DNA from: Phycisphaerae bacterium
GTDB lineage: Bacteria > Planctomycetota > Phycisphaerae > Sedimentisphaerales > Anaerobacaceae
Assembly (NCBI GenBank): GCA_028714855.1
Contig: JAQTLP010000008.1
Span: 1-64,000 of the forward strand
Direction: 5' to 3'
Length of the DNA stretch: 64,000 nucleotides
The position numbers were made by a program, and so were the translations under genes. This document shows, piece after piece, positions 1 through 64,000 of this stretch. The notes under the pieces are model-generated. The model saw only the letters and a list, made by a program, of their open reading frames with translations, was not told where the DNA came from and did not search any database. The stretch's first letter is position 1, and each line of letters begins with the position of its first letter.

Positions 1-182
1 GAGGATGAATACTCTGCCTGCGCAATGAGTATCAGAACTCGGTTGCTGCCCGCCTCCTTTGCGTGAGTTAATCCTGTTACCCAGTCGCCGAGAATCCCGA
101 CGTCGCTGAACGCCGGCTGGGCCAGACATAGACATACCGTTAGCACTGCCGCCAGTTTGATATAGGTAAACTTATGACACAT
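1..182 (-). CDS. Exported protein, N-terminal fragment (runs off left edge)
   Basis: Only the first 60 codons are inside the window. The ATG at 182 opens a typical Sec signal peptide: a short basic start (MCHKFTYIK), a hydrophobic core of about 13 residues and a probable cleavage site near AQPAFS. The mature part begins DVGILGDWVTGLTH and is still open at base 1. A very good promoter lies 40 bases upstream, which supports the start. I do not recognise the family; large secreted multi-domain proteins in related bacteria often begin this way, but that is only an impression. Confidence 0.6.
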   Translation of the reverse strand, partial: MCHKFTYIKLAAVLTVCLCLAQPAFSDVGILGDWVTGLTHAKEAGSNRVLILIAQAEYSS

Positions 183-221
183 GTATTTGCCCACTTCCCA
201 AAACCGCTCCCATCCTCTTTA

Positions 222-251
222 TTTATACCATATTTCGGCATTATCTGTCAA
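222..251 (-). promoter_or_regulatory. Sigma-70-type promoter for the left-edge exported protein
   Basis: On the minus strand TTGACA (251-246) is followed after 18 bases by TATAAA (227-222). It points at the ATG at 182. The 309-base gap between this gene and trpB2 holds this promoter and the divergent one at 418-446; nothing else was seen in it. Confidence 0.65.
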
Positions 252-417
252 GAAATCAGGTGTTCACACAAGGAACAAACTGAAAATCAGTAACCAGCTA
301 TGGAAGTCCAACAATTCCAGAAAGGAATGCGTAATTTGCACGGCGGAAGAATCATTAGCGAAATTTATTACCCTATTTTGGCTTAATCCCCCGTATTATT
401 CTCCATCAAAAAAACTC

Positions 418-446
418 TTGACATCCGCACCTTAATGCTTTACCTA
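418..446 (+). promoter_or_regulatory. Promoter for trpB2
   Basis: TTGACA (418-423) has a perfect -35 match. With a 17-base spacer the -10 hexamer is TACCTA (441-446), overlapping a TATAAA at 445. A second TATAAT lies at 456-461 but has no matching -35. The ribosome binding site GGAGA (481-485) follows. Confidence 0.55.
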
Positions 447-491
447 TAAAGACTTTATAATTTGATTAAATACATCAATTGGAGATATATT

Positions 492-1880
492 ATGGAAATC
501 AAAATTCCACTGCAAGAAAAGGACATCCCAAAACAATGGTATAACCTCGCCCCGGACCTGCCTTCTCCGCTGCTTCCGCCACTGGGTCCAGACGGTAAAC
601 CCATCTCGCCAGATATGCTGGCGCCGGTTTTTCCGATGAATCTCATCGAGCAGGAGGTCAGCTCACAACGCTGGATCGATATACCCGATGAAATCCTTGA
701 TATCCTCTATAGGTGGCGGCCGGCCCCCCTAAGAAGGGCCGTTTACCTCGAAAGATATTTGAAAACCCCCGCCCATATCTATTACAAGGATGAGAGCGTC
801 AGTCCCCCCGGCAGCCACAAGCCGAACACCGCCGTCCCGCAGGCCTGGTACAACAAACAATTCGGCATCAAACGATTAACGACAGAAACCGGCGCAGGAC
901 AATGGGGCAGCGCGCTGGCCTTTGCCTGCAAACTGATTGGCCTTGAATGCAAGGTCTTTATGGTTAGAATCAGTTTTGACCAGAAGCCCTTCAGAAAACT
1001 TATGATGCAGGTCTGGGGCGCAAATTGTGTTGCAAGCCCCAGCAACGAAACCAACGCGGGAAGAAAAGTCCTCGCTGAAATACCTAATACCCCTGGCTCG
1101 CTCGGAATTGCCATCAGCGAAGCCATCGAGCAGGCCGTCACTGACAAGGAAGGCAAAACAAGATACTCGCTCGGCAGCGTTCTCAATCACGTTATGCTGC
1201 ATCAGACAATCATCGGACTCGAGGCCAAAAAGCAGCTGAAACTCGCCGGCGAAAAAAAAGTTGACGTCGTTATCGGCTGCGCCGGCGGCGGCAGCAACTT
1301 CGCAGGCCTGTCTTTTCCGTTCGTCGCTGACAAAATCAACGGCGCTAATATCAAAATTATGCCCATCGAGCCGACATCCTGTCCCACAATGACTCGCGGC
1401 CCGTTCGCTTATGATTTCGGCGACACCGCCTGCACGACGCCCCTTATGGCAATGTACACCCTCGGACATTCCTTCATCCCGGAGCCTATTCACGCCGGTG
1501 GATTGCGATATCACGGTATGGCACCGCTTGTCTGTCAGGCCATCGTCGAAGGGCTCCTTGAACCAAAGGCATATCCGCAGACCAAATGCTATGGAGCTGC
1601 CCTTACCTGGGCCAAGACCGAAGGCTATATTTGCGCGCCGGAAACAAGTCACGCCATCGCGGCAGTCATTGACGAAGCTACAAAAGCCAAAGAGGAAGGC
1701 AAAGAAAAAGTCATTCTGTTCAACTACAGCGGACACGGGCTTATGGACCTCTCCGGCTATGATGCGTTCCTGACAGGAAAACTAACCGACCACGAGTTGC
1801 CGCAGCAGGACCTTGAAAAATTCACCGCACCCTTGAAAAATCTTCCCAAAGCCGAAATGAAAAAATCAGGAAAATGGTAA
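492..1880 (+). CDS. trpB2: TrpB2-type tryptophan synthase beta chain-like PLP enzyme
   Basis: A pyridoxal-phosphate enzyme of the TrpB2 subgroup, which joins indole and serine to give tryptophan; in many genomes it is a second copy beside a normal trpB. The start is the ATG at 492, six bases after GGAGA; an in-frame TTG at 462 has no ribosome binding site. The 462-residue product has the long N-terminal extension typical of TrpB2. Lys110 in GSHKPNTA is the expected PLP Schiff-base lysine, and GCAGGGSN is the glycine-rich phosphate-binding loop. No trpA or other trp gene is nearby, so it is an orphan, which fits TrpB2 working without a TrpA partner. The substrate in vivo (indole salvage or another nucleophile) cannot be told from sequence. 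Confidence 0.9.
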
Positions 1881-1941
1881 TCTCCGACAAGGGCGGTGTC
1901 CGACAATATAGATATTGCGAATCGGCAGAAAAAAGGCCGAT

Positions 1942-2015
1942 AAAAAAACCGTTTATACCGCCGTTAGAGCTGAAGATTCGGCTTTTGCGGCAAGAGCTCA
2001 AAAAAGGGTTTTTTT
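1942..2015 (+). terminator. Long-range stem with A/T arms after trpB2, possible terminator
   Basis: AAAAAAACC (1942-1950) is complementary to GGTTTTTTT (2007-2015). Inside, GAGCT (1967-1971) pairs with AGCTC (1995-1999). An extra short palindrome, ATCGGC/GCCGAT, lies just before (1921-1941). The terminal T run fits an intrinsic terminator for trpB2, but the A/T-rich outer arm is weak. A structured leader for the next gene is the alternative. Confidence 0.35.
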
Positions 2016-2127
2016 GTTGTCAGCCCTATAAATTTTGATATATTTGGTGAAATCAGGAACGGTTAAAACAATAAGATAATTATAGTGCCGTTATTTCTTT
2101 AAAGAACTTTTTGGGAAGGAGCTCAAT

Positions 2128-2964
2128 ATGTTGAGGAAAGAATTTCTTTTAGCAACTGTGGTTTTGTTTGGTGCTATATGCCCCGTCCTGGCCGCGGAAG
2201 GCGAACTGCACGGCTTTACTGGCATCACCTATGACACCAAGTATGTATGGCGCGGCATCACCGTCTATGGTGACAAAAGTGCCATACACCCATTTATAGA
2301 CCTCGACCTTTTCGGCACTGGTTTCCATCTTGAAACAATCGCGCACCGCGCCAATTCGAGCGGTTACGAAAACGGTGAAAGATGGGACTATTCTCCTTAT
2401 TATCTCGGTGCTTTCGGAATCGACCAGCAATGGGAAACCAGGTATAAAGTCGGCTGGAGGTACTTCAATTACCCTGACAGCAGTTCTCACACCCGCAACA
2501 GCACAGACCTGCAGGAAGTTTATGCCGGCTTTGTTTTCCCCAGATTGTTTGGCGTAGAAGGGCTTGTTCCTGGCTATGTCATCGTTAAGGGCTGGCCGAG
2601 CAACAGCGGTACTGTCTGCGGTGCGGCAAATCCCAACGGCGGAACATACGCAGGCTGGGCACACGTCTTTATGCTCGATTACGCTCTGCCAACAAAGGGA
2701 TTCATAACTGATGCGCAAACATTTAACTTCCACGTAGAAACTGTTTATAACGATGGTGTTGACCCAAGGCCAGCAGGCGGTTATACCGACAGCGACTGGA
2801 CTCACGTTATGATGGGTGTCTCGACCGACTTCGACCTCGGCAACAATCTTACCTTTACCCCTGGCGTTTATCATCAGATTACGATGGAAGACAGCGCAAC
2901 CAGAGGCGTTAGTCCAGACCACAATATTACCTGGGCAAGTTTAACCTTAAAGTACAGCTTCTAA
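2128..2964 (+). CDS. Small outer-membrane beta-barrel-like protein with YVWRG motif
   Basis: A 278-residue exported protein. A signal peptide (about residues 1-22, ending at VLAAEG) follows a clear ribosome binding site, AAGGAG at 2116-2121. The mature protein is rich in aromatic residues and alternating patterns, and ends in Tyr-Ser-Phe, like many outer-membrane barrels recognised by BamA. Near the N terminus 'YVWRGI' resembles the F/Y-x-WRG signature of the uncharacterised TIGR02001-type family of bacterial barrel-like proteins. Transport or structural roles are possible; none is shown. It stands alone between two terminators, so it is probably a single-gene transcript. Confidence 0.6.
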   Translation: MLRKEFLLATVVLFGAICPVLAAEGELHGFTGITYDTKYVWRGITVYGDKSAIHPFIDLDLFGTGFHLETIAHRANSSGYENGERWDYSPYYLGAFGIDQQWETRYKVGWRYFNYPDSSSHTRNSTDLQEVYAGFVFPRLFGVEGLVPGYVIVKGWPSNSGTVCGAANPNGGTYAGWAHVFMLDYALPTKGFITDAQTFNFHVETVYNDGVDPRPAGGYTDSDWTHVMMGVSTDFDLGNNLTFTPGVYHQITMEDSATRGVSPDHNITWASLTLKYSF

Positions 2965-2992
2965 GCTGGAAAAATCTCTTAACTGAAGAAAC

Positions 2993-3029
2993 AAAAAGGG
3001 CCGGTCCAGAAAATTGGCCGGCCCTTTTT
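2993..3029. terminator. Strong bidirectional intrinsic terminator
   Basis: AAAAAGGGCCGG (2993-3004) pairs perfectly with CCGGCCCTTTTT (3018-3029). A run of T is present on either strand, so it can end both the barrel gene from the left and the polyprenyl synthase run from the right. Confidence 0.9.
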
Positions 3030-3048
3030 ATTTTCGGAAATCTGCCGG

Positions 3049-4074
3049 TTAAGTCACCCGTTGCGCAGCAAAACGCGATAGTTCGATTAACGCGTCTTTG
3101 CTTTCGCTATGATTAAATCCTTCAATCGCCGCAATTGCCTGCTCTGCAAACTCCTGCGCCCGTTTCTGCGCGTAGCCGATGCTGCCGCAGCTTTGTAATT
3201 TCTCAGCCAAAACGTCATACCTCTTTCTACGCCCTTTTTCTCCGCCACCGTCCAGAATACCCATGACAAGCTCTTTGTCTGTCTCATTTGCCGTCTTGAG
3301 CAAATGTATGACCGGCAGCGTCACCTTGCCGTTATCAAGGTCGTTGCCGATTGACTTTCCCGTCTTGTTTTGGTCTCCAACCAAATCGAGTAAATCATCA
3401 GTAATTTGAAACGCAATACCGAAATTCAAACCGAAATCAGACAGCAACTCTAACTCCGCTTCGCCCGCCCCGCCTAAAAAGCCGCCAAGATAACAACAGC
3501 TGCTGAAAAGTGCCGCGCTTTTGTCAGTAATTATGTCGATATATTCCGTTTCGCTTAACTGCCAATTTCCTCTTTGTGTTATCTGCCTCAATTCGCCTTC
3601 GCAGGTCCGGCCGGCGGCGGCGGCAATTATTTTCACGATGTGCGGCTCCAAATCGGCACACATCTTAAAAACCTTGCTTAATAAAAAATCACCCAGTAAA
3701 ACCGCAGACTCATTGCCCCACAAACTGTTCACCGTAGCCCGTCCTCGGCGACTTTGCCCTTCGTCTATAACATCATCGTGCAGCAGCGTCGCATTGTGAA
3801 TCATCTCCATAATCGCCGCAATACATATGTGCTTGTCTGTGATTTTACCGACAGCTCTGCCGGCAAGCAAAACCAGACCCGGACGAATCATCTTGCCGCC
3901 GCTGCTATTCTGGTGCTCCACCAGGTGCTTCACGCCGGCTTTGCCGGGACAGTTCAGCAGTTCATTACTTATCAGCTCTTTTACCTGCCCCAATTCATCG
4001 TTGATAACTCTAAAAGCAGTGACACCGTTGCGTGGCAGACTGCCGGATATATCTGTATGTGCTGGTAATTGCAT
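3049..4074 (-). CDS. Polyprenyl diphosphate synthase (trans-type, IspB/HepT-like)
   Basis: An all-trans polyprenyl diphosphate synthase, which extends an allylic diphosphate with isopentenyl diphosphate to make a quinone side chain or similar lipid. The two aspartate-rich motifs that bind magnesium and diphosphate are DDVID (100-104) and DDLLD (226-230). GGKMIRPG near residue 60 is the usual substrate-binding segment. At 341 residues it is normal for the long-chain class; product length cannot be read safely. It is the last gene of a nine-gene minus-strand run, 60 bases after the aminotransferase, and ends at the shared terminator. ispE at 34.1 kb belongs to the same isoprenoid supply route. 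Confidence 0.88.
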   Translation of the reverse strand: MQLPAHTDISGSLPRNGVTAFRVINDELGQVKELISNELLNCPGKAGVKHLVEHQNSSGGKMIRPGLVLLAGRAVGKITDKHICIAAIMEMIHNATLLHDDVIDEGQSRRGRATVNSLWGNESAVLLGDFLLSKVFKMCADLEPHIVKIIAAAAGRTCEGELRQITQRGNWQLSETEYIDIITDKSAALFSSCCYLGGFLGGAGEAELELLSDFGLNFGIAFQITDDLLDLVGDQNKTGKSIGNDLDNGKVTLPVIHLLKTANETDKELVMGILDGGGEKGRRKRYDVLAEKLQSCGSIGYAQKRAQEFAEQAIAAIEGFNHSESKDALIELSRFAAQRVT

Positions 4075-4134
4075 ATTATATATGCTGCGAGCTTCACCTT
4101 TTGTATCTCGTCAGGGATACGAGAGGGACATTGA

Positions 4135-5001
4135 CTATTTGCTCTTTCCGTGGGCGTATTTGAAGAATTTCTTTCTCAATAGGCGCGTATAAGATCCGGG
4201 CCTGCCGTCCCCGATAATTCTGCCGTCAATCTCAATAACACCGATTACCTCGGCAGCCGTCCCGGTAAGGAAAAACTCATCGCAAACGTATAAATCAAAT
4301 CTCGTCAGGTTTTTTTCAACCACCTCAAGCTTTGTTTCTTTCGCCAATCTGATAACAACACCGCGAGTTATCCCGCCTAATGCACCTGCTTCAACAGGCG
4401 GCGTATAAATCACTCCGTCTTTTACAATAAAAACGTTATCGCCGGTCGCCTCGGCAACATATCCTTCGTGGTTATACATAACCGCTTCGGCTGCATTTAC
4501 ATCCAGAGCCTCAATCTTGGCCAGTATATTATTGAGATAATTCATGCTTTTGACCTGCGGCGGAATCGCCAGAGGATGATTGCGGACCGTCGTTGCGCTA
4601 ATTATCTTCAGCCCTTTTTCATAAAGCTCTTCCGGATAAAGCTGTATGTTATCAGCTATGATAAATAATCCGGCGTTCTCACAAATGAACGGGTTCAGCC
4701 CCAAAGTTCCGGTTCCGCGCGTCACAACGAGCCGAATATAACCATCGATAACGCCGTTAGCTTCGACAGTTTTTTCAACTGCCTTGATAAGCTTATCTCT
4801 GCCCATCGGGATATCAAGCCGAATTGCCTTCGCAGAATCGTAAAGACGTTTAATGTGGGCATCCAGCTCAAATATCCTGCTGCTGTAAACACGGATACCT
4901 TCAAATACCCCGTCCCCATAAAGAAGACCGTGGTCAAAAACGCTTATCTTGGCATCCGCCTCGTCTACAAGCTTGCCATTAAGCCAAATCTTCAACGCCA
5001 T
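4135..5001 (-). CDS. ilvE: Class IV aminotransferase, branched-chain type
   Basis: A fold-type IV PLP aminotransferase of 288 residues, predicted to move amino groups between branched-chain amino acids and 2-oxoglutarate. Lys151 in VKSMNYLNN is the Schiff-base lysine. Glu184 in VAEATGDNVF is the residue that contacts the pyridine nitrogen. FDHGLLYGDGVFEG near residue 22 is the conserved N-terminal family block. D-amino-acid aminotransferase and aminodeoxychorismate lyase share the fold, but the length and the MNYLNNILAK block favour the IlvE type. It lies 16 bases after lolD in the same direction, so it is probably co-transcribed. Confidence 0.85.
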   Translation of the reverse strand: MALKIWLNGKLVDEADAKISVFDHGLLYGDGVFEGIRVYSSRIFELDAHIKRLYDSAKAIRLDIPMGRDKLIKAVEKTVEANGVIDGYIRLVVTRGTGTLGLNPFICENAGLFIIADNIQLYPEELYEKGLKIISATTVRNHPLAIPPQVKSMNYLNNILAKIEALDVNAAEAVMYNHEGYVAEATGDNVFIVKDGVIYTPPVEAGALGGITRGVVIRLAKETKLEVVEKNLTRFDLYVCDEFFLTGTAAEVIGVIEIDGRIIGDGRPGSYTRLLRKKFFKYAHGKSK

Positions 5002-5017
5002 AACTTATCCTTTGACT

Positions 5018-5725
5018 TTAACTTTTGCCTTCTGCCACCCTGCCGTCCGCCAGTGTTATTATCCGCCCGGCCTTTTGGGCAATCCTTTCGTCATGGGTTA
5101 CCATCACAATCGTCTGGCCGGCCTTATTCAATTTCTCAAAGACCCTTAGAATATCATTTCCTGTCGCAGAGTCAAGGTTTCCCGTCGGCTCATCTGCCAA
5201 AAGTATTCTCGGCTCATTCATCAATGCCCTGCCGATAGCCACCCTTTGCCGCTCTCCTCCCGACAGCTGATACGGTTTATGATTGGCCCTTTCGCTCAAG
5301 CCAAGCTCGCCGAGCAATTCCCTGGCTCGGCTCATCGCCCACCTCCGGCTGCCAAGCCAGCCAATCACGCTTTTCGAGGCCATTGCCGGAAGGAAAACAT
5401 TTTCCAATACACTTAATTCGTCCAATAAATGATAAAACTGAAAAACAAATCCTACCATTTTATTGCGAAATTTATTCAATTCGCGCTCCCCCATCCGGCT
5501 CAAGACACGGCCTTCGAAGCTTACAGCACCTTTTTCGGGTTTGTCCAGAGCGCCCAATATATGCAATAGGGTGCTTTTGCCGCTGCCCGAGGCCCCGACT
5601 ATCGCGGCAAACTCACCTTGCCTTACAAACAAATCCACCCCCTTGAGCACCTCCACCTTTGTTGTGCCCATCTGATACGATTTATAAAGTCCTTCCGCCT
5701 TTAATATAAAATCGTCGTTACTCAT
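5018..5725 (-). CDS. lolD: LolD-like ABC transporter ATPase
   Basis: The ATPase of a MacB/LolCDE-type ABC system, which powers release of lipoproteins from the inner membrane in the Lol pathway. Walker A GASGSGKST starts at 44, the Q-loop is VFQFYH at 94-99, the signature LSGGERQ is at 154-160, and Walker B ILLADEPTGNLD starts at 174. The length of 235 residues is standard. Its ATG overlaps the stop of the upstream permease gene as ATGA, and two FtsX-type permeases precede it, the expected gene set for LolCDE. A MacB-like efflux or other FtsX-type role is the alternative. Confidence 0.85.
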   Translation of the reverse strand: MSNDDFILKAEGLYKSYQMGTTKVEVLKGVDLFVRQGEFAAIVGASGSGKSTLLHILGALDKPEKGAVSFEGRVLSRMGERELNKFRNKMVGFVFQFYHLLDELSVLENVFLPAMASKSVIGWLGSRRWAMSRARELLGELGLSERANHKPYQLSGGERQRVAIGRALMNEPRILLADEPTGNLDSATGNDILRVFEKLNKAGQTIVMVTHDERIAQKAGRIITLADGRVAEGKS

Positions 5726-7071
5726 AATTGACTCACCTGCAAAGTTTCTACGGGCTCTAATTTCGCCGCCTGCCGGCTCGGAAAAAACGCACCTGCCAAA
5801 CAGGCGCCTATTGCCGAAACTATTATCACTGCCAAAACCTTCGAATCAACCGTGTTAGGAATATCCCCGATAGCATACATTGCCCTGTTCCACAACTGAA
5901 ATCCAAAATGCGCGAACAGAAAATCTTCTATCCTGTTAATTTTGAGCAAAAACAACCACCCGCCGAACACGCCGATGGCACTGCCCAAAAGACCTATTAA
6001 AAAAGCAAAACACGAAAATAATTCAACGATATCCAGCCTCGAAACACCTATGCTTTTTAATATGCCGATATCCTTGCTCTTGTGGCTGACAATCATATAA
6101 AAAACAACAAAGACTATAAATACAGTTGTAACTCCCACGAGAGCAAACATAAACGTCAGTATCGTCTGTTCTTTTTCCATCGCCGCGATGAATTCCCGCC
6201 TATAATCTTTCCAGCTTTGCACCGCAACAGTATTCAGTAATTCCGCTTGTTGTGCGCCTTTTCTTTCTTCTGCAAATACCTTCCACAGTGCGGCGACTTT
6301 CCCACACCCGTCTGCCAATTTAATATTCGGTTTGAACTTAATATGGATTGCACTGGCTCTTTTGACGGCTCCCCCCATACCGCAAAGCAGCTGCGCCTCT
6401 TCAAACGGCAGGTAAACAAATGAACTATCAACCCGCACCAATCCGCTGTGCACAGTATCGCTGTAATAGAAAGTTTTTGTATTTACCATGTCTGTCCCGG
6501 CTTTTGCCAAAGCGCCCTTAGCGGTTAAAGGAAAGCAGCTCACCAAAAGAGCCGCCTCAACGGGACGGACTTCATAATCATATTTGCCCCTGTCATCGCG
6601 TCTCAGCCAGAAGTCAATCCCTACCACACAACCGGGAAGATTCGGGGCATAAATCGGCTCAAATGCTTTGGCCGCATCGTTCTTGCGGTGATACAGCGTC
6701 TCACCAAAGTTGGTAACTTTGCTGTGTTCAAAAGGGTCAATACCCAGAATCTCCACGCCGCTGTTCCACTCGAGGTCGCGATTTTTTATCAGCGCGTAGC
6801 TTTTTATAACAGCCGAAACTCCCTCGATAAAATCAGCTCCCTCTATCTTTTTCATAAAATCTTCATAGTATGGAAAACCAACCAGCGACTCGGTTCCAAC
6901 CACGCAATCACCTACCCACTTATGGTTACTATCCTTAAAATCGCGCACCAGGCCCGTCATTACTGTCATCACCACAACTACTATAAACACGCAAAGCGCA
7001 ACTGCCAAAAATGCCAGATAACTGATGCGTTTTTTAAGCAGGTAACGAAATGACAAAATAATTTTATACAT
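5722..7071 (-). CDS. LolC/LolE-type ABC transporter permease
   Basis: A 449-residue membrane protein with the layout of the LolC/E/FtsX class. One transmembrane helix lies at about 17-40. A large periplasmic domain of roughly 260 residues follows, and then three C-terminal helices (about 305-330, 350-375 and 415-435). The segment DIGILKSIGVSRLDI between helices 2 and 3 is the typical coupling loop that contacts the ATPase. It overlaps lolD by four bases and follows a paralogous permease after six bases. The two permeases are diverged, which suggests a heterodimer as in proteobacterial LolC plus LolE. Confidence 0.8.
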   Translation of the reverse strand: MYKIILSFRYLLKKRISYLAFLAVALCVFIVVVVMTVMTGLVRDFKDSNHKWVGDCVVGTESLVGFPYYEDFMKKIEGADFIEGVSAVIKSYALIKNRDLEWNSGVEILGIDPFEHSKVTNFGETLYHRKNDAAKAFEPIYAPNLPGCVVGIDFWLRRDDRGKYDYEVRPVEAALLVSCFPLTAKGALAKAGTDMVNTKTFYYSDTVHSGLVRVDSSFVYLPFEEAQLLCGMGGAVKRASAIHIKFKPNIKLADGCGKVAALWKVFAEERKGAQQAELLNTVAVQSWKDYRREFIAAMEKEQTILTFMFALVGVTTVFIVFVVFYMIVSHKSKDIGILKSIGVSRLDIVELFSCFAFLIGLLGSAIGVFGGWLFLLKINRIEDFLFAHFGFQLWNRAMYAIGDIPNTVDSKVLAVIIVSAIGACLAGAFFPSRQAAKLEPVETLQVSQL

Positions 7072-7077
7072 TACTAT

Positions 7078-8397
7078 TTATTCATACCTTAATACATTGA
7101 CCGGCTTGGTCCTTACCGCGACAATCGCCGGTATCAGCGCCCCCACAGCCGCCGCAAAAACAGCCGACAGCGCTATAAGCAAAGCCCAGTCCCAATCAAC
7201 TTCGTTCGGTATCTTGCTGAACATATAAACGCTGCTCTTCCAAAGCTTCAAACCAAAGATTATCCTTATCCATTCTTCGATGGTGTTTATATTCTTTGTT
7301 ACAATATCACCCAGTATCATACCTATCCCCGAACCTACCAGCCCCACACAGACGCCGAACCCGACAAAAATCAACGCCACCGTTCCGTTCGTCGCCCCGC
7401 AGCTTTTTATTATCGCTATGTCCTTCTGCCGCGTCTCGATTATCATATAGAATATGCAAAAAATCAGCAGGACTACACTCAAACTTATAACACCGAATAT
7501 CAACATCAATATTCTCATCTGCTTTCGAAACTCCGCCACGTGTCTGCTTTGCATTTGCCTGGCCGTAACAATTTCCGTCTCTTTTATAAGTTGCGGCTCC
7601 CAGTCAAGCTGTTCCGCGGCAAAACCCTCCCACACGTTGCGAATCTGCGCAAGTGCCGCATCTGTCTCGGCTCCCGCCCTCAGCTTAATTTGAATCTGAC
7701 CTGCAACACCTTCACTTTCGTTCGGATACAAAACTCTTTGAACTTCTTCTATAGGCAGATACACCAATCCCTTATCAAGATAATAAACACCAGTGAAAAC
7801 AACATCCGTAATTGTAAATCTTATGGTCTTTCTCCTGACCGTCACCCCATCGCTACTATCTTGCGCTTTTACTACCGCCCCCGTTGTAAGAACAGCTTCC
7901 TGACCAATCACCTTTTTAGCCGCTTCAAAATCATACTCATCTGTCTGTTCATCAGGCTTCGCCACCACACCGATTCCCACGAATCCGCTCACCTGTTGCT
8001 CGTCCCTTGATACCGGATGCTCATTCCCTGATATTCGTTCGAGTTTCGAGAATCGGGTATTGAGATTCGAGACCCCCCAAATCCCCACTCCGCGAACATT
8101 GCCTTTGCCCAGATGCAGCAGCCCCCCAGCCGACAGAGTCGCAGCCGCCGATTCCACCGTGCTCTCCTGTTCTAAACGCCGGATAAGCTCCTGGTATTTT
8201 GGAAACTTAATAATCGGAGGCTCCAAAACCACATCCCCCATCACTTCAACTGCGCTTTTCTCGAATGCATCGATAAAACCGCCGAACAAACTGGCAACAA
8301 CTATCAATAGCGATGCCGACAACGCAACCGCCGCTATACTCAAAAGCACAATCTTTTTCTTGCGCAGATATCGCAGCCATAGAAACAATTTCAGCAT
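7078..8397 (-). CDS. LolC/LolE-type ABC transporter permease (first of pair)
   Basis: A paralogue of the downstream permease with the same plan. It is 439 residues long, with an N-terminal helix at about 17-40, a large periplasmic domain and three C-terminal helices. The coupling-loop segment KDIAIIKSCGATNGTV is clear. The order permease-permease-ATPase on one strand with tiny gaps marks a single transporter operon. It starts 16 bases after the stop of lysS and may be read from the same long transcript. With LptD further upstream in the same run, the group looks devoted to building the outer membrane. Confidence 0.8.
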   Translation of the reverse strand: MLKLFLWLRYLRKKKIVLLSIAAVALSASLLIVVASLFGGFIDAFEKSAVEVMGDVVLEPPIIKFPKYQELIRRLEQESTVESAAATLSAGGLLHLGKGNVRGVGIWGVSNLNTRFSKLERISGNEHPVSRDEQQVSGFVGIGVVAKPDEQTDEYDFEAAKKVIGQEAVLTTGAVVKAQDSSDGVTVRRKTIRFTITDVVFTGVYYLDKGLVYLPIEEVQRVLYPNESEGVAGQIQIKLRAGAETDAALAQIRNVWEGFAAEQLDWEPQLIKETEIVTARQMQSRHVAEFRKQMRILMLIFGVISLSVVLLIFCIFYMIIETRQKDIAIIKSCGATNGTVALIFVGFGVCVGLVGSGIGMILGDIVTKNINTIEEWIRIIFGLKLWKSSVYMFSKIPNEVDWDWALLIALSAVFAAAVGALIPAIVAVRTKPVNVLRYE

Positions 8398-8413
8398 ATC
8401 GAGCCCAATCGTT

Positions 8414-9877
8414 TTATTCGGAGACAGGCCTAAGAAGCGGAAACAGCACTACGTCACGAATGCTCGTAGCACCGGTTAAAACCATCGCCAATCTGTCAAT
8501 TCCAATACCCAGCCCCCCTGCCGGCGGCATACCATACTTCAGCGCAGTTATAAAATCGGCGTCCATCGTCGCCATCGTTTCTTCCTGCCCGCGAAGCTGG
8601 ATTTTGAAGTTCTCCTCCTGAACCGCAGGGTCATTCAGCTCCGTATATGCGTTAGCAAGCTCCATCCCCGCTATATAAAGCTCAAATCGTTCTGCATATT
8701 TCGGATTATCTTTTTTACATTTTGTCAACGGACACAATGCTGCCGGATAATCCATTACAAACGTCGGCGAAATCAATCTCTCCTCAACCGTCGCCTCGAA
8801 CACCTCATTGACAACCACCGCATCGTCCATACTCGCTTCATTTAAACCGAGCTTCTTCGCCTTTGCCCTGACAGAACCGGTATCGTCAACATCGCAGCCG
8901 CCGTATTCCTTTAATAACTCCGCATACGTCGCCCGCCGCCACGGCCTCGAATAATCAACCGTAACTTCACCAAATTGAACCTGCTCGCCGCCGCAATATT
9001 TCTCCACCAGCAGGCAGATAAGCTCCTCGGTCAAATCCATCATCACTTTGTAATCAGCGTATGCCTGATACAACTCCAGCATCGTAAATTCCGGGTTGTG
9101 CCGCGTGCTAAGCCCTTCGTTGCGGAAGTTGCGGTTTATCTCGAAAACTTTCTCCATCCCGCCCACAAGAAGCCGCTTCAAAAACAGCTCCGGCGCAATC
9201 CTCAAAAACAAATCCATATCCAGCGTATTATGATGCGTGATAAACGGCTTCGCCGCCGCTCCCCCTGCTATCGTTTGCATCATCGGCGTCTCGACTTCCA
9301 TAAAACCGCGGCCGGTCAAATACTCACGCACCGTCCGCAGAATCGCGCTTCGCTTCCTGAATAATTCCATCACATCAGGATTGGCCCACAAATCCACATA
9401 CCTCTGCCGGTAACGCAGGTCGATATCCGACAAACCGTGAAATTTCTCCGGCGGCGGCAAAAGCGATTTGCTCAGCAATGTTACTTTGTCGGCCCATATA
9501 GTAATCTCCCCCGTTTTGGTCTTTCCTAATTGCCCCTCAGTCCCGATTACATCGCCAAGCTCAAGCAGCTTGGCAAGCGACCATTGCTCACCCAGCAGCT
9601 TTTTGCTCAGGCCCGTCTGGATAATCCCGCTCCAGTCACGCAGCGTTATAAAAATCAGGCTGCCGATGTCCCTCAGCAGCACAATCCTGCCGGCACATTT
9701 GGCTCGCTGGCTCTCATCGCCATCCTTAAACCTCGTTTTAATATCACAGGATTGCTCCGCCCCTTCGTATTTACCGCCATAAGGGTCAATACCCAATTCT
9801 CTGATACGAGACAGCTTTTCCTGCCTCTGCCGTTCAAATTGGCTTATTTCCTGCTTTGCCAAATGCTCACACCTCAC
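8414..9877 (-). CDS. lysS: Lysyl-tRNA synthetase, class II
   Basis: It charges tRNA-Lys with lysine. The 487-residue product has the N-terminal OB-fold anticodon-binding domain (about residues 60-150) followed by a class II catalytic core. Motif 2 is visible as FRNEGLSTRHNPEF and motif 3 as GLGIGIDRLAMVL near the C terminus. The listed start is a GTG at 9877 whose first base is the last base of the upstream stop (TAGTG). A TTG at 9862 (product MAKQEISQ) with GAGGTGTGAG in front of it is a real alternative, so the first five residues are uncertain. It is the only tRNA synthetase in the window and is embedded in an envelope-biogenesis run. Confidence 0.93.
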   Translation of the reverse strand: MRCEHLAKQEISQFERQRQEKLSRIRELGIDPYGGKYEGAEQSCDIKTRFKDGDESQRAKCAGRIVLLRDIGSLIFITLRDWSGIIQTGLSKKLLGEQWSLAKLLELGDVIGTEGQLGKTKTGEITIWADKVTLLSKSLLPPPEKFHGLSDIDLRYRQRYVDLWANPDVMELFRKRSAILRTVREYLTGRGFMEVETPMMQTIAGGAAAKPFITHHNTLDMDLFLRIAPELFLKRLLVGGMEKVFEINRNFRNEGLSTRHNPEFTMLELYQAYADYKVMMDLTEELICLLVEKYCGGEQVQFGEVTVDYSRPWRRATYAELLKEYGGCDVDDTGSVRAKAKKLGLNEASMDDAVVVNEVFEATVEERLISPTFVMDYPAALCPLTKCKKDNPKYAERFELYIAGMELANAYTELNDPAVQEENFKIQLRGQEETMATMDADFITALKYGMPPAGGLGIGIDRLAMVLTGATSIRDVVLFPLLRPVSE

Positions 9878-12087
9878 TACTTCCTGATTTCAGAACTCTC
9901 CTCAATTAATTTGCTCCTAACGACCAAAAGCCCGACCGTCAGCTGGGGATCTGCTGCTAAACTTTCTTCGACTGTATGCTTTTTCAGCGGCGCCGCCTCT
10001 TTATCGCGGTCGGCTCTCACCAGCACGTCGTTATCCCTCTGCACATCAAACATCTTTTTAATTTCATCGCTCCTCAATTTCACCTCGACAGCCGGCCCGA
10101 CACCCCAATCATCCTTCCCCTCTTTTTTCACTTCATCCTGGCTCTTGACCCTTTGGCCTGAAGGTAAATAATAATACGCCATCGTATATTTTAACTGTGC
10201 TCCTCCCTTGGGATACGAGATTATCCCTTGCACGCTCCCTTTGCCGTGTGTCCTTTCGCCAACCAAAACCGCCCGGTTATGGAGCGGGTCCGCCAGCGCT
10301 CCGGCCACAATCTCTGAAGCGCTCGCAGAATAACTATTTATCAGTATAACTAACGGATAATTTGGATGAGTTCCTTCCTTACGTGCCCACGCGTATGTCG
10401 ATGACACCCACGACCGGGGCCGTGTTATCACTATCGGACCTTCTTCGAGAAACTTGTCGGCTACCTCTATCGCCATATTTAAAAGTCCGCCGCTATTAAA
10501 TCGCAAATCCAAAATCAAGCCGTTCAAACCTTCAGCCTCAAGCTGATTGAGGACATCTTCAAAGTCAGAAGCGGTCTTCTCGGAAAAACTGGTAATGTGG
10601 ACATAACCGATTTTCCTGCTTGTATCAATCATATACAGCCATTTGCCGGTTTCGGTCCTTTCCCAGCCCCGGATTGTCGGGACAGTTATCTTGGCCCGGG
10701 TTATGGTAATGTCCCTCGTCTCGTCCTCACCCGCTCGCCTTATCGTCAATCTCACTTGTGTACCCGCTTTACCGGTAATATTCTTAACAGCGCACGAAAG
10801 ACTCATGTCCTTCGTTTCAACTCCGTCTATGTTTTCTATCATGTCCTCCGCATCGAGACCGGAGTAGTATGCAGGAGTATCAGGCAAAAGACTCGACACC
10901 GTCAGCTGCCCTTTTTCTTTTGAAATCTCTATGCCGATACCCGTAAATTCATTGGTCATCATCTTTTCAAAATCATCCGTCTGCTTGGGCCAAACTATAA
11001 CCGTATAAGGGTCTAGTGCGGACAGCGCCGCCTCCGCAAACTGTGTAATCAGTAGCTGTGTGGGTAATTCCACAGTTGTTGTGTTCAGCGTCAGCACCTT
11101 TTCAAAAATAGCTATAAACTTATCTTTACTCACTTCCATCGGCGAATTCTCTATTTCATCCAAAATCGCCTTCAGGCCGCGCGACCACGCCGAAAGCCGG
11201 TTCTCGTCGCTGCTGACATCTGATTCAGCCAATGAGCGGCGAGCTTCTGGCGACAAATTCGTCACCTCAGCCAGCAATTCGCAGCGTTTGACAGCTTTAA
11301 TCGCCATCTGGCGATAATCAATAATGCTGCTGACGTAATCTAATCTCAGCGCCTCAATCGACCGCGTAAACATCTCTTTCTTCACGTTTTCGAAACGTTC
11401 CTTGCGGCTCTCACAGGGACTATCTTGAAATAACGCCGCTATATTGGCCTTTTCTATAAGCTGCTCCGCATGGTCGGAATACGCCGTATTATTTTCATCA
11501 ATGACCTGCAGCCAGCTGTAGCATATCGCGTATGCGTCAAGCCACTTGCCCTTCGACTCCAACTCACTTGCTTTATCTATCGCTTTTTGAAAACTCTGCT
11601 GTGTGAATGGCTCAGACAATAGTTCTGCCTTTTGTGCTTTATCTGCAAACTCGCTCACCTTCGCAATAACCGACATCGCCTTTGAAATATCATTTACATC
11701 GTTCACGTCGCTCACATCGTTGGCCTCTGCCGCAACCCAAAGCTTCTCCAGTTCAGCCAACCTCTCCGCGTATGCATCCTCCCGGGCCGACTTGCGATGC
11801 TCGGTTATATCCTTGTATTCCTGCACAATCTCCGCTAATTGACTCAGTTGAGATTGTACGGCCTCTCTGCTGCCGGCCGAATTTATCAGCTCGCCTGCTG
11901 TATCAAATTTGCCTTCGGCAATCAGCTCACAAGCTGTTTTAACAGCGTTGGCATCTGCCGTCCCAGCTTTCGGTATTTCGACAGGCGCTGGTCTTTTCGG
12001 CACCCCGCAGCCAATCAACCCGCAAAAAAACGCCGCAAAACAAACCGGCAAAATCAAATATTTACTTCTCGCTCGCAGATCTCGCAT
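9877..12087 (-). CDS. S41-family C-terminal processing protease, lipoprotein
   Basis: A CtpA/Prc-type serine protease anchored as a lipoprotein. The lipobox LIGC (Cys27) ends the signal sequence. Residues 40-350 form an unusual, mostly helical N-terminal region with the repeat DVSDVNDVND near 124. A PDZ domain spans about 380-465 and the S41 catalytic domain about 490-660. The expected Ser-Lys dyad is Ser589 in SASASE and Lys616 in THGKGSVQ. Family members trim C termini or degrade periplasmic proteins. At 736 residues it is much longer than CtpA (about 400) and nearer Prc in size, although the extension does not look like Prc. The stop overlaps the lysS start by one base. Confidence 0.87.
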   Translation of the reverse strand: MRDLRARSKYLILPVCFAAFFCGLIGCGVPKRPAPVEIPKAGTADANAVKTACELIAEGKFDTAGELINSAGSREAVQSQLSQLAEIVQEYKDITEHRKSAREDAYAERLAELEKLWVAAEANDVSDVNDVNDISKAMSVIAKVSEFADKAQKAELLSEPFTQQSFQKAIDKASELESKGKWLDAYAICYSWLQVIDENNTAYSDHAEQLIEKANIAALFQDSPCESRKERFENVKKEMFTRSIEALRLDYVSSIIDYRQMAIKAVKRCELLAEVTNLSPEARRSLAESDVSSDENRLSAWSRGLKAILDEIENSPMEVSKDKFIAIFEKVLTLNTTTVELPTQLLITQFAEAALSALDPYTVIVWPKQTDDFEKMMTNEFTGIGIEISKEKGQLTVSSLLPDTPAYYSGLDAEDMIENIDGVETKDMSLSCAVKNITGKAGTQVRLTIRRAGEDETRDITITRAKITVPTIRGWERTETGKWLYMIDTSRKIGYVHITSFSEKTASDFEDVLNQLEAEGLNGLILDLRFNSGGLLNMAIEVADKFLEEGPIVITRPRSWVSSTYAWARKEGTHPNYPLVILINSYSASASEIVAGALADPLHNRAVLVGERTHGKGSVQGIISYPKGGAQLKYTMAYYYLPSGQRVKSQDEVKKEGKDDWGVGPAVEVKLRSDEIKKMFDVQRDNDVLVRADRDKEAAPLKKHTVEESLAADPQLTVGLLVVRSKLIEESSEIRK

Positions 12088-12119
12088 CTAAGCTTTTGGT
12101 ATAAAATTCAAATTTCTTG

Positions 12120-13070
12120 TCAACTGCACTCCGCCGCTTTGCCGGCACATCCTAAAACATGCAGCTTGTGCTTAACCATCGCTTTAATAGCATCCCTGCC
12201 TGGGCCAAGGTATTTACGCGGGTCAAACTCTGCGGGCTTCTCCGCAAAAACCTGCCTGATTTTAGCCGTTAGAGCCATTCGCAAATCCGTATCGATATTG
12301 ACCTTGCACACCGCCATCTTCGCCGCCCTGCTTATTGCCTCCTCAGGAACGCCCATAGCATCAGGCATCTTGCCGCCATACTTATTGATAAGGTCCTTGA
12401 ATTCCTTTAGCACACTGCTTGAACCGTGCATAACTAACGGAAATCCGGGCAGCTTATCGGCTATCTTCTGTATAATATCGAAGGCCAGCTTCGGCTCACT
12501 TTTGAACTTATAGGCGCCGTGGCTGGTCCCGCACGCTACCGCCAGCGAGTCACAGCCGCTTTTCTCGACAAACTCTATTGCCTGCTCAGGGTCCGTCAGG
12601 TGTTTGGCAATATCGTCCATACTAACGCCCACAACGTGCTCTTCAATTCCGCCTAACTGACCCAACTCTGCCTCTACTGACACGTTATGACTATGTGCAT
12701 ACTCTACTACTTGTCTGGTGACTCGAATGTTCTCTTCGAATGGCAGCTTCGAGGCGTCTATCATAACCGACGTAAAACCGTCATCCACAAATTGCTTACA
12801 CGTCTCGAAATTATCGCCGTGGTCCAGATGTGTAACAATAGGAATATCAGGATTCTCTGCTACTGCCACGTTGATAATAGCGTTCAAGTAGCTGTTTTTC
12901 GCATAATCTCGCGCACCCCTCGATATCTGCAAAATCAGCGGGGCCTTCTCCTCGGCTACCGCGTCAACAATACCCTGTGTGATTTCCATATTGTTTACAT
13001 TAAACGCACCTATTGCATAGCCGCCCTTATATGCCATCTTAAACATTTTCTCCGTGCCAACCAACGCCAT
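12120..13070 (-). CDS. fba: Class II fructose-bisphosphate aldolase
   Basis: A zinc-dependent aldolase that splits fructose 1,6-bisphosphate to dihydroxyacetone phosphate and glyceraldehyde 3-phosphate, and runs in reverse in gluconeogenesis. The ATG at 13070 has AAGGAG just upstream; the open frame extends 48 bases further but without a ribosome binding site. Expected zinc and catalytic residues are visible: Asp83-His84 in HLDHG, His184 in GTSHGAYK and His215 in VMHGSSS. The length of 316 residues suits the FbaA/GatY class; the tagatose-bisphosphate aldolase branch cannot be excluded. It lies between lptD and the S41 protease, all on the minus strand. Confidence 0.88.
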   Translation of the reverse strand: MALVGTEKMFKMAYKGGYAIGAFNVNNMEITQGIVDAVAEEKAPLILQISRGARDYAKNSYLNAIINVAVAENPDIPIVTHLDHGDNFETCKQFVDDGFTSVMIDASKLPFEENIRVTRQVVEYAHSHNVSVEAELGQLGGIEEHVVGVSMDDIAKHLTDPEQAIEFVEKSGCDSLAVACGTSHGAYKFKSEPKLAFDIIQKIADKLPGFPLVMHGSSSVLKEFKDLINKYGGKMPDAMGVPEEAISRAAKMAVCKVNIDTDLRMALTAKIRQVFAEKPAEFDPRKYLGPGRDAIKAMVKHKLHVLGCAGKAAECS

Positions 13071-13144
13071 ATCTTTTCTCCTTATAAAACTAAAATCCAA
13101 AAACCATAAAAAGTCCAAAAAACTTAATATATTTTCTGCCGCTT

Positions 13145-16100
13145 TTAATATTCCGCCGGCCCGGTCATACCCGTATATTTTCTACCTCCAGTCCCCATCT
13201 CCGGAACGCCTTGAGGCCATATACTAAACACTACAGACTGCCTGTCCAGCGATTCATCAGCGCTGAATGTAAGGCCGTAATACATCCTGTGATACCGCCG
13301 CAACAGCGTTACATCGCTTCGAACATTTAGACCATAGTCAAAGTCATACTCCTGTGCAAAAATAATCGTATATCGCGGGTCAAGAACGTAAGTAGCTGCA
13401 AAAACGAACGCATTCGAACCCTCCTCGTCCAGAACCCTCACGCGCCTCAAATATCTGCTCCCTATATAATAGCTCAAATTAGGCCAGCATAAATGAGAAA
13501 AACCAATATTAAATTGCTGGATCGCCATGCTTTGAATATCAAAATTCAAATCGGAGAGTACCGCCGAAGTATCACTCATACGCCAGATATAGTCGGCGCT
13601 GAAGTAATCACGTCTCGGCCCCCAATTCTCAAACCTGTGAAGACCCGTCGCCCTAACCCCGTCATGGCTAATCAAATCCCCGTTAAATATCTCAGGGGCC
13701 GAAAGCACCCGCATAGGCACAATCGGACGCGCCCAGATATATCGGTCGGGACTCGCTTCTTCCGCATCGCCGGTATTGCTCAGCCACGTAACCTCCGTAT
13801 CCAAACGCATCCACTCAACTGTCCGCTGTGCGCCTTCACGACCACGCTTGGTTAGCAGCCGCTGAGAGATACCTGCACTCAACGCATCACGCTGCTCCAC
13901 AGCATCATCGCTCTCCTCATAAACGACCGCCGTCAGGTATGGTCTTACAATATGACGCAATTGACTCAAATCCCAGAGCCGGCTCTTCACATCAGGATAA
14001 ACCTTCCAGTATGGCCGCGGAAAAACTCGGACTCCAGCCTCTCCAATCCAGACGTCCTTATCTCCAAAACTGCCCGTATTGCTGCCGTCAACAAGCGTTC
14101 TTGTAAAACCGCTGCGGTTGTCATAACCGAACGTCCCTGCCACATACGGGATGACCTTAAACGATCCCGCCTGGATCGGCATATCAAGCTCTGTCCGATG
14201 CGATGCAAACGTAAACCGATCTTCGCTGATGTTCGTCAAATTCGTCGCAATGGCCGGCGTCGCACCTAAAACTATCGGCTGAGAATGGTCCTTGCCTATC
14301 CTCTGACGCAGCCGGCCTATCTCGCTGTCGCTGTATAAAGTGAACCGGTCCTCAAAAAGCGACTGGCCCGTCAGGTGAAATTCGGCGCTGGGCAGCTCCT
14401 CCAGCTCATCGGCAAAATTATTTATCCGCCCTTTGCCTAAAATAGACAGAGCCCAGTTGTCCTGAAGACGCTTCAGGTGAACATACGTCTCCTGCTTTTC
14501 GCCGGTGTTAAACTCCCTGCGATAAAAACTCTCGAGAAAATTCTCGTCGGAGAGATAACTAACCCCGGTCGTAAGCTGCCAGTTATAGGGCAGAAACTGC
14601 CTGTGCCGCCACGTAAGCCGACCACGAAGCCCTTTGTCCGGCTCAAGGTCTTTTCGACTGCTAATCCTGCCCAGTCTGTCTTCTCCGTGGTCGCTAATCA
14701 CATACCCTAAAAGCTTGCCGTAATAATTCTCTCTGTCATAATTAATGTCAACGCCGCTGCCAAACCCGCGCTTGCTGTAATAATCAAGCAAAAGAGTGCT
14801 GTCCGTCCCCTCAGGCTCGCGAAGCCCCAGCAGACGGGACAAATACCAGCGACTCTCAACAAATGTCCCGAAAGTGTTGTCACGACCGGCACTTATTTTT
14901 TTAATAGGAATATCCGGTCTTTCAAAGTTAGCTCGCATACCCGGCCAATAGAATAGCGTCCTTTTGCCGGCCTTAAAACGAACATCACGCATCTCCACAT
15001 CATAACTGCTCCTTGAGACACGGCCCTTCTGGGCGTCGATAGCCGTCGTATCGGAAATAACTACTTTTGAGGTCGTAATAGAAATCTGCGGCAGATAAAA
15101 TTCACTGCTTGTCAGAACGGCGCCCTCGGCAGAAAACTTGTCTTCTGCTATCCGCCGTAACTTCGCCGCACGAACATATATCGGAATACCTCGCTCCACA
15201 TCGAAATTCCTCACCTCTGCATTTACCGCCAGCGCCCTCTTGTCCTGAAAATCATAATACATCTCATCTGACCGAATCGTCCGCTGACCCTCTGTCATCA
15301 CAACGTTCCCGGACATATAAATTGCCTGCACGCCGCCCTCAGTCAAAACTTCCTCGTCCTTGGTTTTCTCTTCGCCGGACAGCGCGGAGCCGGAATAAAA
15401 CATAACTGCCGAATCTGCCTCCAGCTCCAGCAGTCCTCCTGCCTCATCTTGCTTCTGCCACACATAGAACCTGCCCTCAACCGTTGCAACATCTGTCCCA
15501 TCCGGCGCCCTGGTTCGCTCTATCTTTGGTTCAACCTTACCCGCAGGTGCTATATTAACAGGATACGTAAAGCGGGGACCCTTCACTTCCATCTCCGCAA
15601 TCGCTTTAACTGGCTTGGCCGGCTTTCCCTCACCCCCGCCAAACATCATTTCGAGTAAGCCCTGCCGCCGTCGCTTTTCGAGAGCAGGCAAACGCTCTCT
15701 TTCGGCTGCAGCTATCCCTTTTTTAGGGGGTTTTTTCTCTTCGCTCGGTAATTCAGGTGCCTTTACTTCCGCCCAAGCGGGAACCTTCGGCACTATCGCC
15801 GCCTCAGCTTTTTTATAAAGCTCTAATTCTCGAGGGTCGGCAACCTCTCTTTTATCCACCGTTACAAAAACCTCGCCGTCCACATCAAACTGAACTACCA
15901 TCGACCCGCTGTCTTCAACTACTGTCTGGCTCAAATCGGTTGTCTTGGCGCTCTTGCCTTTTTTAACCGACACCCTGCCCTCAAGATATGCATTTACATT
16001 ATAATTAATTCTACTTTCGCCCAAATATTCGGTTTTTGCCCCTTTCACCCAGACTACCGCTTTATTGCTGAAAAATTGATTAGCCCCTACCGACATCGAA

Positions 16101-16315
16101 AATTTGCCTTGGAAGACAAGTATATGCTCGCCGCTGTCGCTCTGGTAGCTTGTAACATCCCGCCCCGACAACTGCAAATCCTGGCCCGCAAAGGCCCGGG
16201 CTTTTTGCTGGGAAACCTCACTCTCAACAGCAAACGAAACTGCCCCGCCTGCCAAAACCAGCACTATCAAAATAAATAACTTTCTCTTTCGCATCCTGGC
16301 GTCTGCGTCTTGCAT
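13145..16315 (-). CDS. lptD: LptD-like outer-membrane LPS-assembly protein
   Basis: A large outer-membrane protein (1056 residues) with the plan of LptD, which with LptE inserts lipopolysaccharide into the outer leaflet. After a signal segment (about 8-30) comes an N-terminal half with OstA/LptA-like beta-jellyroll segments. There are two such stretches, near 40-160 and 240-470, around a Lys/Pro/Glu-rich linker. The C-terminal half (about 480-1050) is an aromatic-rich barrel. The start at 16315 is preceded by GGAG with six-base spacing; an upstream in-frame start at 16375 lies above the predicted transcription start and is rejected, and 16327 is a weaker alternative. The long linker is unlike proteobacterial LptD. 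Confidence 0.72.
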   Translation of the reverse strand: MQDADARMRKRKLFILIVLVLAGGAVSFAVESEVSQQKARAFAGQDLQLSGRDVTSYQSDSGEHILVFQGKFSMSVGANQFFSNKAVVWVKGAKTEYLGESRINYNVNAYLEGRVSVKKGKSAKTTDLSQTVVEDSGSMVVQFDVDGEVFVTVDKREVADPRELELYKKAEAAIVPKVPAWAEVKAPELPSEEKKPPKKGIAAAERERLPALEKRRRQGLLEMMFGGGEGKPAKPVKAIAEMEVKGPRFTYPVNIAPAGKVEPKIERTRAPDGTDVATVEGRFYVWQKQDEAGGLLELEADSAVMFYSGSALSGEEKTKDEEVLTEGGVQAIYMSGNVVMTEGQRTIRSDEMYYDFQDKRALAVNAEVRNFDVERGIPIYVRAAKLRRIAEDKFSAEGAVLTSSEFYLPQISITTSKVVISDTTAIDAQKGRVSRSSYDVEMRDVRFKAGKRTLFYWPGMRANFERPDIPIKKISAGRDNTFGTFVESRWYLSRLLGLREPEGTDSTLLLDYYSKRGFGSGVDINYDRENYYGKLLGYVISDHGEDRLGRISSRKDLEPDKGLRGRLTWRHRQFLPYNWQLTTGVSYLSDENFLESFYRREFNTGEKQETYVHLKRLQDNWALSILGKGRINNFADELEELPSAEFHLTGQSLFEDRFTLYSDSEIGRLRQRIGKDHSQPIVLGATPAIATNLTNISEDRFTFASHRTELDMPIQAGSFKVIPYVAGTFGYDNRSGFTRTLVDGSNTGSFGDKDVWIGEAGVRVFPRPYWKVYPDVKSRLWDLSQLRHIVRPYLTAVVYEESDDAVEQRDALSAGISQRLLTKRGREGAQRTVEWMRLDTEVTWLSNTGDAEEASPDRYIWARPIVPMRVLSAPEIFNGDLISHDGVRATGLHRFENWGPRRDYFSADYIWRMSDTSAVLSDLNFDIQSMAIQQFNIGFSHLCWPNLSYYIGSRYLRRVRVLDEEGSNAFVFAATYVLDPRYTIIFAQEYDFDYGLNVRSDVTLLRRYHRMYYGLTFSADESLDRQSVVFSIWPQGVPEMGTGGRKYTGMTGPAEY

Positions 16316-16355
16316 CCCGTACTCCATTATTTTCTTACGAAATACGCAACACGGA

Positions 16356-16385
16356 ATTATAACCATCTCCCCCAAGCAAAGCCAA
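16356..16385 (-). promoter_or_regulatory. Promoter for the lptD-led run
   Basis: On the minus strand TTGGCT (16385-16380) is followed after 18 bases by a perfect TATAAT (16361-16356). Transcription would begin near 16349, which rules out the frame-opening start at 16375 and supports the one at 16315. Confidence 0.6.
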
Positions 16386-16450
16386 TAAAAAACATAAATA
16401 TGGGAGGCTCTCCTGTCCTGGGCGTGGTCAAAAGTGCCGAATCAAATAGT

Positions 16451-16479
16451 TTGCCACTTACTCCTTGCTGCGGTAAAAT
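16451..16479 (+). promoter_or_regulatory. Promoter for the pilT-like gene
   Basis: TTGCCA (16451-16456), a 17-base spacer and TAAAAT (16474-16479). The ribosome binding site AGAGGTGAT starts at 16511. It is divergent from the lptD promoter, with about 65 bases between the two -35 elements. Confidence 0.6.
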
Positions 16480-16523
16480 GGTTAAAATAAACAACCAAAT
16501 TACTCTAAGTAGAGGTGATATAT

Positions 16524-17663
16524 ATGTCTGAACAATATCCCGCTTCGGCAAAAGTCTATCCAACCGAAAACCTTGGCAAATGGAGCATTCTCGATATGCT
16601 GGCATACTTCGAGGAAAAAGGCGCTATGAGGGTCTCCGATTTACATATCAAAATCGGCGTCCCGCCCGTATATCGCATTGATGGCGAGCTCGTAAAATTC
16701 AAAGGCCTCTCCATAACCGAAGAGATTGCAAAGCAGCTCATTTATCCCCTTTTAAGCGACGAAAAAATAAGCAAGCTCCAGACTCAATACAACGTGGACA
16801 GCTCTTACAGACTCGGCTCTCTTCAATTCCGAATAAACGTCTTTAAAGAAAACGACGGCATCTGCGCCGCAATCAGGGCGCTGTCTCTGCACATCCCGAA
16901 GGTTGAAGAAATCGGATTTCCTAACGACATCTGGGAGGACATCATCGACCGAAAGCAGGGACTTGTCCTCATCACCGGAATCACAGGCGCAGGAAAATCT
17001 ACAACCATTGCCTCGCTAATAGACCGAATCAGCGAGAAACATGCCTGCAGAATCATTACCATCGAAGACCCCATAGAGTATATTTACCAGCAAAAAAATT
17101 CCATAGTCTCCCAGCGCGAACTTGGAAGGGACGTTACTTCCTTCGCTGATGGTCTAAGAGCAATACTTCGCGAAGACCCCGATATAATATTCGTCGGCGA
17201 AATGCGCGACCCCGAAACCATTGCTATGACCCTTATGGCCGCCGAGACAGGTCACCTCGTATTCTCGACACTCCATACAAGAGACGCTACCGGCACCGTA
17301 ACGCGAATCCTCGATTACTTTCCTCCTGACAGGCAAAACGAAGTGCAGAACCAGCTCTCCCTCGGGCTTGCTTACATTATTAGCCAAAAGCTCATACCAA
17401 AAAAAGATGGAAAAGGCCGGCTCATAGCAATGGAAATCCTCAACAACAAAAGCTACGCCTGCGCAAACCTCATCCGATTCGGTAAATTCGAGCAGCTTTA
17501 TTCACAAATGCAGACAAAAACCAAAAGCGGACCCGATGAAAAAATGATAACGATGGAAAAGCACATGTCGATGCTCGTAAAAGAAAACAAAGTTAACCTC
17601 CTTGAAGCTCAAAAATGGGTCAACAATATCACCACCTTTGCCGACGCTATGAAACGAGGCTGA
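16524..17663 (+). CDS. PilT/PilU-type retraction ATPase
   Basis: A hexameric secretion-superfamily ATPase of the PilT type, which depolymerises type IV pili for twitching. Start ATG at 16524 after AGAGGTGAT. The four signature boxes are in order: Walker A GITGAGKST (152-160), Asp box IITIEDPIEY (177-186), Walker B DIIFVGEM (220-227) and His box GHLVFSTLHT (243-252). The N-terminal domain keeps the PilT/PilU-like SDLHI. It is 379 residues, close to PilU in size. No pilus subunit, PilB or PilC gene is adjacent; the nearest relatives in the window are the T2SS genes 22 kb away. It is a single-gene unit between lptD and a minus-strand gene. Confidence 0.87.
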   Translation: MSEQYPASAKVYPTENLGKWSILDMLAYFEEKGAMRVSDLHIKIGVPPVYRIDGELVKFKGLSITEEIAKQLIYPLLSDEKISKLQTQYNVDSSYRLGSLQFRINVFKENDGICAAIRALSLHIPKVEEIGFPNDIWEDIIDRKQGLVLITGITGAGKSTTIASLIDRISEKHACRIITIEDPIEYIYQQKNSIVSQRELGRDVTSFADGLRAILREDPDIIFVGEMRDPETIAMTLMAAETGHLVFSTLHTRDATGTVTRILDYFPPDRQNEVQNQLSLGLAYIISQKLIPKKDGKGRLIAMEILNNKSYACANLIRFGKFEQLYSQMQTKTKSGPDEKMITMEKHMSMLVKENKVNLLEAQKWVNNITTFADAMKRG

Positions 17664-17672
17664 CGCCGCATC

Positions 17673-18350
17673 CTAAAATAATCTCGGTAAAGCAGGACCA
17701 AAATCAGGCACCACCGGCACCTTCTCTCCTTTGCTCTGCCAGAAATACTCCCAATAGGTTTTTTTATCTGATGTAATAGTTATTTTACCGGCCGCGTTGT
17801 ACTCGTTGTCAAGCCAGCCCGTTACATATATCGCGCCGGTTGCGGTTTTAATCTTGTCGGTCTTCGAATTTGTTACGAGAATAAGAGATTCGCCCTTAGC
17901 TATAAAGTAAAGTTTTTTCGGGTCTTCGCCGTCCTTGTCACTGTAAATTTTCGTAGGGTCGATATTACCTTTAAATCGCGACCCCATCACCTCCCATGTT
18001 ATATCAGGCTCAGGGTTGTATTTACCTTCCCAAACACCCTTTATTCGGCCATCTGTCAAAATGAACATATCAACCCCGCCCTTGACATCACCGTTTTCAA
18101 CTATCGCACCCTCAAAACCTAAATTGTCTAAAATCTCGGGTTGTCCCTCATTCGGCTGTTTGACCTTCTCGCTGGACGGAACTAATCGGCGCTCCTCGTT
18201 CCACGGCATACCTGAACCAGACCCGGGCATCAGCGCCATCGGGTCTAACCAGATAAAAACGCCGATAATGCAGACTATAAGAACCATTAGTATAAGAATA
18301 TATCCTCCATGCTCGGAATGTAACGCCTGTTTGGCCTTCTTGGCCCGCAT
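17673..18350 (-). CDS. Single-pass membrane-anchored protein, unknown
   Basis: A 225-residue protein not recognised as a known family. The ATG at 18350 has a strong GGGAGGT ribosome binding site; the longer open frame to 18437 is not needed. Residues 15-37 form one transmembrane helix (YILILMVLIVCIIGVFIWL) after a short basic cytoplasmic tail, so the C-terminal 185 residues should lie outside the membrane. That part is rich in Gly, Asp and Lys with beta-like alternation, has repeated 'G.I' turns and no cysteines, and ends GPALPRLF. It converges with the pilT-like gene nine bases away. A pseudopilin-like role was considered, but there is no prepilin cleavage motif. Confidence 0.6.
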   Translation of the reverse strand: MRAKKAKQALHSEHGGYILILMVLIVCIIGVFIWLDPMALMPGSGSGMPWNEERRLVPSSEKVKQPNEGQPEILDNLGFEGAIVENGDVKGGVDMFILTDGRIKGVWEGKYNPEPDITWEVMGSRFKGNIDPTKIYSDKDGEDPKKLYFIAKGESLILVTNSKTDKIKTATGAIYVTGWLDNEYNAAGKITITSDKKTYWEYFWQSKGEKVPVVPDFGPALPRLF

Positions 18351-18464
18351 ACATACCTCCCTTCTTGGATTTTTGATACAGGGACAACTTCCAGATAATC
18401 TTAAGGATGTAATGAAATAATGCACGAAAAAAAACAAAAAAAATTCCGCTCAAAACCACTTGTC

Positions 18465-19448
18465 TTAGAATATCTTCTTATATATATGGCAGTATGGAGA
18501 TGCTCCTGATTTCTCGTAGTAATCCTGATGATACTTCTCCGCAGGCCAGAATTTACCTGCCGGCGTTATTTGCGTCTTGACGTCATATCCTTTTTTCTTG
18601 AGTTCTCCTGCCAGCCTCTCGGCGGTCTCCCGCTGCTGCTCGTTCAAATAGAAAATCTCTGACCGGTACTGTGTCCCCACGTCAGGCCCCTGCCGGTTGA
18701 GCTGTGTAAAATCGTGTGTCTCAAAAAACAGTTTCGCCAGTGCCTCGTAACTCGTCTTCGTCGGGTCGTACTCGACCTCGACCGCCTCAGCATGACCCGT
18801 CTTGTGCGTGCAGACCTGTTCGTAAGTCGGATTGTCCGTTTGACCGCCCGTGTACCCGACAGTCGTGGATATTACGCCCGGCGCCTGTTTGAAATAATAT
18901 TCCGTTCCCCAGAAACATCCCGATGCAAATATCGCTTTCTCCGTCTGCTGCTCCGGCACAAAATTCATCGAAATGGAATTCATGCAATAGCGAACATTTT
19001 TCGCCGTTATCTTTTCACCCAAAAATATATGCCCCAGATGCGCCCCGCATTTCGCGCAAACAGCTTCTGTTCTCATACCGTCCGCATCCTTCTGCCATTT
19101 CACCGCCCCCTTAATCTCCTCATCGAAGCTCGGCCAGCCGCACTCGGATTTGAATTTCGATTCCGACTTGAACAGCTCCGCCCCGCACCGCTTGCACGTA
19201 TAAACCCCCTTCTCGAAATAGTCGTTATATTCCCCGCTGAAAGGCATCTCCGTCCCTTTGTGAACAATGACCCGCTCTTCCTCCGCCGTTAATTTCTTAT
19301 AACTTTTATCCATACTCCGCTCCTTCACATTTTGCCTCAAGGCGGATTGCTTCCTGGCTTGTAATAGCAGTAAACACCCCCCTGCTGCAACACAAACCAG
19401 CGCCGCAAAAACCCAAAATCTTCTAATTGTTCCTTTTTTCGTCTCCAT
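18465..19448 (-). CDS. msrBA: Peptide methionine sulfoxide reductase MsrB-MsrA fusion
   Basis: A two-domain repair enzyme that reduces both epimers of methionine sulfoxide. The N-terminal MsrB domain (about 50-165) has the zinc cysteines CKRC (85, 88) and CAKC (131, 134) and catalytic Cys155 in RYCMNS. The C-terminal MsrA domain (about 170-325) starts with catalytic Cys178 in GCFWG. Here MsrB comes first, the reverse of the common MsrA-MsrB order. The first 30 residues form a membrane anchor, or a lipoprotein-like signal (AGGC at 22-25), which places the long form outside the cytoplasm. An internal ATG at 19313 (Met46) has a near-perfect AAGGAG six bases upstream and would give a soluble cytoplasmic form. 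Confidence 0.92.
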   Translation of the reverse strand: METKKGTIRRFWVFAALVCVAAGGCLLLLQARKQSALRQNVKERSMDKSYKKLTAEEERVIVHKGTEMPFSGEYNDYFEKGVYTCKRCGAELFKSESKFKSECGWPSFDEEIKGAVKWQKDADGMRTEAVCAKCGAHLGHIFLGEKITAKNVRYCMNSISMNFVPEQQTEKAIFASGCFWGTEYYFKQAPGVISTTVGYTGGQTDNPTYEQVCTHKTGHAEAVEVEYDPTKTSYEALAKLFFETHDFTQLNRQGPDVGTQYRSEIFYLNEQQRETAERLAGELKKKGYDVKTQITPAGKFWPAEKYHQDYYEKSGASPYCHIYKKIF

Positions 19449-19527
19449 CTCTAACCGCCCTTTACATTATGAATATATGTTCCCTATTATCTATACTCAT
19501 AACCCACCCCCATAGTTCGAACAAGAA

Positions 19528-20928
19528 TCATTCCCGCTTTTTCTTCGGCCCGGACACCTTTTCTTGTTGTTTCTTTATCACCCGCCTATATAGGGAAGGT
19601 AAATCTTCCCACTTCTTTTCGACCCATTGGCCGTCAACTTTCTCCTTTTGCGACACAAAATTACCTTTATCTAAAATAGTCACGCGCACCAATCCTACTT
19701 GGCTGTTATAAGTTTTCCACTCACCATCCCATTTCCCATCACTCCATGTCCCCTCTTGTGATACCGTATTCGCATCAGCATATGAATATGATATATACTT
19801 ACCATGGTATAGATAGCTTTCAGGGTCAACCTCTGTCTCAGATGATAGTTTGCCGCCAAAGTATTTTTGCTCTTTCAGACCCTTGGAGCCATCCGGCTTC
19901 TGATACTCAACCATCTTGGTCTCCACTAAACTACTTCGCCCTACTACCACAGAACCTATTAACGCCGCCAATGGAAATAAGAAAAGAAAGAAATACACAA
20001 CCAATAACCCTGCCGTGGAAAATACCCCGCCCGGCCGGAAACAAATCCTCTCCCATATCTGCTTGGTATGACCTGCTACAATATTAATGCCAACCGGCGG
20101 AGGAAATAGTTCATAAACCTTGTCGATAATGACCCTTCCAACACTTGGCGGAATAGTATCAGAATCAACTTCCGCGATGCTGCAGGCAAATAAAGTGCGG
20201 CAGGACTCCGTTTGCTTCACATCCTTCGCCGCTTTCGCAAGTTTAAACGGAATCCTCACAACCCAAAGATTCAGCAGGCCTAAACCTGCAAGCAGCCACG
20301 CGCCTAAAGCATACCCTACTAAAATCAGCGCCAAAGCCGCAAAAATCCTGAAACACAACTCAAGATACCGGTTTCTTGAAAAAAGAACCGTATACAAAAA
20401 TCGCCCGCCGTCTAAAGGATAAAAAGGCAAAAGATTGAAAACATTAATAAAAAGAAACATATTCGCTAAATTTAAATAATCCTTTCGCCCCGTCGCTGCA
20501 AAAATAACCAGCAATACACAGCCGATGATTACTCCAGGCGCCGGGCCCAGCAAGCTCACTATCGCTTCCTTGTAAGCGGCTACGTCACGCTTTTCACCCG
20601 AAACGGCCGCCCCGAAAAAAGGTATGAAAAACATCTGAACATTCTTATAGCCGAACAGACGCATCCCGAAAAGATGTCCCATCTCGTGAATTAATATAAC
20701 TCCGATCAGCGTAATCAAACTCTCCAGCCCCCAACTGAAAAGACCGAGCTGGAAAAATATCAGCAAAGAGAACCCAAGAATAAAAATATTTGTCAACCAG
20801 CTTTTTTGTTGCGTTCTCTGTTTCTCTATCTCAGCGAAAACTTCCTCGTATGCTCGTTCCTGGGTTTGCCCATCCTGTCCCTCATTATCAGTTGTCGAAC
20901 CCTCATTTCCCGAATAATCATCCGTCAT
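19528..20928 (-). CDS. M50-family (site-2-protease-like) membrane metalloprotease
   Basis: A 466-residue multi-pass protein of the S2P/M50 zinc protease family, which cleaves substrates within the membrane. HEMGH (81-85) gives two zinc histidines and the catalytic Glu inside a helix. The second signature, FYPLDGGRF, supplies the third metal ligand (Asp). There are about six hydrophobic segments: two before and around HEMGH, three between there and residue 235, and one near 315-335. The C-terminal 110 residues are soluble, with MORN-like GTWSDGKWDGEW text. No PDZ domain was seen, so it differs from RseP. Its ATG overlaps the stop of the release-factor-like gene (ATGA), so the two are co-translated. 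Confidence 0.82.
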   Translation of the reverse strand: MTDDYSGNEGSTTDNEGQDGQTQERAYEEVFAEIEKQRTQQKSWLTNIFILGFSLLIFFQLGLFSWGLESLITLIGVILIHEMGHLFGMRLFGYKNVQMFFIPFFGAAVSGEKRDVAAYKEAIVSLLGPAPGVIIGCVLLVIFAATGRKDYLNLANMFLFINVFNLLPFYPLDGGRFLYTVLFSRNRYLELCFRIFAALALILVGYALGAWLLAGLGLLNLWVVRIPFKLAKAAKDVKQTESCRTLFACSIAEVDSDTIPPSVGRVIIDKVYELFPPPVGINIVAGHTKQIWERICFRPGGVFSTAGLLVVYFFLFLFPLAALIGSVVVGRSSLVETKMVEYQKPDGSKGLKEQKYFGGKLSSETEVDPESYLYHGKYISYSYADANTVSQEGTWSDGKWDGEWKTYNSQVGLVRVTILDKGNFVSQKEKVDGQWVEKKWEDLPSLYRRVIKKQQEKVSGPKKKRE

Positions 20929-21290
20929 ATTGTTCCCTTCAAACCTGTCCTATTGCTTCGGCGTTTGCGACGCTTTTTCTGTTTGCGAATCTTCGCAGCC
21001 TCTAATGCTGCCGGACTCTTCGAGCCTAATTTCTCCCGCTCTATCAGCTCACACAATCGCTTTCTCGCATAATACCGATTCAGTCCCTGCGACCGTTCCC
21101 GCTGCATCTTCACTTCCAGCCCGCTTCCGGCGTGCTTTAGATAAACGCAGCTCGCTGTCTTATTTACGTTTTGCCCGCCCGGCCCAGATGAACGAACATA
21201 TTTTTCCTCTATGTCCGCCTCGCGCAGCCCCAGCGCCGTCATCCTCGCCTCCAGCTCTTCCTGCTTCTTCCGCATTACCCCAAAATTCAT
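20925..21290 (-). CDS. Short peptide chain release factor-like (GGQ) protein
   Basis: A 121-residue protein made of one class I release-factor catalytic domain. GGQ at 38-40, within SSGPGGQNVNKT, is the peptidyl-tRNA hydrolysis motif. The tail (about 85-121) is strongly basic (RKQKKRRKRR), as in ArfB-type ribosome-rescue factors, whose tails enter the empty mRNA channel. The codon-recognition domains of RF1/RF2 are absent. Rescue of stalled ribosomes is therefore likely but inferred. CAGG lies six bases before the ATG at 21290. It is divergent from lepA, another translation factor, and is co-transcribed with the M50 gene. Confidence 0.8.
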   Translation of the reverse strand: MNFGVMRKKQEELEARMTALGLREADIEEKYVRSSGPGGQNVNKTASCVYLKHAGSGLEVKMQRERSQGLNRYYARKRLCELIEREKLGSKSPAALEAAKIRKQKKRRKRRSNRTGLKGTI

Positions 21291-21402
21291 TTGTACCTGA
21301 CTATCCTATAATTTAGCCCCCAGGCCACAGCACAAAGGTTATGCTATACGGCAGCAACTTTCAACGAAAATTGATACTCCGCTTTTGGGATTCGGCGAAC
21401 TG

Positions 21403-21431
21403 TTGCAAATCGGCCGTTTCCGGTATATACT
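21403..21431 (+). promoter_or_regulatory. Promoter for lepA
   Basis: TTGCAA (21403-21408), a 17-base spacer and TATACT (21426-21431). Transcription would start near 21438, giving a leader of about 30 bases. AGGAAG (21441-21446) is too far from the ATG at 21469 to be a normal ribosome binding site. Confidence 0.55.
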
Positions 21432-21468
21432 CAACAATTTAGGAAGATATTAGACTTTCATAATCGCT

Positions 21469-23265
21469 ATGGGCACGGAAAACATACGTAATTTCTCGAT
21501 TGTGGCGCACATCGACCACGGCAAGAGCACCCTCGCTGACAGGATGCTCGAGCTGACAGGCACTGTCGACACGCGTCGAAAGGTCGACCAGATTCTCGAC
21601 GCTATGGACCTTGAGAGAGAGCGCGGCATCACCATCAAGGCTTCAGCCGTAACAATGCGCTACGAGCACGATGGCAAGGTCTATATGCTCAATCTCATCG
21701 ATACACCGGGGCATGTGGATTTTCATTATGAGGTCTCCCGCGCTCTGGCGGCGTGCGAGGGTGCACTGCTCGTAGTCGATGCCAGCCAGGGTGTGCAGGC
21801 GCAGACAGTCGCCAATGCCTATCTGGCGGTGAACGCCGGCGTGGAATTGCTGGTTGTGCTGAACAAAATCGATATGTCCGCGGCCCAGCCCGAATTGGTG
21901 GCCGAAGAGGTCGAGCACGTCTTCGGCATCAGCAGGAACGAGTGTTTTCGCATCAGCGCAAAAACAGGACTGGGAGTGCAGGAGCTTTTGGAAGCGGTGG
22001 TGACACTCTTGCCCCCGCCGCCCGACAGGAGCAATGAGCCGACGGCCGCGATGATTTTCGACAGTCAGCCCGACGAGTACCGAGGCATAATATGTTACGT
22101 GCGGGTCTTTGCGGGAACGCTGAACGTCAAGCAGAAAATTCGGCTGATGGGTAGCTCCAGAACATATAACGTAACCGAGCTTGGCAAGTTTACCCCTGAG
22201 ATGACAGCTGTGGACCGCTTGGGAACAGGCGAGGTCGGATACGTCATTGCCAATATCCGTGATTTGCACGACGTCCAGATTGGCGACACTATCACCGACG
22301 ATAAAACCCCTGCCGAAAAAGCCCTGCCGGGATACGTAACTCCTATCCAGATGGTTTTTTCCGATTTCTACCCGGGGGCCGACACTGACTATCCGAAGCT
22401 GCGCGAGGCCTTTGAAAAACTGGCCCTGAACGATTCGAGCTTTACGTTCTCCCCGCAGAACAGCCCCGCGCTGGGATTTGGCTTCCGCTGCGGGTTTCTC
22501 GGGCTCTTGCATATGGAGATTGTGCAGGAGCGGCTGGAACGGGAAAGCGACGTCGACGTCGTCCAGACCGCCCCGACTGTCAGCTATGAGGTGGTTACCA
22601 GCGATGGCTGTGTCCATCGCATCGATTCGCCCGCCGAGCTGCCCGACCAAACAAAGATTAATGAGCTGCGGGAACCGATGGTCAAGCTCGAAATTATCAC
22701 CAACACAGACAGCATCGGCGGCATAATGAAGCTGACCGAGGCTCGGCGATGTCGCCTCTTGCAGACAAACTACATCAGCACCACCAGGGTTATGTTCGAA
22801 TACAAGGCGCCGCTCGCGGAAATCGTCTACGATTTTTACGACAACCTCAAGGGAATCAGTCACGGCTATGCGACTATGGATTATTCTTTCCTCGGGTTCG
22901 AGGCTGCCGACCTTGTCAAAATCGACATCCTCGTCAATAAGACACCCGTCGACGCCTTGTCCCGGATTCTTCACCGCTCGGTAGCAGAGCTTCGTGGCCG
23001 CAAATTGCTCGTCAAGTTGCGTAAGAGCATCCCGAGACATCAGTTCGAGATTCCGCTGCAGGTGGCTATCGGAGGCAAAATAATCGCCCGCGAGTCCATC
23101 AAGCCGTACCGCAAGGACGTAATAGCCGGGCTTTACGGCGGTGACGTCACCCGAAAAAATAAGCTGCTTGACAAACAGAAAAAGGGCAAAAAACGCATGA
23201 AGTCCGTCGGCCAAGTCCAAATCCCCCAGGAAGCGTTTATGAGCATTCTCGATACCAGCGACTAA
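21469..23265 (+). CDS. lepA: Translation elongation factor 4 (LepA/EF4)
   Basis: A GTPase of the EF-G family that binds the ribosome and acts in initiation or back-translocation under stress. The 598-residue length is normal. The G1 motif AHIDHGKST lies at 13-21, G3 is DTPGHVDF, and G4 NKID follows. The LepA-specific C-terminal domain ends with the basic stretch KKGKKRMKSVG before VQIPQEAFMSIL. The only nearby purine-rich site is more than 20 bases upstream of the ATG, so initiation may be weak or not Shine-Dalgarno driven. By eye the gene is more GC-rich than its neighbours. The antisense frame is open for 542 codons as a by-product of that codon use. Confidence 0.95.
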   Translation: MGTENIRNFSIVAHIDHGKSTLADRMLELTGTVDTRRKVDQILDAMDLERERGITIKASAVTMRYEHDGKVYMLNLIDTPGHVDFHYEVSRALAACEGALLVVDASQGVQAQTVANAYLAVNAGVELLVVLNKIDMSAAQPELVAEEVEHVFGISRNECFRISAKTGLGVQELLEAVVTLLPPPPDRSNEPTAAMIFDSQPDEYRGIICYVRVFAGTLNVKQKIRLMGSSRTYNVTELGKFTPEMTAVDRLGTGEVGYVIANIRDLHDVQIGDTITDDKTPAEKALPGYVTPIQMVFSDFYPGADTDYPKLREAFEKLALNDSSFTFSPQNSPALGFGFRCGFLGLLHMEIVQERLERESDVDVVQTAPTVSYEVVTSDGCVHRIDSPAELPDQTKINELREPMVKLEIITNTDSIGGIMKLTEARRCRLLQTNYISTTRVMFEYKAPLAEIVYDFYDNLKGISHGYATMDYSFLGFEAADLVKIDILVNKTPVDALSRILHRSVAELRGRKLLVKLRKSIPRHQFEIPLQVAIGGKIIARESIKPYRKDVIAGLYGGDVTRKNKLLDKQKKGKKRMKSVGQVQIPQEAFMSILDTSD

Positions 23266-23320
23266 CGACAAAAAATTTTATTTCGTACCTTTCTTATCTT
23301 TCACACCATTTAAATAATTA

Positions 23321-23356
23321 ACCAATTACCAATTAACCAATTACCAATTAACCAAT
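23321..23356. repeat. 15-bp tandem repeat, two copies plus a partial
   Basis: ACCAATTACCAATTA occurs at 23321-23335 and 23336-23350, followed by ACCAAT. Each unit itself contains ACCAATT twice. It sits between the lepA stop and the promoter of the next gene. No spacer structure is present, so it is not CRISPR. Confidence 0.85.
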
Positions 23357-23372
23357 CCTCCCGCTTTTCCCC

Positions 23373-23401
23373 TTGACTTTTCCGGCTAAATCCCATATTT
23401 T
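23373..23401 (+). promoter_or_regulatory. Promoter for the beta-helix protein gene
   Basis: TTGACT (23373-23378), a 17-base spacer and TATTTT (23396-23401). A full AGGAGG (23418-23423) precedes the ATG at 23431. Confidence 0.6.
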
Positions 23402-23430
23402 AGTTCATATGCAATTTAGGAGGCGAGTAT

Positions 23431-24999
23431 ATGAAAAAGTTGATTTCTGCCTTTATCTGCCTGTTTTTAGCCATTCCTTCTCAGGCAGGGACAATCTTCG
23501 TCGATGCCGGCGCCGCCGGTGCAAACAACGGCTCAAGCTGGACCGATGCCTATAACTATCTTCAGGATGCCATTACCGCGGCTGGCTCCGCCTCCGAAAT
23601 TCGGGTTGCACAAGGCATTTATAAACCCGATGCCAATAGTCTATATCCCGCTGGCACAAATAACCGGACAGCGACCTTCCAGCTCAAAAATGGTGTTGCA
23701 ATCTACGGCGGCTTCCCAACAGCAGGCGGAAACCGTGACCCTAACATATACGTAACCTCCCTCAGCGGCGATATTAATGTTCAGTATAACAATAGCGACA
23801 ACAGCTACCACGTCGTTACCAGCTCCGGCACCAATCCCACCACTATCTTGGACGGCTTCACAATCACCGCGGGTAATGCTGATGGCTCGTCCTCAATGGG
23901 ATTCGGCGCTGGAATGTATAACTCCTCCGGCAGCCCGACAGTAACCAACTGCACATTCAGTGGTAACTCAGCGATGAGTAGCGGCGGGATGTCCAACGAT
24001 AGCAGCAGCCCAACCGTAACCAACTGCACATTCACAGGCAACTCGGCAACCTACAGCGCCGGCGGAATGTATAATTTCTACTCCAGCAGCCCGACCCTAA
24101 CCAACTGCACATTTACAGGTAACTCCTCGGCGTCCAAGGGCGGCGGGATATACAACTTATCCTCCAGCAGCCCGACTGTAACCAACTGTACATTCAGTGA
24201 TAACTCCGCACAAACCGGCGGCGGGATGTGTAATCGTGATAATAGCAGCCCGACTGTAACCAACTGCACTTTCAGCGGCAACTCGGTAACAATCCAGGGC
24301 GGCGGAATGTACAATTTCTCCTCCAGCAGTCCGACCGTAACCAACTGTACTTTCACAGGCAACTCGGTCTCCTTGGATGGTCTCTATGGTGGCGGGATGT
24401 GCAATTTATCCTCCAGTAACCCGACGTTGGCCAACTGCATTCTCTGGGGTAATACCGCACAAACAGGGCCGCAGTTATATAATGAGGGGATTAGTTCTCC
24501 AACCGTTTCTTTTTCTGATGTTCAGGGCGGCTGGGCTGGAATCAGCAATATCAATGCTGACCCCTGTTTTGTTGACGCGGATACTGACGACTATCATTTA
24601 AAAAGTGCTGGCTGGAGCTGGGACGCTGTGCGAAATCGCTGGGCCTATGACGATGTCACCAGCCGCTGCATTGACGCCGGCAACCCCGGCTCGCCGCTCG
24701 GCGATGAATTGCTCTCCGTCCCAGATGACCCCAACAATATCTGGGGACATAATCTTCGTATCGATATGGGCGCCTTCGGCGGAACAGCAGAAGCATCCAT
24801 CCCGCCTTACGATTGGGCTCTGTTATCCGACATAACCAATGATGGAATATCTGATTATAGCGACATCGATATACTCTCGTCTTTGTGGCTGAATACTGGT
24901 GAGCAGTTGTATGCCGATTTCAATCGCAATGGAATTATCGACCTCTTTGATTTCGCCTTGCTCGCGCAGGATTGGCTCGAACAAACAACCTGGCACTAA
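23431..24999 (+). CDS. Secreted right-handed beta-helix protein with dockerin-like tail
   Basis: A 522-residue exported protein. The signal peptide (1-19) ends at PSQA. Residues 20-130 carry a DUF1565-like opening (GTIFVDAGAAGANNGSSW) typical of polymorphic outer-membrane and beta-helix proteins. Residues about 145-345 hold about seven coils with the core SPTVTNCTFSGNS, separated by GGGMYN-type turns; these stack as a right-handed beta-helix. The C terminus (about 455-520) looks like a dockerin type I module: two Asp/Asn-rich, calcium-loop-like segments, NDGISDYSDIDILSSLWL and DFNRNGIIDLFDFALLAQDWL. Binding or cleavage of polysaccharide or surface display is plausible, but no catalytic residues are recognised. 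The good promoter and AGGAGG suggest high expression. Confidence 0.75.
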   Translation: MKKLISAFICLFLAIPSQAGTIFVDAGAAGANNGSSWTDAYNYLQDAITAAGSASEIRVAQGIYKPDANSLYPAGTNNRTATFQLKNGVAIYGGFPTAGGNRDPNIYVTSLSGDINVQYNNSDNSYHVVTSSGTNPTTILDGFTITAGNADGSSSMGFGAGMYNSSGSPTVTNCTFSGNSAMSSGGMSNDSSSPTVTNCTFTGNSATYSAGGMYNFYSSSPTLTNCTFTGNSSASKGGGIYNLSSSSPTVTNCTFSDNSAQTGGGMCNRDNSSPTVTNCTFSGNSVTIQGGGMYNFSSSSPTVTNCTFTGNSVSLDGLYGGGMCNLSSSNPTLANCILWGNTAQTGPQLYNEGISSPTVSFSDVQGGWAGISNINADPCFVDADTDDYHLKSAGWSWDAVRNRWAYDDVTSRCIDAGNPGSPLGDELLSVPDDPNNIWGHNLRIDMGAFGGTAEASIPPYDWALLSDITNDGISDYSDIDILSSLWLNTGEQLYADFNRNGIIDLFDFALLAQDWLEQTTWH

Positions 25000-25011
25000 T
25001 GACAAAACCAA

Positions 25012-25045
25012 AAAAGCTGGGAGCTTAAAACCGCTCCCAGCTTTT
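25012..25045. terminator. Strong bidirectional intrinsic terminator
   Basis: AAAAGCTGGGAGC (25012-25024) pairs perfectly with GCTCCCAGCTTTT (25033-25045) across an eight-base loop. It lies between two convergent genes and carries a T run on both strands. Confidence 0.93.
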
Positions 25046-25092
25046 CTTATTCCTGTTCGCCGCGGACATCACACAGCTTGTGCCCCCTTAGC

Positions 25093-28000
25093 TTACTCTT
25101 CTGTTCCTTCGTCATAAAGCTGTTTTACCTCTTCAGCCGACAGCACTCTGTTGAATATCATAACATTGTCTATCATCCCGTTGAACGGCCCGCCTTCAAG
25201 AGTCCCGCTGCCGTAGCTGCCGTCGCCTATCCGGAACTTTGTATCATATATGTCCATGTACTTCGACCCGGCCGTTCCATCGGGTTCGCCGTCCACATAC
25301 AGGATAGCATTGCTCGAACCATTATTGACTAACACAAAGTGATGCCACCCGCTGCTTACATTTATTGTCCCTGTTATTTCGGTCATCGGCGCAACGTCGC
25401 CGCCGAATTTTGCTACAACCTTATTGTTCTCCACCAGGACTTGCCAGCCATAGTAATCGCCGGAGTGTTGCGACCATTGTCCGACAATTGTTTGCATCCC
25501 TGTTGATTGGTCTGTATTAAACCAGCCGGCGATTGTGAAAACACTGCTGTTATTGAACAAGCTGTTCAAACTTGATACCGAGAAGTAGTCCGTAACGCCG
25601 TCAAAATCAACCGCGCCATTGAATTTCCCCGTCACCCAGCATGGGTCATCGCCGTTAAACGTCCCGTCATCGTCGCCGACGCAATCATAAGCGGTAACAC
25701 CATTGCATTCGTCAAGCTTCCACCATCTGTTGGGATTCGGACCGGCCACTGTCGTAAAGCTCCAGATGTCGCCTGTAGTTGTGTCGACACCGTTGCTTTC
25801 ATCAATACGCCAATAGTAAGTCGTGCCATAACTTAATATGCCGGGGTTGAAGGTTGTGCCTGTCTGGTTGCACACGAACGCTGGCTGGTTGGTGTCGCCG
25901 AAGTATACGTCGTGGGTTTGCGCCTCTTCACCGGCTGTCCAGCTAAGGTCTGAATTTACGCCAACACCTGTTGCCTCGTCGGCAGGGTTCGGATTAGATG
26001 CCTTTTTATTCTCATCACCTTGATAACACAGACTAAATACTCCTTGACTTGAGTCCTCCTGATAAATCTGCCCGACTTCTACTTCAGATAAAGCCTTGTC
26101 GTAGAAGCGGACATCGTCGATTTGACCGTTGAAGTACACAGTTGATACTCCGCCAATGCGAGTAAGAGTCAGATATGAATTGGTAACTGACCTTGAATCA
26201 TCTATTATCGCACCATTTAGGTACGTTGTCGCTTGTTTATTGTCAAAAGATACGGCAATATGGTTCCAATTGTCTTCGGGAGCGACATCGTGTGCAATGA
26301 CAAAATAGTCATCCTGCGAATCAGTCTCACCGACTATCCCATAATACCCGGTTCCCTCTTCTTCGAGTGTTAAGTAGCCGACATACTGACTGTCCTTGCT
26401 TATTAAAAATCCCTGGCCGCCGTAGTTTGATGAAAAATCCGCGGACGTTTTAAACCAGAATGAAATTGTTCCTTTATTGGTGCTGACTGTATAACTGGGG
26501 ATAGTCATATAATCATCGCTTCCATCGAAGCTCAACGCGTCGCCTATCTGACCCGTTGTCCACGTTGCTCCATAGACAGTTCCATCATAGCCGTTGGCTG
26601 AATCATCGGCGTTTCCATTAAGCTCCCACAATCTGACAAGGTTAGGCTCAACCCCAGATATCTTAAAGCTCCATACATCTCCTTTAACTACTGGCTCGGG
26701 ATACCCTTCGTCAATCCGCCAGTAGTAAGTGACGCCGGCGTTCAGCCCCACCTCGCACGGGTCAAAGGTACTAATGTCATAATTGCCCTTGTATACAGTT
26801 GTTGAAGATGTGTCGGCATCATTTACATCATCATAATCGGTGCCGAAATACACATCGTGCGAGATGGCGTATCTGTTTGGAGACCAGCTGAGCTCTGTAT
26901 TTGGGTCCACGCCTCTTGCTCCGTCACCGGGATTGGGGCAGTATGCCTTTAAGCCGCGCCCTACCCAATAAATCTGCTCGATTTCTTCCACATTTAAAGC
27001 CTTGTCATAGAAACGGACGTCGTCGATTTGGCCGTTGAAGAACTCGCTCGTCCTCCCGCCAATGCGGGTAAGAGTCAGGGAAGAATCGGTAACTGGCTCT
27101 GTTTGTATTAACTCACCATTTAGGTATGTTTTTGCTACTTTTTCGTAAAAAGATACAACGACGTGGTTCCATACGCCTGCGGGAGCTGCGTCATCTGCAG
27201 TGACAAAATAGTCATCCTGTGTATTAGTCTCACCGACTATCTTGTAAGGCACAGTCCCATTTCCTTCAACTGTTAAGTAACCGACATATTTACTGTCCTG
27301 GCTTATTAAATATCCCTGGCTGCCGTAGTTTCCTGAAAAGTCCGCGGATGTCTTAAACCATAATGAAATTGTTCCATTATTTGTATCAACTGTAAAACTC
27401 GGGACATCCACATAATCATCAACCCCGTCAAAATCAAGCGCTCCTACGATTTGGCCGGTGACCCAGTCCGTAGCCGGCTCCATATTAATAAGTGTTCCAT
27501 CATTATTGCCTGCCGAATCATCCGCGTTAGTCCCGCTTCCGTCATCAAACTTCCACCAGTTGTCAGGAATAGGCTCGGTTATGTCTTCTTCAAACGCCTC
27601 GTCCGCCCCGATATCCACTTGCCCACCCATCACACGCGGTTGCTGGTCTATGTCGTAAGGCCAAGTCGCCACACTATTGTTACCAATATCTATGCACGGT
27701 GAATCGAGGTTGATACTTAGGTGATAGTCGTTGTTGGCATAATCGACAAAACAAGGGTCATCTTTAATATTATGTTCGCCAGGGTAAAGGGAACTGCCTT
27801 GAATGCAGGAATATGTTACGTCAAAAGGTCCGGGAGTATAGGCGTATAATTGGGCAGAGCTGTTGCCCCAAACAATGCAGTTAGTAATCTCGTGGCTGAT
27901 ACTATGAGGTGAAGTGTGGGTTATTCCGCCGCTGGTGTTCTTGGTAATGGTGTTATTTAGAATTGTTACCTGAGCATCAACGTCATCAATCATGATTCCA

Positions 28001-30627
28001 TTCCCGCTGTTGTTGTATATCAAGTTATTTTTGATGGCTGGAGTCGTCTGTTGAGAAATCGGCCCGTAATATATTCCATGGCTATCACCAGAGCTCGAAC
28101 CGGAGGTCCTATTGTTCCGAATTATGCTATTTGCAACAATAGCGGATGAAAATGCTGTGTTGTATACGCCGCAGCCTTTATTGCCCTCGATAGTGCAGTT
28201 GTTCACTGCAAGGTCGGATTGATTACAGTATATTCCAGTTTTCTGGTTATCTTTTATAAGGCTGTTAATTACGTTCGGCTCTGAGCCAAGAGAATATATT
28301 CCATAGGAGCGATTGTTTTGAATGTTACAGTCTGTAATAGTTGGCGAGGACTGGTTTTTACAATGTATGCCGTAAGTATTGCCTCCCGTGATATTATTGT
28401 GTCGGATAATTGGTGAGGAACCGTCAATCAGAACATTTGCACTAGTGCTCCTGGTTATTGTAAAACCATCAACAATAGTTGTTTCGCTGACGTTTGAAGC
28501 CGTCACCAGGTATAACACGTTGCTATCATCTATATGGCCGTCCAGGGTGGTTGGGTTTGTGAGCCAGTTGCGTTGGCTGCGGGTTGTTTCTGTGCCGGCA
28601 AATCCGCCGTACAACCCTGCGCCGTCGATTAGTTCAAATGTCGCCTCGTCATCGTCAGGGTTTGAAGTCGGCTTGTATGTTTCCTTAGCTACCCAGATTT
28701 CATTACAGCCGGAGATGCGAAAGGCATTGAGAGCGTCCCGCAGCTCCAGGTAAGCGTTTTCCCATGACATACCCGTTTTAGGCCAGGAAGGAGAATGCTT
28801 GTTGACATAGACAATATCAGGTTTCCATGAGTTTACATTCGTAATCTCAACAGCGCTGGTAAGCCGAATCTCACTGGCCTCGACAACACAAGTATTGGTG
28901 ATAGTACCGAGGGGTTTGGCGAGCTCGTTCACCTTGACTGTGAGCGTAATGAAATTAAAATCATTCCCGGGCAGCAACGTCCCGATGTGCCAGGTAACGG
29001 TGTGTGTGAGGGGGTCATAAACACTGTTGGAGCCGGAGGCGGAGATAAACTCAAGCTCAACCGGAAGATAATCAATGATATTCACATCGCTGACGATACC
29101 GAGGCAGGGTTCGGTAACCGGATTGCGGTAACTAATAGTATAAATTATATCATCGCCTGGTAGGACTGAACTCCCGTCAGTGACATTATCGGCTTTGGTC
29201 AGGTCAAGGGCCGGAACCGCAGTGATTGCCTTATAAAGATTCAGCCGGCCGCCTGTAACACATTTGCCGTTCAGGGCCTGTATAGGGTCAACTGTATTGA
29301 GAATAATATCTCTTACCTGCAGATAGTTCAATGACTGGTTTCTCGACCAGATAAGTGCGCAGGCACCGGCCACATATGGGGTTGCCATTGATGTGCCATC
29401 CCATGACTCGTAATCACCTCCCGGCACACAACTCAAGATATCACTGCCAGGAGCACCAAGGTCGACCGAAGTTGCACCATAGTGAGAACCGGACCAAATG
29501 CCGTCATTATGGTTCGTTGCCAACACAGCTATGATGTTATCCAAATCATAACTTGCCGGATAGATTGGGCGTATATCGTTATTCAGACTGGAAAAATTAG
29601 CTTGGTTTTGAGCACAAGCTACAAAAAGCACGCCTGCCTCTCCCGCAACACAAATCTTATCCATTAGTGACTGACTATAATCTTGAGTTCCCCATGAGGC
29701 GTTTAATACCTGTGCCCCATTGTCAACTGCGTAATCTATTGCCTTGCATGCATTGGAGACAAATGCTTCCCAAGTATAAGGCGCTGTATCGATGTTCAGC
29801 GCCATTATCTTCACGTTCCAGCAGACACCTGTTATGCCTTCTTCGTTGTTGCCGACGGCTCCCACTATTCCTGCGCAATGTGTGCCATGGGGTTCGTAGT
29901 CCATAGGGTCGTTGTTATTAGGGTCGAAGTTCCAACCACGTATGTCATCTATGTAACCATTATCGTCGTCGTCAATACCGTTATCGGGAACCTCGCCTGT
30001 ATTGATCCATATATTGTCTGCAAGGTCAGGATGTGTATAGTCAACACCTGAGTCGATGACCGCCACGATAATATCACTGTGGGTGGATATGTCCCATGCC
30101 TCTGGAGCATCAATATCGGCATCAGATGTTCCGCCGGACTGGCCTATATTATGCAACCCCCAAAGGTCATTAAAACTGGTATCGTTTGGAAATGTTGACC
30201 CGAATGTGATTTTATAATCGGGTTCTGCATATAAAATCCCACCTTTTTTGTTGAATTTCTTAAGTGCCTCTTCTACTGTCATCCCTGCTGGCAGTTCTAC
30301 TAAGCTCAGGCCAGGAACCATATCAAAACTGTGTTTCTCCTTAGCTCCTCCAAGAGAATCCAATATCCGCTTTTTCTCCCCAACGCTCATTCCTGATAGC
30401 TTTCCTTTAATTTCTCGTGGTTCAAAACGTACAAGCAGCCGGCCCTCTTTGTAAGATGCGCCGGGTTGTACCTTCGTGAAATCGTGACCGGCTGGCGGTG
30501 CAGCTATTTTCCCATTTCTTAGGGCTTCTTCGCCGATGGCTTTTACGTTACGCACCTTTGCATCGGCAAAAGAAGCTGCCGCAAACAAAACTGCCATAAT
30601 TCCAACAATAATTTTTCGCGTCAACAT
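25093..30627 (-). CDS. Giant secreted subtilase with beta-helix and three LamG modules
   Basis: A 1844-residue exported S8 serine protease. The ATG at 30627 follows AAAAGGAGGC; the frame open to 30684 is not used. A signal peptide (1-22) leads to a propeptide (about 45-140, GRLLVRFEP...YAEPDY). The protease domain (about 150-470) has the triad Asp192 (IDSGVDYTHP), His247 (PHGTHCAG) and Ser413 (GTSMATP), with Asn341 as oxyanion residue. A DUF11-like domain (about 475-600) and a beta-helix region (about 615-960, DUF1565-like opening) follow. Then come two near-duplicate LamG plus fibronectin-III-like units and a third LamG at the C terminus. It is probably a degradative or surface-bound exoenzyme; T2SS export is an inference. 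Confidence 0.88.
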   Translation of the reverse strand: MLTRKIIVGIMAVLFAAASFADAKVRNVKAIGEEALRNGKIAAPPAGHDFTKVQPGASYKEGRLLVRFEPREIKGKLSGMSVGEKKRILDSLGGAKEKHSFDMVPGLSLVELPAGMTVEEALKKFNKKGGILYAEPDYKITFGSTFPNDTSFNDLWGLHNIGQSGGTSDADIDAPEAWDISTHSDIIVAVIDSGVDYTHPDLADNIWINTGEVPDNGIDDDDNGYIDDIRGWNFDPNNNDPMDYEPHGTHCAGIVGAVGNNEEGITGVCWNVKIMALNIDTAPYTWEAFVSNACKAIDYAVDNGAQVLNASWGTQDYSQSLMDKICVAGEAGVLFVACAQNQANFSSLNNDIRPIYPASYDLDNIIAVLATNHNDGIWSGSHYGATSVDLGAPGSDILSCVPGGDYESWDGTSMATPYVAGACALIWSRNQSLNYLQVRDIILNTVDPIQALNGKCVTGGRLNLYKAITAVPALDLTKADNVTDGSSVLPGDDIIYTISYRNPVTEPCLGIVSDVNIIDYLPVELEFISASGSNSVYDPLTHTVTWHIGTLLPGNDFNFITLTVKVNELAKPLGTITNTCVVEASEIRLTSAVEITNVNSWKPDIVYVNKHSPSWPKTGMSWENAYLELRDALNAFRISGCNEIWVAKETYKPTSNPDDDEATFELIDGAGLYGGFAGTETTRSQRNWLTNPTTLDGHIDDSNVLYLVTASNVSETTIVDGFTITRSTSANVLIDGSSPIIRHNNITGGNTYGIHCKNQSSPTITDCNIQNNRSYGIYSLGSEPNVINSLIKDNQKTGIYCNQSDLAVNNCTIEGNKGCGVYNTAFSSAIVANSIIRNNRTSGSSSGDSHGIYYGPISQQTTPAIKNNLIYNNSGNGIMIDDVDAQVTILNNTITKNTSGGITHTSPHSISHEITNCIVWGNSSAQLYAYTPGPFDVTYSCIQGSSLYPGEHNIKDDPCFVDYANNDYHLSINLDSPCIDIGNNSVATWPYDIDQQPRVMGGQVDIGADEAFEEDITEPIPDNWWKFDDGSGTNADDSAGNNDGTLINMEPATDWVTGQIVGALDFDGVDDYVDVPSFTVDTNNGTISLWFKTSADFSGNYGSQGYLISQDSKYVGYLTVEGNGTVPYKIVGETNTQDDYFVTADDAAPAGVWNHVVVSFYEKVAKTYLNGELIQTEPVTDSSLTLTRIGGRTSEFFNGQIDDVRFYDKALNVEEIEQIYWVGRGLKAYCPNPGDGARGVDPNTELSWSPNRYAISHDVYFGTDYDDVNDADTSSTTVYKGNYDISTFDPCEVGLNAGVTYYWRIDEGYPEPVVKGDVWSFKISGVEPNLVRLWELNGNADDSANGYDGTVYGATWTTGQIGDALSFDGSDDYMTIPSYTVSTNKGTISFWFKTSADFSSNYGGQGFLISKDSQYVGYLTLEEEGTGYYGIVGETDSQDDYFVIAHDVAPEDNWNHIAVSFDNKQATTYLNGAIIDDSRSVTNSYLTLTRIGGVSTVYFNGQIDDVRFYDKALSEVEVGQIYQEDSSQGVFSLCYQGDENKKASNPNPADEATGVGVNSDLSWTAGEEAQTHDVYFGDTNQPAFVCNQTGTTFNPGILSYGTTYYWRIDESNGVDTTTGDIWSFTTVAGPNPNRWWKLDECNGVTAYDCVGDDDGTFNGDDPCWVTGKFNGAVDFDGVTDYFSVSSLNSLFNNSSVFTIAGWFNTDQSTGMQTIVGQWSQHSGDYYGWQVLVENNKVVAKFGGDVAPMTEITGTINVSSGWHHFVLVNNGSSNAILYVDGEPDGTAGSKYMDIYDTKFRIGDGSYGSGTLEGGPFNGMIDNVMIFNRVLSAEEVKQLYDEGTEE

Positions 30628-30785
30628 TTTCTGCCTCCTTTTAAAAATGTGTAAATGTAAACTCCTCCTGTGCCTGCGCAGCACAAGACCCTGTCTTATT
30701 GTCCTTTAGCGAAATGTTCACCCTCGCTGCTGCAATCATCATCTCTTTCCTGTTTACTTCTGTCCTTGTATATCGCGATGATTGA

Positions 30786-30814
30786 TATAAACTATTCTTT
30801 TTCCATCAGGTCAA
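30786..30814 (-). promoter_or_regulatory. Promoter for the subtilase gene
   Basis: On the minus strand TTGACC (30814-30809), a 17-base spacer and TTTATA (30791-30786). The leader would be about 150 bases, long enough to hold regulation, but no known riboswitch was recognised. The rest of the 500-base gap up to 31129 holds A/T runs and the 21-bp repeat at 31020-31071. Confidence 0.5.
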
Positions 30815-31019
30815 GAAAGAAAAATGAAAAATATAAAAAAATGTCAAATTTTTTTTTCAAGTGTCCCCGTCCCCAAGAAAGTTGTCCCTTTGGCTGTAAA
30901 TTGGGGAATTTAGTTCGTGGCAGAAGGTGTTAATTTGGTTAACCTATACCCGGTTTTCTTTTTTTACTCATTTACTCATCACCCCATCTGCTCATCCACT
31001 TTTTGCCTCACTTTGCAGC

Positions 31020-31071
31020 AATTTCACGTACATTTGTACCAATTTCGCGTACATTTTTACCAATTTGTACC
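31020..31071. repeat. 21-bp tandem repeat, about 2.5 copies
   Basis: Units start at 31020 and 31041 and a half unit starts at 31062. Each has the form AATTTC[A/G]CGTACATTT, then [G/T]TACC. The unit ends are nearly identical ([G/T]TACCAATTT), and the unit contains the palindrome GTAC twice. It lies downstream of maf and upstream of the subtilase leader. Function unknown. Confidence 0.75.
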
Positions 31072-31129
31072 ACTTTTTCACACATTTTACCCTTACCTAA
31101 AACCCCCATCTTGTCTATTTTGCCAGAAA

Positions 31130-31705
31130 CTAACGACCAAATTGTTCCATCATCCACCCCAAAAGTTCCATCGGCAGCCCCATCACATTCGTAAAACTCC
31201 CCTCTATTCGCTCGATAAACGCGTCCCCGCCCTCCTGAATCCCATACGCCCCCGCCTTTCCCTCCCACGAGCCGCCCTTAATATGCCCCGCTATCTCCTT
31301 ATCTGTCAAGGGCTTAGGATAAACAGTCGTCGTATCGCTTTCAACAACCTCCACGCCGTCAGATGCCCTGACAATCGCAACACCTGTTATGACCTTATGC
31401 GGTCCGCTAAATAGTTTTCTGACAATGACTTCCGCCTCTTTTTCATCAGCGGGCTTGCCGATTATTTCCCCCTGAAAATCCACAACCGTGTCCGCCCCGA
31501 CAACCAAACTCTCCGGAAACTTCTCGCCTACATTTTTTGCTTTTGCTAAAGCCAGTTGTTCAGCATACTTACAACTCTCTGTCCCCTCAAACTCCGACTC
31601 ATCAATCTCCGGCGGAACAACCCTAAATTTATAGCCGGCTTCGGCTAACAACTGTTTTCGCCTCGGTGAAGCCGATGCTAAAATGAACGATACTGGATGC
31701 CGCAT
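31130..31705 (-). CDS. maf: Maf-family nucleotide pyrophosphatase
   Basis: A Maf/HAM1-like house-cleaning enzyme of 191 residues that hydrolyses non-canonical or pyrimidine nucleoside triphosphates (dTTP/UTP type or 7-methyl-GTP type). The ATG at 31705 follows GGAGGGG; the GTG twelve bases upstream is part of that ribosome binding site. The N-terminal signature ASASPRRKQLL and the central VVGADTVVDFQG, which includes the catalytic Asp, are clear. It is the last gene of a four-gene minus-strand operon, 15 bases after the DUF1570 gene. The exact nucleotide preference cannot be assigned by eye. Confidence 0.92.
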   Translation of the reverse strand: MRHPVSFILASASPRRKQLLAEAGYKFRVVPPEIDESEFEGTESCKYAEQLALAKAKNVGEKFPESLVVGADTVVDFQGEIIGKPADEKEAEVIVRKLFSGPHKVITGVAIVRASDGVEVVESDTTTVYPKPLTDKEIAGHIKGGSWEGKAGAYGIQEGGDAFIERIEGSFTNVMGLPMELLGWMMEQFGR

Positions 31706-31720
31706 TTTCCCCTCCACGCG

Positions 31721-32770
31721 TTATTTTTGGAAGTGCACGTGGTAAACTATCTTCCTGCAAAACAATTGATACTCTTTGTCGATTTGGTCTAAATCATCGC
31801 TTATATAATACTCGAACAGCCTTGTGCCGATGACACGGTTCCACCAGACAGTCTGCGGGATGTTTCTGTCCTCCGCGATTTTTTTGCCCCCTTCTTCAAA
31901 CGGCCATTTGCCCTCCAGGCCGTCTTCGAGCAGCCGATGATATTTGCCGAGCCGTTTTCCATACCCATCTTCCCGCAAAAACCGCACCAGCGCATATGAC
32001 TGGCTGTAAAAAGCCATCACCTTATCGTCACCGGCGACAAGCGCTTCGCCGGGATTCATAGCTATCAGTTCCCGCAGCGGTATCATCTGGTTTTTTATAA
32101 TCGCTATTTTCAATGAACCTAATCGGCTCAAATTTTGAACCGGCTCAAAATTAAAAAAGCCCCGTTCAAACCTGCTGGTCTCAAAGAGCATTGCGATACC
32201 TTCGTCAAGCCAGCTCGGAAGACGGAACTTAAAATGCTTCTTGTTGAACTGATGCCAGCCCTCATGGCCAAGTGCGGAAAAAGTCCGCTCTCTGCCGATA
32301 TTATACGCCACGCAGGCGTCATTCAGATAATACGCACCAGATTTTATTTTGCAGTACAGCGGCGCCTGCGGACCGGTGAAGGCCTTCGTAAAATCTTCCC
32401 ACTGTTTGCGCTCGCCAAAAAGATAGATGGTAAACTTGGTCTTCGTCTCAACCGGCTCAGGCAGCTGGCCGTTATAGCCGCGATACGCCGATTCCATAAA
32501 CCCCGGAACCTGCGTAAGCATCAAAGGTTCCAGAAGCGTGGTAAAAACTTCATAATGAGCGGTAGTAAGTTTCAGTCCCGGTCCGTATTCATTTTGCCAA
32601 ACCTCAACGGATTCCATCGTCGGCAAACGCTGCTTGTGTAAATACTCAATCATCCCGGCAGGTGTATCTATTCGCTGAATTTTGGAACTGTCAGTTTTAG
32701 CCCAACTTTCAAGACAGCCGACAACAAAAACAACCCCCACTATGCAAATCAGCACCACTTTCCTCGTCAT
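31721..32770 (-). CDS. DUF1570-like zinc-metalloprotease-type lipoprotein
   Basis: A 349-residue protein that starts with a lipoprotein signal (lipobox VVGC, Cys19). HEGWH at 169-173 is a classic HExxH zinc motif. WLDEGIA about 20 residues later supplies a third acidic ligand (Glu190), as in gluzincin-type peptidases. The layout agrees with the DUF1570 family, found in planctomycetes and other bacteria, for which no substrate is established to my knowledge. Peptidase activity is therefore inferred from the motif alone. It lies between amrA (17 bases) and maf (15 bases) in one operon. Confidence 0.7.
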   Translation of the reverse strand: MTRKVVLICIVGVVFVVGCLESWAKTDSSKIQRIDTPAGMIEYLHKQRLPTMESVEVWQNEYGPGLKLTTAHYEVFTTLLEPLMLTQVPGFMESAYRGYNGQLPEPVETKTKFTIYLFGERKQWEDFTKAFTGPQAPLYCKIKSGAYYLNDACVAYNIGRERTFSALGHEGWHQFNKKHFKFRLPSWLDEGIAMLFETSRFERGFFNFEPVQNLSRLGSLKIAIIKNQMIPLRELIAMNPGEALVAGDDKVMAFYSQSYALVRFLREDGYGKRLGKYHRLLEDGLEGKWPFEEGGKKIAEDRNIPQTVWWNRVIGTRLFEYYISDDLDQIDKEYQLFCRKIVYHVHFQK

Positions 32771-32787
32771 AATCAGGTCTCTTCTCC

Positions 32788-33348
32788 TCAGATTTTCTCG
32801 AACTCTGCCCCGAACACATCAGCAGTAAATAGATAAACCTCTGTTTCAGGCTCTTTCCACGCATCGGCGGGCAGACCCGCCTTATGTGTACAACAATACG
32901 ATAGAAATTGCTTTTTGTTCCAGCCGGTTTCGGTCGCAACCTGAGGCAGAAAGCAGCCCGAAGTACATCCTCTTTTGATATAGATGCCGTCAACTCCGAG
33001 ACGCAGACTCAACGGGTCATCCGTTTTTTGCAGCGGCGAGAGCACCGAGATTTCAACATCAAGCTGTTCCAATTCATCGGCGGTAATGGGGTCAGAAAAA
33101 AAACGCGGGTCGCCGGTCGCCGATGCCCTTGCCATTTCAACCACCAACTCAATCAAAGGCCTGTCAGAGGTAAATTGCCCGATACAGCCCCGCAGCTGCT
33201 CCCCGTTTTTCAACGTTACAAAACAGCCACAAGGGGCATTGAGTTCGGCATCGTCCGATTTTGGTTTTGGCACCGCCCCGCCGGTTAATATGGCCTTTAC
33301 CGCGTCGCAGGCGGTTTTAAGAAGCGTTTGTTTCTGTGCATCGTTCAC
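32788..33348 (-). CDS. amrA: AMMECR1-domain protein (AmmeMemoRadiSam protein A)
   Basis: A 186-residue AMMECR1-domain protein. The most conserved family block, LRGCIGQF, is present (around residue 53), followed by ARASATGDPRF and the late LPQVATETGWNKKQFL. In bacteria AmrA is usually encoded with a Memo-like protein and a radical SAM enzyme, a system whose chemistry is still poorly defined. Neither partner is in this window, so the gene stands apart from its usual set. It starts three bases after the VTT gene stop. The cysteine pair in GCTSGCFLP is noteworthy. Confidence 0.85.
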   Translation of the reverse strand: MNDAQKQTLLKTACDAVKAILTGGAVPKPKSDDAELNAPCGCFVTLKNGEQLRGCIGQFTSDRPLIELVVEMARASATGDPRFFSDPITADELEQLDVEISVLSPLQKTDDPLSLRLGVDGIYIKRGCTSGCFLPQVATETGWNKKQFLSYCCTHKAGLPADAWKEPETEVYLFTADVFGAEFEKI

Positions 33349-33351
33349 TTT

Positions 33352-34077
33352 TCAGCCCATAAATATATGGCCAAGTTTTTTCATTACATAGGCAAGCAGT
33401 GCAAGCAGCATGATAACAACAACGGTTGCGATGTTGAAATACTTTTCTATCAGGCGACGCGCCCTTTCCCCGAGGAAATAGAAAAGAACACCTTCAGAGC
33501 CAAACCTCATAGTGCGAAAAACGATGCTGATGAGAATAAATTTCACTATGGAAACACCAGCCATACCGCCCAGCCAGCTAAAAAGCATATATGGCACGGG
33601 CGTGAGAGCGGCGATTGCAATGGCCCAAAAATCGTATTTCTGATAAAGCTCCAGCGCGAGCCTGGCAAGGTTTCCCAAATCTATATGAAGCAGTCCGAAG
33701 GTAACACGGGTGAAAAAAGGCGTGAGCCATTCACAGAACTGGATGACCCTCTCGCCGCCGATTGCAAGCCCGAGGGCAAATGCTATCGTGCCGCCGATTA
33801 TGGAGACAATTGAGCAGAGAAACCCATACCTTAACGCGTGCTTCGGCTTTCCGAGACAAAGCCCAACGACCATTATATCGGCTGGTATCGGTACGCAGAT
33901 CGGCTCGGTTATCGCCAGTATAATCAATGCCAGCACGCCGTAGCGTGTATCCGCCCAGTGAACAACCCAGTTATATAAGTGCTTGTGCCAGTGCCACCAC
34001 GCAACAGGTTTGCTTTGATTCGGCTGCTCTTTAATATCATTCATTCTGTCTTCGGCTGCAATTTTTGCAACAAGCAT
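33352..34077 (-). CDS. VTT/DedA-superfamily membrane protein (YqaA-like)
   Basis: A 241-residue integral membrane protein of the VTT (SNARE-associated/DedA) superfamily. There are about five hydrophobic segments, and the family motif is visible as E-PIC-VPIPADIMVVGLCLG near residues 59-77 and TPVPYMLFSWLGGMAGV near 160. DedA-superfamily proteins take part in lipid-carrier recycling or envelope homeostasis; the YqaA branch is not well characterised. Met12 (MNDIKEQP) is an alternative start; neither start has a strong ribosome binding site. It heads the operon VTT, amrA, DUF1570, maf and is divergent from ispE. Confidence 0.78.
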   Translation of the reverse strand: MLVAKIAAEDRMNDIKEQPNQSKPVAWWHWHKHLYNWVVHWADTRYGVLALIILAITEPICVPIPADIMVVGLCLGKPKHALRYGFLCSIVSIIGGTIAFALGLAIGGERVIQFCEWLTPFFTRVTFGLLHIDLGNLARLALELYQKYDFWAIAIAALTPVPYMLFSWLGGMAGVSIVKFILISIVFRTMRFGSEGVLFYFLGERARRLIEKYFNIATVVVIMLLALLAYVMKKLGHIFMG

Positions 34078-34090
34078 AAGAATAACCTGC

Positions 34091-34096
34091 TATAAT
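34091..34096 (+). promoter_or_regulatory. -10 element almost abutting the ispE start
   Basis: A perfect TATAAT ends 11 bases before the ispE ATG. The only -35-like hexamer is TTGCAA at 34065-34070 with a long 20-base spacer. If used, transcription would begin near 34103, leaving about five bases of leader. Confidence 0.4.
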
Positions 34097-34107
34097 GTCA
34101 ACCAATT

Positions 34108-35010
34108 ATGCTGAATAGAGACCAATTTGACACCATCGGCAACGGCTTATTAGTCCGAGCACCGGCGAAAATCAATCTTTCACTACTGATAGCCGGTAAA
34201 CGGCCGGACGGCTTCCACGAAATAGAAACCATAATGGCTAAGGTCAACTTCTATGACGAAATCCTTATCCAGCAAGGCCGAAAAACCGGCATCGAACTCA
34301 CCTGCACCGGCCCCCAATGGGCTCCCGAGGGAGAAGAAAACCTCGTCCACAAAGCCGCCAAAATGCTGCTTGAAAGTTGCGGCCAAAATGCCGACATCAA
34401 AATCTCCCTGACAAAAAATATCCCTGCAGGCTCAGGACTTGGCTCCGCCAGCAGTGATGCGGCGGCAACCCTTTTAGGCATAAACAGATACCTCGATTTG
34501 CAAATTCCCGCCGCCGAACTTGCCAAACTCGCCGCCCAATTAGGCAGCGATGTGGCCTTCTTTTTGGATGGGCCATTGGCATTTTGTACCGGAAAAGGCG
34601 AAAAAATTAAAAAATTAGACGAAAATTTCAATTTCCTGGCCCTGGTGGTACTTCCTGACGTAAGTGCTTTTACGAAAGAGGTTTACGCTAATTATACGCA
34701 TAATCCGGCCATCTATAACGAGCTCCATACCGAAATAAAAGCCCTTTTGGGAAAAAACAGGATTGATTTAGTCCAGAAAGTGTGCGCAAATATGCTACAG
34801 ATGAGCTGTTTTAGTTTATACAAAGAACTTGCTGACTTGAAAGCTAAAATAGAATCGTTGGGCGTCAGGCCGCTGTGCCTGAGCGGAAGTGGTTCTGCTA
34901 TGTTTCACATTATCGACAACGGCGACATTGAAAACGGGCGGGCAATCCAAAACACTCTTGAAAAACAAACCGGTTGCAAAAGCGTTATCGTGAGCAACAA
35001 CAACTGGTAA
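34108..35010 (+). CDS. ispE: 4-diphosphocytidyl-2-C-methyl-D-erythritol kinase
   Basis: A GHMP kinase that phosphorylates CDP-methylerythritol in the MEP pathway to isopentenyl diphosphate. The 300-residue length is standard. The APAKINLSL segment with Lys21 is the IspE N-terminal signature. The ATP-binding GHMP loop is [12 protein letters not shown] (106-117), ending in the expected catalytic Asp117. A late [11 protein letters not shown] block completes the family pattern. There is no ribosome binding site, and a -10 box sits just upstream, so the mRNA may be leaderless. spoVG follows 37 bases later on the same strand; the ispE-spoVG order is also seen in other bacteria. Confidence 0.93.
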
Positions 35011-35047
35011 ACGCGTGGGGATAAGACTTTTAAGCGAGGCAAAGAAT

Positions 35048-35485
35048 ATGCAAATCACTGAAGTCAGAGTCAAACTGGTGGAGAACAAAGATGATAGGTT
35101 AAAAGCTTTTTGCTCAGTAACGATGGACAATGAATTTGTAATCCGCGACATCAAAATCATTGAGGGCACCGGCGGCTATTTCGTAGCTATGCCCTCCCGC
35201 AAAATGAGCGACCACTGTGAGAAATGCGGAGGCAAAAACCATCTCAGGGCCAAATTCTGCAACAATTGCGGAGGGACCCTCTCGGAAAACCGCGCAAAAA
35301 AGGATATCAAAGGCAGAATGAAGCTGCACGCCGACATCGCCCACCCCATCAACGCAGAGTGCAGACGAAAAATCCAGGAAAAAGTTACAGCCGCTTTCGA
35401 AGAAGAACTGGAAAGATCGAAACAGCCGGGTTATAAACCGCAGGAAATGGATGAACCCGATGATGAAGTGCCGGAAGTAATCTAA
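35048..35485 (+). CDS. spoVG: SpoVG-family protein with inserted zinc ribbon
   Basis: The first 57 residues ([10 protein letters not shown]...FVAMPSRK) are a clear SpoVG domain, a small DNA/RNA-binding regulator of septation and gene expression in Firmicutes. Just after the conserved AMPSRK comes a four-cysteine zinc ribbon, CEKC and CNNC, separated by about eleven residues. The normal SpoVG C-terminal helix ([18 protein letters not shown]) follows, so the ribbon is an insertion. The ATG at 35048 has GAGG eight bases upstream; the longer frame to 35015 lacks one. Its role outside spore formers is unknown; nucleic-acid binding is the best guess. Confidence 0.85.
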
Positions 35486-35509
35486 GTAACTGCTTATGCA
35501 CCTCTGTCT

Positions 35510-35776
35510 TTAGGCGGTAAGGTCTTCGAGAACCTTGTCGAGGGCAACTTCCAGCCGCTCATTAAGGCTGTATTTACCGTTACTTAGCTGCTGGCGGAGG
35601 TCGAGAACTTTCTCTTTGCGGACTTCCGGCAGTGTTGCAATCTTCTTTAACACCTGGCCGATAGGCGTAGTATTGATATTCTCAAGTATCTGCTCCATAA
35701 GCAAATCCTGCTCCGCAACCAGATTTTCCTTGGCAGATTGGTCTTCAAAACTGTTATTATAGTCAAATCTTGGCAT
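35510..35776 (-). CDS. FlgM-like small protein
   Basis: An 88-residue acidic protein. Its C-terminal half (VRKEKVLDLRQQL.NGKY.LNERLEVALDKVLEDL) matches the layout of the conserved C-terminal region of FlgM, the anti-sigma factor that holds sigma-28 until the flagellar hook is finished. No flagellar gene is nearby, so the assignment rests on a short helical pattern and could be wrong. AAGG lies seven bases before the ATG. An inverted repeat, 35798-35831, is just upstream. It converges with spoVG 24 bases away. Confidence 0.55.
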   Translation of the reverse strand: MPRFDYNNSFEDQSAKENLVAEQDLLMEQILENINTTPIGQVLKKIATLPEVRKEKVLDLRQQLSNGKYSLNERLEVALDKVLEDLTA

Positions 35777-35797
35777 TTAATTACCTTATACACTTGT

Positions 35798-35831
35798 TTT
35801 CAGGCGGAAAAATCCATATTTTCGCCTGAAA
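35798..35831. other. Hairpin upstream of the FlgM-like gene
   Basis: TTTCAGGCG (35798-35806) pairs perfectly with CGCCTGAAA (35823-35831), and AAAA/TTTT inside can extend the stem. It lies 22 bases above the FlgM-like start codon on the minus strand. It may be a 5' leader element or the terminator of an unseen transcript. Confidence 0.45.
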
Positions 35832-36007
35832 GCTGATAGCTACTATATGTTGTATGCTCCCGGAATCCCTTCGAGGCATTAACAGCCTTCACAGTATTGG
35901 TATCGACAGAAGGATAAGAAAAACTTTAAAAAAGTTTAGGAGTTACCTAACCGGTTGAAAAGCATAAAGTTATGCTAATTCGAGAAGAAAAGCTGATTAT
36001 TAATATC

Positions 36008-36037
36008 AAAAACCGCGATTTAAAAAAGAGGGTTTTT
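36008..36037 (+). terminator. A/T-armed stem-loop, terminator-like
   Basis: AAAAACC (36008-36014) pairs with GGTTTTT (36031-36037), and the 3' arm is a T run. It has the same form as the element after trpB2. No gene ends just before it on the plus strand, so its purpose is unclear. Confidence 0.3.
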
Positions 36038-36280
36038 TCACATTATCGGGGTGAAACTGGGTAAACTGGGTAACATACAATATATAGTGATAGCCAAAAG
36101 TTAAAATGACCGCTTTTTTATCGGATATTTGAGGATTTAGTCGTTAATCTCTCGTCACTCGGGGTTGGCAAGATGGAAAATTTAGGTAAATAGGGTAAGG
36201 AAAAATAGTGCTAAAACGTGGTAGAAAATGGTAAAAAATGAGATAAATTGCAAAAATATGATGAGTTTATGTGTGGATGG

Positions 36281-36325
36281 GTGAATGGGTGAATGGGTGA
36301 ATGGGTGAATGGGTGAATGGGTGAA
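36281..36325. repeat. 8-bp tandem repeat (GTGAATGG), five copies plus partial
   Basis: Five exact units of GTGAATGG run from 36281 to 36320, followed by GTGAA. No unique spacers are present, so this is not CRISPR. On the minus strand it reads CCATTCAC repeats. Confidence 0.9.
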
Positions 36326-36507
36326 AGCATATCTCGCCGGAGAAATCCGCCAGAGGTGGATAAATTTTTTGAGTGCAGGTTTGCCTAAATTGACACCGCT
36401 GAGGCGCAGAGAGCAGAGAGTATATTAGTATGTGCGTATATGCGTATATACTAATGTCGTGACTAAACAATCTGAGGGTTTAAAAATGAGGGATTTGAAA
36501 TTGGGTT

Positions 36508-36590
36508 TCCTGTTCCCGGTCCCCGGCCAAAGACATGCTGGGGCAGGCAAGAGAGCAACCTCCGGGGATCTGCGCTATGCTGCGACGGGA
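36508..36590. repeat. Dispersed repeat, copy A
   Basis: It shares blocks in the same order with 39391-39450: CCTGTTC-CGG, CGGCCAA, and CGGGGAT-T-CGCT--GCT-CGA. It is longer in the middle (CCGGCCAAAGACATGCTGGG and more). It translates as spurious short ORFs in any frame and has no gene of its own. It lies left of the TcmP cassette. Confidence 0.5.
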
Positions 36591-36813
36591 AAATTTGGCG
36601 TCCGCCTGTCTTTTTATCAATGCACGAAAAAACATAGGGAATAAATAGGGACAGCAACCGTTTTTGGTGTGCAAGTTGCCTAAGTTAGCAATCTTTTAGA
36701 CATTGACAGGGAATAAAAGTGGGGTAGAATGGAGAGAGCGACAGCGGAGAATAAGCATCGCGGGATTAGTCGCTTTTGGGCACAAATTTGCACATATAGT
36801 TAGATTATAAAAA

Positions 36814-37917
36814 ATGAGCGCAAAAGATTTACACAATGAATCATTTACCGAAGAAACAATTACCAAATTAGAGATTTTTGAAAAATATTTAGAATCGTGG
36901 CTTCCAGTCGCTATCCAATCCCCTTCTATCAAAGAAATAAACATTTGCGATTTCTTTGCTGGTGCCGGCAAAGATGTTGATGGCATAAAAGGTACTCCAT
37001 TAAGAATAATCGATGTTATTAAGAAGTTTAAAAATAGTATTATAGAAAATGAGTTGCGAATACATATTTTATATAATGATGACAAACGAGTAAAATGCGA
37101 ACAGCTCAGAGATTTAATTGAGCAGGAGCAAAAAAGCACGGGTGATTTAGATAATTATTTAGAAATTGAATTTTTCAATCAAGACTTCAAAGAACTTTTT
37201 AATAGCAAAAAAACTTTATTAAAAAACAATTTCAACTTGTTCTTTCTCGACCAATCTGGGGTTAAGCAAATCACAGAAGACATATTCTTGGAGTTGGCGA
37301 ATTTTCCCACAACCGACTTTATATTTTTTGTTTCTTCGTCGTATTTCAAGAGATTTGCCTCTGACCCGAGTTTTCAAAAGCATTTCCCGGATATTAATTT
37401 GCAAGATATCTCTATGGCGAAACAAACGGAAATGCACAAACTGATTCTTCAATACTACAGAGGCAAAATACCGAGCGGGAGCGAGGTAAAACTTTATCCA
37501 TTTACAATTAAAAAAGGGGCAAATGTATATGGTCTGATTTTCGGAACAAAACATCCTCTTGGAGTTGATAAGTTTCTGAAGATAGCTTGGAAGAAAAACG
37601 CACTTAATGGAGTTGCTAATTTCGATATTGATGATGACTGGCAAGCAAAGCAAATGGTTTTATTCGGACAAAAGAAATTGTCGAAGATAGAAAAGTATGA
37701 GCATGAATTAGAAAAATATATACTGTCTAAAAAGGAAATCTCAAATATCGAATTATTCGATTATACTCTTGAAAATGGTCATATTGGAGCACACACCGTA
37801 GAAGTTTTAAAAAGATTAAAGAAAAATAATAAAATAGAGTATGAGGGTCATCCGTGTATAAGTTATGATAAGTGTTATAAGGAAAGGAAGCCGAATCGCT
37901 TTAAGATAAAATCATGA
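36814..37917 (+). CDS. tcmP: Three-Cys-motif partner protein TcmP
   Basis: A 367-residue protein matching the TcmP family, named for its constant pairing with a three-Cys-motif protein. Near the N terminus DFFAGAGKD (46-54) with a following KGTPLR resembles motif I of SAM-binding folds. FFLDQSG (143-149) sits where a methyltransferase-like motif IV would be. The last 70 residues look like a winged helix. Biochemical function is not established to my knowledge. The gene is clearly more AT-rich than its neighbours. No ribosome binding site precedes the ATG; TTATAAA lies directly before it, so the transcript may be leaderless. The stop overlaps the next start as ATGA. Confidence 0.82.
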   Translation: MSAKDLHNESFTEETITKLEIFEKYLESWLPVAIQSPSIKEINICDFFAGAGKDVDGIKGTPLRIIDVIKKFKNSIIENELRIHILYNDDKRVKCEQLRDLIEQEQKSTGDLDNYLEIEFFNQDFKELFNSKKTLLKNNFNLFFLDQSGVKQITEDIFLELANFPTTDFIFFVSSSYFKRFASDPSFQKHFPDINLQDISMAKQTEMHKLILQYYRGKIPSGSEVKLYPFTIKKGANVYGLIFGTKHPLGVDKFLKIAWKKNALNGVANFDIDDDWQAKQMVLFGQKKLSKIEKYEHELEKYILSKKEISNIELFDYTLENGHIGAHTVEVLKRLKKNNKIEYEGHPCISYDKCYKERKPNRFKIKS

Positions 37918-38642
37918 AGAAAAGTAAAATTGAATGGACAGAATCGACGTGGAATCCTGTTACGGGATGCTCGGAAATTAGCGCAGGGTGCAAAAACTGC
38001 TATGCCAAGAGAATGGCTCTAAGATTGCAAGCGATGGGTCAGCCGAATTACCGCAACGGCTTTAGAGTAACCTGTCATTCAAAATCGCTCGATTTACCAT
38101 TAAGCTGGAAAAAACCTCAGATGATCTTTGTAAATTCCATGAGCGACCTTTTTCATGTTAAAGTTCCCTGTGAATTTATATCTAAAATTTTCGATGTTAT
38201 GAGCCGGACACAGCAGCACATTTATCAATTCTTAACCAAAAGAGCTGAACGGCTGGCGGAGTTATCAGATTTAATGCCGTGGTCAAAAAACGTATGGGCG
38301 GGAGTTACGGTAGAGGCAACAGAATATAAATACAGGATAGAACTTTTACGACAAACAAAAGCTAATATTAAATTTTTATCTTTAGAACCTTTGCTGGAAG
38401 ATCTCGGGAAATTAGAATTGACCGGGGTTGACTGGGTCATAACAGGCGGAGAATCTGGGCCTGGCGCAAGACCAATAAATGCGGATTGGGTCAGAAATAT
38501 CAGAGAACAGTGCATAGAGCAAAATGTCCCATTTTTCTTTAAACAATGGGGTGGAATAAATAAGAAGAAAAATGGCAGATTATTAGATGGTCAAACATGG
38601 GATGAGATGCCTAAAAAAGCAGTTGAAGTTCTGTGCGCATAA
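37914..38642 (+). CDS. DUF5131/phage Gp37-Gp68 three-Cys-motif protein
   Basis: A 242-residue protein of the DUF5131 (phage Gp37/Gp68) type. The defining cysteines are Cys19, Cys26 and Cys29, in GCSEISAGCKNCYA (C-x6-C-x2-C), which suggests an iron-sulfur or zinc site. Further family blocks are MIFVNSMSDLFH, FLTKRAERL, VWAGVTVE, SLEPLLEDL, WVITGGESGPGARP and FFFKQWGG. A radical-SAM-like fold has been suggested by the cysteine cluster; I cannot test it here. It is translationally coupled to tcmP, is equally AT-rich, and is the third-last gene before the T2SS operon. Homologues occur in phages and mobile regions, which fits the accessory look of this patch. Confidence 0.85.
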   Translation: MKKSKIEWTESTWNPVTGCSEISAGCKNCYAKRMALRLQAMGQPNYRNGFRVTCHSKSLDLPLSWKKPQMIFVNSMSDLFHVKVPCEFISKIFDVMSRTQQHIYQFLTKRAERLAELSDLMPWSKNVWAGVTVEATEYKYRIELLRQTKANIKFLSLEPLLEDLGKLELTGVDWVITGGESGPGARPINADWVRNIREQCIEQNVPFFFKQWGGINKKKNGRLLDGQTWDEMPKKAVEVLCA

Positions 38643-38845
38643 ATGTGAGTTGGAATCTACAATAACACTCCAATAAATCCTTGTAAAAAATCTTGCACAG
38701 TGTTTACGAGGGGTGTTGGTAAAAATCAATCAAAATCGCAGGTAGCTGGACAGCAAAAAGGGGGAATTTGCCAAGAAACGAAGCGGAGAGGATGAGGGAC
38801 GAGGGACGATTGAGGACGGTCGATGCGGCGGTTGGGGGAATTTAC

Positions 38846-38874
38846 TTGATTTTTGGGGACAGGCGCGGTATAAT
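38846..38874 (+). promoter_or_regulatory. Promoter for the small membrane protein gene
   Basis: TTGATT (38846-38851), a 17-base spacer and a perfect TATAAT (38869-38874). GGGAG follows at 38901-38905, before the ATG at 38914. The rest of the 271-base gap after the DUF5131 gene holds GAGGGAC-type short repeats near 38793-38812 and nothing else recognisable. Confidence 0.65.
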
Positions 38875-38913
38875 TATGCCGTTTTAGATGTGCGATAATG
38901 CGGGAGCCAAGTT

Positions 38914-39351
38914 ATGAAAAAACTTGTGTTTTTACTCGTGTTTCTTTTTCCTGCCGCAATAGCACTGGCTAATCCGAGAGCTAATCCTTTTCCCATGGAT
39001 TGGCTTAAATCCACCATTTTTTACGGTTCATGCTTTGGTGTGGAAGTGCTTCTGGTCGCAACCATATTATTCTTCTGCCATATGTCGATAGTACCGCTGC
39101 TGATTACCTTATTTATAGGCAACCTTTTGATATACTTTTTTATATTCCAGCCCGTCCTTGAGGCGACAGAGAATGTTCTTGTCTCGGAGGCGGTGATAGT
39201 TTTTGTCGATGGTGTTTTCATTAAAATACTAAGCTTGTTCGACGCCTTTCAACTGGATGATTTCAAGGGATTGAAATGGATAACCGCATTTATAATCGCG
39301 GCGGCAGGCAATCTTCTTTCATACTATTCCGGCATAGTCATCGGAGGGTAA
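38914..39351 (+). CDS. Small multi-pass membrane protein, unknown
   Basis: A 145-residue hydrophobic protein. After a signal-like first helix (1-19, cleavable at ALANP) there are three or four more membrane segments (about 32-58, 58-80, 88-108 and 125-143). The sequence is rich in Phe, Ile and Leu, with a single conserved-looking loop, SLFDAFQLDDFKGLKW. I do not recognise a family. It has its own good promoter and ribosome binding site. It sits between the TcmP cassette and the T2SS operon, and a copy of the dispersed repeat follows it. Confidence 0.6.
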   Translation: MKKLVFLLVFLFPAAIALANPRANPFPMDWLKSTIFYGSCFGVEVLLVATILFFCHMSIVPLLITLFIGNLLIYFFIFQPVLEATENVLVSEAVIVFVDGVFIKILSLFDAFQLDDFKGLKWITAFIIAAAGNLLSYYSGIVIGG

Positions 39352-39362
39352 ATTGACTCCGG

Positions 39363-39450
39363 ATCCCCGACAGAAAAGCAAGTAAGCATGGGTCCCCTGT
39401 TCTCGGCCAAGGGAGCAGCGCTCGGGGATTTTCGCTGCGCTACGAGACGC
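39363..39450. repeat. Dispersed repeat, copy B, with 8-bp inverted repeat
   Basis: ATCCCCGA (39363-39370) is the exact inverse of TCGGGGAT (39422-39429). The segment 39391-39450 shares ordered blocks with copy A at 36508-36590. It lies between the membrane protein gene and the end of the T2SS operon, so the two copies bracket 36.6-39.4 kb. Confidence 0.5.
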
Positions 39451-39453
39451 AGC

Positions 39454-39954
39454 TCAATAATAATACTTGAAATCGAGGTCGATGTCCCAGGTGTCTGGCA
39501 GGCCTTTCTTTTTGGTCAGTTTGACCTGCGAACACTGGAGATTGGCCCAGCGAATCTGGACCGTGGAAAGGAATTTGGCGAATTTGGTTATGTCAATGCC
39601 CTTGAGAGTGACCTTGGCACTTTGGCTTTTCTGGCCCGCGGTGGTCAGCATTACTCCGGAACTAAGCCTGTAACCGGACGGCGGGATTCCGCATAAAGCG
39701 GCTGTTTTATCCATGGCATTGGCGTAATCAAATTCAGCGGCGGGGTTATTGGCGTCGGCGAATTTGACCCTGTCAGGGTCGAGAGCCAAAATCTCGGTCA
39801 TTATGTTCTGGCCCTTGTCGTATTGCGATTTTTCAACCTCCCATTTATGCTCGGCGGCAGGCAAAGATACGCCCCAAATAAGCAACGGCCACAAGGCCGC
39901 CAAGGCAGGGGCGAGTATATAATACAGAGCCGGATTCTTGAAAATATCTTTCAT
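39454..39954 (-). CDS. gspM: Type II secretion protein M (GspM-like)
   Basis: The last gene of the T2SS operon. The 166-residue product has one membrane helix (about 10-30) and a small periplasmic domain with ferredoxin-like beta-alpha alternation. That matches GspM, which with GspL forms the inner-membrane platform. Sequence similarity is low, as usual for GspM, and the call leans on size, topology and position directly after gspL (16 bases). A PilO-like protein has the same outline. Confidence 0.6.
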   Translation of the reverse strand: MKDIFKNPALYYILAPALAALWPLLIWGVSLPAAEHKWEVEKSQYDKGQNIMTEILALDPDRVKFADANNPAAEFDYANAMDKTAALCGIPPSGYRLSSGVMLTTAGQKSQSAKVTLKGIDITKFAKFLSTVQIRWANLQCSQVKLTKKKGLPDTWDIDLDFKYYY

Positions 39955-39970
39955 AGTAACTTATCCTTGT

Positions 39971-41413
39971 CTACTTCTTAGGTTCAACAGTTATGCTGAA
40001 ATTATCCCGGCCTCCTTTGGCATCGAGGTTCTGCTGCGTTATGTCCAGGCTGCTTTGCCTGATTGCATCGAACAGCTTGAGCGTGTTTCCCCGGCTGGCG
40101 GTATCGCCTGTAATACGAATGGTTTTGGCGGCAATGGTAATCGAATCTACATTTAAGTTAGTCTGCTCGGCGCATTTGTTAAAGGCCTCGAGCACGAGGG
40201 TCAGTTTAGCGGATATGGCCTCTTCGCCTGTAACGCTTAACAGGCCTTTCCTGACATTTTCGATGCGTCTTAATTCGCCCTCGAGTTTTTTTACAGGGCT
40301 GGTTTTGTCCGGCGGCTTTTTGCCGAACATAACAGCGGCGTATTGTTTTTCGAATTTCTTATAGAGCTGATTGCGGTAACTATTCTGCTGCCACAACTGC
40401 ATCTGGAAATACAATCCCGCGGCGAGCATAAGAACGACCGCGGATATGCTCGAAACTTTCATTGCTTTCTGCAGGCGGACTTTTTTGCCCTGATAGGGGG
40501 AAAAATCGCTGCGGAAATTTACGCTATGGGCTTTTTCCAAATGGGACAAAGCGGCGCCATAAGCAATCACAAAACCAACGGGGCCGGCGCAATCGGCCAA
40601 GGCCTCCGGGGCGGTCGCGGCAGCGGCAATCAAATCTATCGGGCTGACCTCGATGGTGAGCCGATTGCTAAGCTGCGGGCAATCCACGGAGCCGGTGGAA
40701 TCGAAAACTTTGACGCTGTTTACCGGCTTATCGCCCGAAAGTAAAGCGGCGGTCATCGGGACTTCTCTGGCGAGCAGGTCGTTTCTATTCTGTCCGGACC
40801 TGACGAGGAACGTCCGCATAGCCAGCGCTGCCCGCGATTGCGAAAAGGCCAAAAAGTAGCCACTCGAATCTGAAAGGACGCAGAAAAGAGGGTGCGAATC
40901 CGGAGGCAAGGACAGGGTCTGCGAAATAAATCTCGAAAGGCAATTAACATCTGGTTCAATGGTTACGGGGTCGATGTTATTAGTCTGCAAAGCAGTGAGA
41001 ATATCAGACAATTGCTTCTTCTTGGCGGTGAAGACGGTCAGCGACGAGCCGGCGGGACTATCTGAAGTTACTTTGAAAGCTATCGCAAGGTCGGTTATGT
41101 CCATACCGAGAACTTCTTCGGCGTCGAACCTGATGGTCGCAGCGATTTGCTTAGGGTCGTTAAACTTACTGCGGACGCTATGCTGCATAAATATCGAACA
41201 GTCCAGAGCGACAGCGGCCTCGGAGAATTTCCATTCCCTTTTGGTACAGCCCTCGGTGATGAGTCGGGCCAACTCCTGCGGCGTCTGCTGCTGCGTTTCT
41301 TCGACAGCAACACTGAAGCAGCCTAAGACGGCTCTGCCGCTGAGACAAACAACGGTCGCAGAGCTTTTGCTTAAATAAATCCCTAAATAGTTCTGAGTTT
41401 CCACTTCGAGCAA
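39971..41413 (-). CDS. gspL: Type II secretion protein L (GspL/PilM-like)
   Basis: A 480-residue platform protein. Residues 1-300 are an actin-like PilM/GspL cytoplasmic domain (start NYLGIYLSKSSATVV). One transmembrane helix lies at about 318-338, followed by a coiled segment and a periplasmic ferredoxin-like domain (about 400-478). This is the GspL plan, equal to PilM fused to PilN. In the T2SS it links the GspE ATPase to GspM and GspC. It begins 19 bases after the gspK stop. The ATPase-fold residues are degenerate, as usual in GspL. Confidence 0.78.
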   Translation of the reverse strand: MLEVETQNYLGIYLSKSSATVVCLSGRAVLGCFSVAVEETQQQTPQELARLITEGCTKREWKFSEAAVALDCSIFMQHSVRSKFNDPKQIAATIRFDAEEVLGMDITDLAIAFKVTSDSPAGSSLTVFTAKKKQLSDILTALQTNNIDPVTIEPDVNCLSRFISQTLSLPPDSHPLFCVLSDSSGYFLAFSQSRAALAMRTFLVRSGQNRNDLLAREVPMTAALLSGDKPVNSVKVFDSTGSVDCPQLSNRLTIEVSPIDLIAAAATAPEALADCAGPVGFVIAYGAALSHLEKAHSVNFRSDFSPYQGKKVRLQKAMKVSSISAVVLMLAAGLYFQMQLWQQNSYRNQLYKKFEKQYAAVMFGKKPPDKTSPVKKLEGELRRIENVRKGLLSVTGEEAISAKLTLVLEAFNKCAEQTNLNVDSITIAAKTIRITGDTASRGNTLKLFDAIRQSSLDITQQNLDAKGGRDNFSITVEPKK

Positions 41414-41432
41414 ACTCCTAAAAGCCGGCCTT

Positions 41433-42737
41433 TCAGCCGGAGATTACGGCGATTTTTTCCAACTTTTTGCCTTGTTTTGTTATAGCTATAACGGTCGACG
41501 CTTCCGCCACTCCGCTTACCACGGTTATTCTAACAGTGAAAAACGTGCTGGCTGTTGTGATATATTTCTCACATTTTCCTATCGAATCGGAGTACCTAAA
41601 AAGCGTCCTTTTCAAATCTTCTATATCGGTAAAAGGTTTTATTCGTCTACGCTGTATAATTTCTTCGGCGATTTTATCAGCATCACCGCCGAAAGTAAAA
41701 GCAACTTCGAGCACCTGCCGAGGGGCGGTATTAATATTGACCCTGTTCGAAGCCCACAAACCCATATATTTCAGGGCCGATTCTTTTCTGTTCTCACTTA
41801 GTATTGTCGGCATAGCAAGGGTTTCAGTATCAATTAATGAACTATGAAAAATTTTCGCAAAATCGGCACTGTGGACGGAGGCGGGCGCGGTAGTTGTCCG
41901 GACTGTCCGCCTTTGGACGGTTCTTCTACCTTTACGTCCTGTTGACGATACTGTTCTCCTCTCCTCGCTTATTGTTACCGGTTCAAAGTCAAGTTTGAAC
42001 GTTTTTATTTTACCTATCTCCTTCAGCTCCTTTTTTAGCGAATCAACCCTGACACTATTGACATCCATCCACTCGCAGAAAGTTTCGAACCCCGCTGAGG
42101 CTTCGCGATGGACTCTTTCTTCTCCTTCATCGGCAAGCAGCATCCAGCCGAGGGGATATTTCGCATTTTCATCTTCAATTTCAATTCTGACTTTGGCAGA
42201 ACCAATCTCGAATTCAAGCGGCTCGAACACGAACGGCCAAGGCGGACCATACGGGCCGCGCACTATCAGCAAATTAGGGTCATTAAAATCGGTGACACCA
42301 CTAGTATCATCAGCTTCACTGACGTCGTTGATGTCGTTGATGTCGTTGATATCCTTGATGTCACGCTTATCATCGAAGCTCTTGGCTCTGCTGTAAGTCT
42401 CGCCTTCGGCAGCAAACTCTGCCAAAAGTTCCTTGTATTCAACCTCGCTAAGGGTAAATAAATCCGAAAAATCCGGCTCATTCGGACGTTCAATCAATTG
42501 CGGCATATTAACATCCTGCAATTCAGCAAGTGCATACCGCGCCGCCGAGTTACAACCGTAGCGGGCAGCCTGATAATCTACGATATACTGCTCGCGATGC
42601 CGCTGGGCGGCAAGGCGGCTGCTCAAGGTATAACCAAGCGCCGAAAGCATAACCAGCAGCACTAATGTCACCAAAAGCACGATGCCGGGGCGATTTCGAC
42701 GGTCGCTGCAATTATTTAGGCTTTTGTTCCACATCAC
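41433..42737 (-). CDS. gspK: Type II secretion minor pseudopilin K
   Basis: A large minor pseudopilin (434 residues), part of the tip complex of the pseudopilus with I and J. The prepilin-like site is RPG/IVLLVTLVLLVML. The usual Glu at position +5 is missing, which is the mark of GspK. A GspK-type helical domain follows, with VNINTAPRQVLEVAF and a helix-hairpin-helix-like TDIEDLKRTLF. An odd insertion near residues 125-150 is a tripeptide repeat, DINDINDINDV, encoded at about 42319-42369. The start overlaps the gspJ stop by four bases. Confidence 0.85.
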   Translation of the reverse strand: MMWNKSLNNCSDRRNRPGIVLLVTLVLLVMLSALGYTLSSRLAAQRHREQYIVDYQAARYGCNSAARYALAELQDVNMPQLIERPNEPDFSDLFTLSEVEYKELLAEFAAEGETYSRAKSFDDKRDIKDINDINDINDVSEADDTSGVTDFNDPNLLIVRGPYGPPWPFVFEPLEFEIGSAKVRIEIEDENAKYPLGWMLLADEGEERVHREASAGFETFCEWMDVNSVRVDSLKKELKEIGKIKTFKLDFEPVTISEERRTVSSTGRKGRRTVQRRTVRTTTAPASVHSADFAKIFHSSLIDTETLAMPTILSENRKESALKYMGLWASNRVNINTAPRQVLEVAFTFGGDADKIAEEIIQRRRIKPFTDIEDLKRTLFRYSDSIGKCEKYITTASTFFTVRITVVSGVAEASTVIAITKQGKKLEKIAVISG

Positions 42738-43453
42738 CTTTTTTTCTCTTCACCTTCTTTTTTTGCAAATACGAATTTGTTCGCCCTGGTTCGGTCAATC
42801 GCCATATTTCTTACGATTTTTTCATTCTCCGGTATATCGAGGACGCCGGTCAGGGTCTTAAACGGCTCGGCAAAAGAAATAGTTACCACAATGCCGGGAG
42901 GCAACGAATCGCTCGTCCAGTCATCCTTAAGTTCTTCACCAACGGGGACCTGTATCTTAAAAAAAGTAACGCCGGTGCAAATCGGCACAAAGAGCTCTCT
43001 CTCCCAATCTTCCTTCTGCTCGTCAAGCAGCTTATCTTCCATCGCAATTCCACTATGACTGCGATATAAGACAAGACCGTTAGCATCGTTATCATAGTTT
43101 GTCTGCCAAACGATTTCTTCAAATGTTCGTTTTTGGTTTCTGTCGTTATAAATAGTCTTTAAAATCGTAAGGCGGGCGGTCGAGAAACCGTTTTCAAATT
43201 TATTCTCCACAGTAATTTTCGTATCGGACGGCGCAGCTGTCCTGTCGAGGTCTTCGGTAATGCGCTGCAGAACTTCGAAGGGCAGCCTGGAACTATCAAG
43301 CTTGCGCGTAATCGCAGCGGCGCTGGTTTCCGCCCGGTTGTAAATACCCAGGACCGCGACTAAAACCATCGCCCCTATCGCCATCGCCACAAGCACCTCA
43401 GCCAGCGAAAAACCGCTGCGACGACCGTATATTTTATAAGAAATAATCTTCAT
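42734..43453 (-). CDS. gspJ: Type II secretion minor pseudopilin J
   Basis: A 239-residue pseudopilin. Prepilin peptidase site RSG/FSLAEVLVAMAIGAMV with Glu at +5 and a long hydrophobic helix. The rest is the globular domain expected for GspJ (residues about 40-239) and ends in a basic tail, KKEGEEKKR. Its position between I and K supports the letter. The start has only a weak ribosome binding site, so translation may depend on coupling. Confidence 0.8.
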   Translation of the reverse strand: MKIISYKIYGRRSGFSLAEVLVAMAIGAMVLVAVLGIYNRAETSAAAITRKLDSSRLPFEVLQRITEDLDRTAAPSDTKITVENKFENGFSTARLTILKTIYNDRNQKRTFEEIVWQTNYDNDANGLVLYRSHSGIAMEDKLLDEQKEDWERELFVPICTGVTFFKIQVPVGEELKDDWTSDSLPPGIVVTISFAEPFKTLTGVLDIPENEKIVRNMAIDRTRANKFVFAKKEGEEKKR

Positions 43454-43475
43454 ACCAATGAAAACGAATTTATTA

Positions 43476-44135
43476 TCAGGGACACTCTTTCAAGTATCTA
43501 ATAATCTCCTCAGTGGTCGGCCTGCCGGGAGTAGCGGCCTTCATAAGACACCTAACACTTTCACAGAAAGGCAAGGTGTCACAATCCACATCCGACTCGG
43601 ACAGCGACTCGTTAAGCTCGGCTTTCAACAAGTTCGGATCGAACGGTTCATTTGGCTCGCTTATATCGTTCGGCTCATTCAACTCAGACAGCCCAGATAT
43701 CTTTTGTTTAAGCATTTCAAGCAATTGCTCCTTCGTCAAACTGGTTAACCAGTGCGTCAGCTCAATCGTCTGCGCCTCGCCTTCCACATCAGTATATTCA
43801 GCAGAGCAAATTCCTCTGACCCATAACTGCTCCTGGCCCATTACCGCCGGTTCATAAAACATCTCAACGGCAGTCTGCCATTTAATTTCTGGATACTTGT
43901 CGCTGCTGCCATACTCAACCGTCTCCTCAACCGCATCCTTGGACAAAAGGGTTTCCATATTATCTCGCGCGACCTCAAAGGCCTGCATACGCAGCGACGA
44001 ATCTGCGGCCGAGGCCATACAGCGGTTTATAACAACCAGCACACTCGAACTGATAAGCGCGAGTATAATCAAAGCAGTGACAACTTCCACCAGACTAAAA
44101 GCCGGTAATAAAATTTGTTTAGAACGGCACTTCAT
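43476..44135 (-). CDS. gspI: Type II secretion minor pseudopilin I
   Basis: A 219-residue pseudopilin with the site LPA/FSLVEVVTALIILALI: Glu at +5 is present, but the residue before the cut is Ala instead of the usual Gly. The C-terminal domain carries an Asn-Glu-Pro-Asn-rich insertion, SELNEPNDISEPNEPFDPN (about 142-160), of the kind seen in other proteins of this window. The assignment to I, rather than another minor pseudopilin, rests on gene order. It overlaps gspH by 17 bases. Confidence 0.72.
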   Translation of the reverse strand: MKCRSKQILLPAFSLVEVVTALIILALISSSVLVVINRCMASAADSSLRMQAFEVARDNMETLLSKDAVEETVEYGSSDKYPEIKWQTAVEMFYEPAVMGQEQLWVRGICSAEYTDVEGEAQTIELTHWLTSLTKEQLLEMLKQKISGLSELNEPNDISEPNEPFDPNLLKAELNESLSESDVDCDTLPFCESVRCLMKAATPGRPTTEEIIRYLKECP

Positions 44136-44721
44136 CTTGTCTTTTCGGCATTAAAGGTTCGACATCTCCTTCCCGCAATATAACAATTCTGCTCAGGCGG
44201 TTAACTACTACCGAATACGGCTGTTCGTCCCCATCGAGCAGAACAATCTTTCCGCCGGCCTGCCAACCTGTGCGACCTGCGCGAAAAAACGCCTTTTGAT
44301 GCTCTTCGTCGGTGCTGACAAGGTCGTCGAACAGAACAGAAACAATCCTGCAATTCGCACCAAAATTATTTTTTACGATAATCTCTTCCTCCAGAACATC
44401 CGACGGCAACTGGGGCGAAGTAATCTGGCGAAGCGTATAGCTCTGCTCTGTAATGTCAATAATAACTTCGTATCTTTTATCGCTTTCAGCCGCGGCGCTG
44501 GCAGCCATCTGCATTGTCGAGACAAGCTCACCGGCCTGAACCTTAAAGGTACTTTTTCTAAGCCACCCTGAAAGATTCGTAACTGCTAAAAGCACAAACA
44601 GAGAAATTATCAAAACCACCACCACCAGCTCAGTAAACGTAAAGCCGCGTCTGGTATTACGTATTGTGTATTGCCCGCGCAGGGCGCAATCAGTATGCAT
44701 CAGTGCTGTACAAGTCGGCAT
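44119..44721 (-). CDS. gspH: Type II secretion minor pseudopilin H
   Basis: A 200-residue pseudopilin with site RRG/FTFTELVVVVLIISLF (Glu at +5). I place the start at the ATG 44721 because GGTGAGG lies six bases upstream; this start lies inside the end of gspG. A GTG at 44754 and an ATG at 44700 are weaker choices. The globular part has the GspH beta-sandwich look, with LDGDEQPYSVVVNRLSR near the end. It follows gspG and precedes gspI, in standard order. Confidence 0.8.
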   Translation of the reverse strand: MPTCTALMHTDCALRGQYTIRNTRRGFTFTELVVVVLIISLFVLLAVTNLSGWLRKSTFKVQAGELVSTMQMAASAAAESDKRYEVIIDITEQSYTLRQITSPQLPSDVLEEEIIVKNNFGANCRIVSVLFDDLVSTDEEHQKAFFRAGRTGWQAGGKIVLLDGDEQPYSVVVNRLSRIVILREGDVEPLMPKRQDEVPF

Positions 44722-45130
44722 CGTTATCCTCACCACCCTCTTCACCATCAGCACCCAGACTTTTGATTACAAACGACTTTCCGCTTTCCGGGGAGAGCTC
44801 ATAAATAAAATCATAGCCCCAGCCGTCTCTGGGTAATTCAGTGGTTTCCAAATAACCGCCCGGCTCGTACCTTATAACATCGCTCGGCTGCTCAACAAGC
44901 GCCATAAGCCCTTCCTCTTCGGTTGGAAGCCGGCCGGTGTCCATTTTGAATTGAGTTACCGCGTTATGAAGAATTTTTAAATTGGCCTTTGTGGTTGTAA
45001 CACGTGCCTGGTCTATCTTCGTCGCCACTTTTGTAACTACCAAAGTGGCAAGCAAACCGATGATAATCAGCATAGCCATCAGTTCAATCATCGTAAAACC
45101 TAATCTATTTTTTCTTTTTCTTTTTTTCAT
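44690..45130 (-). CDS. gspG: Type II secretion major pseudopilin G
   Basis: The main subunit of the pseudopilus, 146 residues. Prepilin site RLG/FTMIELMAMLIIIGLL with Glu at +5. The signature core (TGRLPTEEEGLMAL) and the C-terminal calcium-binding loop SLGADGEEGGEDNDAD are typical. After cleavage, about 133 residues remain. AGGAG lies twelve bases before the ATG. High expression relative to the rest of the operon is expected from its role, but no separate promoter was seen in the 54-base gap after gspF. Confidence 0.93.
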   Translation of the reverse strand: MKKRKRKNRLGFTMIELMAMLIIIGLLATLVVTKVATKIDQARVTTTKANLKILHNAVTQFKMDTGRLPTEEEGLMALVEQPSDVIRYEPGGYLETTELPRDGWGYDFIYELSPESGKSFVIKSLGADGEEGGEDNDADLYSTDAY

Positions 45131-45184
45131 CTTTCTACAATGCTCCTAAAATAAATTCCCAGTTAGAGGGAACTTGCAACAGTG

Positions 45185-46402
45185 TTAAAATTTACCCGCC
45201 GAAACTTCCAGAATCGGCAGTATTGTCGCATAAGCAATCAAACCTATTATTGCAGCCATAACAATTATAATAAGCGGCTCAACCGCGGCGCTCAATCTCT
45301 CAATAACCACATCAGTTGAAGATTCGAGGTTTTCACTGATATCCTTAAGCATTTTTTCCAACTCGCCGCTTTTTTCTCCGACAGCCACCATATGAGCAAT
45401 CGCAGGGTCGATGACGCCGCTGTCTCTGAGCGGGGTAGCAATATCAGCACCGGCAAGAATCCTCTCACGTGCCTGCTGAACGGCGCCTCTCATAATACTG
45501 TTGCCGGTAACCTCCGACACAACCCGAAGAGACTCAGCCATAGCAAGTCCCGAGCCAAGAAGCGTCGAAAGTGTCGAGGCAAAACGTGAGACAACGCGCT
45601 GTTTTACAAGAGGACCAAACAAAGGCAGGGACAGCAGGAGTTTATCCCGCAGTAAAGCACCCCGCTGTGTTTTCAGAAAACGCTTCAGGCCCCAGATGAT
45701 TCCAACAACCACGGCAATCACAACAAACAGCCACCAACTCGTCAATATATAGCTTACACCCATCAAGCCCCTGGTAACCAGGGGCAGCTCCTGCCCTGTT
45801 CTTGCAATCTGCTCGGCAATTTTCGGGATAACCGTTGTTGTCAAAACCAGAACAGCCGCAATACAAAACAAAATCAGGACAATCGGATATATCATCGCCG
45901 TCATTACCTTCGATTCGACCTTCTGCCGCTTCTCCATAAACTTGGCAATGGTCGAAAGACTCTGGCCAAGAGAGCCGGTCACCTCGCCAACGCGAACCAT
46001 ACTTACATATATAACATCAAAATAATCGCTATAATCGCCCAAGGCATCGGCGAAAGATTCACCCGTGATAACCCGGTCGCGAATGTCGGTAATAGCGTTT
46101 TTGAACCGCACATCGGATATTTGCAAAGTAAGAACAGAAAGCGCTTCGGTCAGCTTAATTCCAGAATTAAGCAGTGTGGTCATTTGCTTGGTAAAATCAA
46201 GTATCCTGCTTTTGCTGCTTCCGGCGAAAACGGAAAACAGCGCCGCTCTTTTCTCGGAAGCAGAGCCGGCCTCTGTGATTGAAGTCGGGTGAACGCTTCG
46301 CACCCTCAACTGTTTTCGCGCAGCATAGGGGCTTTCGGCGGTGATTGCGCCTTTGACTTTTTTGCCGTTTGCCGACACTGCTGTATATTCATACCTCGGC
46401 AT
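45185..46402 (-). CDS. gspF: Type II secretion inner-membrane protein F
   Basis: A 405-residue polytopic protein of the GspF/PilC family. Two repeated cytoplasmic helical domains (about 65-190 and 265-390) are each followed by membrane helices: about 165-190, 210-235 and 375-400. The start PRYEYTAVSANGKKVKG is the family signature. It couples the GspE ATPase to the pseudopilus. It begins 12 bases after the gspE stop. Confidence 0.93.
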   Translation of the reverse strand: MPRYEYTAVSANGKKVKGAITAESPYAARKQLRVRSVHPTSITEAGSASEKRAALFSVFAGSSKSRILDFTKQMTTLLNSGIKLTEALSVLTLQISDVRFKNAITDIRDRVITGESFADALGDYSDYFDVIYVSMVRVGEVTGSLGQSLSTIAKFMEKRQKVESKVMTAMIYPIVLILFCIAAVLVLTTTVIPKIAEQIARTGQELPLVTRGLMGVSYILTSWWLFVVIAVVVGIIWGLKRFLKTQRGALLRDKLLLSLPLFGPLVKQRVVSRFASTLSTLLGSGLAMAESLRVVSEVTGNSIMRGAVQQARERILAGADIATPLRDSGVIDPAIAHMVAVGEKSGELEKMLKDISENLESSTDVVIERLSAAVEPLIIIVMAAIIGLIAYATILPILEVSAGKF

Positions 46403-46414
46403 TGCCTGTGTCCT

Positions 46415-48163
46415 CTAAATCACGTCTGACTGTGTCACCCTCAAGACTTCAGCAATAGTTGTTATCCCGGCGAGAACCTTTCGAGTGCCATCCATTCGCA
46501 GGGTTTGCAGTCCCGCGTTAATGGCGACCTTCTTTATAGCACCGGCGGTTTCCTTTTTGTATATCATTTCCTGAATTTCCTCATTAATCATCATCAGCTC
46601 GTAGACACCGGTTCTGCCGCGATAGCCGGTTTGAAAACACTTATCACAACCCTTTCCGATAAAGAATTTTGCGCCGTTGCGATCACTTATATTACCAAGA
46701 CCAAGCTCTCTGAGCTCATGGGGTTTAGGCTCATGCTGCTCTTTACAGTCCGGGCACACTTTCCGCACCAATCGCTGCGCTATTATGGCAATCAACGATG
46801 AGCTTGCCAGATAAGGTTCAACGCCCAAGTCTAAAAGGCGGCTGACGGCACCAGCAGAATCATTAGTGTGAACCGTACTGAAAACCAAATGCCCAGTCAG
46901 GGAAGATTGTATCGCCATTCTCGCTGTTTCGACATCACGAACTTCGCCGACCATTATAACATCGGGGTCCTGACGAAGGACGTGCCTAAGCGACGTGACA
47001 AAAGTCATACCTTTTTTACTGGCAACCTGAATCTGACTGATTCCTTCCAATTGATATTCAATAGGGTCTTCTATGGTTATAACATTTTTCTCCGCCGAAT
47101 TAATCCTGTTAAGACAGGCGTAAAGAGTGGTGCTTTTTCCGCTGCCGGTGGGGCCTGTTACGAAAATAACGCCGTGCGAACGGGTCAGCAGCGAATCGAA
47201 CTTTTTCAAATCGTCTTCACACAGGCCCAGCTCATCCAATTTAAAAAGGCCGGTGCTTTTGTCCAACAGCCGGAGGACGCTGCGCTCACCGAAGCTGGTC
47301 GGCACGGTGCTGATACGCAAATCGATTTCGCGCTCGCCCAGACGGACACTGCAGCGGCCATCCTGAGGCATACGGCGTTCGGCAATATCCATTCCAGCCA
47401 TCACTTTTATACGGGATATAATCAGCGGCAGGACATTTCTGTTCAAGCTCAAAACATCATATAAAATACCGTCGATGCGGTAACGAATCTGAATCTTTGC
47501 CTCGTAAGGGTGAACGTGGATATCGCTGGCCCGCAACTGCAGCGCGCGAAAAAGAATATCATTAACCAGCCTGATAACCGGCGGACGATTAACCACGTCA
47601 AGAAGGTCATCGGAAGTGCCCACTTCGTCGATAAGCTGGTCGATATTCTGCGAATCAAGCTCCTCGGCCACCTCTTCAATGACAGTTGTCTTCTGCTCGT
47701 AGGCAACATCTATCGCGGCGGTAATTGCAGCACGGGTGGCAACCGCAGGCCTGACGGGCATGCCCGTCATCTTCGAAACATTATCCAGGACATCAGAATC
47801 CAAGGGTTTGGACAAAACTACGGTAAGCTCTTTGTCGTCGGCCTTCGTTCTTATCCCGACAAGATAATGCTGCTGGGCGTAGGTCGCAGGGATGGATTCT
47901 ATGAATTCGGCCAGCACAGCCTTTGCGGATACCTCATCTAAAAATTCCCACCCAAGGGCAGCGGCAAAGAGCTTCAAAACCGCCGACTCTGTAAAATACG
48001 GACAGCCGAGCAAAAGCTCATCGAGCCGGGATTTTCCGTCGCTGTTGGCTTTGAGAAACTCGGCCAATTGCTCAGCGTCAATGAGACCCGTCCGCTTGGC
48101 AGTTTGTATCAATAATTCCTTCATAATATTACAATGGCAGGTGGCGCAAGCCATGCTACGCAT
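46415..48163 (-). CDS. gspE: Type II secretion ATPase E
   Basis: The cytoplasmic hexameric ATPase that drives pseudopilus assembly. The N-terminal domain (about 14-160) binds GspL. Walker A GPTGSGKST lies at 337-345, the Asp box ITIEDPIEY at 362-370, Walker B DVIMVGEV at 401-408 and the His box TGHLVFSTVHT at 423-433. The tetracysteine zinc finger is complete (Cys470, 473, 506 and 509). At 582 residues it is normal in size. The first ATG has AGG seven bases upstream; Met14 (MKELLIQT) is a possible alternative start. Confidence 0.94.
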   Translation of the reverse strand: MRSMACATCHCNIMKELLIQTAKRTGLIDAEQLAEFLKANSDGKSRLDELLLGCPYFTESAVLKLFAAALGWEFLDEVSAKAVLAEFIESIPATYAQQHYLVGIRTKADDKELTVVLSKPLDSDVLDNVSKMTGMPVRPAVATRAAITAAIDVAYEQKTTVIEEVAEELDSQNIDQLIDEVGTSDDLLDVVNRPPVIRLVNDILFRALQLRASDIHVHPYEAKIQIRYRIDGILYDVLSLNRNVLPLIISRIKVMAGMDIAERRMPQDGRCSVRLGEREIDLRISTVPTSFGERSVLRLLDKSTGLFKLDELGLCEDDLKKFDSLLTRSHGVIFVTGPTGSGKSTTLYACLNRINSAEKNVITIEDPIEYQLEGISQIQVASKKGMTFVTSLRHVLRQDPDVIMVGEVRDVETARMAIQSSLTGHLVFSTVHTNDSAGAVSRLLDLGVEPYLASSSLIAIIAQRLVRKVCPDCKEQHEPKPHELRELGLGNISDRNGAKFFIGKGCDKCFQTGYRGRTGVYELMMINEEIQEMIYKKETAGAIKKVAINAGLQTLRMDGTRKVLAGITTIAEVLRVTQSDVI

Positions 48164-48226
48164 TTATGTGCCTGCCCGATTAAGGCAGCCACATAGCGCT
48201 TAGTGTTGCCCATAATACCCCTCTTC

Positions 48227-51200
48227 CTAATCTGATTCAAGGATATGTAACGGGTCTATCGGCTCAGGCTCTATACCGGGCCAATCCTGATGTCTCTGGA
48301 ATCTTTCCTCAAAGTCCTCAACCGCACCCCGGTTCCTGTCTGATATTCTCTCCAAATCCGGCAATCCTGCAGCCGTTTCACTCGGCCTTAAGATATTTGC
48401 CCTAACAAATACATACAGCTTCGTTTGTGAGCTGCTAGTGCTTATTCTTCTGAAAAGCCCGCCGGCAATCGGGATGTCACCAAGAAAAGGTACTTTCCAG
48501 TTATCCTTAGTCTGTCCTATCGTTGTTATGCCTCCGAGAATTATCGTGCTGTCATCGGGCACGGTAACGATTGTCTCGACATTGTTCTCACTTTTGTCAG
48601 GCGGCGGATCATTCTGTCCAATCCCGCCTTCCGGAGCAATCTGACTCGAACGCTGCATTTTTATTTCAAGGCGAAGCAAATCGCCTTCACTAATATGAGG
48701 CGTAATATCAAGGTTGATACCCGACGGGAACTGGTCAAAGGTATAAGATGTTTGTACAACTCCTTCGTTCGGCTGAGTCTGCGCCTGTCTGGACACGTAT
48801 ATAGTGTTCGTAGTGTCGATGTGACCTTTCTCATTGTCATTAACGAGTATCTTAGGTCTGGCAAGGACCCGGCCGTAGCCCTTTGACTGCATTAACTCCA
48901 ACAGCATCTGAATATGACGGCCCGCATAAAAACCCTGGGCAGGCGACGCTTCTCCCAGAATTGAAGTTGCCTCCCCCACCCTATTCGAGGGGAAAGGCGA
49001 TAGAGCACTCGTGCCAGTAGCAAGTTTCTGCATTATTCCGCCAGGGAGCATTTCCGGGAACTTGGAGACCAACTGTAAATCGTAATCGAAGGAATCAGAC
49101 TCAGTAATTTCAACGAGCATCGCATCCAACAGCACCTGCGGCCTGCGCTTGTCCAACTGTTTTATTAAACTGCCTATCCATTCCTGATTTTTTTTGCTGG
49201 CATAGACGAGGATTGAAAAGGTGTTCTCATCGGGAACGATGATAATGTCTTCTTCTGTTTTCTTTATTGTCTGCTGGATTTTTCCCTCTTTATCCTTAAT
49301 GGTTTCCTGAATAAATTTCTGCAGAACTTCCGCCAAATCCTCGGGGGCCTGGTTCTCGAGCGCATAAATTACATAAGGTATCGCCTGCCTAAGAGTTTCG
49401 CTGTCCACGTAGCTGATAATCGTGGCTATCTGAACGTGCTGCTCAGGCGTGGCATTTACCAAAAGCGAATTCGTTGATTCAATTATCACCACCTGCGGCT
49501 GCTCCACAAGAGGCTCCACTTCAGAAGTTGCAGCAGGCGCGGCGGCCGGGGCGGCTCCCGGAGCGGGGGACCTACCGACAGTAATTTTCTTTCCCTCGGC
49601 TGTCTTGTCGCCGATTATGCCAAGCTCTCCGAGCTTCTTTACCACCTCATCGGCCCCGACATACTGGATATCGTATAATCGCATAGTCCGAAGGTCCTGC
49701 TGTTCCACATCAAGGGAATCTATCAAAGATTCAACAACAACCAACTGCTCTTCAAGGCCTATCATCAGGACGCGGTTCGTTCTTTCGTCGGCATCCAGAT
49801 AGACCGTCGTTTGGGCCAAAGCAGCCGGCGCAGCGGGTGCTGGTGCGGGCCTGCCTGCCCTGATGCGCCTCGACGGCGGCTGTGCCGCCACAGGGGCCGC
49901 GACAGTAATTGATATAGTTCCTAACTGCTCAGCAAGAGTTTTGATTTTCGGAGCGAGCGTCGCCGCCATCGTGTATTTTAACTGCCTGAACCTGAATTGT
50001 TTCGGCGCACCCGGCTGGTCAACCATATCCAATAGCTCCTCTACACGCGCCATACGGTAGGCATATTCGGTAACGATAAGCGTGCCCGTTTCGGGAATCG
50101 GCGAGATGTTTGCGCCGAGCTTCATACTGGTCAAAAGATTCTGCGCACTACTTGTATCTATATACTTCAGCTTGAAAACATGCGTTATAACTATATCTCC
50201 AAGCTGAACCTCACCCGCCTCTGGCTGCAAAGCAGGGTCAATACCCAATGCGTCAGCGGCAGGAACAATGGTTACAAGGTTGCCCTTGCGAGCCATCACA
50301 AAACCTCTGAATCTCAGCACAGATTCGAGCAAAGGATATAAATCTTTCACCTTGATAGGTCCCTGAAGCTTCAGCGAAACTTCGCCTCTGACCTGCGTTT
50401 CATCGTACATATAGTCTAATTGCAAATACTTGCCAACCAAATCCACCAAATCTATGATGTTAAGCTTCGCCGGCAAATCCAACTCAAGCATTTCATTACC
50501 ATTGGCAATAGGCGCCGGTTCGTATGAACGGACTTTTTCAAGAGCTGGTTCCGATTCCGGTTCCTCGACAGTTAAATTCGGTTCGGCGGACTGTGGTTCT
50601 TCAGTAATCTGCGGCGATGCTTCTTCTGTTTGCTCCAAATCAGCGAAAGGATCGTTCGGTTCATCCGTCTTCGCTATCGATTCCTTCTTCGCCGCCACTA
50701 CAGAGGATGGGACGCTAGACAGGTTTGCATCTGGTACTCCCGCTGCTGCTTGTTCAGCAGGCGCAGGGGCAACAGCAGCTGGCTGACTTGTCTGTCTGGC
50801 GTGCTCCTCAGCAGCTATTTTCTCGGTCTCGGCAAGCGAATTAAGAAGTTTATCTAAAAGCTCATTCGGTTCGTTGACGTCCATAGCTTCTTGAGCGACA
50901 GGTTCAGGAGAAGCAGCTATTCTTTTAAGCTCATCCTCAGCTCTTTTAAGCTCGGCCTCCGTGTCTGTTTTCGTTTCCGCTCCACCGGCCTTGACCAACT
51001 CAGCCGATTTGTCCGGCTCGACTGCTTGAGGGAATAGTCCCCCGCTGCTGAGGAGTCGCCCGATTGCGGAAATAATCCTTTCAAGCTGTCTTGGCTCGGC
51101 AACGATTATCACATTATTATCGTGAACGTCTATAATTGCTTTGGCTTTTGCCGTACTGCTCGGCGGACTAACAAATGTCCCTATAGATATATCATTAACC

Positions 51201-51631
51201 TCGGTTGCTATTTGCTCATTGGGGGGAAACTGCGATGGGCCCACCGCAGTATATACTTTTATTTCAAAAAGCCCGTTAGCATCAACAAGCCCCAAAATAG
51301 CGCTCGCTTTAATCAAGTCCTCAGACGGAGCAGTTACCAAAAGCACATTGGCACCGGGAAGCTGTGAAACCGTACCGACCCCGGCTTCGGCAAGATATTT
51401 TTTGCCCTGCTCAGCGGATATGTATTTTAAGGAAAAAACCCTGTATCGCTCAACACCGGAAGCCGCCCCCTGCTCCGCAGCAAAAAGATAACTGCCGCTT
51501 AGAATGACAGTTACTGCACAGATAAAAATAAAAACCCTTCGGGCTACGGCATGGCATTTCGCCCTGACGAGTGCTTTCTCACAACATTGAAACGGCATAA
51601 GCCATTCTAGGGGTTGCCGATCTGCCTTCAT
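48227..51631 (-). CDS. gspD: Type II secretion outer-membrane secretin D
   Basis: The outer-membrane channel. At 1134 residues it is far longer than typical GspD (about 650). The start follows GGAG (GGAGTGAGTATATG). A signal helix at about 33-52 leads to N-terminal ring domains separated by low-complexity linkers: a Glu/Pro/Ala-rich one (about 235-365, with NEPN and DEPN text), a Pro/Ala-rich one (about 590-610) and another near 680-700. The secretin core (about 850-1080) carries the family block VPFLGDIPIAGGLFR. The C-terminal end may hold a pilotin-binding segment. The linkers probably lengthen the periplasmic part of the channel; this is inference. Confidence 0.92.
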   Translation of the reverse strand: MKADRQPLEWLMPFQCCEKALVRAKCHAVARRVFIFICAVTVILSGSYLFAAEQGAASGVERYRVFSLKYISAEQGKKYLAEAGVGTVSQLPGANVLLVTAPSEDLIKASAILGLVDANGLFEIKVYTAVGPSQFPPNEQIATEVNDISIGTFVSPPSSTAKAKAIIDVHDNNVIIVAEPRQLERIISAIGRLLSSGGLFPQAVEPDKSAELVKAGGAETKTDTEAELKRAEDELKRIAASPEPVAQEAMDVNEPNELLDKLLNSLAETEKIAAEEHARQTSQPAAVAPAPAEQAAAGVPDANLSSVPSSVVAAKKESIAKTDEPNDPFADLEQTEEASPQITEEPQSAEPNLTVEEPESEPALEKVRSYEPAPIANGNEMLELDLPAKLNIIDLVDLVGKYLQLDYMYDETQVRGEVSLKLQGPIKVKDLYPLLESVLRFRGFVMARKGNLVTIVPAADALGIDPALQPEAGEVQLGDIVITHVFKLKYIDTSSAQNLLTSMKLGANISPIPETGTLIVTEYAYRMARVEELLDMVDQPGAPKQFRFRQLKYTMAATLAPKIKTLAEQLGTISITVAAPVAAQPPSRRIRAGRPAPAPAAPAALAQTTVYLDADERTNRVLMIGLEEQLVVVESLIDSLDVEQQDLRTMRLYDIQYVGADEVVKKLGELGIIGDKTAEGKKITVGRSPAPGAAPAAAPAATSEVEPLVEQPQVVIIESTNSLLVNATPEQHVQIATIISYVDSETLRQAIPYVIYALENQAPEDLAEVLQKFIQETIKDKEGKIQQTIKKTEEDIIIVPDENTFSILVYASKKNQEWIGSLIKQLDKRRPQVLLDAMLVEITESDSFDYDLQLVSKFPEMLPGGIMQKLATGTSALSPFPSNRVGEATSILGEASPAQGFYAGRHIQMLLELMQSKGYGRVLARPKILVNDNEKGHIDTTNTIYVSRQAQTQPNEGVVQTSYTFDQFPSGINLDITPHISEGDLLRLEIKMQRSSQIAPEGGIGQNDPPPDKSENNVETIVTVPDDSTIILGGITTIGQTKDNWKVPFLGDIPIAGGLFRRISTSSSQTKLYVFVRANILRPSETAAGLPDLERISDRNRGAVEDFEERFQRHQDWPGIEPEPIDPLHILESD

Positions 51632-52092
51632 ATACTCACTCCGTAGTTCGCAAAACTAAAAATTTACAATCCATTTACTGCTTATCGGACTTGTCCGGCA
51701 AGTCGGACATCGTGCCGAAAAAGCCGCTAAAATAAGTCCTTTTCTCACAAGCCTTTACGTAAATATCTGTGTAAGTTTCCAACTTTGACTGCCTCAAATA
51801 CTCTCTTCTACATCAATTCAGACACTTAAACGGCCTAAAAGTTCCTTCTTTTCAGCTAAAAATCCGCTGATTACTCCCTTTTTACGGACCCAACCACCCC
51901 CCATTGCAATTGGAAAGCCGCAAAACAGGCTCCCTCTCTATCGGCAAAAATCGTAAAACAATGAACAAATAAGCAAGACTTTGGTATGTCTTAAATCAGG
52001 TGTAACTTCTCGGGAAAAGTGGAATTAAGCAGATGCTTTCTTCGCTTCCTGTGGACAGATGATATCGGTCTTGGCCCCTCGGCGGACTGGAA
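51632..52092. other. Gap between gspC and gspD with one hairpin
   Basis: This 461-base gap is the longest inside the T2SS operon. GACTTG (51688-51693) pairs with CAAGTC (51699-51704) across TCCGG, about 60 bases above the gspD start. No riboswitch or small gene was recognised. The gap is large enough for an internal promoter, but I could not settle on one. Confidence 0.5.
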
Positions 52093-52983
52093 TTATCCCT
52101 GCCCTGTAATATTCGCATCATTTAAGGCCGGTTCATTCAAGTTTGCATCCCTCTCAGCGCTGCTATTCCCAGCTCGATCCGGCTCCTGCTGAACGTTTTT
52201 CAACCTTCGGCCCAAACGGCCCAGCCCCCTCGCTTCTTTGGTGCTTATACGCATATTTTCAAGGTCGGAGACAGTCTCTCTTTTCGCTGCCGCTATTTCC
52301 TCAGCTTCAACATTTGCCGGAACAGCTTTTTGCCTGGCTCGGCCGGCATTCGATATCTCTCTCTCAACAGCTTCCGTTTCTTTGGCGTTTATCTGAACTT
52401 CGAGACCTGTCTCTGGATTATCACCGGTAATGCGGCCGTCAAATGATGTGCTCGCTTTAAGGAGGCTTCTTTGTGCCGGCCTTTCCGCCACAAGTTCGAA
52501 AGTATTTTTGCCATCTCGAACAACTATGAGACCATCTTTAATCTGCTCAACAACTAAATGGCCTATCTGGCTGGATTGTCTTACCCAGTACAGGCCTTTG
52601 CCCGGCTCATCAATCAATGCAAGTGACAATTCCGGCTGCAACACATGACGGCTGGTACCAATAAGCCTGAATTTGGCTGCAACGGGCCCCGCAGGTCTGG
52701 GCTGCCTTTTTGCCTCAGTCGTCGAAGGTGTGGGCTTTGGCTTGGGGGGAGGATTTAGATACAACGCAAAAGCCTCTGCCTGTTTTACAAGCGGCGAAAT
52801 TTCGCGCCGGCCATCCTCGATTTTATCGCCTCTGGCCTCCTTGAATTTCTCTATCACACCGGCAGATTTCAGAAATTGTTCTGTTTGCTTATCGCCGCGA
52901 AACCCAAAAGCCGCAGGCAAAACAAACAAAAAAACCGCTAAAACCACCGCTATAATACTTGTTATCCGCAATGTCTTTATCAT
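52093..52983 (-). CDS. gspC: Type II secretion protein C (GspC-like)
   Basis: A 296-residue inner-membrane protein. One N-terminal helix (about 8-28) is followed by a Pro/Lys-rich linker and a homology-region-like beta domain (about 95-170, FRLIGTSR...LVVRDGKNTFEL), as in GspC, which contacts the secretin. The C-terminal 120 residues are charged and predicted helical, with no PDZ domain. It ends with Asn-rich NEPALNDANI. The call leans on its position directly upstream of gspD and the single-helix plan; sequence identity to known GspC would be low. Confidence 0.65.
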   Translation of the reverse strand: MIKTLRITSIIAVVLAVFLFVLPAAFGFRGDKQTEQFLKSAGVIEKFKEARGDKIEDGRREISPLVKQAEAFALYLNPPPKPKPTPSTTEAKRQPRPAGPVAAKFRLIGTSRHVLQPELSLALIDEPGKGLYWVRQSSQIGHLVVEQIKDGLIVVRDGKNTFELVAERPAQRSLLKASTSFDGRITGDNPETGLEVQINAKETEAVEREISNAGRARQKAVPANVEAEEIAAAKRETVSDLENMRISTKEARGLGRLGRRLKNVQQEPDRAGNSSAERDANLNEPALNDANITGQG

Positions 52984-53074
52984 ATTCGATATTCCAGTTC
53001 TCTGTACTATTTGACATTACCGACAACATTTGGTTCCCGCTAATACTGTTTTTTCTTAAAAAAAGGGCGTTTTT

Positions 53075-53983
53075 TTACTGAACAGCGTTCAGTATCTCAT
53101 CAAGCTGCGGGGCCTCGCCCTCCCATAATTTGACCGCCGCGCCATCGGCCACAACCACTACCAAAGGGGTTTGAATATACCACTTCTTGCTTGTATCGAG
53201 CTTTCCCTGCAAACAAGGGGTATCAACGGGGACAATGTCCTCTTTCCCTGAAGCATACGGAGGAATCTCAATAAACGCGAACCGTATCGAGTCCTCGTTT
53301 CCGGCCATATCGCGGGCCATCCGGTCGTATAGCGGAATTGCTTCATGACAAGTTTCACATTCGTTACTATACAACATTACGATGACAATATTCGACTTCA
53401 GCGAACCTGCAATATCGATGTGCTTGAGCATTGGCCATTCGGTTTGACCAATCCACTCGGCGGGCCGGACTACTTCGTATTTGTCCGTTTTATCCGGCGG
53501 CTTATTGAAAACAAGAACCGGCATTATGATACCGAAAGCTATAAATGTCGGTATAGCAACACCGAAGAAGTGCGCTGCACTCGGCCAGGGCGGCGGCAGG
53601 AGCTTCAGCCCCTTAGGGCGGAAAATAATCAGCCCAAGAAAAATGGGTATATCAATCACCGCAAAGGTTATCCACGGATTAACCTTGACCCTGCCGAAAC
53701 AGCCGCAGGATTCCGCCCCGATGAGTCCTTTTTGCAGCGTTACCAATATAAATAACCCGAAAGCCAGCACGGCAATCATCCACGCCGCCTTGCGGAACAG
53801 TCCGGAGGCAAGCCATATTCCCAGTCCCAGTTCCAACGGTATCTGGAATACAAAGAACAACCAGGATTCCCAGAAACCTTTGCTGATAATCGGTTCGGTA
53901 AGCAATTGATGGATTTTCAGCACGGCTGCAACTATAAGGACTAATCCTGTCACGACCGTGATGATTCGGTTAGCTACTTTCAT
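53075..53983 (-). CDS. MauE/DoxX-like membrane protein with thioredoxin-like domain
   Basis: A 302-residue fusion. The N-terminal half (about 1-155) has four membrane helices and the MauE/DoxX-type motif ESCGCFGR (Cys93, Cys95). The C-terminal half (about 185-300) is a thioredoxin-like domain outside the membrane with ECETCHEA (Cys209, Cys212). This layout suggests that electrons pass across the membrane to a periplasmic dithiol, similar in idea to DsbD or VKOR systems. The order DUF1573, this gene, T2SS operon suggests a link to folding of secreted proteins; that is inference. It has 78 bases upstream to the DUF1573 gene and 91 downstream to gspC. Confidence 0.72.
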   Translation of the reverse strand: MKVANRIITVVTGLVLIVAAVLKIHQLLTEPIISKGFWESWLFFVFQIPLELGLGIWLASGLFRKAAWMIAVLAFGLFILVTLQKGLIGAESCGCFGRVKVNPWITFAVIDIPIFLGLIIFRPKGLKLLPPPWPSAAHFFGVAIPTFIAFGIIMPVLVFNKPPDKTDKYEVVRPAEWIGQTEWPMLKHIDIAGSLKSNIVIVMLYSNECETCHEAIPLYDRMARDMAGNEDSIRFAFIEIPPYASGKEDIVPVDTPCLQGKLDTSKKWYIQTPLVVVVADGAAVKLWEGEAPQLDEILNAVQ

Positions 53984-54061
53984 ACTCGAATTGCCAAGCC
54001 AGCCACAGCGGGATAGCCACGCAGCATCCTGATTTTAAGTATCTGCTGATTAGGTCCAAAT

Positions 54062-55246
54062 TCAATCAGTAGAGGACGGTTTCTCTGCTGCAGGAGACGA
54101 CTTTTCTGTAACTGGGGATGGCTTCTCTGTAATTGGAGGCGATTTCTCTGCTTTTTTCAAATAGAACATTCTGCAGGCAATTTTCAGTTTTTCGCCGCCT
54201 TTTATATTTACAAAAAACGTGTCCGTGAAAAATCCATTTTGACCTTTTTCACCGGTCGGAGGTGTTATCTCCAGCTCAAACTTATAGCGATTATTATCAA
54301 CCTTTTCCTGTTTCAAAACCTTTATAGTGCCTTGCTGCGATGACGTCGACTCAATCTCGAATTCATCGTCGTAGTTGTTGATTACCCAGACCTCCCTTGT
54401 CACCGACTTTTCCAAATTGGCCTTGTAGACTATAATCGACGGCGGAGTCACCTTAAACATCGGCAAAACTTCAAAAGGAATAGAAATCATAGGACTTTCC
54501 GGATGAGTAAGGGTAATTTCAAGACGCCCGCCGGATTCTTCCCTCAATTTTTCCACATCGACCTTCGGCTTAAGAACAAATTCCGTCGCTCTCACCGGAG
54601 AACTATAATCAGCAGTAATAGCCCTTTCGAGCGGTTTAAGCCGCCCAACCGACTTGACCTCTTTTATCGAAAACGGCTGGCCGTCAAGACTTTTAATCGT
54701 AATCGCCGGGCAGCCGGCGTTCTCCTTGTTAAGGACAAGGTCAAGTTTCTTCGGGAGGAAGCTAATTTTCGATACAACCTCGGCCGTTATGATTAATTCG
54801 ACCCTGGGATTTGCCTGGTCGTTACTGGACACATGCAGAGTTTTCCTTACCGACCCTGTCTGAGAGCTTGCATGATATTCCACTTTCAAGGTCCCTGTTT
54901 CGTTCGGTGCGTATTCCTTTTTCTCCAGCGTATATGGCGTGCAGCCGCAGGTCTTGCTAACCTCTGTTATTTTCAACAAGCCTTTCCCTGTATTTGTAAA
55001 TTTAAACTCACAAACATTTTTCGACCCCGGGGCGATGTTTCCGAAATCGTTAACCACGTTTTCAAACGTAATTGCCGGCTTATCTTTAACAGCCGCAGGA
55101 GTGCTTTCGTCCTTTGCAGAACCAGCCGCCGTTGCTGGCGTTTTTAACTCGGTTTTAGATTCCTCTGCCGCCACGGCCCAGCTAATCTGCAAAAAGCAGA
55201 CAGAAACAACCATAATGACAGTTAAAATCAACCAATTGCGTTTCAT
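54062..55246 (-). CDS. DUF1573-domain exported protein
   Basis: A 394-residue exported protein. Start ATG at 55246 with GAGATGAGA upstream; an in-frame TTG at 55264 is less likely. The signal peptide spans about 1-27. Residues 60-145 form a DUF1573 domain, an immunoglobulin-like fold, with the core FENVVNDFGNI, FKFTNTGKGLL and the marker KTCGCTPY (Cys100, Cys102). A second, diverged Ig-like region continues to about 370. The tail is Pro/Ser/Glu-rich with three near-copies of ITEKPSP. DUF1573 is common in Bacteroidetes and Planctomycetes and its role is not known. The cysteine pair could be a substrate of the adjacent MauE-thioredoxin protein. Confidence 0.8.
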   Translation of the reverse strand: MKRNWLILTVIMVVSVCFLQISWAVAAEESKTELKTPATAAGSAKDESTPAAVKDKPAITFENVVNDFGNIAPGSKNVCEFKFTNTGKGLLKITEVSKTCGCTPYTLEKKEYAPNETGTLKVEYHASSQTGSVRKTLHVSSNDQANPRVELIITAEVVSKISFLPKKLDLVLNKENAGCPAITIKSLDGQPFSIKEVKSVGRLKPLERAITADYSSPVRATEFVLKPKVDVEKLREESGGRLEITLTHPESPMISIPFEVLPMFKVTPPSIIVYKANLEKSVTREVWVINNYDDEFEIESTSSQQGTIKVLKQEKVDNNRYKFELEITPPTGEKGQNGFFTDTFFVNIKGGEKLKIACRMFYLKKAEKSPPITEKPSPVTEKSSPAAEKPSSTD

Positions 55247-55303
55247 AATTCTCATCTCCAACAAGATTACGATATAAATTACAATTCGTTCGCGGAAACG
55301 CTT

Positions 55304-55332
55304 ATTCTAATAGAAAAAATATCATTAAGCAA
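55304..55332 (-). promoter_or_regulatory. Promoter for the DUF1573 - T2SS run
   Basis: On the minus strand TTGCTT (55332-55327), a 17-base spacer and TAGAAT (55309-55304). If there is no internal promoter it would serve a 13-gene transcript ending near 39454. Confidence 0.5.
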
Positions 55333-55390
55333 GAAATTTTTGATTAGATACCACAAGGAAGCACCGGGATTTCAACTGGTCAAATATAAC

Positions 55391-55419
55391 TTTACAGCCG
55401 ATATTTCAAGTATTACTAT
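55391..55419 (+). promoter_or_regulatory. Promoter for the polysaccharide operon
   Basis: TTTACA (55391-55396), a 17-base spacer and TACTAT (55414-55419). Transcription would begin near 55426, just before the hairpin at 55430. Confidence 0.6.
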
Positions 55420-55429
55420 GATGTGGATT

Positions 55430-55474
55430 GACTCGCCACACCTGCCTCCATAGGGGGCGAAGTGTGCCGTAGTC
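55430..55474 (+). promoter_or_regulatory. Strong 5' leader hairpin of the polysaccharide operon
   Basis: Three nested paired segments fold into one hairpin: GACT (55430-55433) with AGTC (55471-55474), CACAC (55437-55441) with GTGTG (55462-55466), and GCCTCC (55444-55449) with GGGGGC (55453-55458) around an ATA loop. It starts a few bases after the predicted transcription start and ends before the ribosome binding site AGGAA. It may protect the 5' end or be a regulatory RNA or protein site. Confidence 0.6.
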
Positions 55475-55489
55475 AGACAGGAACAGATT

Positions 55490-57109
55490 ATGACAAAAGA
55501 GGTTGACTTAAACCATACAAACAAAACGCTTAATTTCTGGTTCTGCGCGGGACTTATTATAATATTGTTTGTTTCAATAATAGCTCGCGATATAGCCCGG
55601 CCGTTCTACGGCCTCCACAGCTGGGCGCAAGCCAGCGGTGCATGGGCGGCACGCTCTCATGTTAGATACGGCCTTTCTTATACAAAAGGCATCTCTACCT
55701 GGGCGGTCGGTTATCCGCCTAAAGCAGCCCCTCAACGATACTGGGACCACCCCCAGCTAAACGTCCTGATAGCGGCAGGCTGTATGGAGATATTTGGAAT
55801 AAACGAATGGGCACCAGGAATCGGCGTTATAACCGTAGATATCCTTGCGCTGCTTATCTTTATATTTATGATACGGGATATATCCAGCGACCTAGTGGCG
55901 ATTATCTCAGGAACTATATATATATTGTTCCCGCTTACAAGTTATTTTGGCATGGGCAGCTGGGGACCAATGCTCGGCTACCTGTCTATGTGGCTTTATC
56001 TGATAATAGCAGGTTATACCGCCAGAAGTCCCAAAAGATTTCATTATATCTGTCTGGCCGTTGCGCTATTTTTGGGAATACAATTCGACTGGGTCGTCTT
56101 TTTCTTCGCAATGGGCATCGGCGTACACTGTGTTCTGGTCTGCCTTATAAAAAGGAAACCGTTCAACTGGCCTTTGCTGATAATACTCGCCGCTGCCCCG
56201 GCGTGTAGTATGCTCTTAAACTTTATAATTATGGCGGCAGGTTACAACTGGGACGCGGGCAAAATAATGGAGCTGTATAAATGGCGGTCCGCTAAAGGCG
56301 AAATGCCTGCCTTCGAATGGAACAAATGGTTCGCACAATTATGGGTATTCGCAGCAACCAACTTTACAATTCCGGCGATTGTCGCGGCAATCGCTTACCT
56401 GACGATAGGACAACTTTTTGTTTTTGCGACCCCGAAGGACAAGACCGGAAAAAGGGCCTTACAATTCCCGTGCTTCTGGCTGTTCTTCTTAATACCTTTT
56501 TTCCAGCTTTTTATTCTCAGAGGCTGTCTCTGGAAACATCAGACGTGGGAACGGCCGTTGGCCCCGCTAATCGCTATCGGTTCAGCACTCGCGATACTTA
56601 CGATTGGAGACAATCTTAAAAAAATCCACAGGTTCTTTGCATTTGCCGCGGAAGGATTACTTGCAATCATACTTTTGATTAGCTGCCTCGTCGGTGCACA
56701 TTATTATTACTCCATCAGGTGGCAGCCGGAAGCAAAAATAAAAATGTTCAAAATACTTAACAAAGCAATTCCGCCGGACAAAGCCCTTTTGAGTTTTGAG
56801 GACTTTATAGTAAACCAGCACGAGTCTAAAGGCGGATTCATTCGACCTGAAATCGCCTGGTATCTCGACAGAAACATCGTGCAGGCAACAACCTTCCAGC
56901 GGGTTCAGGAGCTTGCCAAAACCGGTGAATACTCTTACTATCTTGTGCCGTATCACCCGAATCTGGCAGAACTGATTAACCAGCTTCAGCAGACATACAA
57001 ATACGAATATGTCCCCGGCGACTCGGGTGAAACAACCAAGGATGGTAATTTTCTCAAAGCCAGCATGTACCCTTATATGATTTTCGACCTGTCAAGTAAA
57101 GTGCAATAG
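55490..57109 (+). CDS. GT-C (ArnT/PMT-like) membrane glycosyltransferase
   Basis: A 539-residue membrane protein with about eleven hydrophobic helices followed by a soluble domain of some 130 residues. That is the plan of GT-C enzymes of the PMT/ArnT group, which transfer sugars from polyprenyl-phosphate donors on the outer face of the membrane. The first periplasmic loop, ARPFYGLHSWAQASG, and the later YWDHPQLNVLIA are typical blocks. It is the first gene of a five-gene plus-strand set for surface polysaccharide or protein glycosylation. Sugar and acceptor are unknown. The start follows AGGAACAG. Confidence 0.75.
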   Translation: MTKEVDLNHTNKTLNFWFCAGLIIILFVSIIARDIARPFYGLHSWAQASGAWAARSHVRYGLSYTKGISTWAVGYPPKAAPQRYWDHPQLNVLIAAGCMEIFGINEWAPGIGVITVDILALLIFIFMIRDISSDLVAIISGTIYILFPLTSYFGMGSWGPMLGYLSMWLYLIIAGYTARSPKRFHYICLAVALFLGIQFDWVVFFFAMGIGVHCVLVCLIKRKPFNWPLLIILAAAPACSMLLNFIIMAAGYNWDAGKIMELYKWRSAKGEMPAFEWNKWFAQLWVFAATNFTIPAIVAAIAYLTIGQLFVFATPKDKTGKRALQFPCFWLFFLIPFFQLFILRGCLWKHQTWERPLAPLIAIGSALAILTIGDNLKKIHRFFAFAAEGLLAIILLISCLVGAHYYYSIRWQPEAKIKMFKILNKAIPPDKALLSFEDFIVNQHESKGGFIRPEIAWYLDRNIVQATTFQRVQELAKTGEYSYYLVPYHPNLAELINQLQQTYKYEYVPGDSGETTKDGNFLKASMYPYMIFDLSSKVQ

Positions 57110-57136
57110 ACGTTAATCAGGAAATCAATCTTTATT

Positions 57137-58120
57137 ATGAGCAGACACTTCGGCTTAAAACAGATTAAGACACTTCTGAGAATCGTGATTGTTGCTGCCT
57201 GTATCGTATACATCGCCAACTTCTTCTACACCAATCGCGATTCTTTGAGCATCGTTATCAGGATAAACTTTATAACGCTGTCTGCTCTGGTACTGCTTTG
57301 GCTGGGTTACATGCTGATTCATAACTGGAGATTACAGCTCATATTACAAAAATGCAGCGGCCGAAAAATCGCATTCTGGCAATGGTTCAAAATCCTTATC
57401 ATGGGCAACTTCCTGAACCTGGTATTCTCACAGCTCGGCAATGTTTACCGAGGCGTAAAGTTAAAAAAAGAACATAATATTTCTTACACAAGCTACATCG
57501 CCAGTTTCGCCTCGTTCGCGTGGATGAACACCTGCATGAATTTGGTTTTGGCTATCGTGACTATTTTGTTAATCGAACCGAATTTAAAGATAGGGCTGTT
57601 TTCCGCTTCTTCCCTTCTGGTTATCATCTGTGCTATTATAATTATCCTGCCCATTACGGCCTTGTTTTTCTTAAGATTTATCCGTTTTAAAAATCATTAT
57701 CTCGACTGGACAAAATTAAAACTGTCTGAAGTTCTGACTACCACCCTCGATAACATTAAAGACATCTCTTTTCTGCTCAAAATAATACTGCTCAGCATTG
57801 TGGCTTTTATCGTTACAGTTTTTTCTTACTATATTCTTTTCGCAGGCTTTGATATGCGACTGTCCCTGCCAATCTTGGCCGTTTTCTGCACCCTTCTGCA
57901 ACTCAGCACACTCTTCGTCATTACTCCCGGCAATATCGGCATACAGGAAATCGCCTTCGGTTTCATAAGCCAGCAATTCGGCATCGGCATGGCAGAAGGA
58001 ATCCTGGTCTCCTTTGTCAGCAGAATATTAAGCACCGCTTTGGTCATTCTTCTGGGAGTATTGTTAGGCGGGATAAATGTTATTAAATATCGCAACAAAT
58101 ACGTCGAGCTTAATCATTGA
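57137..58120 (+). CDS. Flippase-like (UPF0104/LPG synthase TM-domain) protein
   Basis: A 327-residue protein with about eight membrane helices, matching the lysylphosphatidylglycerol synthase transmembrane region/AglD-like UPF0104 family. The family pattern is visible as GNFLNLVFSQLGNVYRGVKL near residue 92 and TPGNIGIQEIAFGF near 262. Members in polysaccharide clusters are thought to move or handle lipid-linked sugars; no soluble aminoacyl-transferase domain is present. It begins 27 bases after the GT-C gene in the same operon. Confidence 0.75.
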   Translation: MSRHFGLKQIKTLLRIVIVAACIVYIANFFYTNRDSLSIVIRINFITLSALVLLWLGYMLIHNWRLQLILQKCSGRKIAFWQWFKILIMGNFLNLVFSQLGNVYRGVKLKKEHNISYTSYIASFASFAWMNTCMNLVLAIVTILLIEPNLKIGLFSASSLLVIICAIIIILPITALFFLRFIRFKNHYLDWTKLKLSEVLTTTLDNIKDISFLLKIILLSIVAFIVTVFSYYILFAGFDMRLSLPILAVFCTLLQLSTLFVITPGNIGIQEIAFGFISQQFGIGMAEGILVSFVSRILSTALVILLGVLLGGINVIKYRNKYVELNH

Positions 58121-58160
58121 ACTTCGGCGGATTTAAACGATATTATGAAAGAAAGGCAAT

Positions 58161-58808
58161 ATGCTGGAAAAAATAAATAATTATTTCAGCAATATAAGAT
58201 GGGACATCATTAATCTTATACCTGCCGGTAAAAACAAGATATTGGAAATCGGATGCGGCACAGGCAATACGGGTAAAGTCTTAAAGGAACAGGGCAAAGC
58301 CTTGGAAGTTATAGGTATAGAAAAAATCCCCCAAGCAGCAGAATCGGCGAAGAAAAACCTTAACTCGGTTATAACCGCCGATATTGAAACCGTCGAAATG
58401 CCGTTCGATAAAGGATATTTCGATTATATTATAGCAGCCGATATCCTGGAACACCTCTACAACCCGTGGCTGACTATAAGCAATCTAAAAAAATATATCA
58501 AAAAAGATGGTTTCATAATAACCAGTATTCCAAATATAAGACACTGGCGAATCGTGCGGGAGCTTATCCTCAAAGGAAACTGGACTTACAATAATGCCGG
58601 CCTGCTCGACGACACCCATATAAGGTTTTTCACAAAAAAAACTATGATGAAAATGATTCAATCCGCAGGTTTCACAATAAACCTTATCATCCCAAAATTT
58701 AAGCTGGAGCCCGCAAACCGCTATAACATACTGAACAATCTCACATTACACCTGTTGGAAGAATTCTGGGCGCAACAATATATAATTATGGCAAGAAAAA
58801 ATGATTGA
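58161..58808 (+). CDS. Class I SAM-dependent methyltransferase
   Basis: A 215-residue methyltransferase. Motif I ILEIGCGTGNTGKV (about 29-42) binds SAM, with the acidic residue of motif II in VIGIEK. AADILEHLYNPW (about 94-105) is the post-motif typical of small-molecule and sugar methyltransferases in O-antigen clusters. It follows the flippase-like gene by 40 bases and overlaps the next glycosyltransferase by eight bases. It probably methylates a sugar or lipid-linked intermediate; the target cannot be inferred. Confidence 0.85.
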   Translation: MLEKINNYFSNIRWDIINLIPAGKNKILEIGCGTGNTGKVLKEQGKALEVIGIEKIPQAAESAKKNLNSVITADIETVEMPFDKGYFDYIIAADILEHLYNPWLTISNLKKYIKKDGFIITSIPNIRHWRIVRELILKGNWTYNNAGLLDDTHIRFFTKKTMMKMIQSAGFTINLIIPKFKLEPANRYNILNNLTLHLLEEFWAQQYIIMARKND

Positions 58809-59634
58809 TATTCTTCTGGCAACTTACAACGGAGAAAAATATTTAACTCAGCAGATAGACTCCATCGTCGCACAAACCTATAAAGATTGGCAGCTATTGA
58901 TAAGGGACGACCTTTCCACCGACAACACGGTAAACATCATAAAAAATTATACCCGCAGATGCCCTGATAAAATACGACTGATTGAAGATAGTAAGGGACA
59001 TTTAGGACTTGTCCGTAATTTTGAAGCATTACTCGAATCCTCACAAAGCGAATTCATTATGTTCTGCGACCAGGACGATATCTGGCTGCCGAATAAAATC
59101 GAGCTGACTCTAAATGCAATGGAAGCTGCAGGAAAAACCCAGCCGAATACACCTTTACTTATCCACACGGACTTAAAAGTGGTTGATGAGACGCTCACGC
59201 CAATTGCAGAATCGTTCTGGAAACTTCACAGAATATCGCCGGAGAACGACTGTCAGCTCAAAAAAATCATTTATCGAAACATCGTTACCGGCTGCACGGT
59301 TATGATAAATAAAAAAGCAAAAGAGATTTCAATGCCTTTTTCGCCGGAAGCCAGGATACATGACTGGTGGATTGCCCTTAACGTTGTAAAAAATGGAAAA
59401 ATCATCCACGTGACAACGACTACTGTTCTGTATCGCCAACATACCGCTAATATTATTGGTGCAAAAAAACCGCTAAAAGAAGATATGCTTCTTTTGCCCC
59501 AAAAATTTATCCGCGCAAAAAGATTTCTGCTGTCCGATTATAGAATGGCAAAAAAAATTGTGCCGGATATCAGTCTCGCACAATGGTTGTTAAAAAATAT
59601 CGCCCTTTCTTTCGGCCGTCGCTTCAGACTGTAA
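58801..59634 (+). CDS. Family 2 glycosyltransferase (rhamnosyltransferase-like)
   Basis: A 277-residue GT-A enzyme. The N-terminal ILLATYNGEKYLTQQIDSI and the DDLSTDNT block bind the nucleotide sugar. FCDQDDIW (about 83-90) is the DxD metal site. The form LATYNGEKYL with DQDDIW is common in dTDP-rhamnosyl-type transferases, but the donor is not certain. No membrane helix is present, so it acts on the inner face of the membrane. The start lies within the end of the methyltransferase gene, showing translational coupling. Confidence 0.88.
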   Translation: MIDILLATYNGEKYLTQQIDSIVAQTYKDWQLLIRDDLSTDNTVNIIKNYTRRCPDKIRLIEDSKGHLGLVRNFEALLESSQSEFIMFCDQDDIWLPNKIELTLNAMEAAGKTQPNTPLLIHTDLKVVDETLTPIAESFWKLHRISPENDCQLKKIIYRNIVTGCTVMINKKAKEISMPFSPEARIHDWWIALNVVKNGKIIHVTTTTVLYRQHTANIIGAKKPLKEDMLLLPQKFIRAKRFLLSDYRMAKKIVPDISLAQWLLKNIALSFGRRFRL

Positions 59635-59752
59635 ATATTCGATTAAGATTGACTTTTTTGACCACGGAAAATACTTGGTTAACCGCCCTTTTTGGCTTAT
59701 CATTATGGCTTAAATAAAACCATAATTTAAATAGTGTTAAAACTGAAATAAA

Positions 59753-60652
59753 ATGCCAATTTCTAATGACCTGATTACTATTGCCGCGGTTAATTGGTAT
59801 TCCTGCGCCTATTTAGAGAAATTACTAAATAACTTACTCGATAAGGCCGGTATCCCCGACAGATTACGTTTTGTCATCGTTGATAACACCAATAGCAAAG
59901 ACGAAACCATCGAAAAACTGAAAGAAAAATTTCAAACCGTTACCATAATCAAAAACGACCCCGGCAGTCTTAAAGGTTCGCCTGCACACGCTCACGGCCT
60001 CAATGTCGTAATGAAAAATATCAAAACGCCGTATGCTTTAATCCTTGACCCGGATGTTCATATCCTCAAAAAAAACTGGGACGTCTTTTTGACAAACTTA
60101 ATAAATCAAAATAATATTTTTACTCTTGGCGTCAGTTACCCGCCATGGAAGCTGGGGATGTATCATAATTTTCCTAATCCTGTTTTTTGTTTTTTCGAAA
60201 CGAAGCGGCATTTCGAATTCGCACCAGATTGGTCAGCTTATGACGTAAACAAATTTACTATTTACTGGGATTTTGTCAGGAGGAATTTTTTGCGCCTTGG
60301 CACCTATATCAACAGGAGGCGTTTCGAAAACTCAAAGTTTATAAGAATGGTTTGGCCATGTATCGAAAAAATCGTCGGACTTTGCAGCAGGGACACCGGC
60401 TGGAGAAGGGCACAAAAGGCAAAGAAGTCTAAAGTAAAAACAATAATATTCGAAGCTAAAGTGGTCCCTTCGGAAGAATTCAAGCCGGACGACCCGTATT
60501 CAAATATGGCAAAATACTTCGAATTATATTACTACCAAAATGAACCTATACTCGCCCATAAAGCCTCTACTAATTCTCCGGTTTTTAAAACTGATAAATC
60601 AAGCGATAAGGACATGTGGGAAAAATGCATAGCGCAAATCGAAAAACAGTAA
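59753..60652 (+). CDS. Family 2 glycosyltransferase-like protein
   Basis: A 299-residue protein with a GT2-like core. ITIAAVNWYS replaces the usual opening, VIVDNTNSKDETI is the sugar-nucleotide loop, and LILDPDVHIL (about 102-111) carries a DxD-type site. The C-terminal part (about 190-299) is basic and lacks helices. No ribosome binding site precedes the ATG at 59753, and the 118-base gap before it is the largest in this run, so it may have its own weak promoter. It converges with the DUF354 gene 30 bases away. Confidence 0.72.
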   Translation: MPISNDLITIAAVNWYSCAYLEKLLNNLLDKAGIPDRLRFVIVDNTNSKDETIEKLKEKFQTVTIIKNDPGSLKGSPAHAHGLNVVMKNIKTPYALILDPDVHILKKNWDVFLTNLINQNNIFTLGVSYPPWKLGMYHNFPNPVFCFFETKRHFEFAPDWSAYDVNKFTIYWDFVRRNFLRLGTYINRRRFENSKFIRMVWPCIEKIVGLCSRDTGWRRAQKAKKSKVKTIIFEAKVVPSEEFKPDDPYSNMAKYFELYYYQNEPILAHKASTNSPVFKTDKSSDKDMWEKCIAQIEKQ

Positions 60653-60682
60653 ATTTCCCCCCGACAATCCGCTCACAATCAA

Positions 60683-61714
60683 TTAAAGATTGCCTTTATG
60701 CAGTTGTTCGATGGTTTCGACTATATATGCGGTAACATCAATCTTTTCACTCAACAGTTTCTGTTGGGCAACTTTACATCTTTCTTTGACATTTTGACCC
60801 GTTAGAAATTCAACGCACAATTTCAAGGCCTCATTCGTATCTGTGGTCTGTTTAAGCAGGCCGTACTTCTCGTGCATATCGATATAACCGAGTCGGAGCG
60901 TATTGACATAAACCGCAGGTACGCCGAGTATCGCAGATTCGCTGGCCATTGTCGCGCCCTCACCAACGTACAACGAAGCAAAGGCCATTACGTGATGAAC
61001 TAAATGCGGCGGCACATTCAACTGGTAAGGCACAAGTTCTGTCGGCAGTTGCGCCTCCGAACTGATATAAGGCCGGGCGTATTTCGAGATTTCTTTTATG
61101 AAATTCAGCTTTTGTTTATCCGCGATTCCATGCTGACCGATATCGTGCGAAGCCCTCCACGAAACAAAACGAATTATGCAGTATTTTTCCGAAATGTCTA
61201 TACCGAACTTTTTGGCAATCTCCCTGTCAGGCGTGAACCGTTTTGGATGCAGATATGCAAGCTCGTGACAACCTTCATACCTGATTTGCTTCTTGCCCAA
61301 ATCCGATGTAAAACAGCTCGGCGTCATAATTTTCGTCGCGAACGGTTTATATAACGCAATCTGACCGGTCGCATGTTCGGTATCATCGAGAATGAGCGTC
61401 TTTTTTCTGCACAGAAAACCGGCATGAGCTATCCTGCAGGACGCTAATCCGGTCAAAATATCCGGTTTATGCTGAAGCACCACTTTGACCATTCGGCAGT
61501 CCAATATCGGTAAATTGATTAACTTCTTCGCAAGGCTGTCTCCGTACGTCCCCATCTTGATGTAATCGAACCCGTAGGCATCGAGCAGTTTATAAGACAA
61601 ATCCTTTTGGCTGGCGGTTATAATCACATCGTGCCCGCGCTTTCGAAGCTCCGATATGGCATACTTAAACAAATGAACATGAGCAGGATGATTAATATCA
61701 ACAAGTATTTTCAT
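60683..61714 (-). CDS. DUF354 protein (UDP-GlcNAc epimerase/GT-B-like fold)
   Basis: A 343-residue protein of the DUF354 family, predicted to have the GT-B fold seen in UDP-GlcNAc 2-epimerases and some glycosyltransferases. The opening, MKILVDINHPAHVHLFK, is the family signature. A late GEGATMASESAILGVPAVYV block corresponds to the nucleotide-sugar site of GT-B enzymes. It is often found in surface-polysaccharide clusters, but no reaction is firmly known. The start overlaps the end of the HisF2 gene by 17 bases, so it is part of the same operon. Confidence 0.78.
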   Translation of the reverse strand: MKILVDINHPAHVHLFKYAISELRKRGHDVIITASQKDLSYKLLDAYGFDYIKMGTYGDSLAKKLINLPILDCRMVKVVLQHKPDILTGLASCRIAHAGFLCRKKTLILDDTEHATGQIALYKPFATKIMTPSCFTSDLGKKQIRYEGCHELAYLHPKRFTPDREIAKKFGIDISEKYCIIRFVSWRASHDIGQHGIADKQKLNFIKEISKYARPYISSEAQLPTELVPYQLNVPPHLVHHVMAFASLYVGEGATMASESAILGVPAVYVNTLRLGYIDMHEKYGLLKQTTDTNEALKLCVEFLTGQNVKERCKVAQQKLLSEKIDVTAYIVETIEQLHKGNL

Positions 61715-62480
61715 CGTTAAAAACCAAAAAATGTTTTATCTCTTCTTCCTCAGGATAATTAATTAATACTGCTCTTCTTGGACCATGAAATACAAACATA
61801 CTCCCGGCGGCAACAGCAGATGCATGTCCATTAACAATTGCCTCTTTAAAATCATTTAGTGAACCGGCTCCGCCAAGGGCTACTACGGGTATTTGTACAG
61901 CTTCTGAAACTTTTCTGATTAAATCGATATCGTAACCGGCCATTGTACCTTCTCTGTCGATAGAATTAATTATAATTTCTCCGGCGCCCAATTGTTCCAT
62001 TTTTTTTGCGTGTTCAACCGGCTCAAGCTGTGTCTTTTTCTTGCCGCTGTTAATATACACCTTGTTTTTCTTCCAGATATCTTTTTTAACATCAATAGAT
62101 ACAATAATACTCTGATTCCCAAAATTATCCGATGCTTCCCTGATTAAATTTGGATTTGTAACTGATGAAGTATTAATAATAACTTTTTCAGCGCCTATTT
62201 TTAATATCTGTCTTATTTCATCTAAATTTTTAATCCCTCCCCCTACGGCAAACGGCATAAATGCCTCCTCAGCAATTTTCTCAACCAGGTCAAGCGGCAA
62301 AAGCCTGTTCTCATTAGTTGCGGTAATATCTAAAAAGACCAACTCGTCCGCCTCCAGATCATTGAAAATCTTTATTGCGTTCATAGGGTCCCCTATATAA
62401 GTGGGACTTTTGAACTTGACCGTTTTAACTAATCCTTTATTCTTCAGTAATAAACAGGGAATCACTCGCGGACGGAACAT
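61698..62480 (-). CDS. HisF2-type subunit of sugar amidation complex
   Basis: A 260-residue TIM-barrel protein closely like HisF, the cyclase part of imidazole-glycerol phosphate synthase. Loops such as VGGGIKNL, VSIDVKK and SIDREGTMAGYD are kept. The catalytic Asp near residue 11 (CLDV in true HisF) is replaced (CLLL), so the cyclase step is probably lost. Neighbours are HisH2 and an N-acetyl sugar amidotransferase; such HisF2 proteins are thought to channel ammonia for acetamidino sugar formation. No other his gene is present, which supports the non-histidine role. Confidence 0.85.
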   Translation of the reverse strand: MFRPRVIPCLLLKNKGLVKTVKFKSPTYIGDPMNAIKIFNDLEADELVFLDITATNENRLLPLDLVEKIAEEAFMPFAVGGGIKNLDEIRQILKIGAEKVIINTSSVTNPNLIREASDNFGNQSIIVSIDVKKDIWKKNKVYINSGKKKTQLEPVEHAKKMEQLGAGEIIINSIDREGTMAGYDIDLIRKVSEAVQIPVVALGGAGSLNDFKEAIVNGHASAVAAGSMFVFHGPRRAVLINYPEEEEIKHFLVFNDENTC

Positions 62481-62508
62481 AAAATAAAATCTCTAAAAGG
62501 TTATAAAT

Positions 62509-63126
62509 CTATGTTTTTTCAACAAAGTTTCCTAAAATCTTAAGGCCGTTTTTATGACTTTTTTCCGGATGAAATTGCGTACCGTAAATATTATCCTTCT
62601 GTATAGATGATACAAACCTGATACTATATTCTGTCGTGGAGCTTATATCATCTTTTTTATCGGCGCAAACATGAAAAGAATGGACAAAATAAAATAAAGC
62701 ATCTTTTTCCAAACCGTCATATAAAATACACTCCTTTTCCGGTCTTATAGTATTCCAGCCCATGTGAGGTATTTTATAAATGGAATTGGATGTGTTAAAA
62801 TCGAACCTTACTGTCCCGGCATCCAGCCATCCAAAACCTTCGCAATCTCCTTCCTCGCTATGTTTCGTAAACAATTGCATGCCAAGGCATATACCTAAAA
62901 TCGGAGTTTTTTGTGAAAGAACCTTCTCATTCAAAATATCAATGAGGTTCCGCTTTTTCAGCTTGTCCATTCCGTTCCTGAAATGCCCCACGCCGGGCAG
63001 TATCAATTTACCGGCATTCTTTATGTCCTCTATTTTTGACGAAACTATGGCGTCGGCATTAATTCTTTTAAATGCTTTTAATACAGACCAAAGATTCCCC
63101 ATTTCATAGTCAACGATAACTATCAT
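62509..63126 (-). CDS. HisH2-type glutamine amidotransferase
   Basis: A 205-residue class I glutamine amidotransferase that releases ammonia from glutamine. The triad is visible: Cys80 in GICLGMQLF, and His186 and Glu188 in GTQFHPEKS. It is a HisH paralogue of normal length. It lies one base after the amidotransferase gene and 28 before hisF2, the fixed order of the sugar amidation set (WbpG, HisH2, HisF2 in Pseudomonas-type O antigens). Confidence 0.88.
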   Translation of the reverse strand: MIVIVDYEMGNLWSVLKAFKRINADAIVSSKIEDIKNAGKLILPGVGHFRNGMDKLKKRNLIDILNEKVLSQKTPILGICLGMQLFTKHSEEGDCEGFGWLDAGTVRFDFNTSNSIYKIPHMGWNTIRPEKECILYDGLEKDALFYFVHSFHVCADKKDDISSTTEYSIRFVSSIQKDNIYGTQFHPEKSHKNGLKILGNFVEKT

Positions 63127-63127
63127 T

Positions 63128-64000
63128 TTACTCGTTTTCTAAATATTTAAGATAAAGCAATTTGGGAATTAAACCCAGTTTGACGGAAATCTTAATCGGT
63201 ATTTTAAAAAATTTAATGATTTTATAATAATTAGGATAATCATTAAAACTTTTAACAGGCAGGTTCATAATATTATTGAATTCTTCTTTCGTGAGGCCCA
63301 GTTTACTGATGACATAATCTACAATCTCGGTTTTAACGTGATGCGGATTTCGCTCTATCTCTTTAATCGCGGTTTCTCTATCTGTTATCCCCTCTCTTAT
63401 CATCGCCGAATAATCGACTATTCTTTTATCAATATTGAACTTTTTTGGCAGCAGGTATGACTGGTAGAATTTAGTATAAACAGATTCATGATGATGGCCG
63501 CCATAATCCTGCCACCCTAACTCCTTCTGCAGGAAAGGTTTTATTTTGGCTTTCTCATATTTAAAATAATTAAGGATTGGTATCACTTTAATACCAAGAA
63601 TAATATTATAATACAAAACATCCATTAGTTTAAAATTAGGAAACGTCTTCAATTTTACACTTCCGAACTTTTTATGGACATAGTCAATATATTTGCCATC
63701 CATATAAGTCCATCCGATTGGCATTAGACCTTCGGCCCTGAATGAGTGTCCGTTAAAAACATACTTAACGCCTTCTTTTGCCGCCATTTTTACTAATATC
63801 GAATGAATCCCGACATCTGTAGGAATTTCGGTATCAGGAGTCGAAGCTCTTAAAAACGATATTTGTAAATCTTTAAACTCTTCCCATTCCACCACGTACG
63901 TATAAAGATCAACATTCAGCATGGAACAGGCATTCTTGATATTCCTTACTGCAATATCCGAATCCCATCCATTATCAAAATGTACAGCTAAGGGACGTAT
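63128..64000 (-). CDS. N-acetyl sugar amidotransferase, C-terminal part (cut by right edge)
   Basis: The frame is open to base 64000 without a start; the internal ATG at 63922 is not the true start, because the codons before it read IRPLAVHFDNGWDSDIAV, which fits the N-acetyl sugar amidotransferase (WbpG/WbuX) family. About 290 residues are visible; the cysteine-rich N terminus and the SGGKDS-type loop should lie beyond the edge. With HisH2 and HisF2 it is expected to turn an N-acetyl group of a 2,3-diacetamido or nonulosonic-type sugar into an acetamidino group. The sugar cannot be named from here. The region is AT-rich, as usual for surface-polysaccharide loci. Confidence 0.8.
   Translation of the reverse strand: MRPLAVHFDNGWDSDIAVRNIKNACSMLNVDLYTYVVEWEEFKDLQISFLRASTPDTEIPTDVGIHSILVKMAAKEGVKYVFNGHSFRAEGLMPIGWTYMDGKYIDYVHKKFGSVKLKTFPNFKLMDVLYYNIILGIKVIPILNYFKYEKAKIKPFLQKELGWQDYGGHHHESVYTKFYQSYLLPKKFNIDKRIVDYSAMIREGITDRETAIKEIERNPHHVKTEIVDYVISKLGLTKEEFNNIMNLPVKSFNDYPNYYKIIKFFKIPIKISVKLGLIPKLLYLKYLENE

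Follow-up and report, generated by a model that had tools for sequence, protein, structure and literature searches.

Can a type II secretion system (T2SS) carry a thiol-redox unit of its own? The question was raised by a locus in the window (the whole 64-kb stretch of DNA that was analyzed), in which the Gsp genes were preceded by genes for a DUF1573 protein and for a membrane protein with MauE and thioredoxin-like parts. DUF1573 has, to our knowledge, no known function. In a group of sediment Planctomycetota, T2SS genes were often led by a conserved cysteine-pair protein plus one of two redox proteins that seldom co-occurred, and this arrangement suggests that protein export in these bacteria is tied to thiol (disulfide) chemistry. 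As a genomic pattern, a redox module linked to the T2SS, in which one partner can be exchanged, was well supported. Whether the window holds a predicted T2SS operon headed by a periplasmic thiol-redox module is evenly balanced in our judgment, which covers this reading jointly with the mechanism set out below.

Gene content of the locus

The run from DUF1573 through MauE-thioredoxin and GspC to GspM extended across 39454–55264 (ORF positions in the window; Table 1), with all genes on the minus strand, which bore out the same-direction arrangement given in the initial annotation. The DUF1573 ORF opened at TTG 55264, and position 55246 was an ATG in the same frame. The intergenic gaps were 78 nt (DUF1573–MauE-thioredoxin), 91 nt (MauE-thioredoxin–GspC), 461 nt (GspC–GspD), and 63 nt (GspD–GspE). 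Promoter-like and terminator-like sites at the locus numbered eight each, with little excess over shuffled sequences [4.9 (sd 2.4) and 4.5 (sd 2.4), respectively].

Table 1. Features of the DUF1573–T2SS locus, with positions in the window
Feature	Position	Strand	Basis
DUF1573 protein, 400 aa counted from TTG; ATG 55246 the likely start	54062..55264	-	Pfam PF07610
DUF1573 cysteine pair C106-G-C108	54941..54949	-	Motif, alignment
MauE-thioredoxin membrane protein, 302 aa	53075..53983	-	PF07291 and structure model
MauE CGC motif C93, C95, loop preceding fourth helix	53699..53707	-	Motif, model
Thioredoxin-like CETC motif C209, C212	53348..53359	-	Motif
GspC-like protein	52093..52983	-	Weak NCBIfam GspC match; alignment with 23 relatives
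GspD secretin, 1134 aa	48227..51631	-	Profile matches
GspE ATPase	46415..48163	-	Above curated cut-off
GspF inner membrane protein	45185..46402	-	Best match, under cut-off
GspG major pseudopilin	44690..45130	-	Above curated cut-off
GspH-like minor pseudopilin	44119..44754	-	Prepilin N-terminal motif
GspI-like minor pseudopilin	43476..44135	-	Position and N-terminus; without Pfam match
GspJ-like minor pseudopilin	42734..43453	-	N_methyl
GspK-like protein	41433..42737	-	Weak T2SSK match
GspL-like protein	39971..41413	-	Weak T2SSL match
GspM-like protein	39454..39954	-	Position only; without profile match

The T2SS proteins were assigned as follows: (i) GspD as a T2SS-type secretin, displaying PF00263 (E = 3e-36), five Secretin_N stretches, and an N0 domain, with 345.3 bits against TIGR02517 (slightly under the cut-off of 351.35); (ii) GspE as the ATPase (643.5 bits against TIGR02533; cut-off 630.25); (iii) GspG as the major pseudopilin (130 bits against TIGR01710; cut-off 88.85); (iv) GspF at 363.6 bits, below its cut-off of 424; and (v) GspC, H, I, J, K, L, and M by weak profile matches (Pfam, curated profiles), prepilin motif, or gene order/position. 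The 64-kb window contained no prepilin peptidase, as had been remarked before, and the peptidase was recognized on a different contig through the sole A24_N match of the genome (PF06750; G000:C7:100348; E = 2.5e-35).

The DUF1573 protein gave the only PF07610 match in the genome (E = 7e-23; 80.9 bits; gathering score 26.1), and it was composed of a signal-like N-terminal helix and three Ig/PapD-like domains. Foldseek matched the protein chiefly to multi-domain Ig, cilium, and cadherin chains, with low TM-scores. Published DUF1573 selenoprotein relatives have UxC or UGC where the window protein had CGC, and by motif the first cysteine of C106-G-C108 matched the Sec site of the UGC relatives. 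An alignment-based count found a cysteine pair in 80/80 scored DUF1573 copies (58 CxC, 21 CC, and one CxxC); the CxC of the initial annotation was present in the window (CGC at 106–108) but was not strict across these copies. A strict CxC had first been counted in 54/77 copies by a fixed-region pattern and was rejected on this alignment.

MauE-thioredoxin, whose profile matched nowhere else in the window genome, scored 32.2 bits against PF07291 (E = 1.5e-7; gathering score 27). In the structure model (built from five sequences; mean pLDDT 75.5), a four-helix MauE part was followed by a fifth helix and a thioredoxin-like C-terminal domain. The latter (approximately residues 176–302) was recognized through its fold (Z-scores of 11.3 with Etrx2 and 11.2 with CcmG) and CxxC motif; it had no Pfam thioredoxin match, and a sequence search of solved structures gave a single weak thioredoxin match (E = 0.059). 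No VKOR match (PF07884) was found in MauE-thioredoxin or anywhere in its genome, and since such a match was absent in 109/118 genomes of the order (window genome included), another thiol oxidase is plausible.

DUF1573 and its neighbors across the order

The comparison was extended to 118 genomes of the same order as the window genome, and DUF1573 positions were usable in 108 of the 110 having a match. DUF1573 lay just upstream of GspC on the same strand in 69/96 genomes with both genes placed, so that the neighborhood survey proposed with the initial annotation found this order conserved rather than lost among relatives. The linkage exceeded chance in the survey; it was also checked gene by gene in 101 loci from 99 genomes (eight loci, L095–L102, were excluded from this reading, and unlabelled frames were counted from 110 aa up). 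Families f2 and f4 showed the linkage in just 2/14 placed genomes; the neighbors of their unlinked DUF1573 genes (about 425 aa) resembled housekeeping genes by eye.

The DUF1573–GspC slot of the 69 linked genomes harbored (i) a tetraheme cytochrome in 39, (ii) MauE-thioredoxin in three (the window genome, its congener, and one relative), and (iii) neither in 27, including G008 with opposite-strand frames in between. A redox gene in this slot (42/69) agreed with what had been proposed from the window, but MauE as the lead partner gave way to the cytochrome. Because 27/69 had neither redox gene, DUF1573–T2SS was regarded as the core and the redox partner as the exchangeable part. Gaps were short, with medians of 13 nt between DUF1573 and the cytochrome (≤150 nt in 39/40) and 42.5 nt between the cytochrome and GspC (≤150 nt in 44/46).

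This usual slot protein, absent from the window, was a tetraheme c-type cytochrome belonging to the UshA-like (seleno)protein type, and it too bore a CGC motif (PCGC in 46/47 full copies and four CxxCH in 40/47); G109, whose matches were confined to a 977-aa frame, was excluded from the set. Four tested copies scored 155–185 bits against NF041198 (UshA_like_PCGU; cut-off 275). The cytochrome assembly family PF01578 matched in at least 105/118 genomes, and we take HemX-like and CcsA-like genes to be inseparable among these matches.

MauE-thioredoxin as the usual T2SS partner was rejected, given its three slot occurrences and its unlinked orthologues, which had no T2SS neighbor in their short flanks. 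These flanks recurrently contained genes that we presume, from their sequences, to be SDR-, RmuC-, and RecJ-like. In G063 and G004 MauE-thioredoxin adjoined a DUF1573 gene (8 and 39 nt, respectively), and no T2SS gene was recognized in the 10–14 kb read. One weak GspF-like frame adjoined MauE-thioredoxin at L042; G007, having the MauE part only (147-aa frame), was excluded from the set.

The two redox proteins nearly excluded each other: both were present in four genomes, the cytochrome only in 55, MauE-thioredoxin only in 49, and neither in 10. The contrast test was borderline, in that an average of 6.6 out of seven independent tree contrasts ran in the opposite direction and none in the same (median p = 0.016; range 0.016–0.125), and a poorly resolved GspC-only tree gave three supported contrasts (p = 0.25). 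On the tree, cytochrome presence switched seven times or more. The exclusion may reflect lifestyle (large respiring genomes vs. small ones) and no shared job.

Outside the order, T2SS-linked DUF1573 was found in 0/20 loci (best match in each of the 20 top-scoring of 54 matched genomes, with the window Gsp proteins as queries; L203 and L213 were short), and 21 of the 22 GspC profile matches among 150 class genomes fell within the order. Class-wide linkage was rejected on these two results, and the linkage looks order-restricted. A single GspE-like frame lay at the edge of locus L198, and a UshA-like gene lay several kb off at L213.

Proposed role and rival explanations

The best explanation, evenly balanced as stated above, is disulfide exchange by DUF1573 near the T2SS, with its cysteine pair reset by the cytochrome or MauE-thioredoxin; the job of the module would most likely be disulfide handling of T2SS clients. 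DUF1573 would reside in the periplasm by GspC/GspD and swap disulfides with T2SS clients or subunits, and its cysteine pair would be reset either (i) towards the respiratory chain by the cytochrome or (ii) from the thioredoxin CxxC to the MauE CGC and perhaps on to quinone, like VKOR-thioredoxin fusions; in the window genus, the MauE gene occupies the slot beside DUF1573, its proposed partner. In favor of this explanation were the DUF1573–GspC linkage and its short gaps, the PCGC and CxxCH motifs of the slot cytochrome, the near exclusion of the two redox proteins, the cysteine pair in all scored DUF1573 copies, the selenocysteine relatives of both families, the adjoining DUF1573 and MauE-thioredoxin genes in G063 and G004, and the scarcity of VKOR matches. 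We advance more tentatively a dedicated T2SS redox accessory, in which DUF1573 sits at GspC/GspD and electrons pass to the cytochrome or to a VKOR-like MauE-thioredoxin, repeatedly interchanged; if true, a disulfide step would be built into protein export and wired to respiration or a quinone route. Counted against the best explanation were the 27 slots without a redox gene, the mostly unlinked f2 and f4, the unlinked MauE-thioredoxin genes, and the cysteine contents of GspC and GspG (none) and GspD (N-terminal ones only); GspI and GspL had seven and nine cysteines, respectively.

It is somewhat unlikely that DUF1573 helps in T2SS structure or assembly, as a pilotin for the secretin or as a chaperone in the periplasm, with the redox genes being passengers or maintaining its own stabilizing disulfide. 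Such a helper would fit the direct DUF1573–GspC adjacency in 27/69 genomes, the Ig/PapD-like fold of the first domain, the lipobox-like motif in 59/77 full copies (simple pattern), and the Pfam and curated profile scans, in which no operon protein was named a pilotin. However, the lipobox cysteine was absent from DUF1573 of the window genome and its congener, DUF1573 also occurred without adjoining T2SS, and the cysteine pair of all 80 scored copies together with Sec at the motif of relatives argues for catalysis.

Surface electron transfer or cytochrome maturation, with the cytochrome and DUF1573 as T2SS exports and MauE-thioredoxin acting as a CcmG/ResA-like reductant, appears quite improbable: 49 genomes, that of the window included, had MauE-thioredoxin without such a cytochrome, so MauE is not there for its maturation. 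Multiheme cytochromes are known to be exported by T2SSs elsewhere, and the slot cytochrome had a Cytochrome_C554 part plus weak matches to decaheme cytochrome families; the closest folds of the thioredoxin domain included CcmG, DsbE, and ResA (Z = 10 to 11), but this fold match was generic. Least probable of all is an old frozen gene order with no joint function, for which one ancestral event could suffice since the linked cases seen were all in one order and f2 and f4 were mostly unlinked, but order and short gaps were kept despite 24–64% identity of DUF1573 to the window copy, any of three tested glycosyltransferase types flanked the other side of DUF1573 in only 26/54 loci, and two unrelated redox genes shared one slot.

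Comparison with known systems

Disulfide exchange by DUF1573 at the T2SS would show that T2SS export can carry its own thiol-redox unit, and the T2SS as a regular genomic partner plus two alternative redox partners provide the first testable role for DUF1573. The possible unit sits in Sedimentisphaerales, which PMC11131199 reports to surpass the other Planctomycetota orders compared in the number of glycoside hydrolase and polysaccharide lyase types found per genome.

The window operon and the Gsp-type T2SS shared the C to M gene order (GspC and GspH to GspM as tentatively assigned) and an off-locus prepilin peptidase, but the former had DUF1573 and a redox gene at its head; the literature searched yielded no description of a T2SS accessory of this kind. 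Compared to the layout of VKOR-thioredoxin fusions, MauE-thioredoxin displayed in the model a similar membrane part of four helices, an additional helix, a thioredoxin domain at the C-terminus, and a cysteine pair in a loop, but it belonged to the MauE family without VKOR match. The DUF1573 protein (53.9 bits against NF041425; cut-off 100) and the OS_HP2/DUF1573 (seleno)proteins (NF041425, PF07610) shared the DUF1573 domain, with CGC matching the UGC of the published selenoproteins, while the window protein was three-domain and T2SS-linked and had Cys for Sec. Above-cut-off matches to the UshA-like (seleno)protein NF041198 occurred in only 2/118 genomes (G068:C11 and G082:C190), both outside the T2SS slot, while the slot cytochrome had CGC at the site where UshA-like selenoproteins have CxU, and it shared their multiheme C-terminal part.

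Gene run and flanking genes

A minus-strand run of 13 genes in the window comprised DUF1573, MauE–thioredoxin, and GspC, D, E, F, G, H, I, J, K, L, and M, confirming the initial annotation of a C-to-M type II secretion system (T2SS) operon preceded in the same direction by DUF1573 and MauE–thioredoxin. The Gsp assignments differed in strength: (i) GspE and GspG lay above curated cut-offs, GspD slightly under, and GspF below; and (ii) GspC and GspH to GspM were assigned by weak matches, prepilin motif, or position. The DUF1573 protein was the sole PF07610 match in the window's own genome G000 (2.3 Mb, rated 98% complete), and the named relatives of its gene came from Planctomycetota MAGs, a number of which carried the label Phycisphaerae or Sedimentisphaerales. 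The annotation had also placed no prepilin peptidase gene in the window, and the single match in G000 was indeed located on another contig. Judged from the gaps, a single transcript from DUF1573 to the Gsp genes was plausible; a 461-nt gap ahead of gspD would leave room for a second promoter.

Features of the window
Feature	Coordinates	Strand	Remark
DUF1573	54062-55264	-	first gene of run
MauE–thioredoxin	53075-53983	-	second gene of run
GspC to GspM	far end of run at 39454	-	follow MauE–thioredoxin
Membrane protein gene	55490-57109	+	divergent, adjoins DUF1573
PF22560 and DUF5131 genes	36814-38642	+	overlap by a few bases
Low-GC stretch	36001-38000		GC 0.367

The divergent membrane protein gene had no Pfam match, its product appeared glycosyltransferase-like by eye, and a congener copy was present in locus L082; on the same flank, relatives often carried a GT2 plus PMT_2-type pair (e.g., L064:9311-12495), and the genes on this flank may form a protein glycosylation unit beside the T2SS. 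The GMT-like winged-helix gene (PF22560) and its DUF5131 neighbour, mostly inside the low-GC stretch, resembled an acquired two-gene cassette. GspE/PilB-type ATPases gave eight matches at E <= 1e-100 among the 12 best candidates scored in G000, and 2 to 12 matches per genome across 118 genomes.

Neighbourhood across the order

The survey was applied to 118 genomes of the order, with matches to PF07610 in 110, GspC of the window's type in 100, GspE-type ATPase in all 118, the UshA-like cytochrome profile in 60 (59 once G109 was dropped), and the MauE–thioredoxin profile in 54 (53 once one fragment was dropped). By listed positions, DUF1573 and GspC could both be placed in 96 genomes, and the two were linked (DUF1573 upstream of GspC, same strand, within 6 kb) in 69. 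The proposed order DUF1573–MauE–GspC thus held for its outer members, but the slot between them was occupied by MauE–thioredoxin in only 3 of the 69 linked genomes, by the cytochrome in 39, and by neither in 27.

Part of the 27 unlinked genomes reflected assembly or model effects: (i) a contig-end DUF1573 fragment followed by the cytochrome in G065, G097, and G107 and (ii) DUF1573–cytochrome–GspD–GspE with a GspC-profile match elsewhere in the genome in G038 and G074. This order, lacking a recognised GspC between, was seen at loci L070 and L086, in genomes whose GspC-profile match lies elsewhere. Others appeared to be genuine losses, chiefly in families f2 and f4 (linkage in 2 of 14 placed genomes). 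Gene-by-gene reading of 101 loci from 99 genomes revealed no third same-strand gene type (>= 110 aa) in the slot of linked loci; opposite-strand frames were found there in G008 and G026, and four same-strand plus three opposite-strand frames intervened in G031, unlinked by the 6-kb rule. Median gaps were 13 nt for DUF1573–cytochrome (<= 150 nt in 39/40), 42.5 nt for cytochrome–GspC (44/46), 167 nt for DUF1573–GspC without slot gene (12/28), and 248 nt for GspC–GspD (24/73). Tandem DUF1573 copies (second or third; median gap 22 nt) headed the T2SS operon in ten loci: L066, L069, L074, L087, L159, L163, L164, L171, L173, and L189.

With the full-length DUF1573 profile, the 22 matching genomes inside the order each had a top match of E <= 7.5e-107; among 54 genomes from outside it the strongest value was 5e-42, and none of 20 loci there displayed T2SS linkage. 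As a within-order control, divergent glycosyltransferases (three types tested) lay across the other side of DUF1573 in 26 of the 54 loci with enough sequence. At L213, outside the order, an UshA-like gene and DUF1573 lay on opposite strands, separated by several kb, with no recognised T2SS gene, and the DUF1573–cytochrome pair may thus exist apart from secretion.

Alternation of cytochrome and MauE–thioredoxin

Among the 118 genomes, 4 (G046, G063, G082, and G098) contained both proteins, 55 the cytochrome alone, 49 MauE–thioredoxin alone, and 10 neither (Fisher 4e-18, kinship ignored). On a tree of 88 genomes from joined GspC, GspD, GspE, and DUF1573 rows, presence changed at least 7 times for the cytochrome and 13 times for MauE–thioredoxin; seven independent contrasts averaged 6.6 opposite, 0 the same way, and 0.4 without difference, with p at a median of 0.016 (range 0.016-0.125), and in 131 of the 200 pairings all seven were opposite. 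A GspC-only tree gave three supported contrasts, too few for a test. Lifestyle may drive part of this alternation. In two genomes, G004 and G063 (whose DUF1573 is a more distant one), MauE–thioredoxin directly adjoined DUF1573, with no T2SS genes recognised within the 10-14 kb read; this adjacency independently suggests that both proteins act jointly.

Cysteine motifs, models, and proposed role

The DUF1573 cysteine pair, scored in 80 of 82 rows (two being too short at the site), was CxC in 58, CC in 21, and CxxC in 1, with C106 invariant; the CC form was confined to genomes with the cytochrome (17 genomes). The CxxC form replaced CxC in one DUF1573 copy of G080. A lipobox-like motif (simple pattern) was found in 59 of 77 full copies and was missing from those of G000 and its congener G027, so the window's protein is probably soluble in the periplasm. 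Its model (mean pLDDT 86.4, pTM 0.68) could be read from predicted strands as three beta-sandwich domains, the first of which matched an uncharacterised Porphyromonas protein (Z 14.8), VesB (12.5), and HYDIN (11.4), with weaker matches to PapD-type chaperones (Z about 9 to 10).

The slot cytochrome (~460 aa, containing a Cytochrome_C554 part) matched NF041198 [UshA-like (seleno)protein] best, under its cut-off; 46 of 47 full copies had PCGC close to the N-terminus, and CxxCH occurred four times in 40 and three times in 7. Published selenoprotein tables gave CxU for UshA-like and UxC or UGC for DUF1573 (PMC2398784, PMC9312934, PMC13188914), and this Cys/Sec exchange, matched by motif, was the best evidence arguing that both pairs are redox-active.

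DUF1573 was treated chiefly by selenoprotein reviews, as far as the accessible text of the searched literature goes, and the open literature searched gave no account of it together with type II secretion. Across the non-subscription literature covered, titles or abstract starts gave no such link for (i) OS_HP2/UshA-like; (ii) T2SS with planctomycetes, pseudopilin, multiheme, or thioredoxin; (iii) Sedimentisphaerales secretion; (iv) T2SS with disulfide and cytochrome; or (v) T2SS with MauE, among the matches listed.

A thiol-redox unit sited at the T2SS would fit the DUF1573–electron partner–GspC/D order and its tight gaps, as well as the alternation and the invariant cysteine pair. Its likeliest role, with roughly even chances, would be disulfide formation or repair of putative T2SS clients in the periplasm; the main rival, DUF1573 as a structural helper, appears rather unlikely.

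The MauE–thioredoxin model was weaker (75.5, from five sequences; CGC loop partly under 50) and displayed four helices, one further helix, and a thioredoxin domain whose closest folds were Etrx2 and CcmG (Z about 11); with that domain in the periplasm, we infer that the CGC loop would be periplasmic as well. VKOR had no match in G000 and was present in 9 of 118 genomes, and the MauE–thioredoxin layout resembles that of VKOR–thioredoxin fusions.
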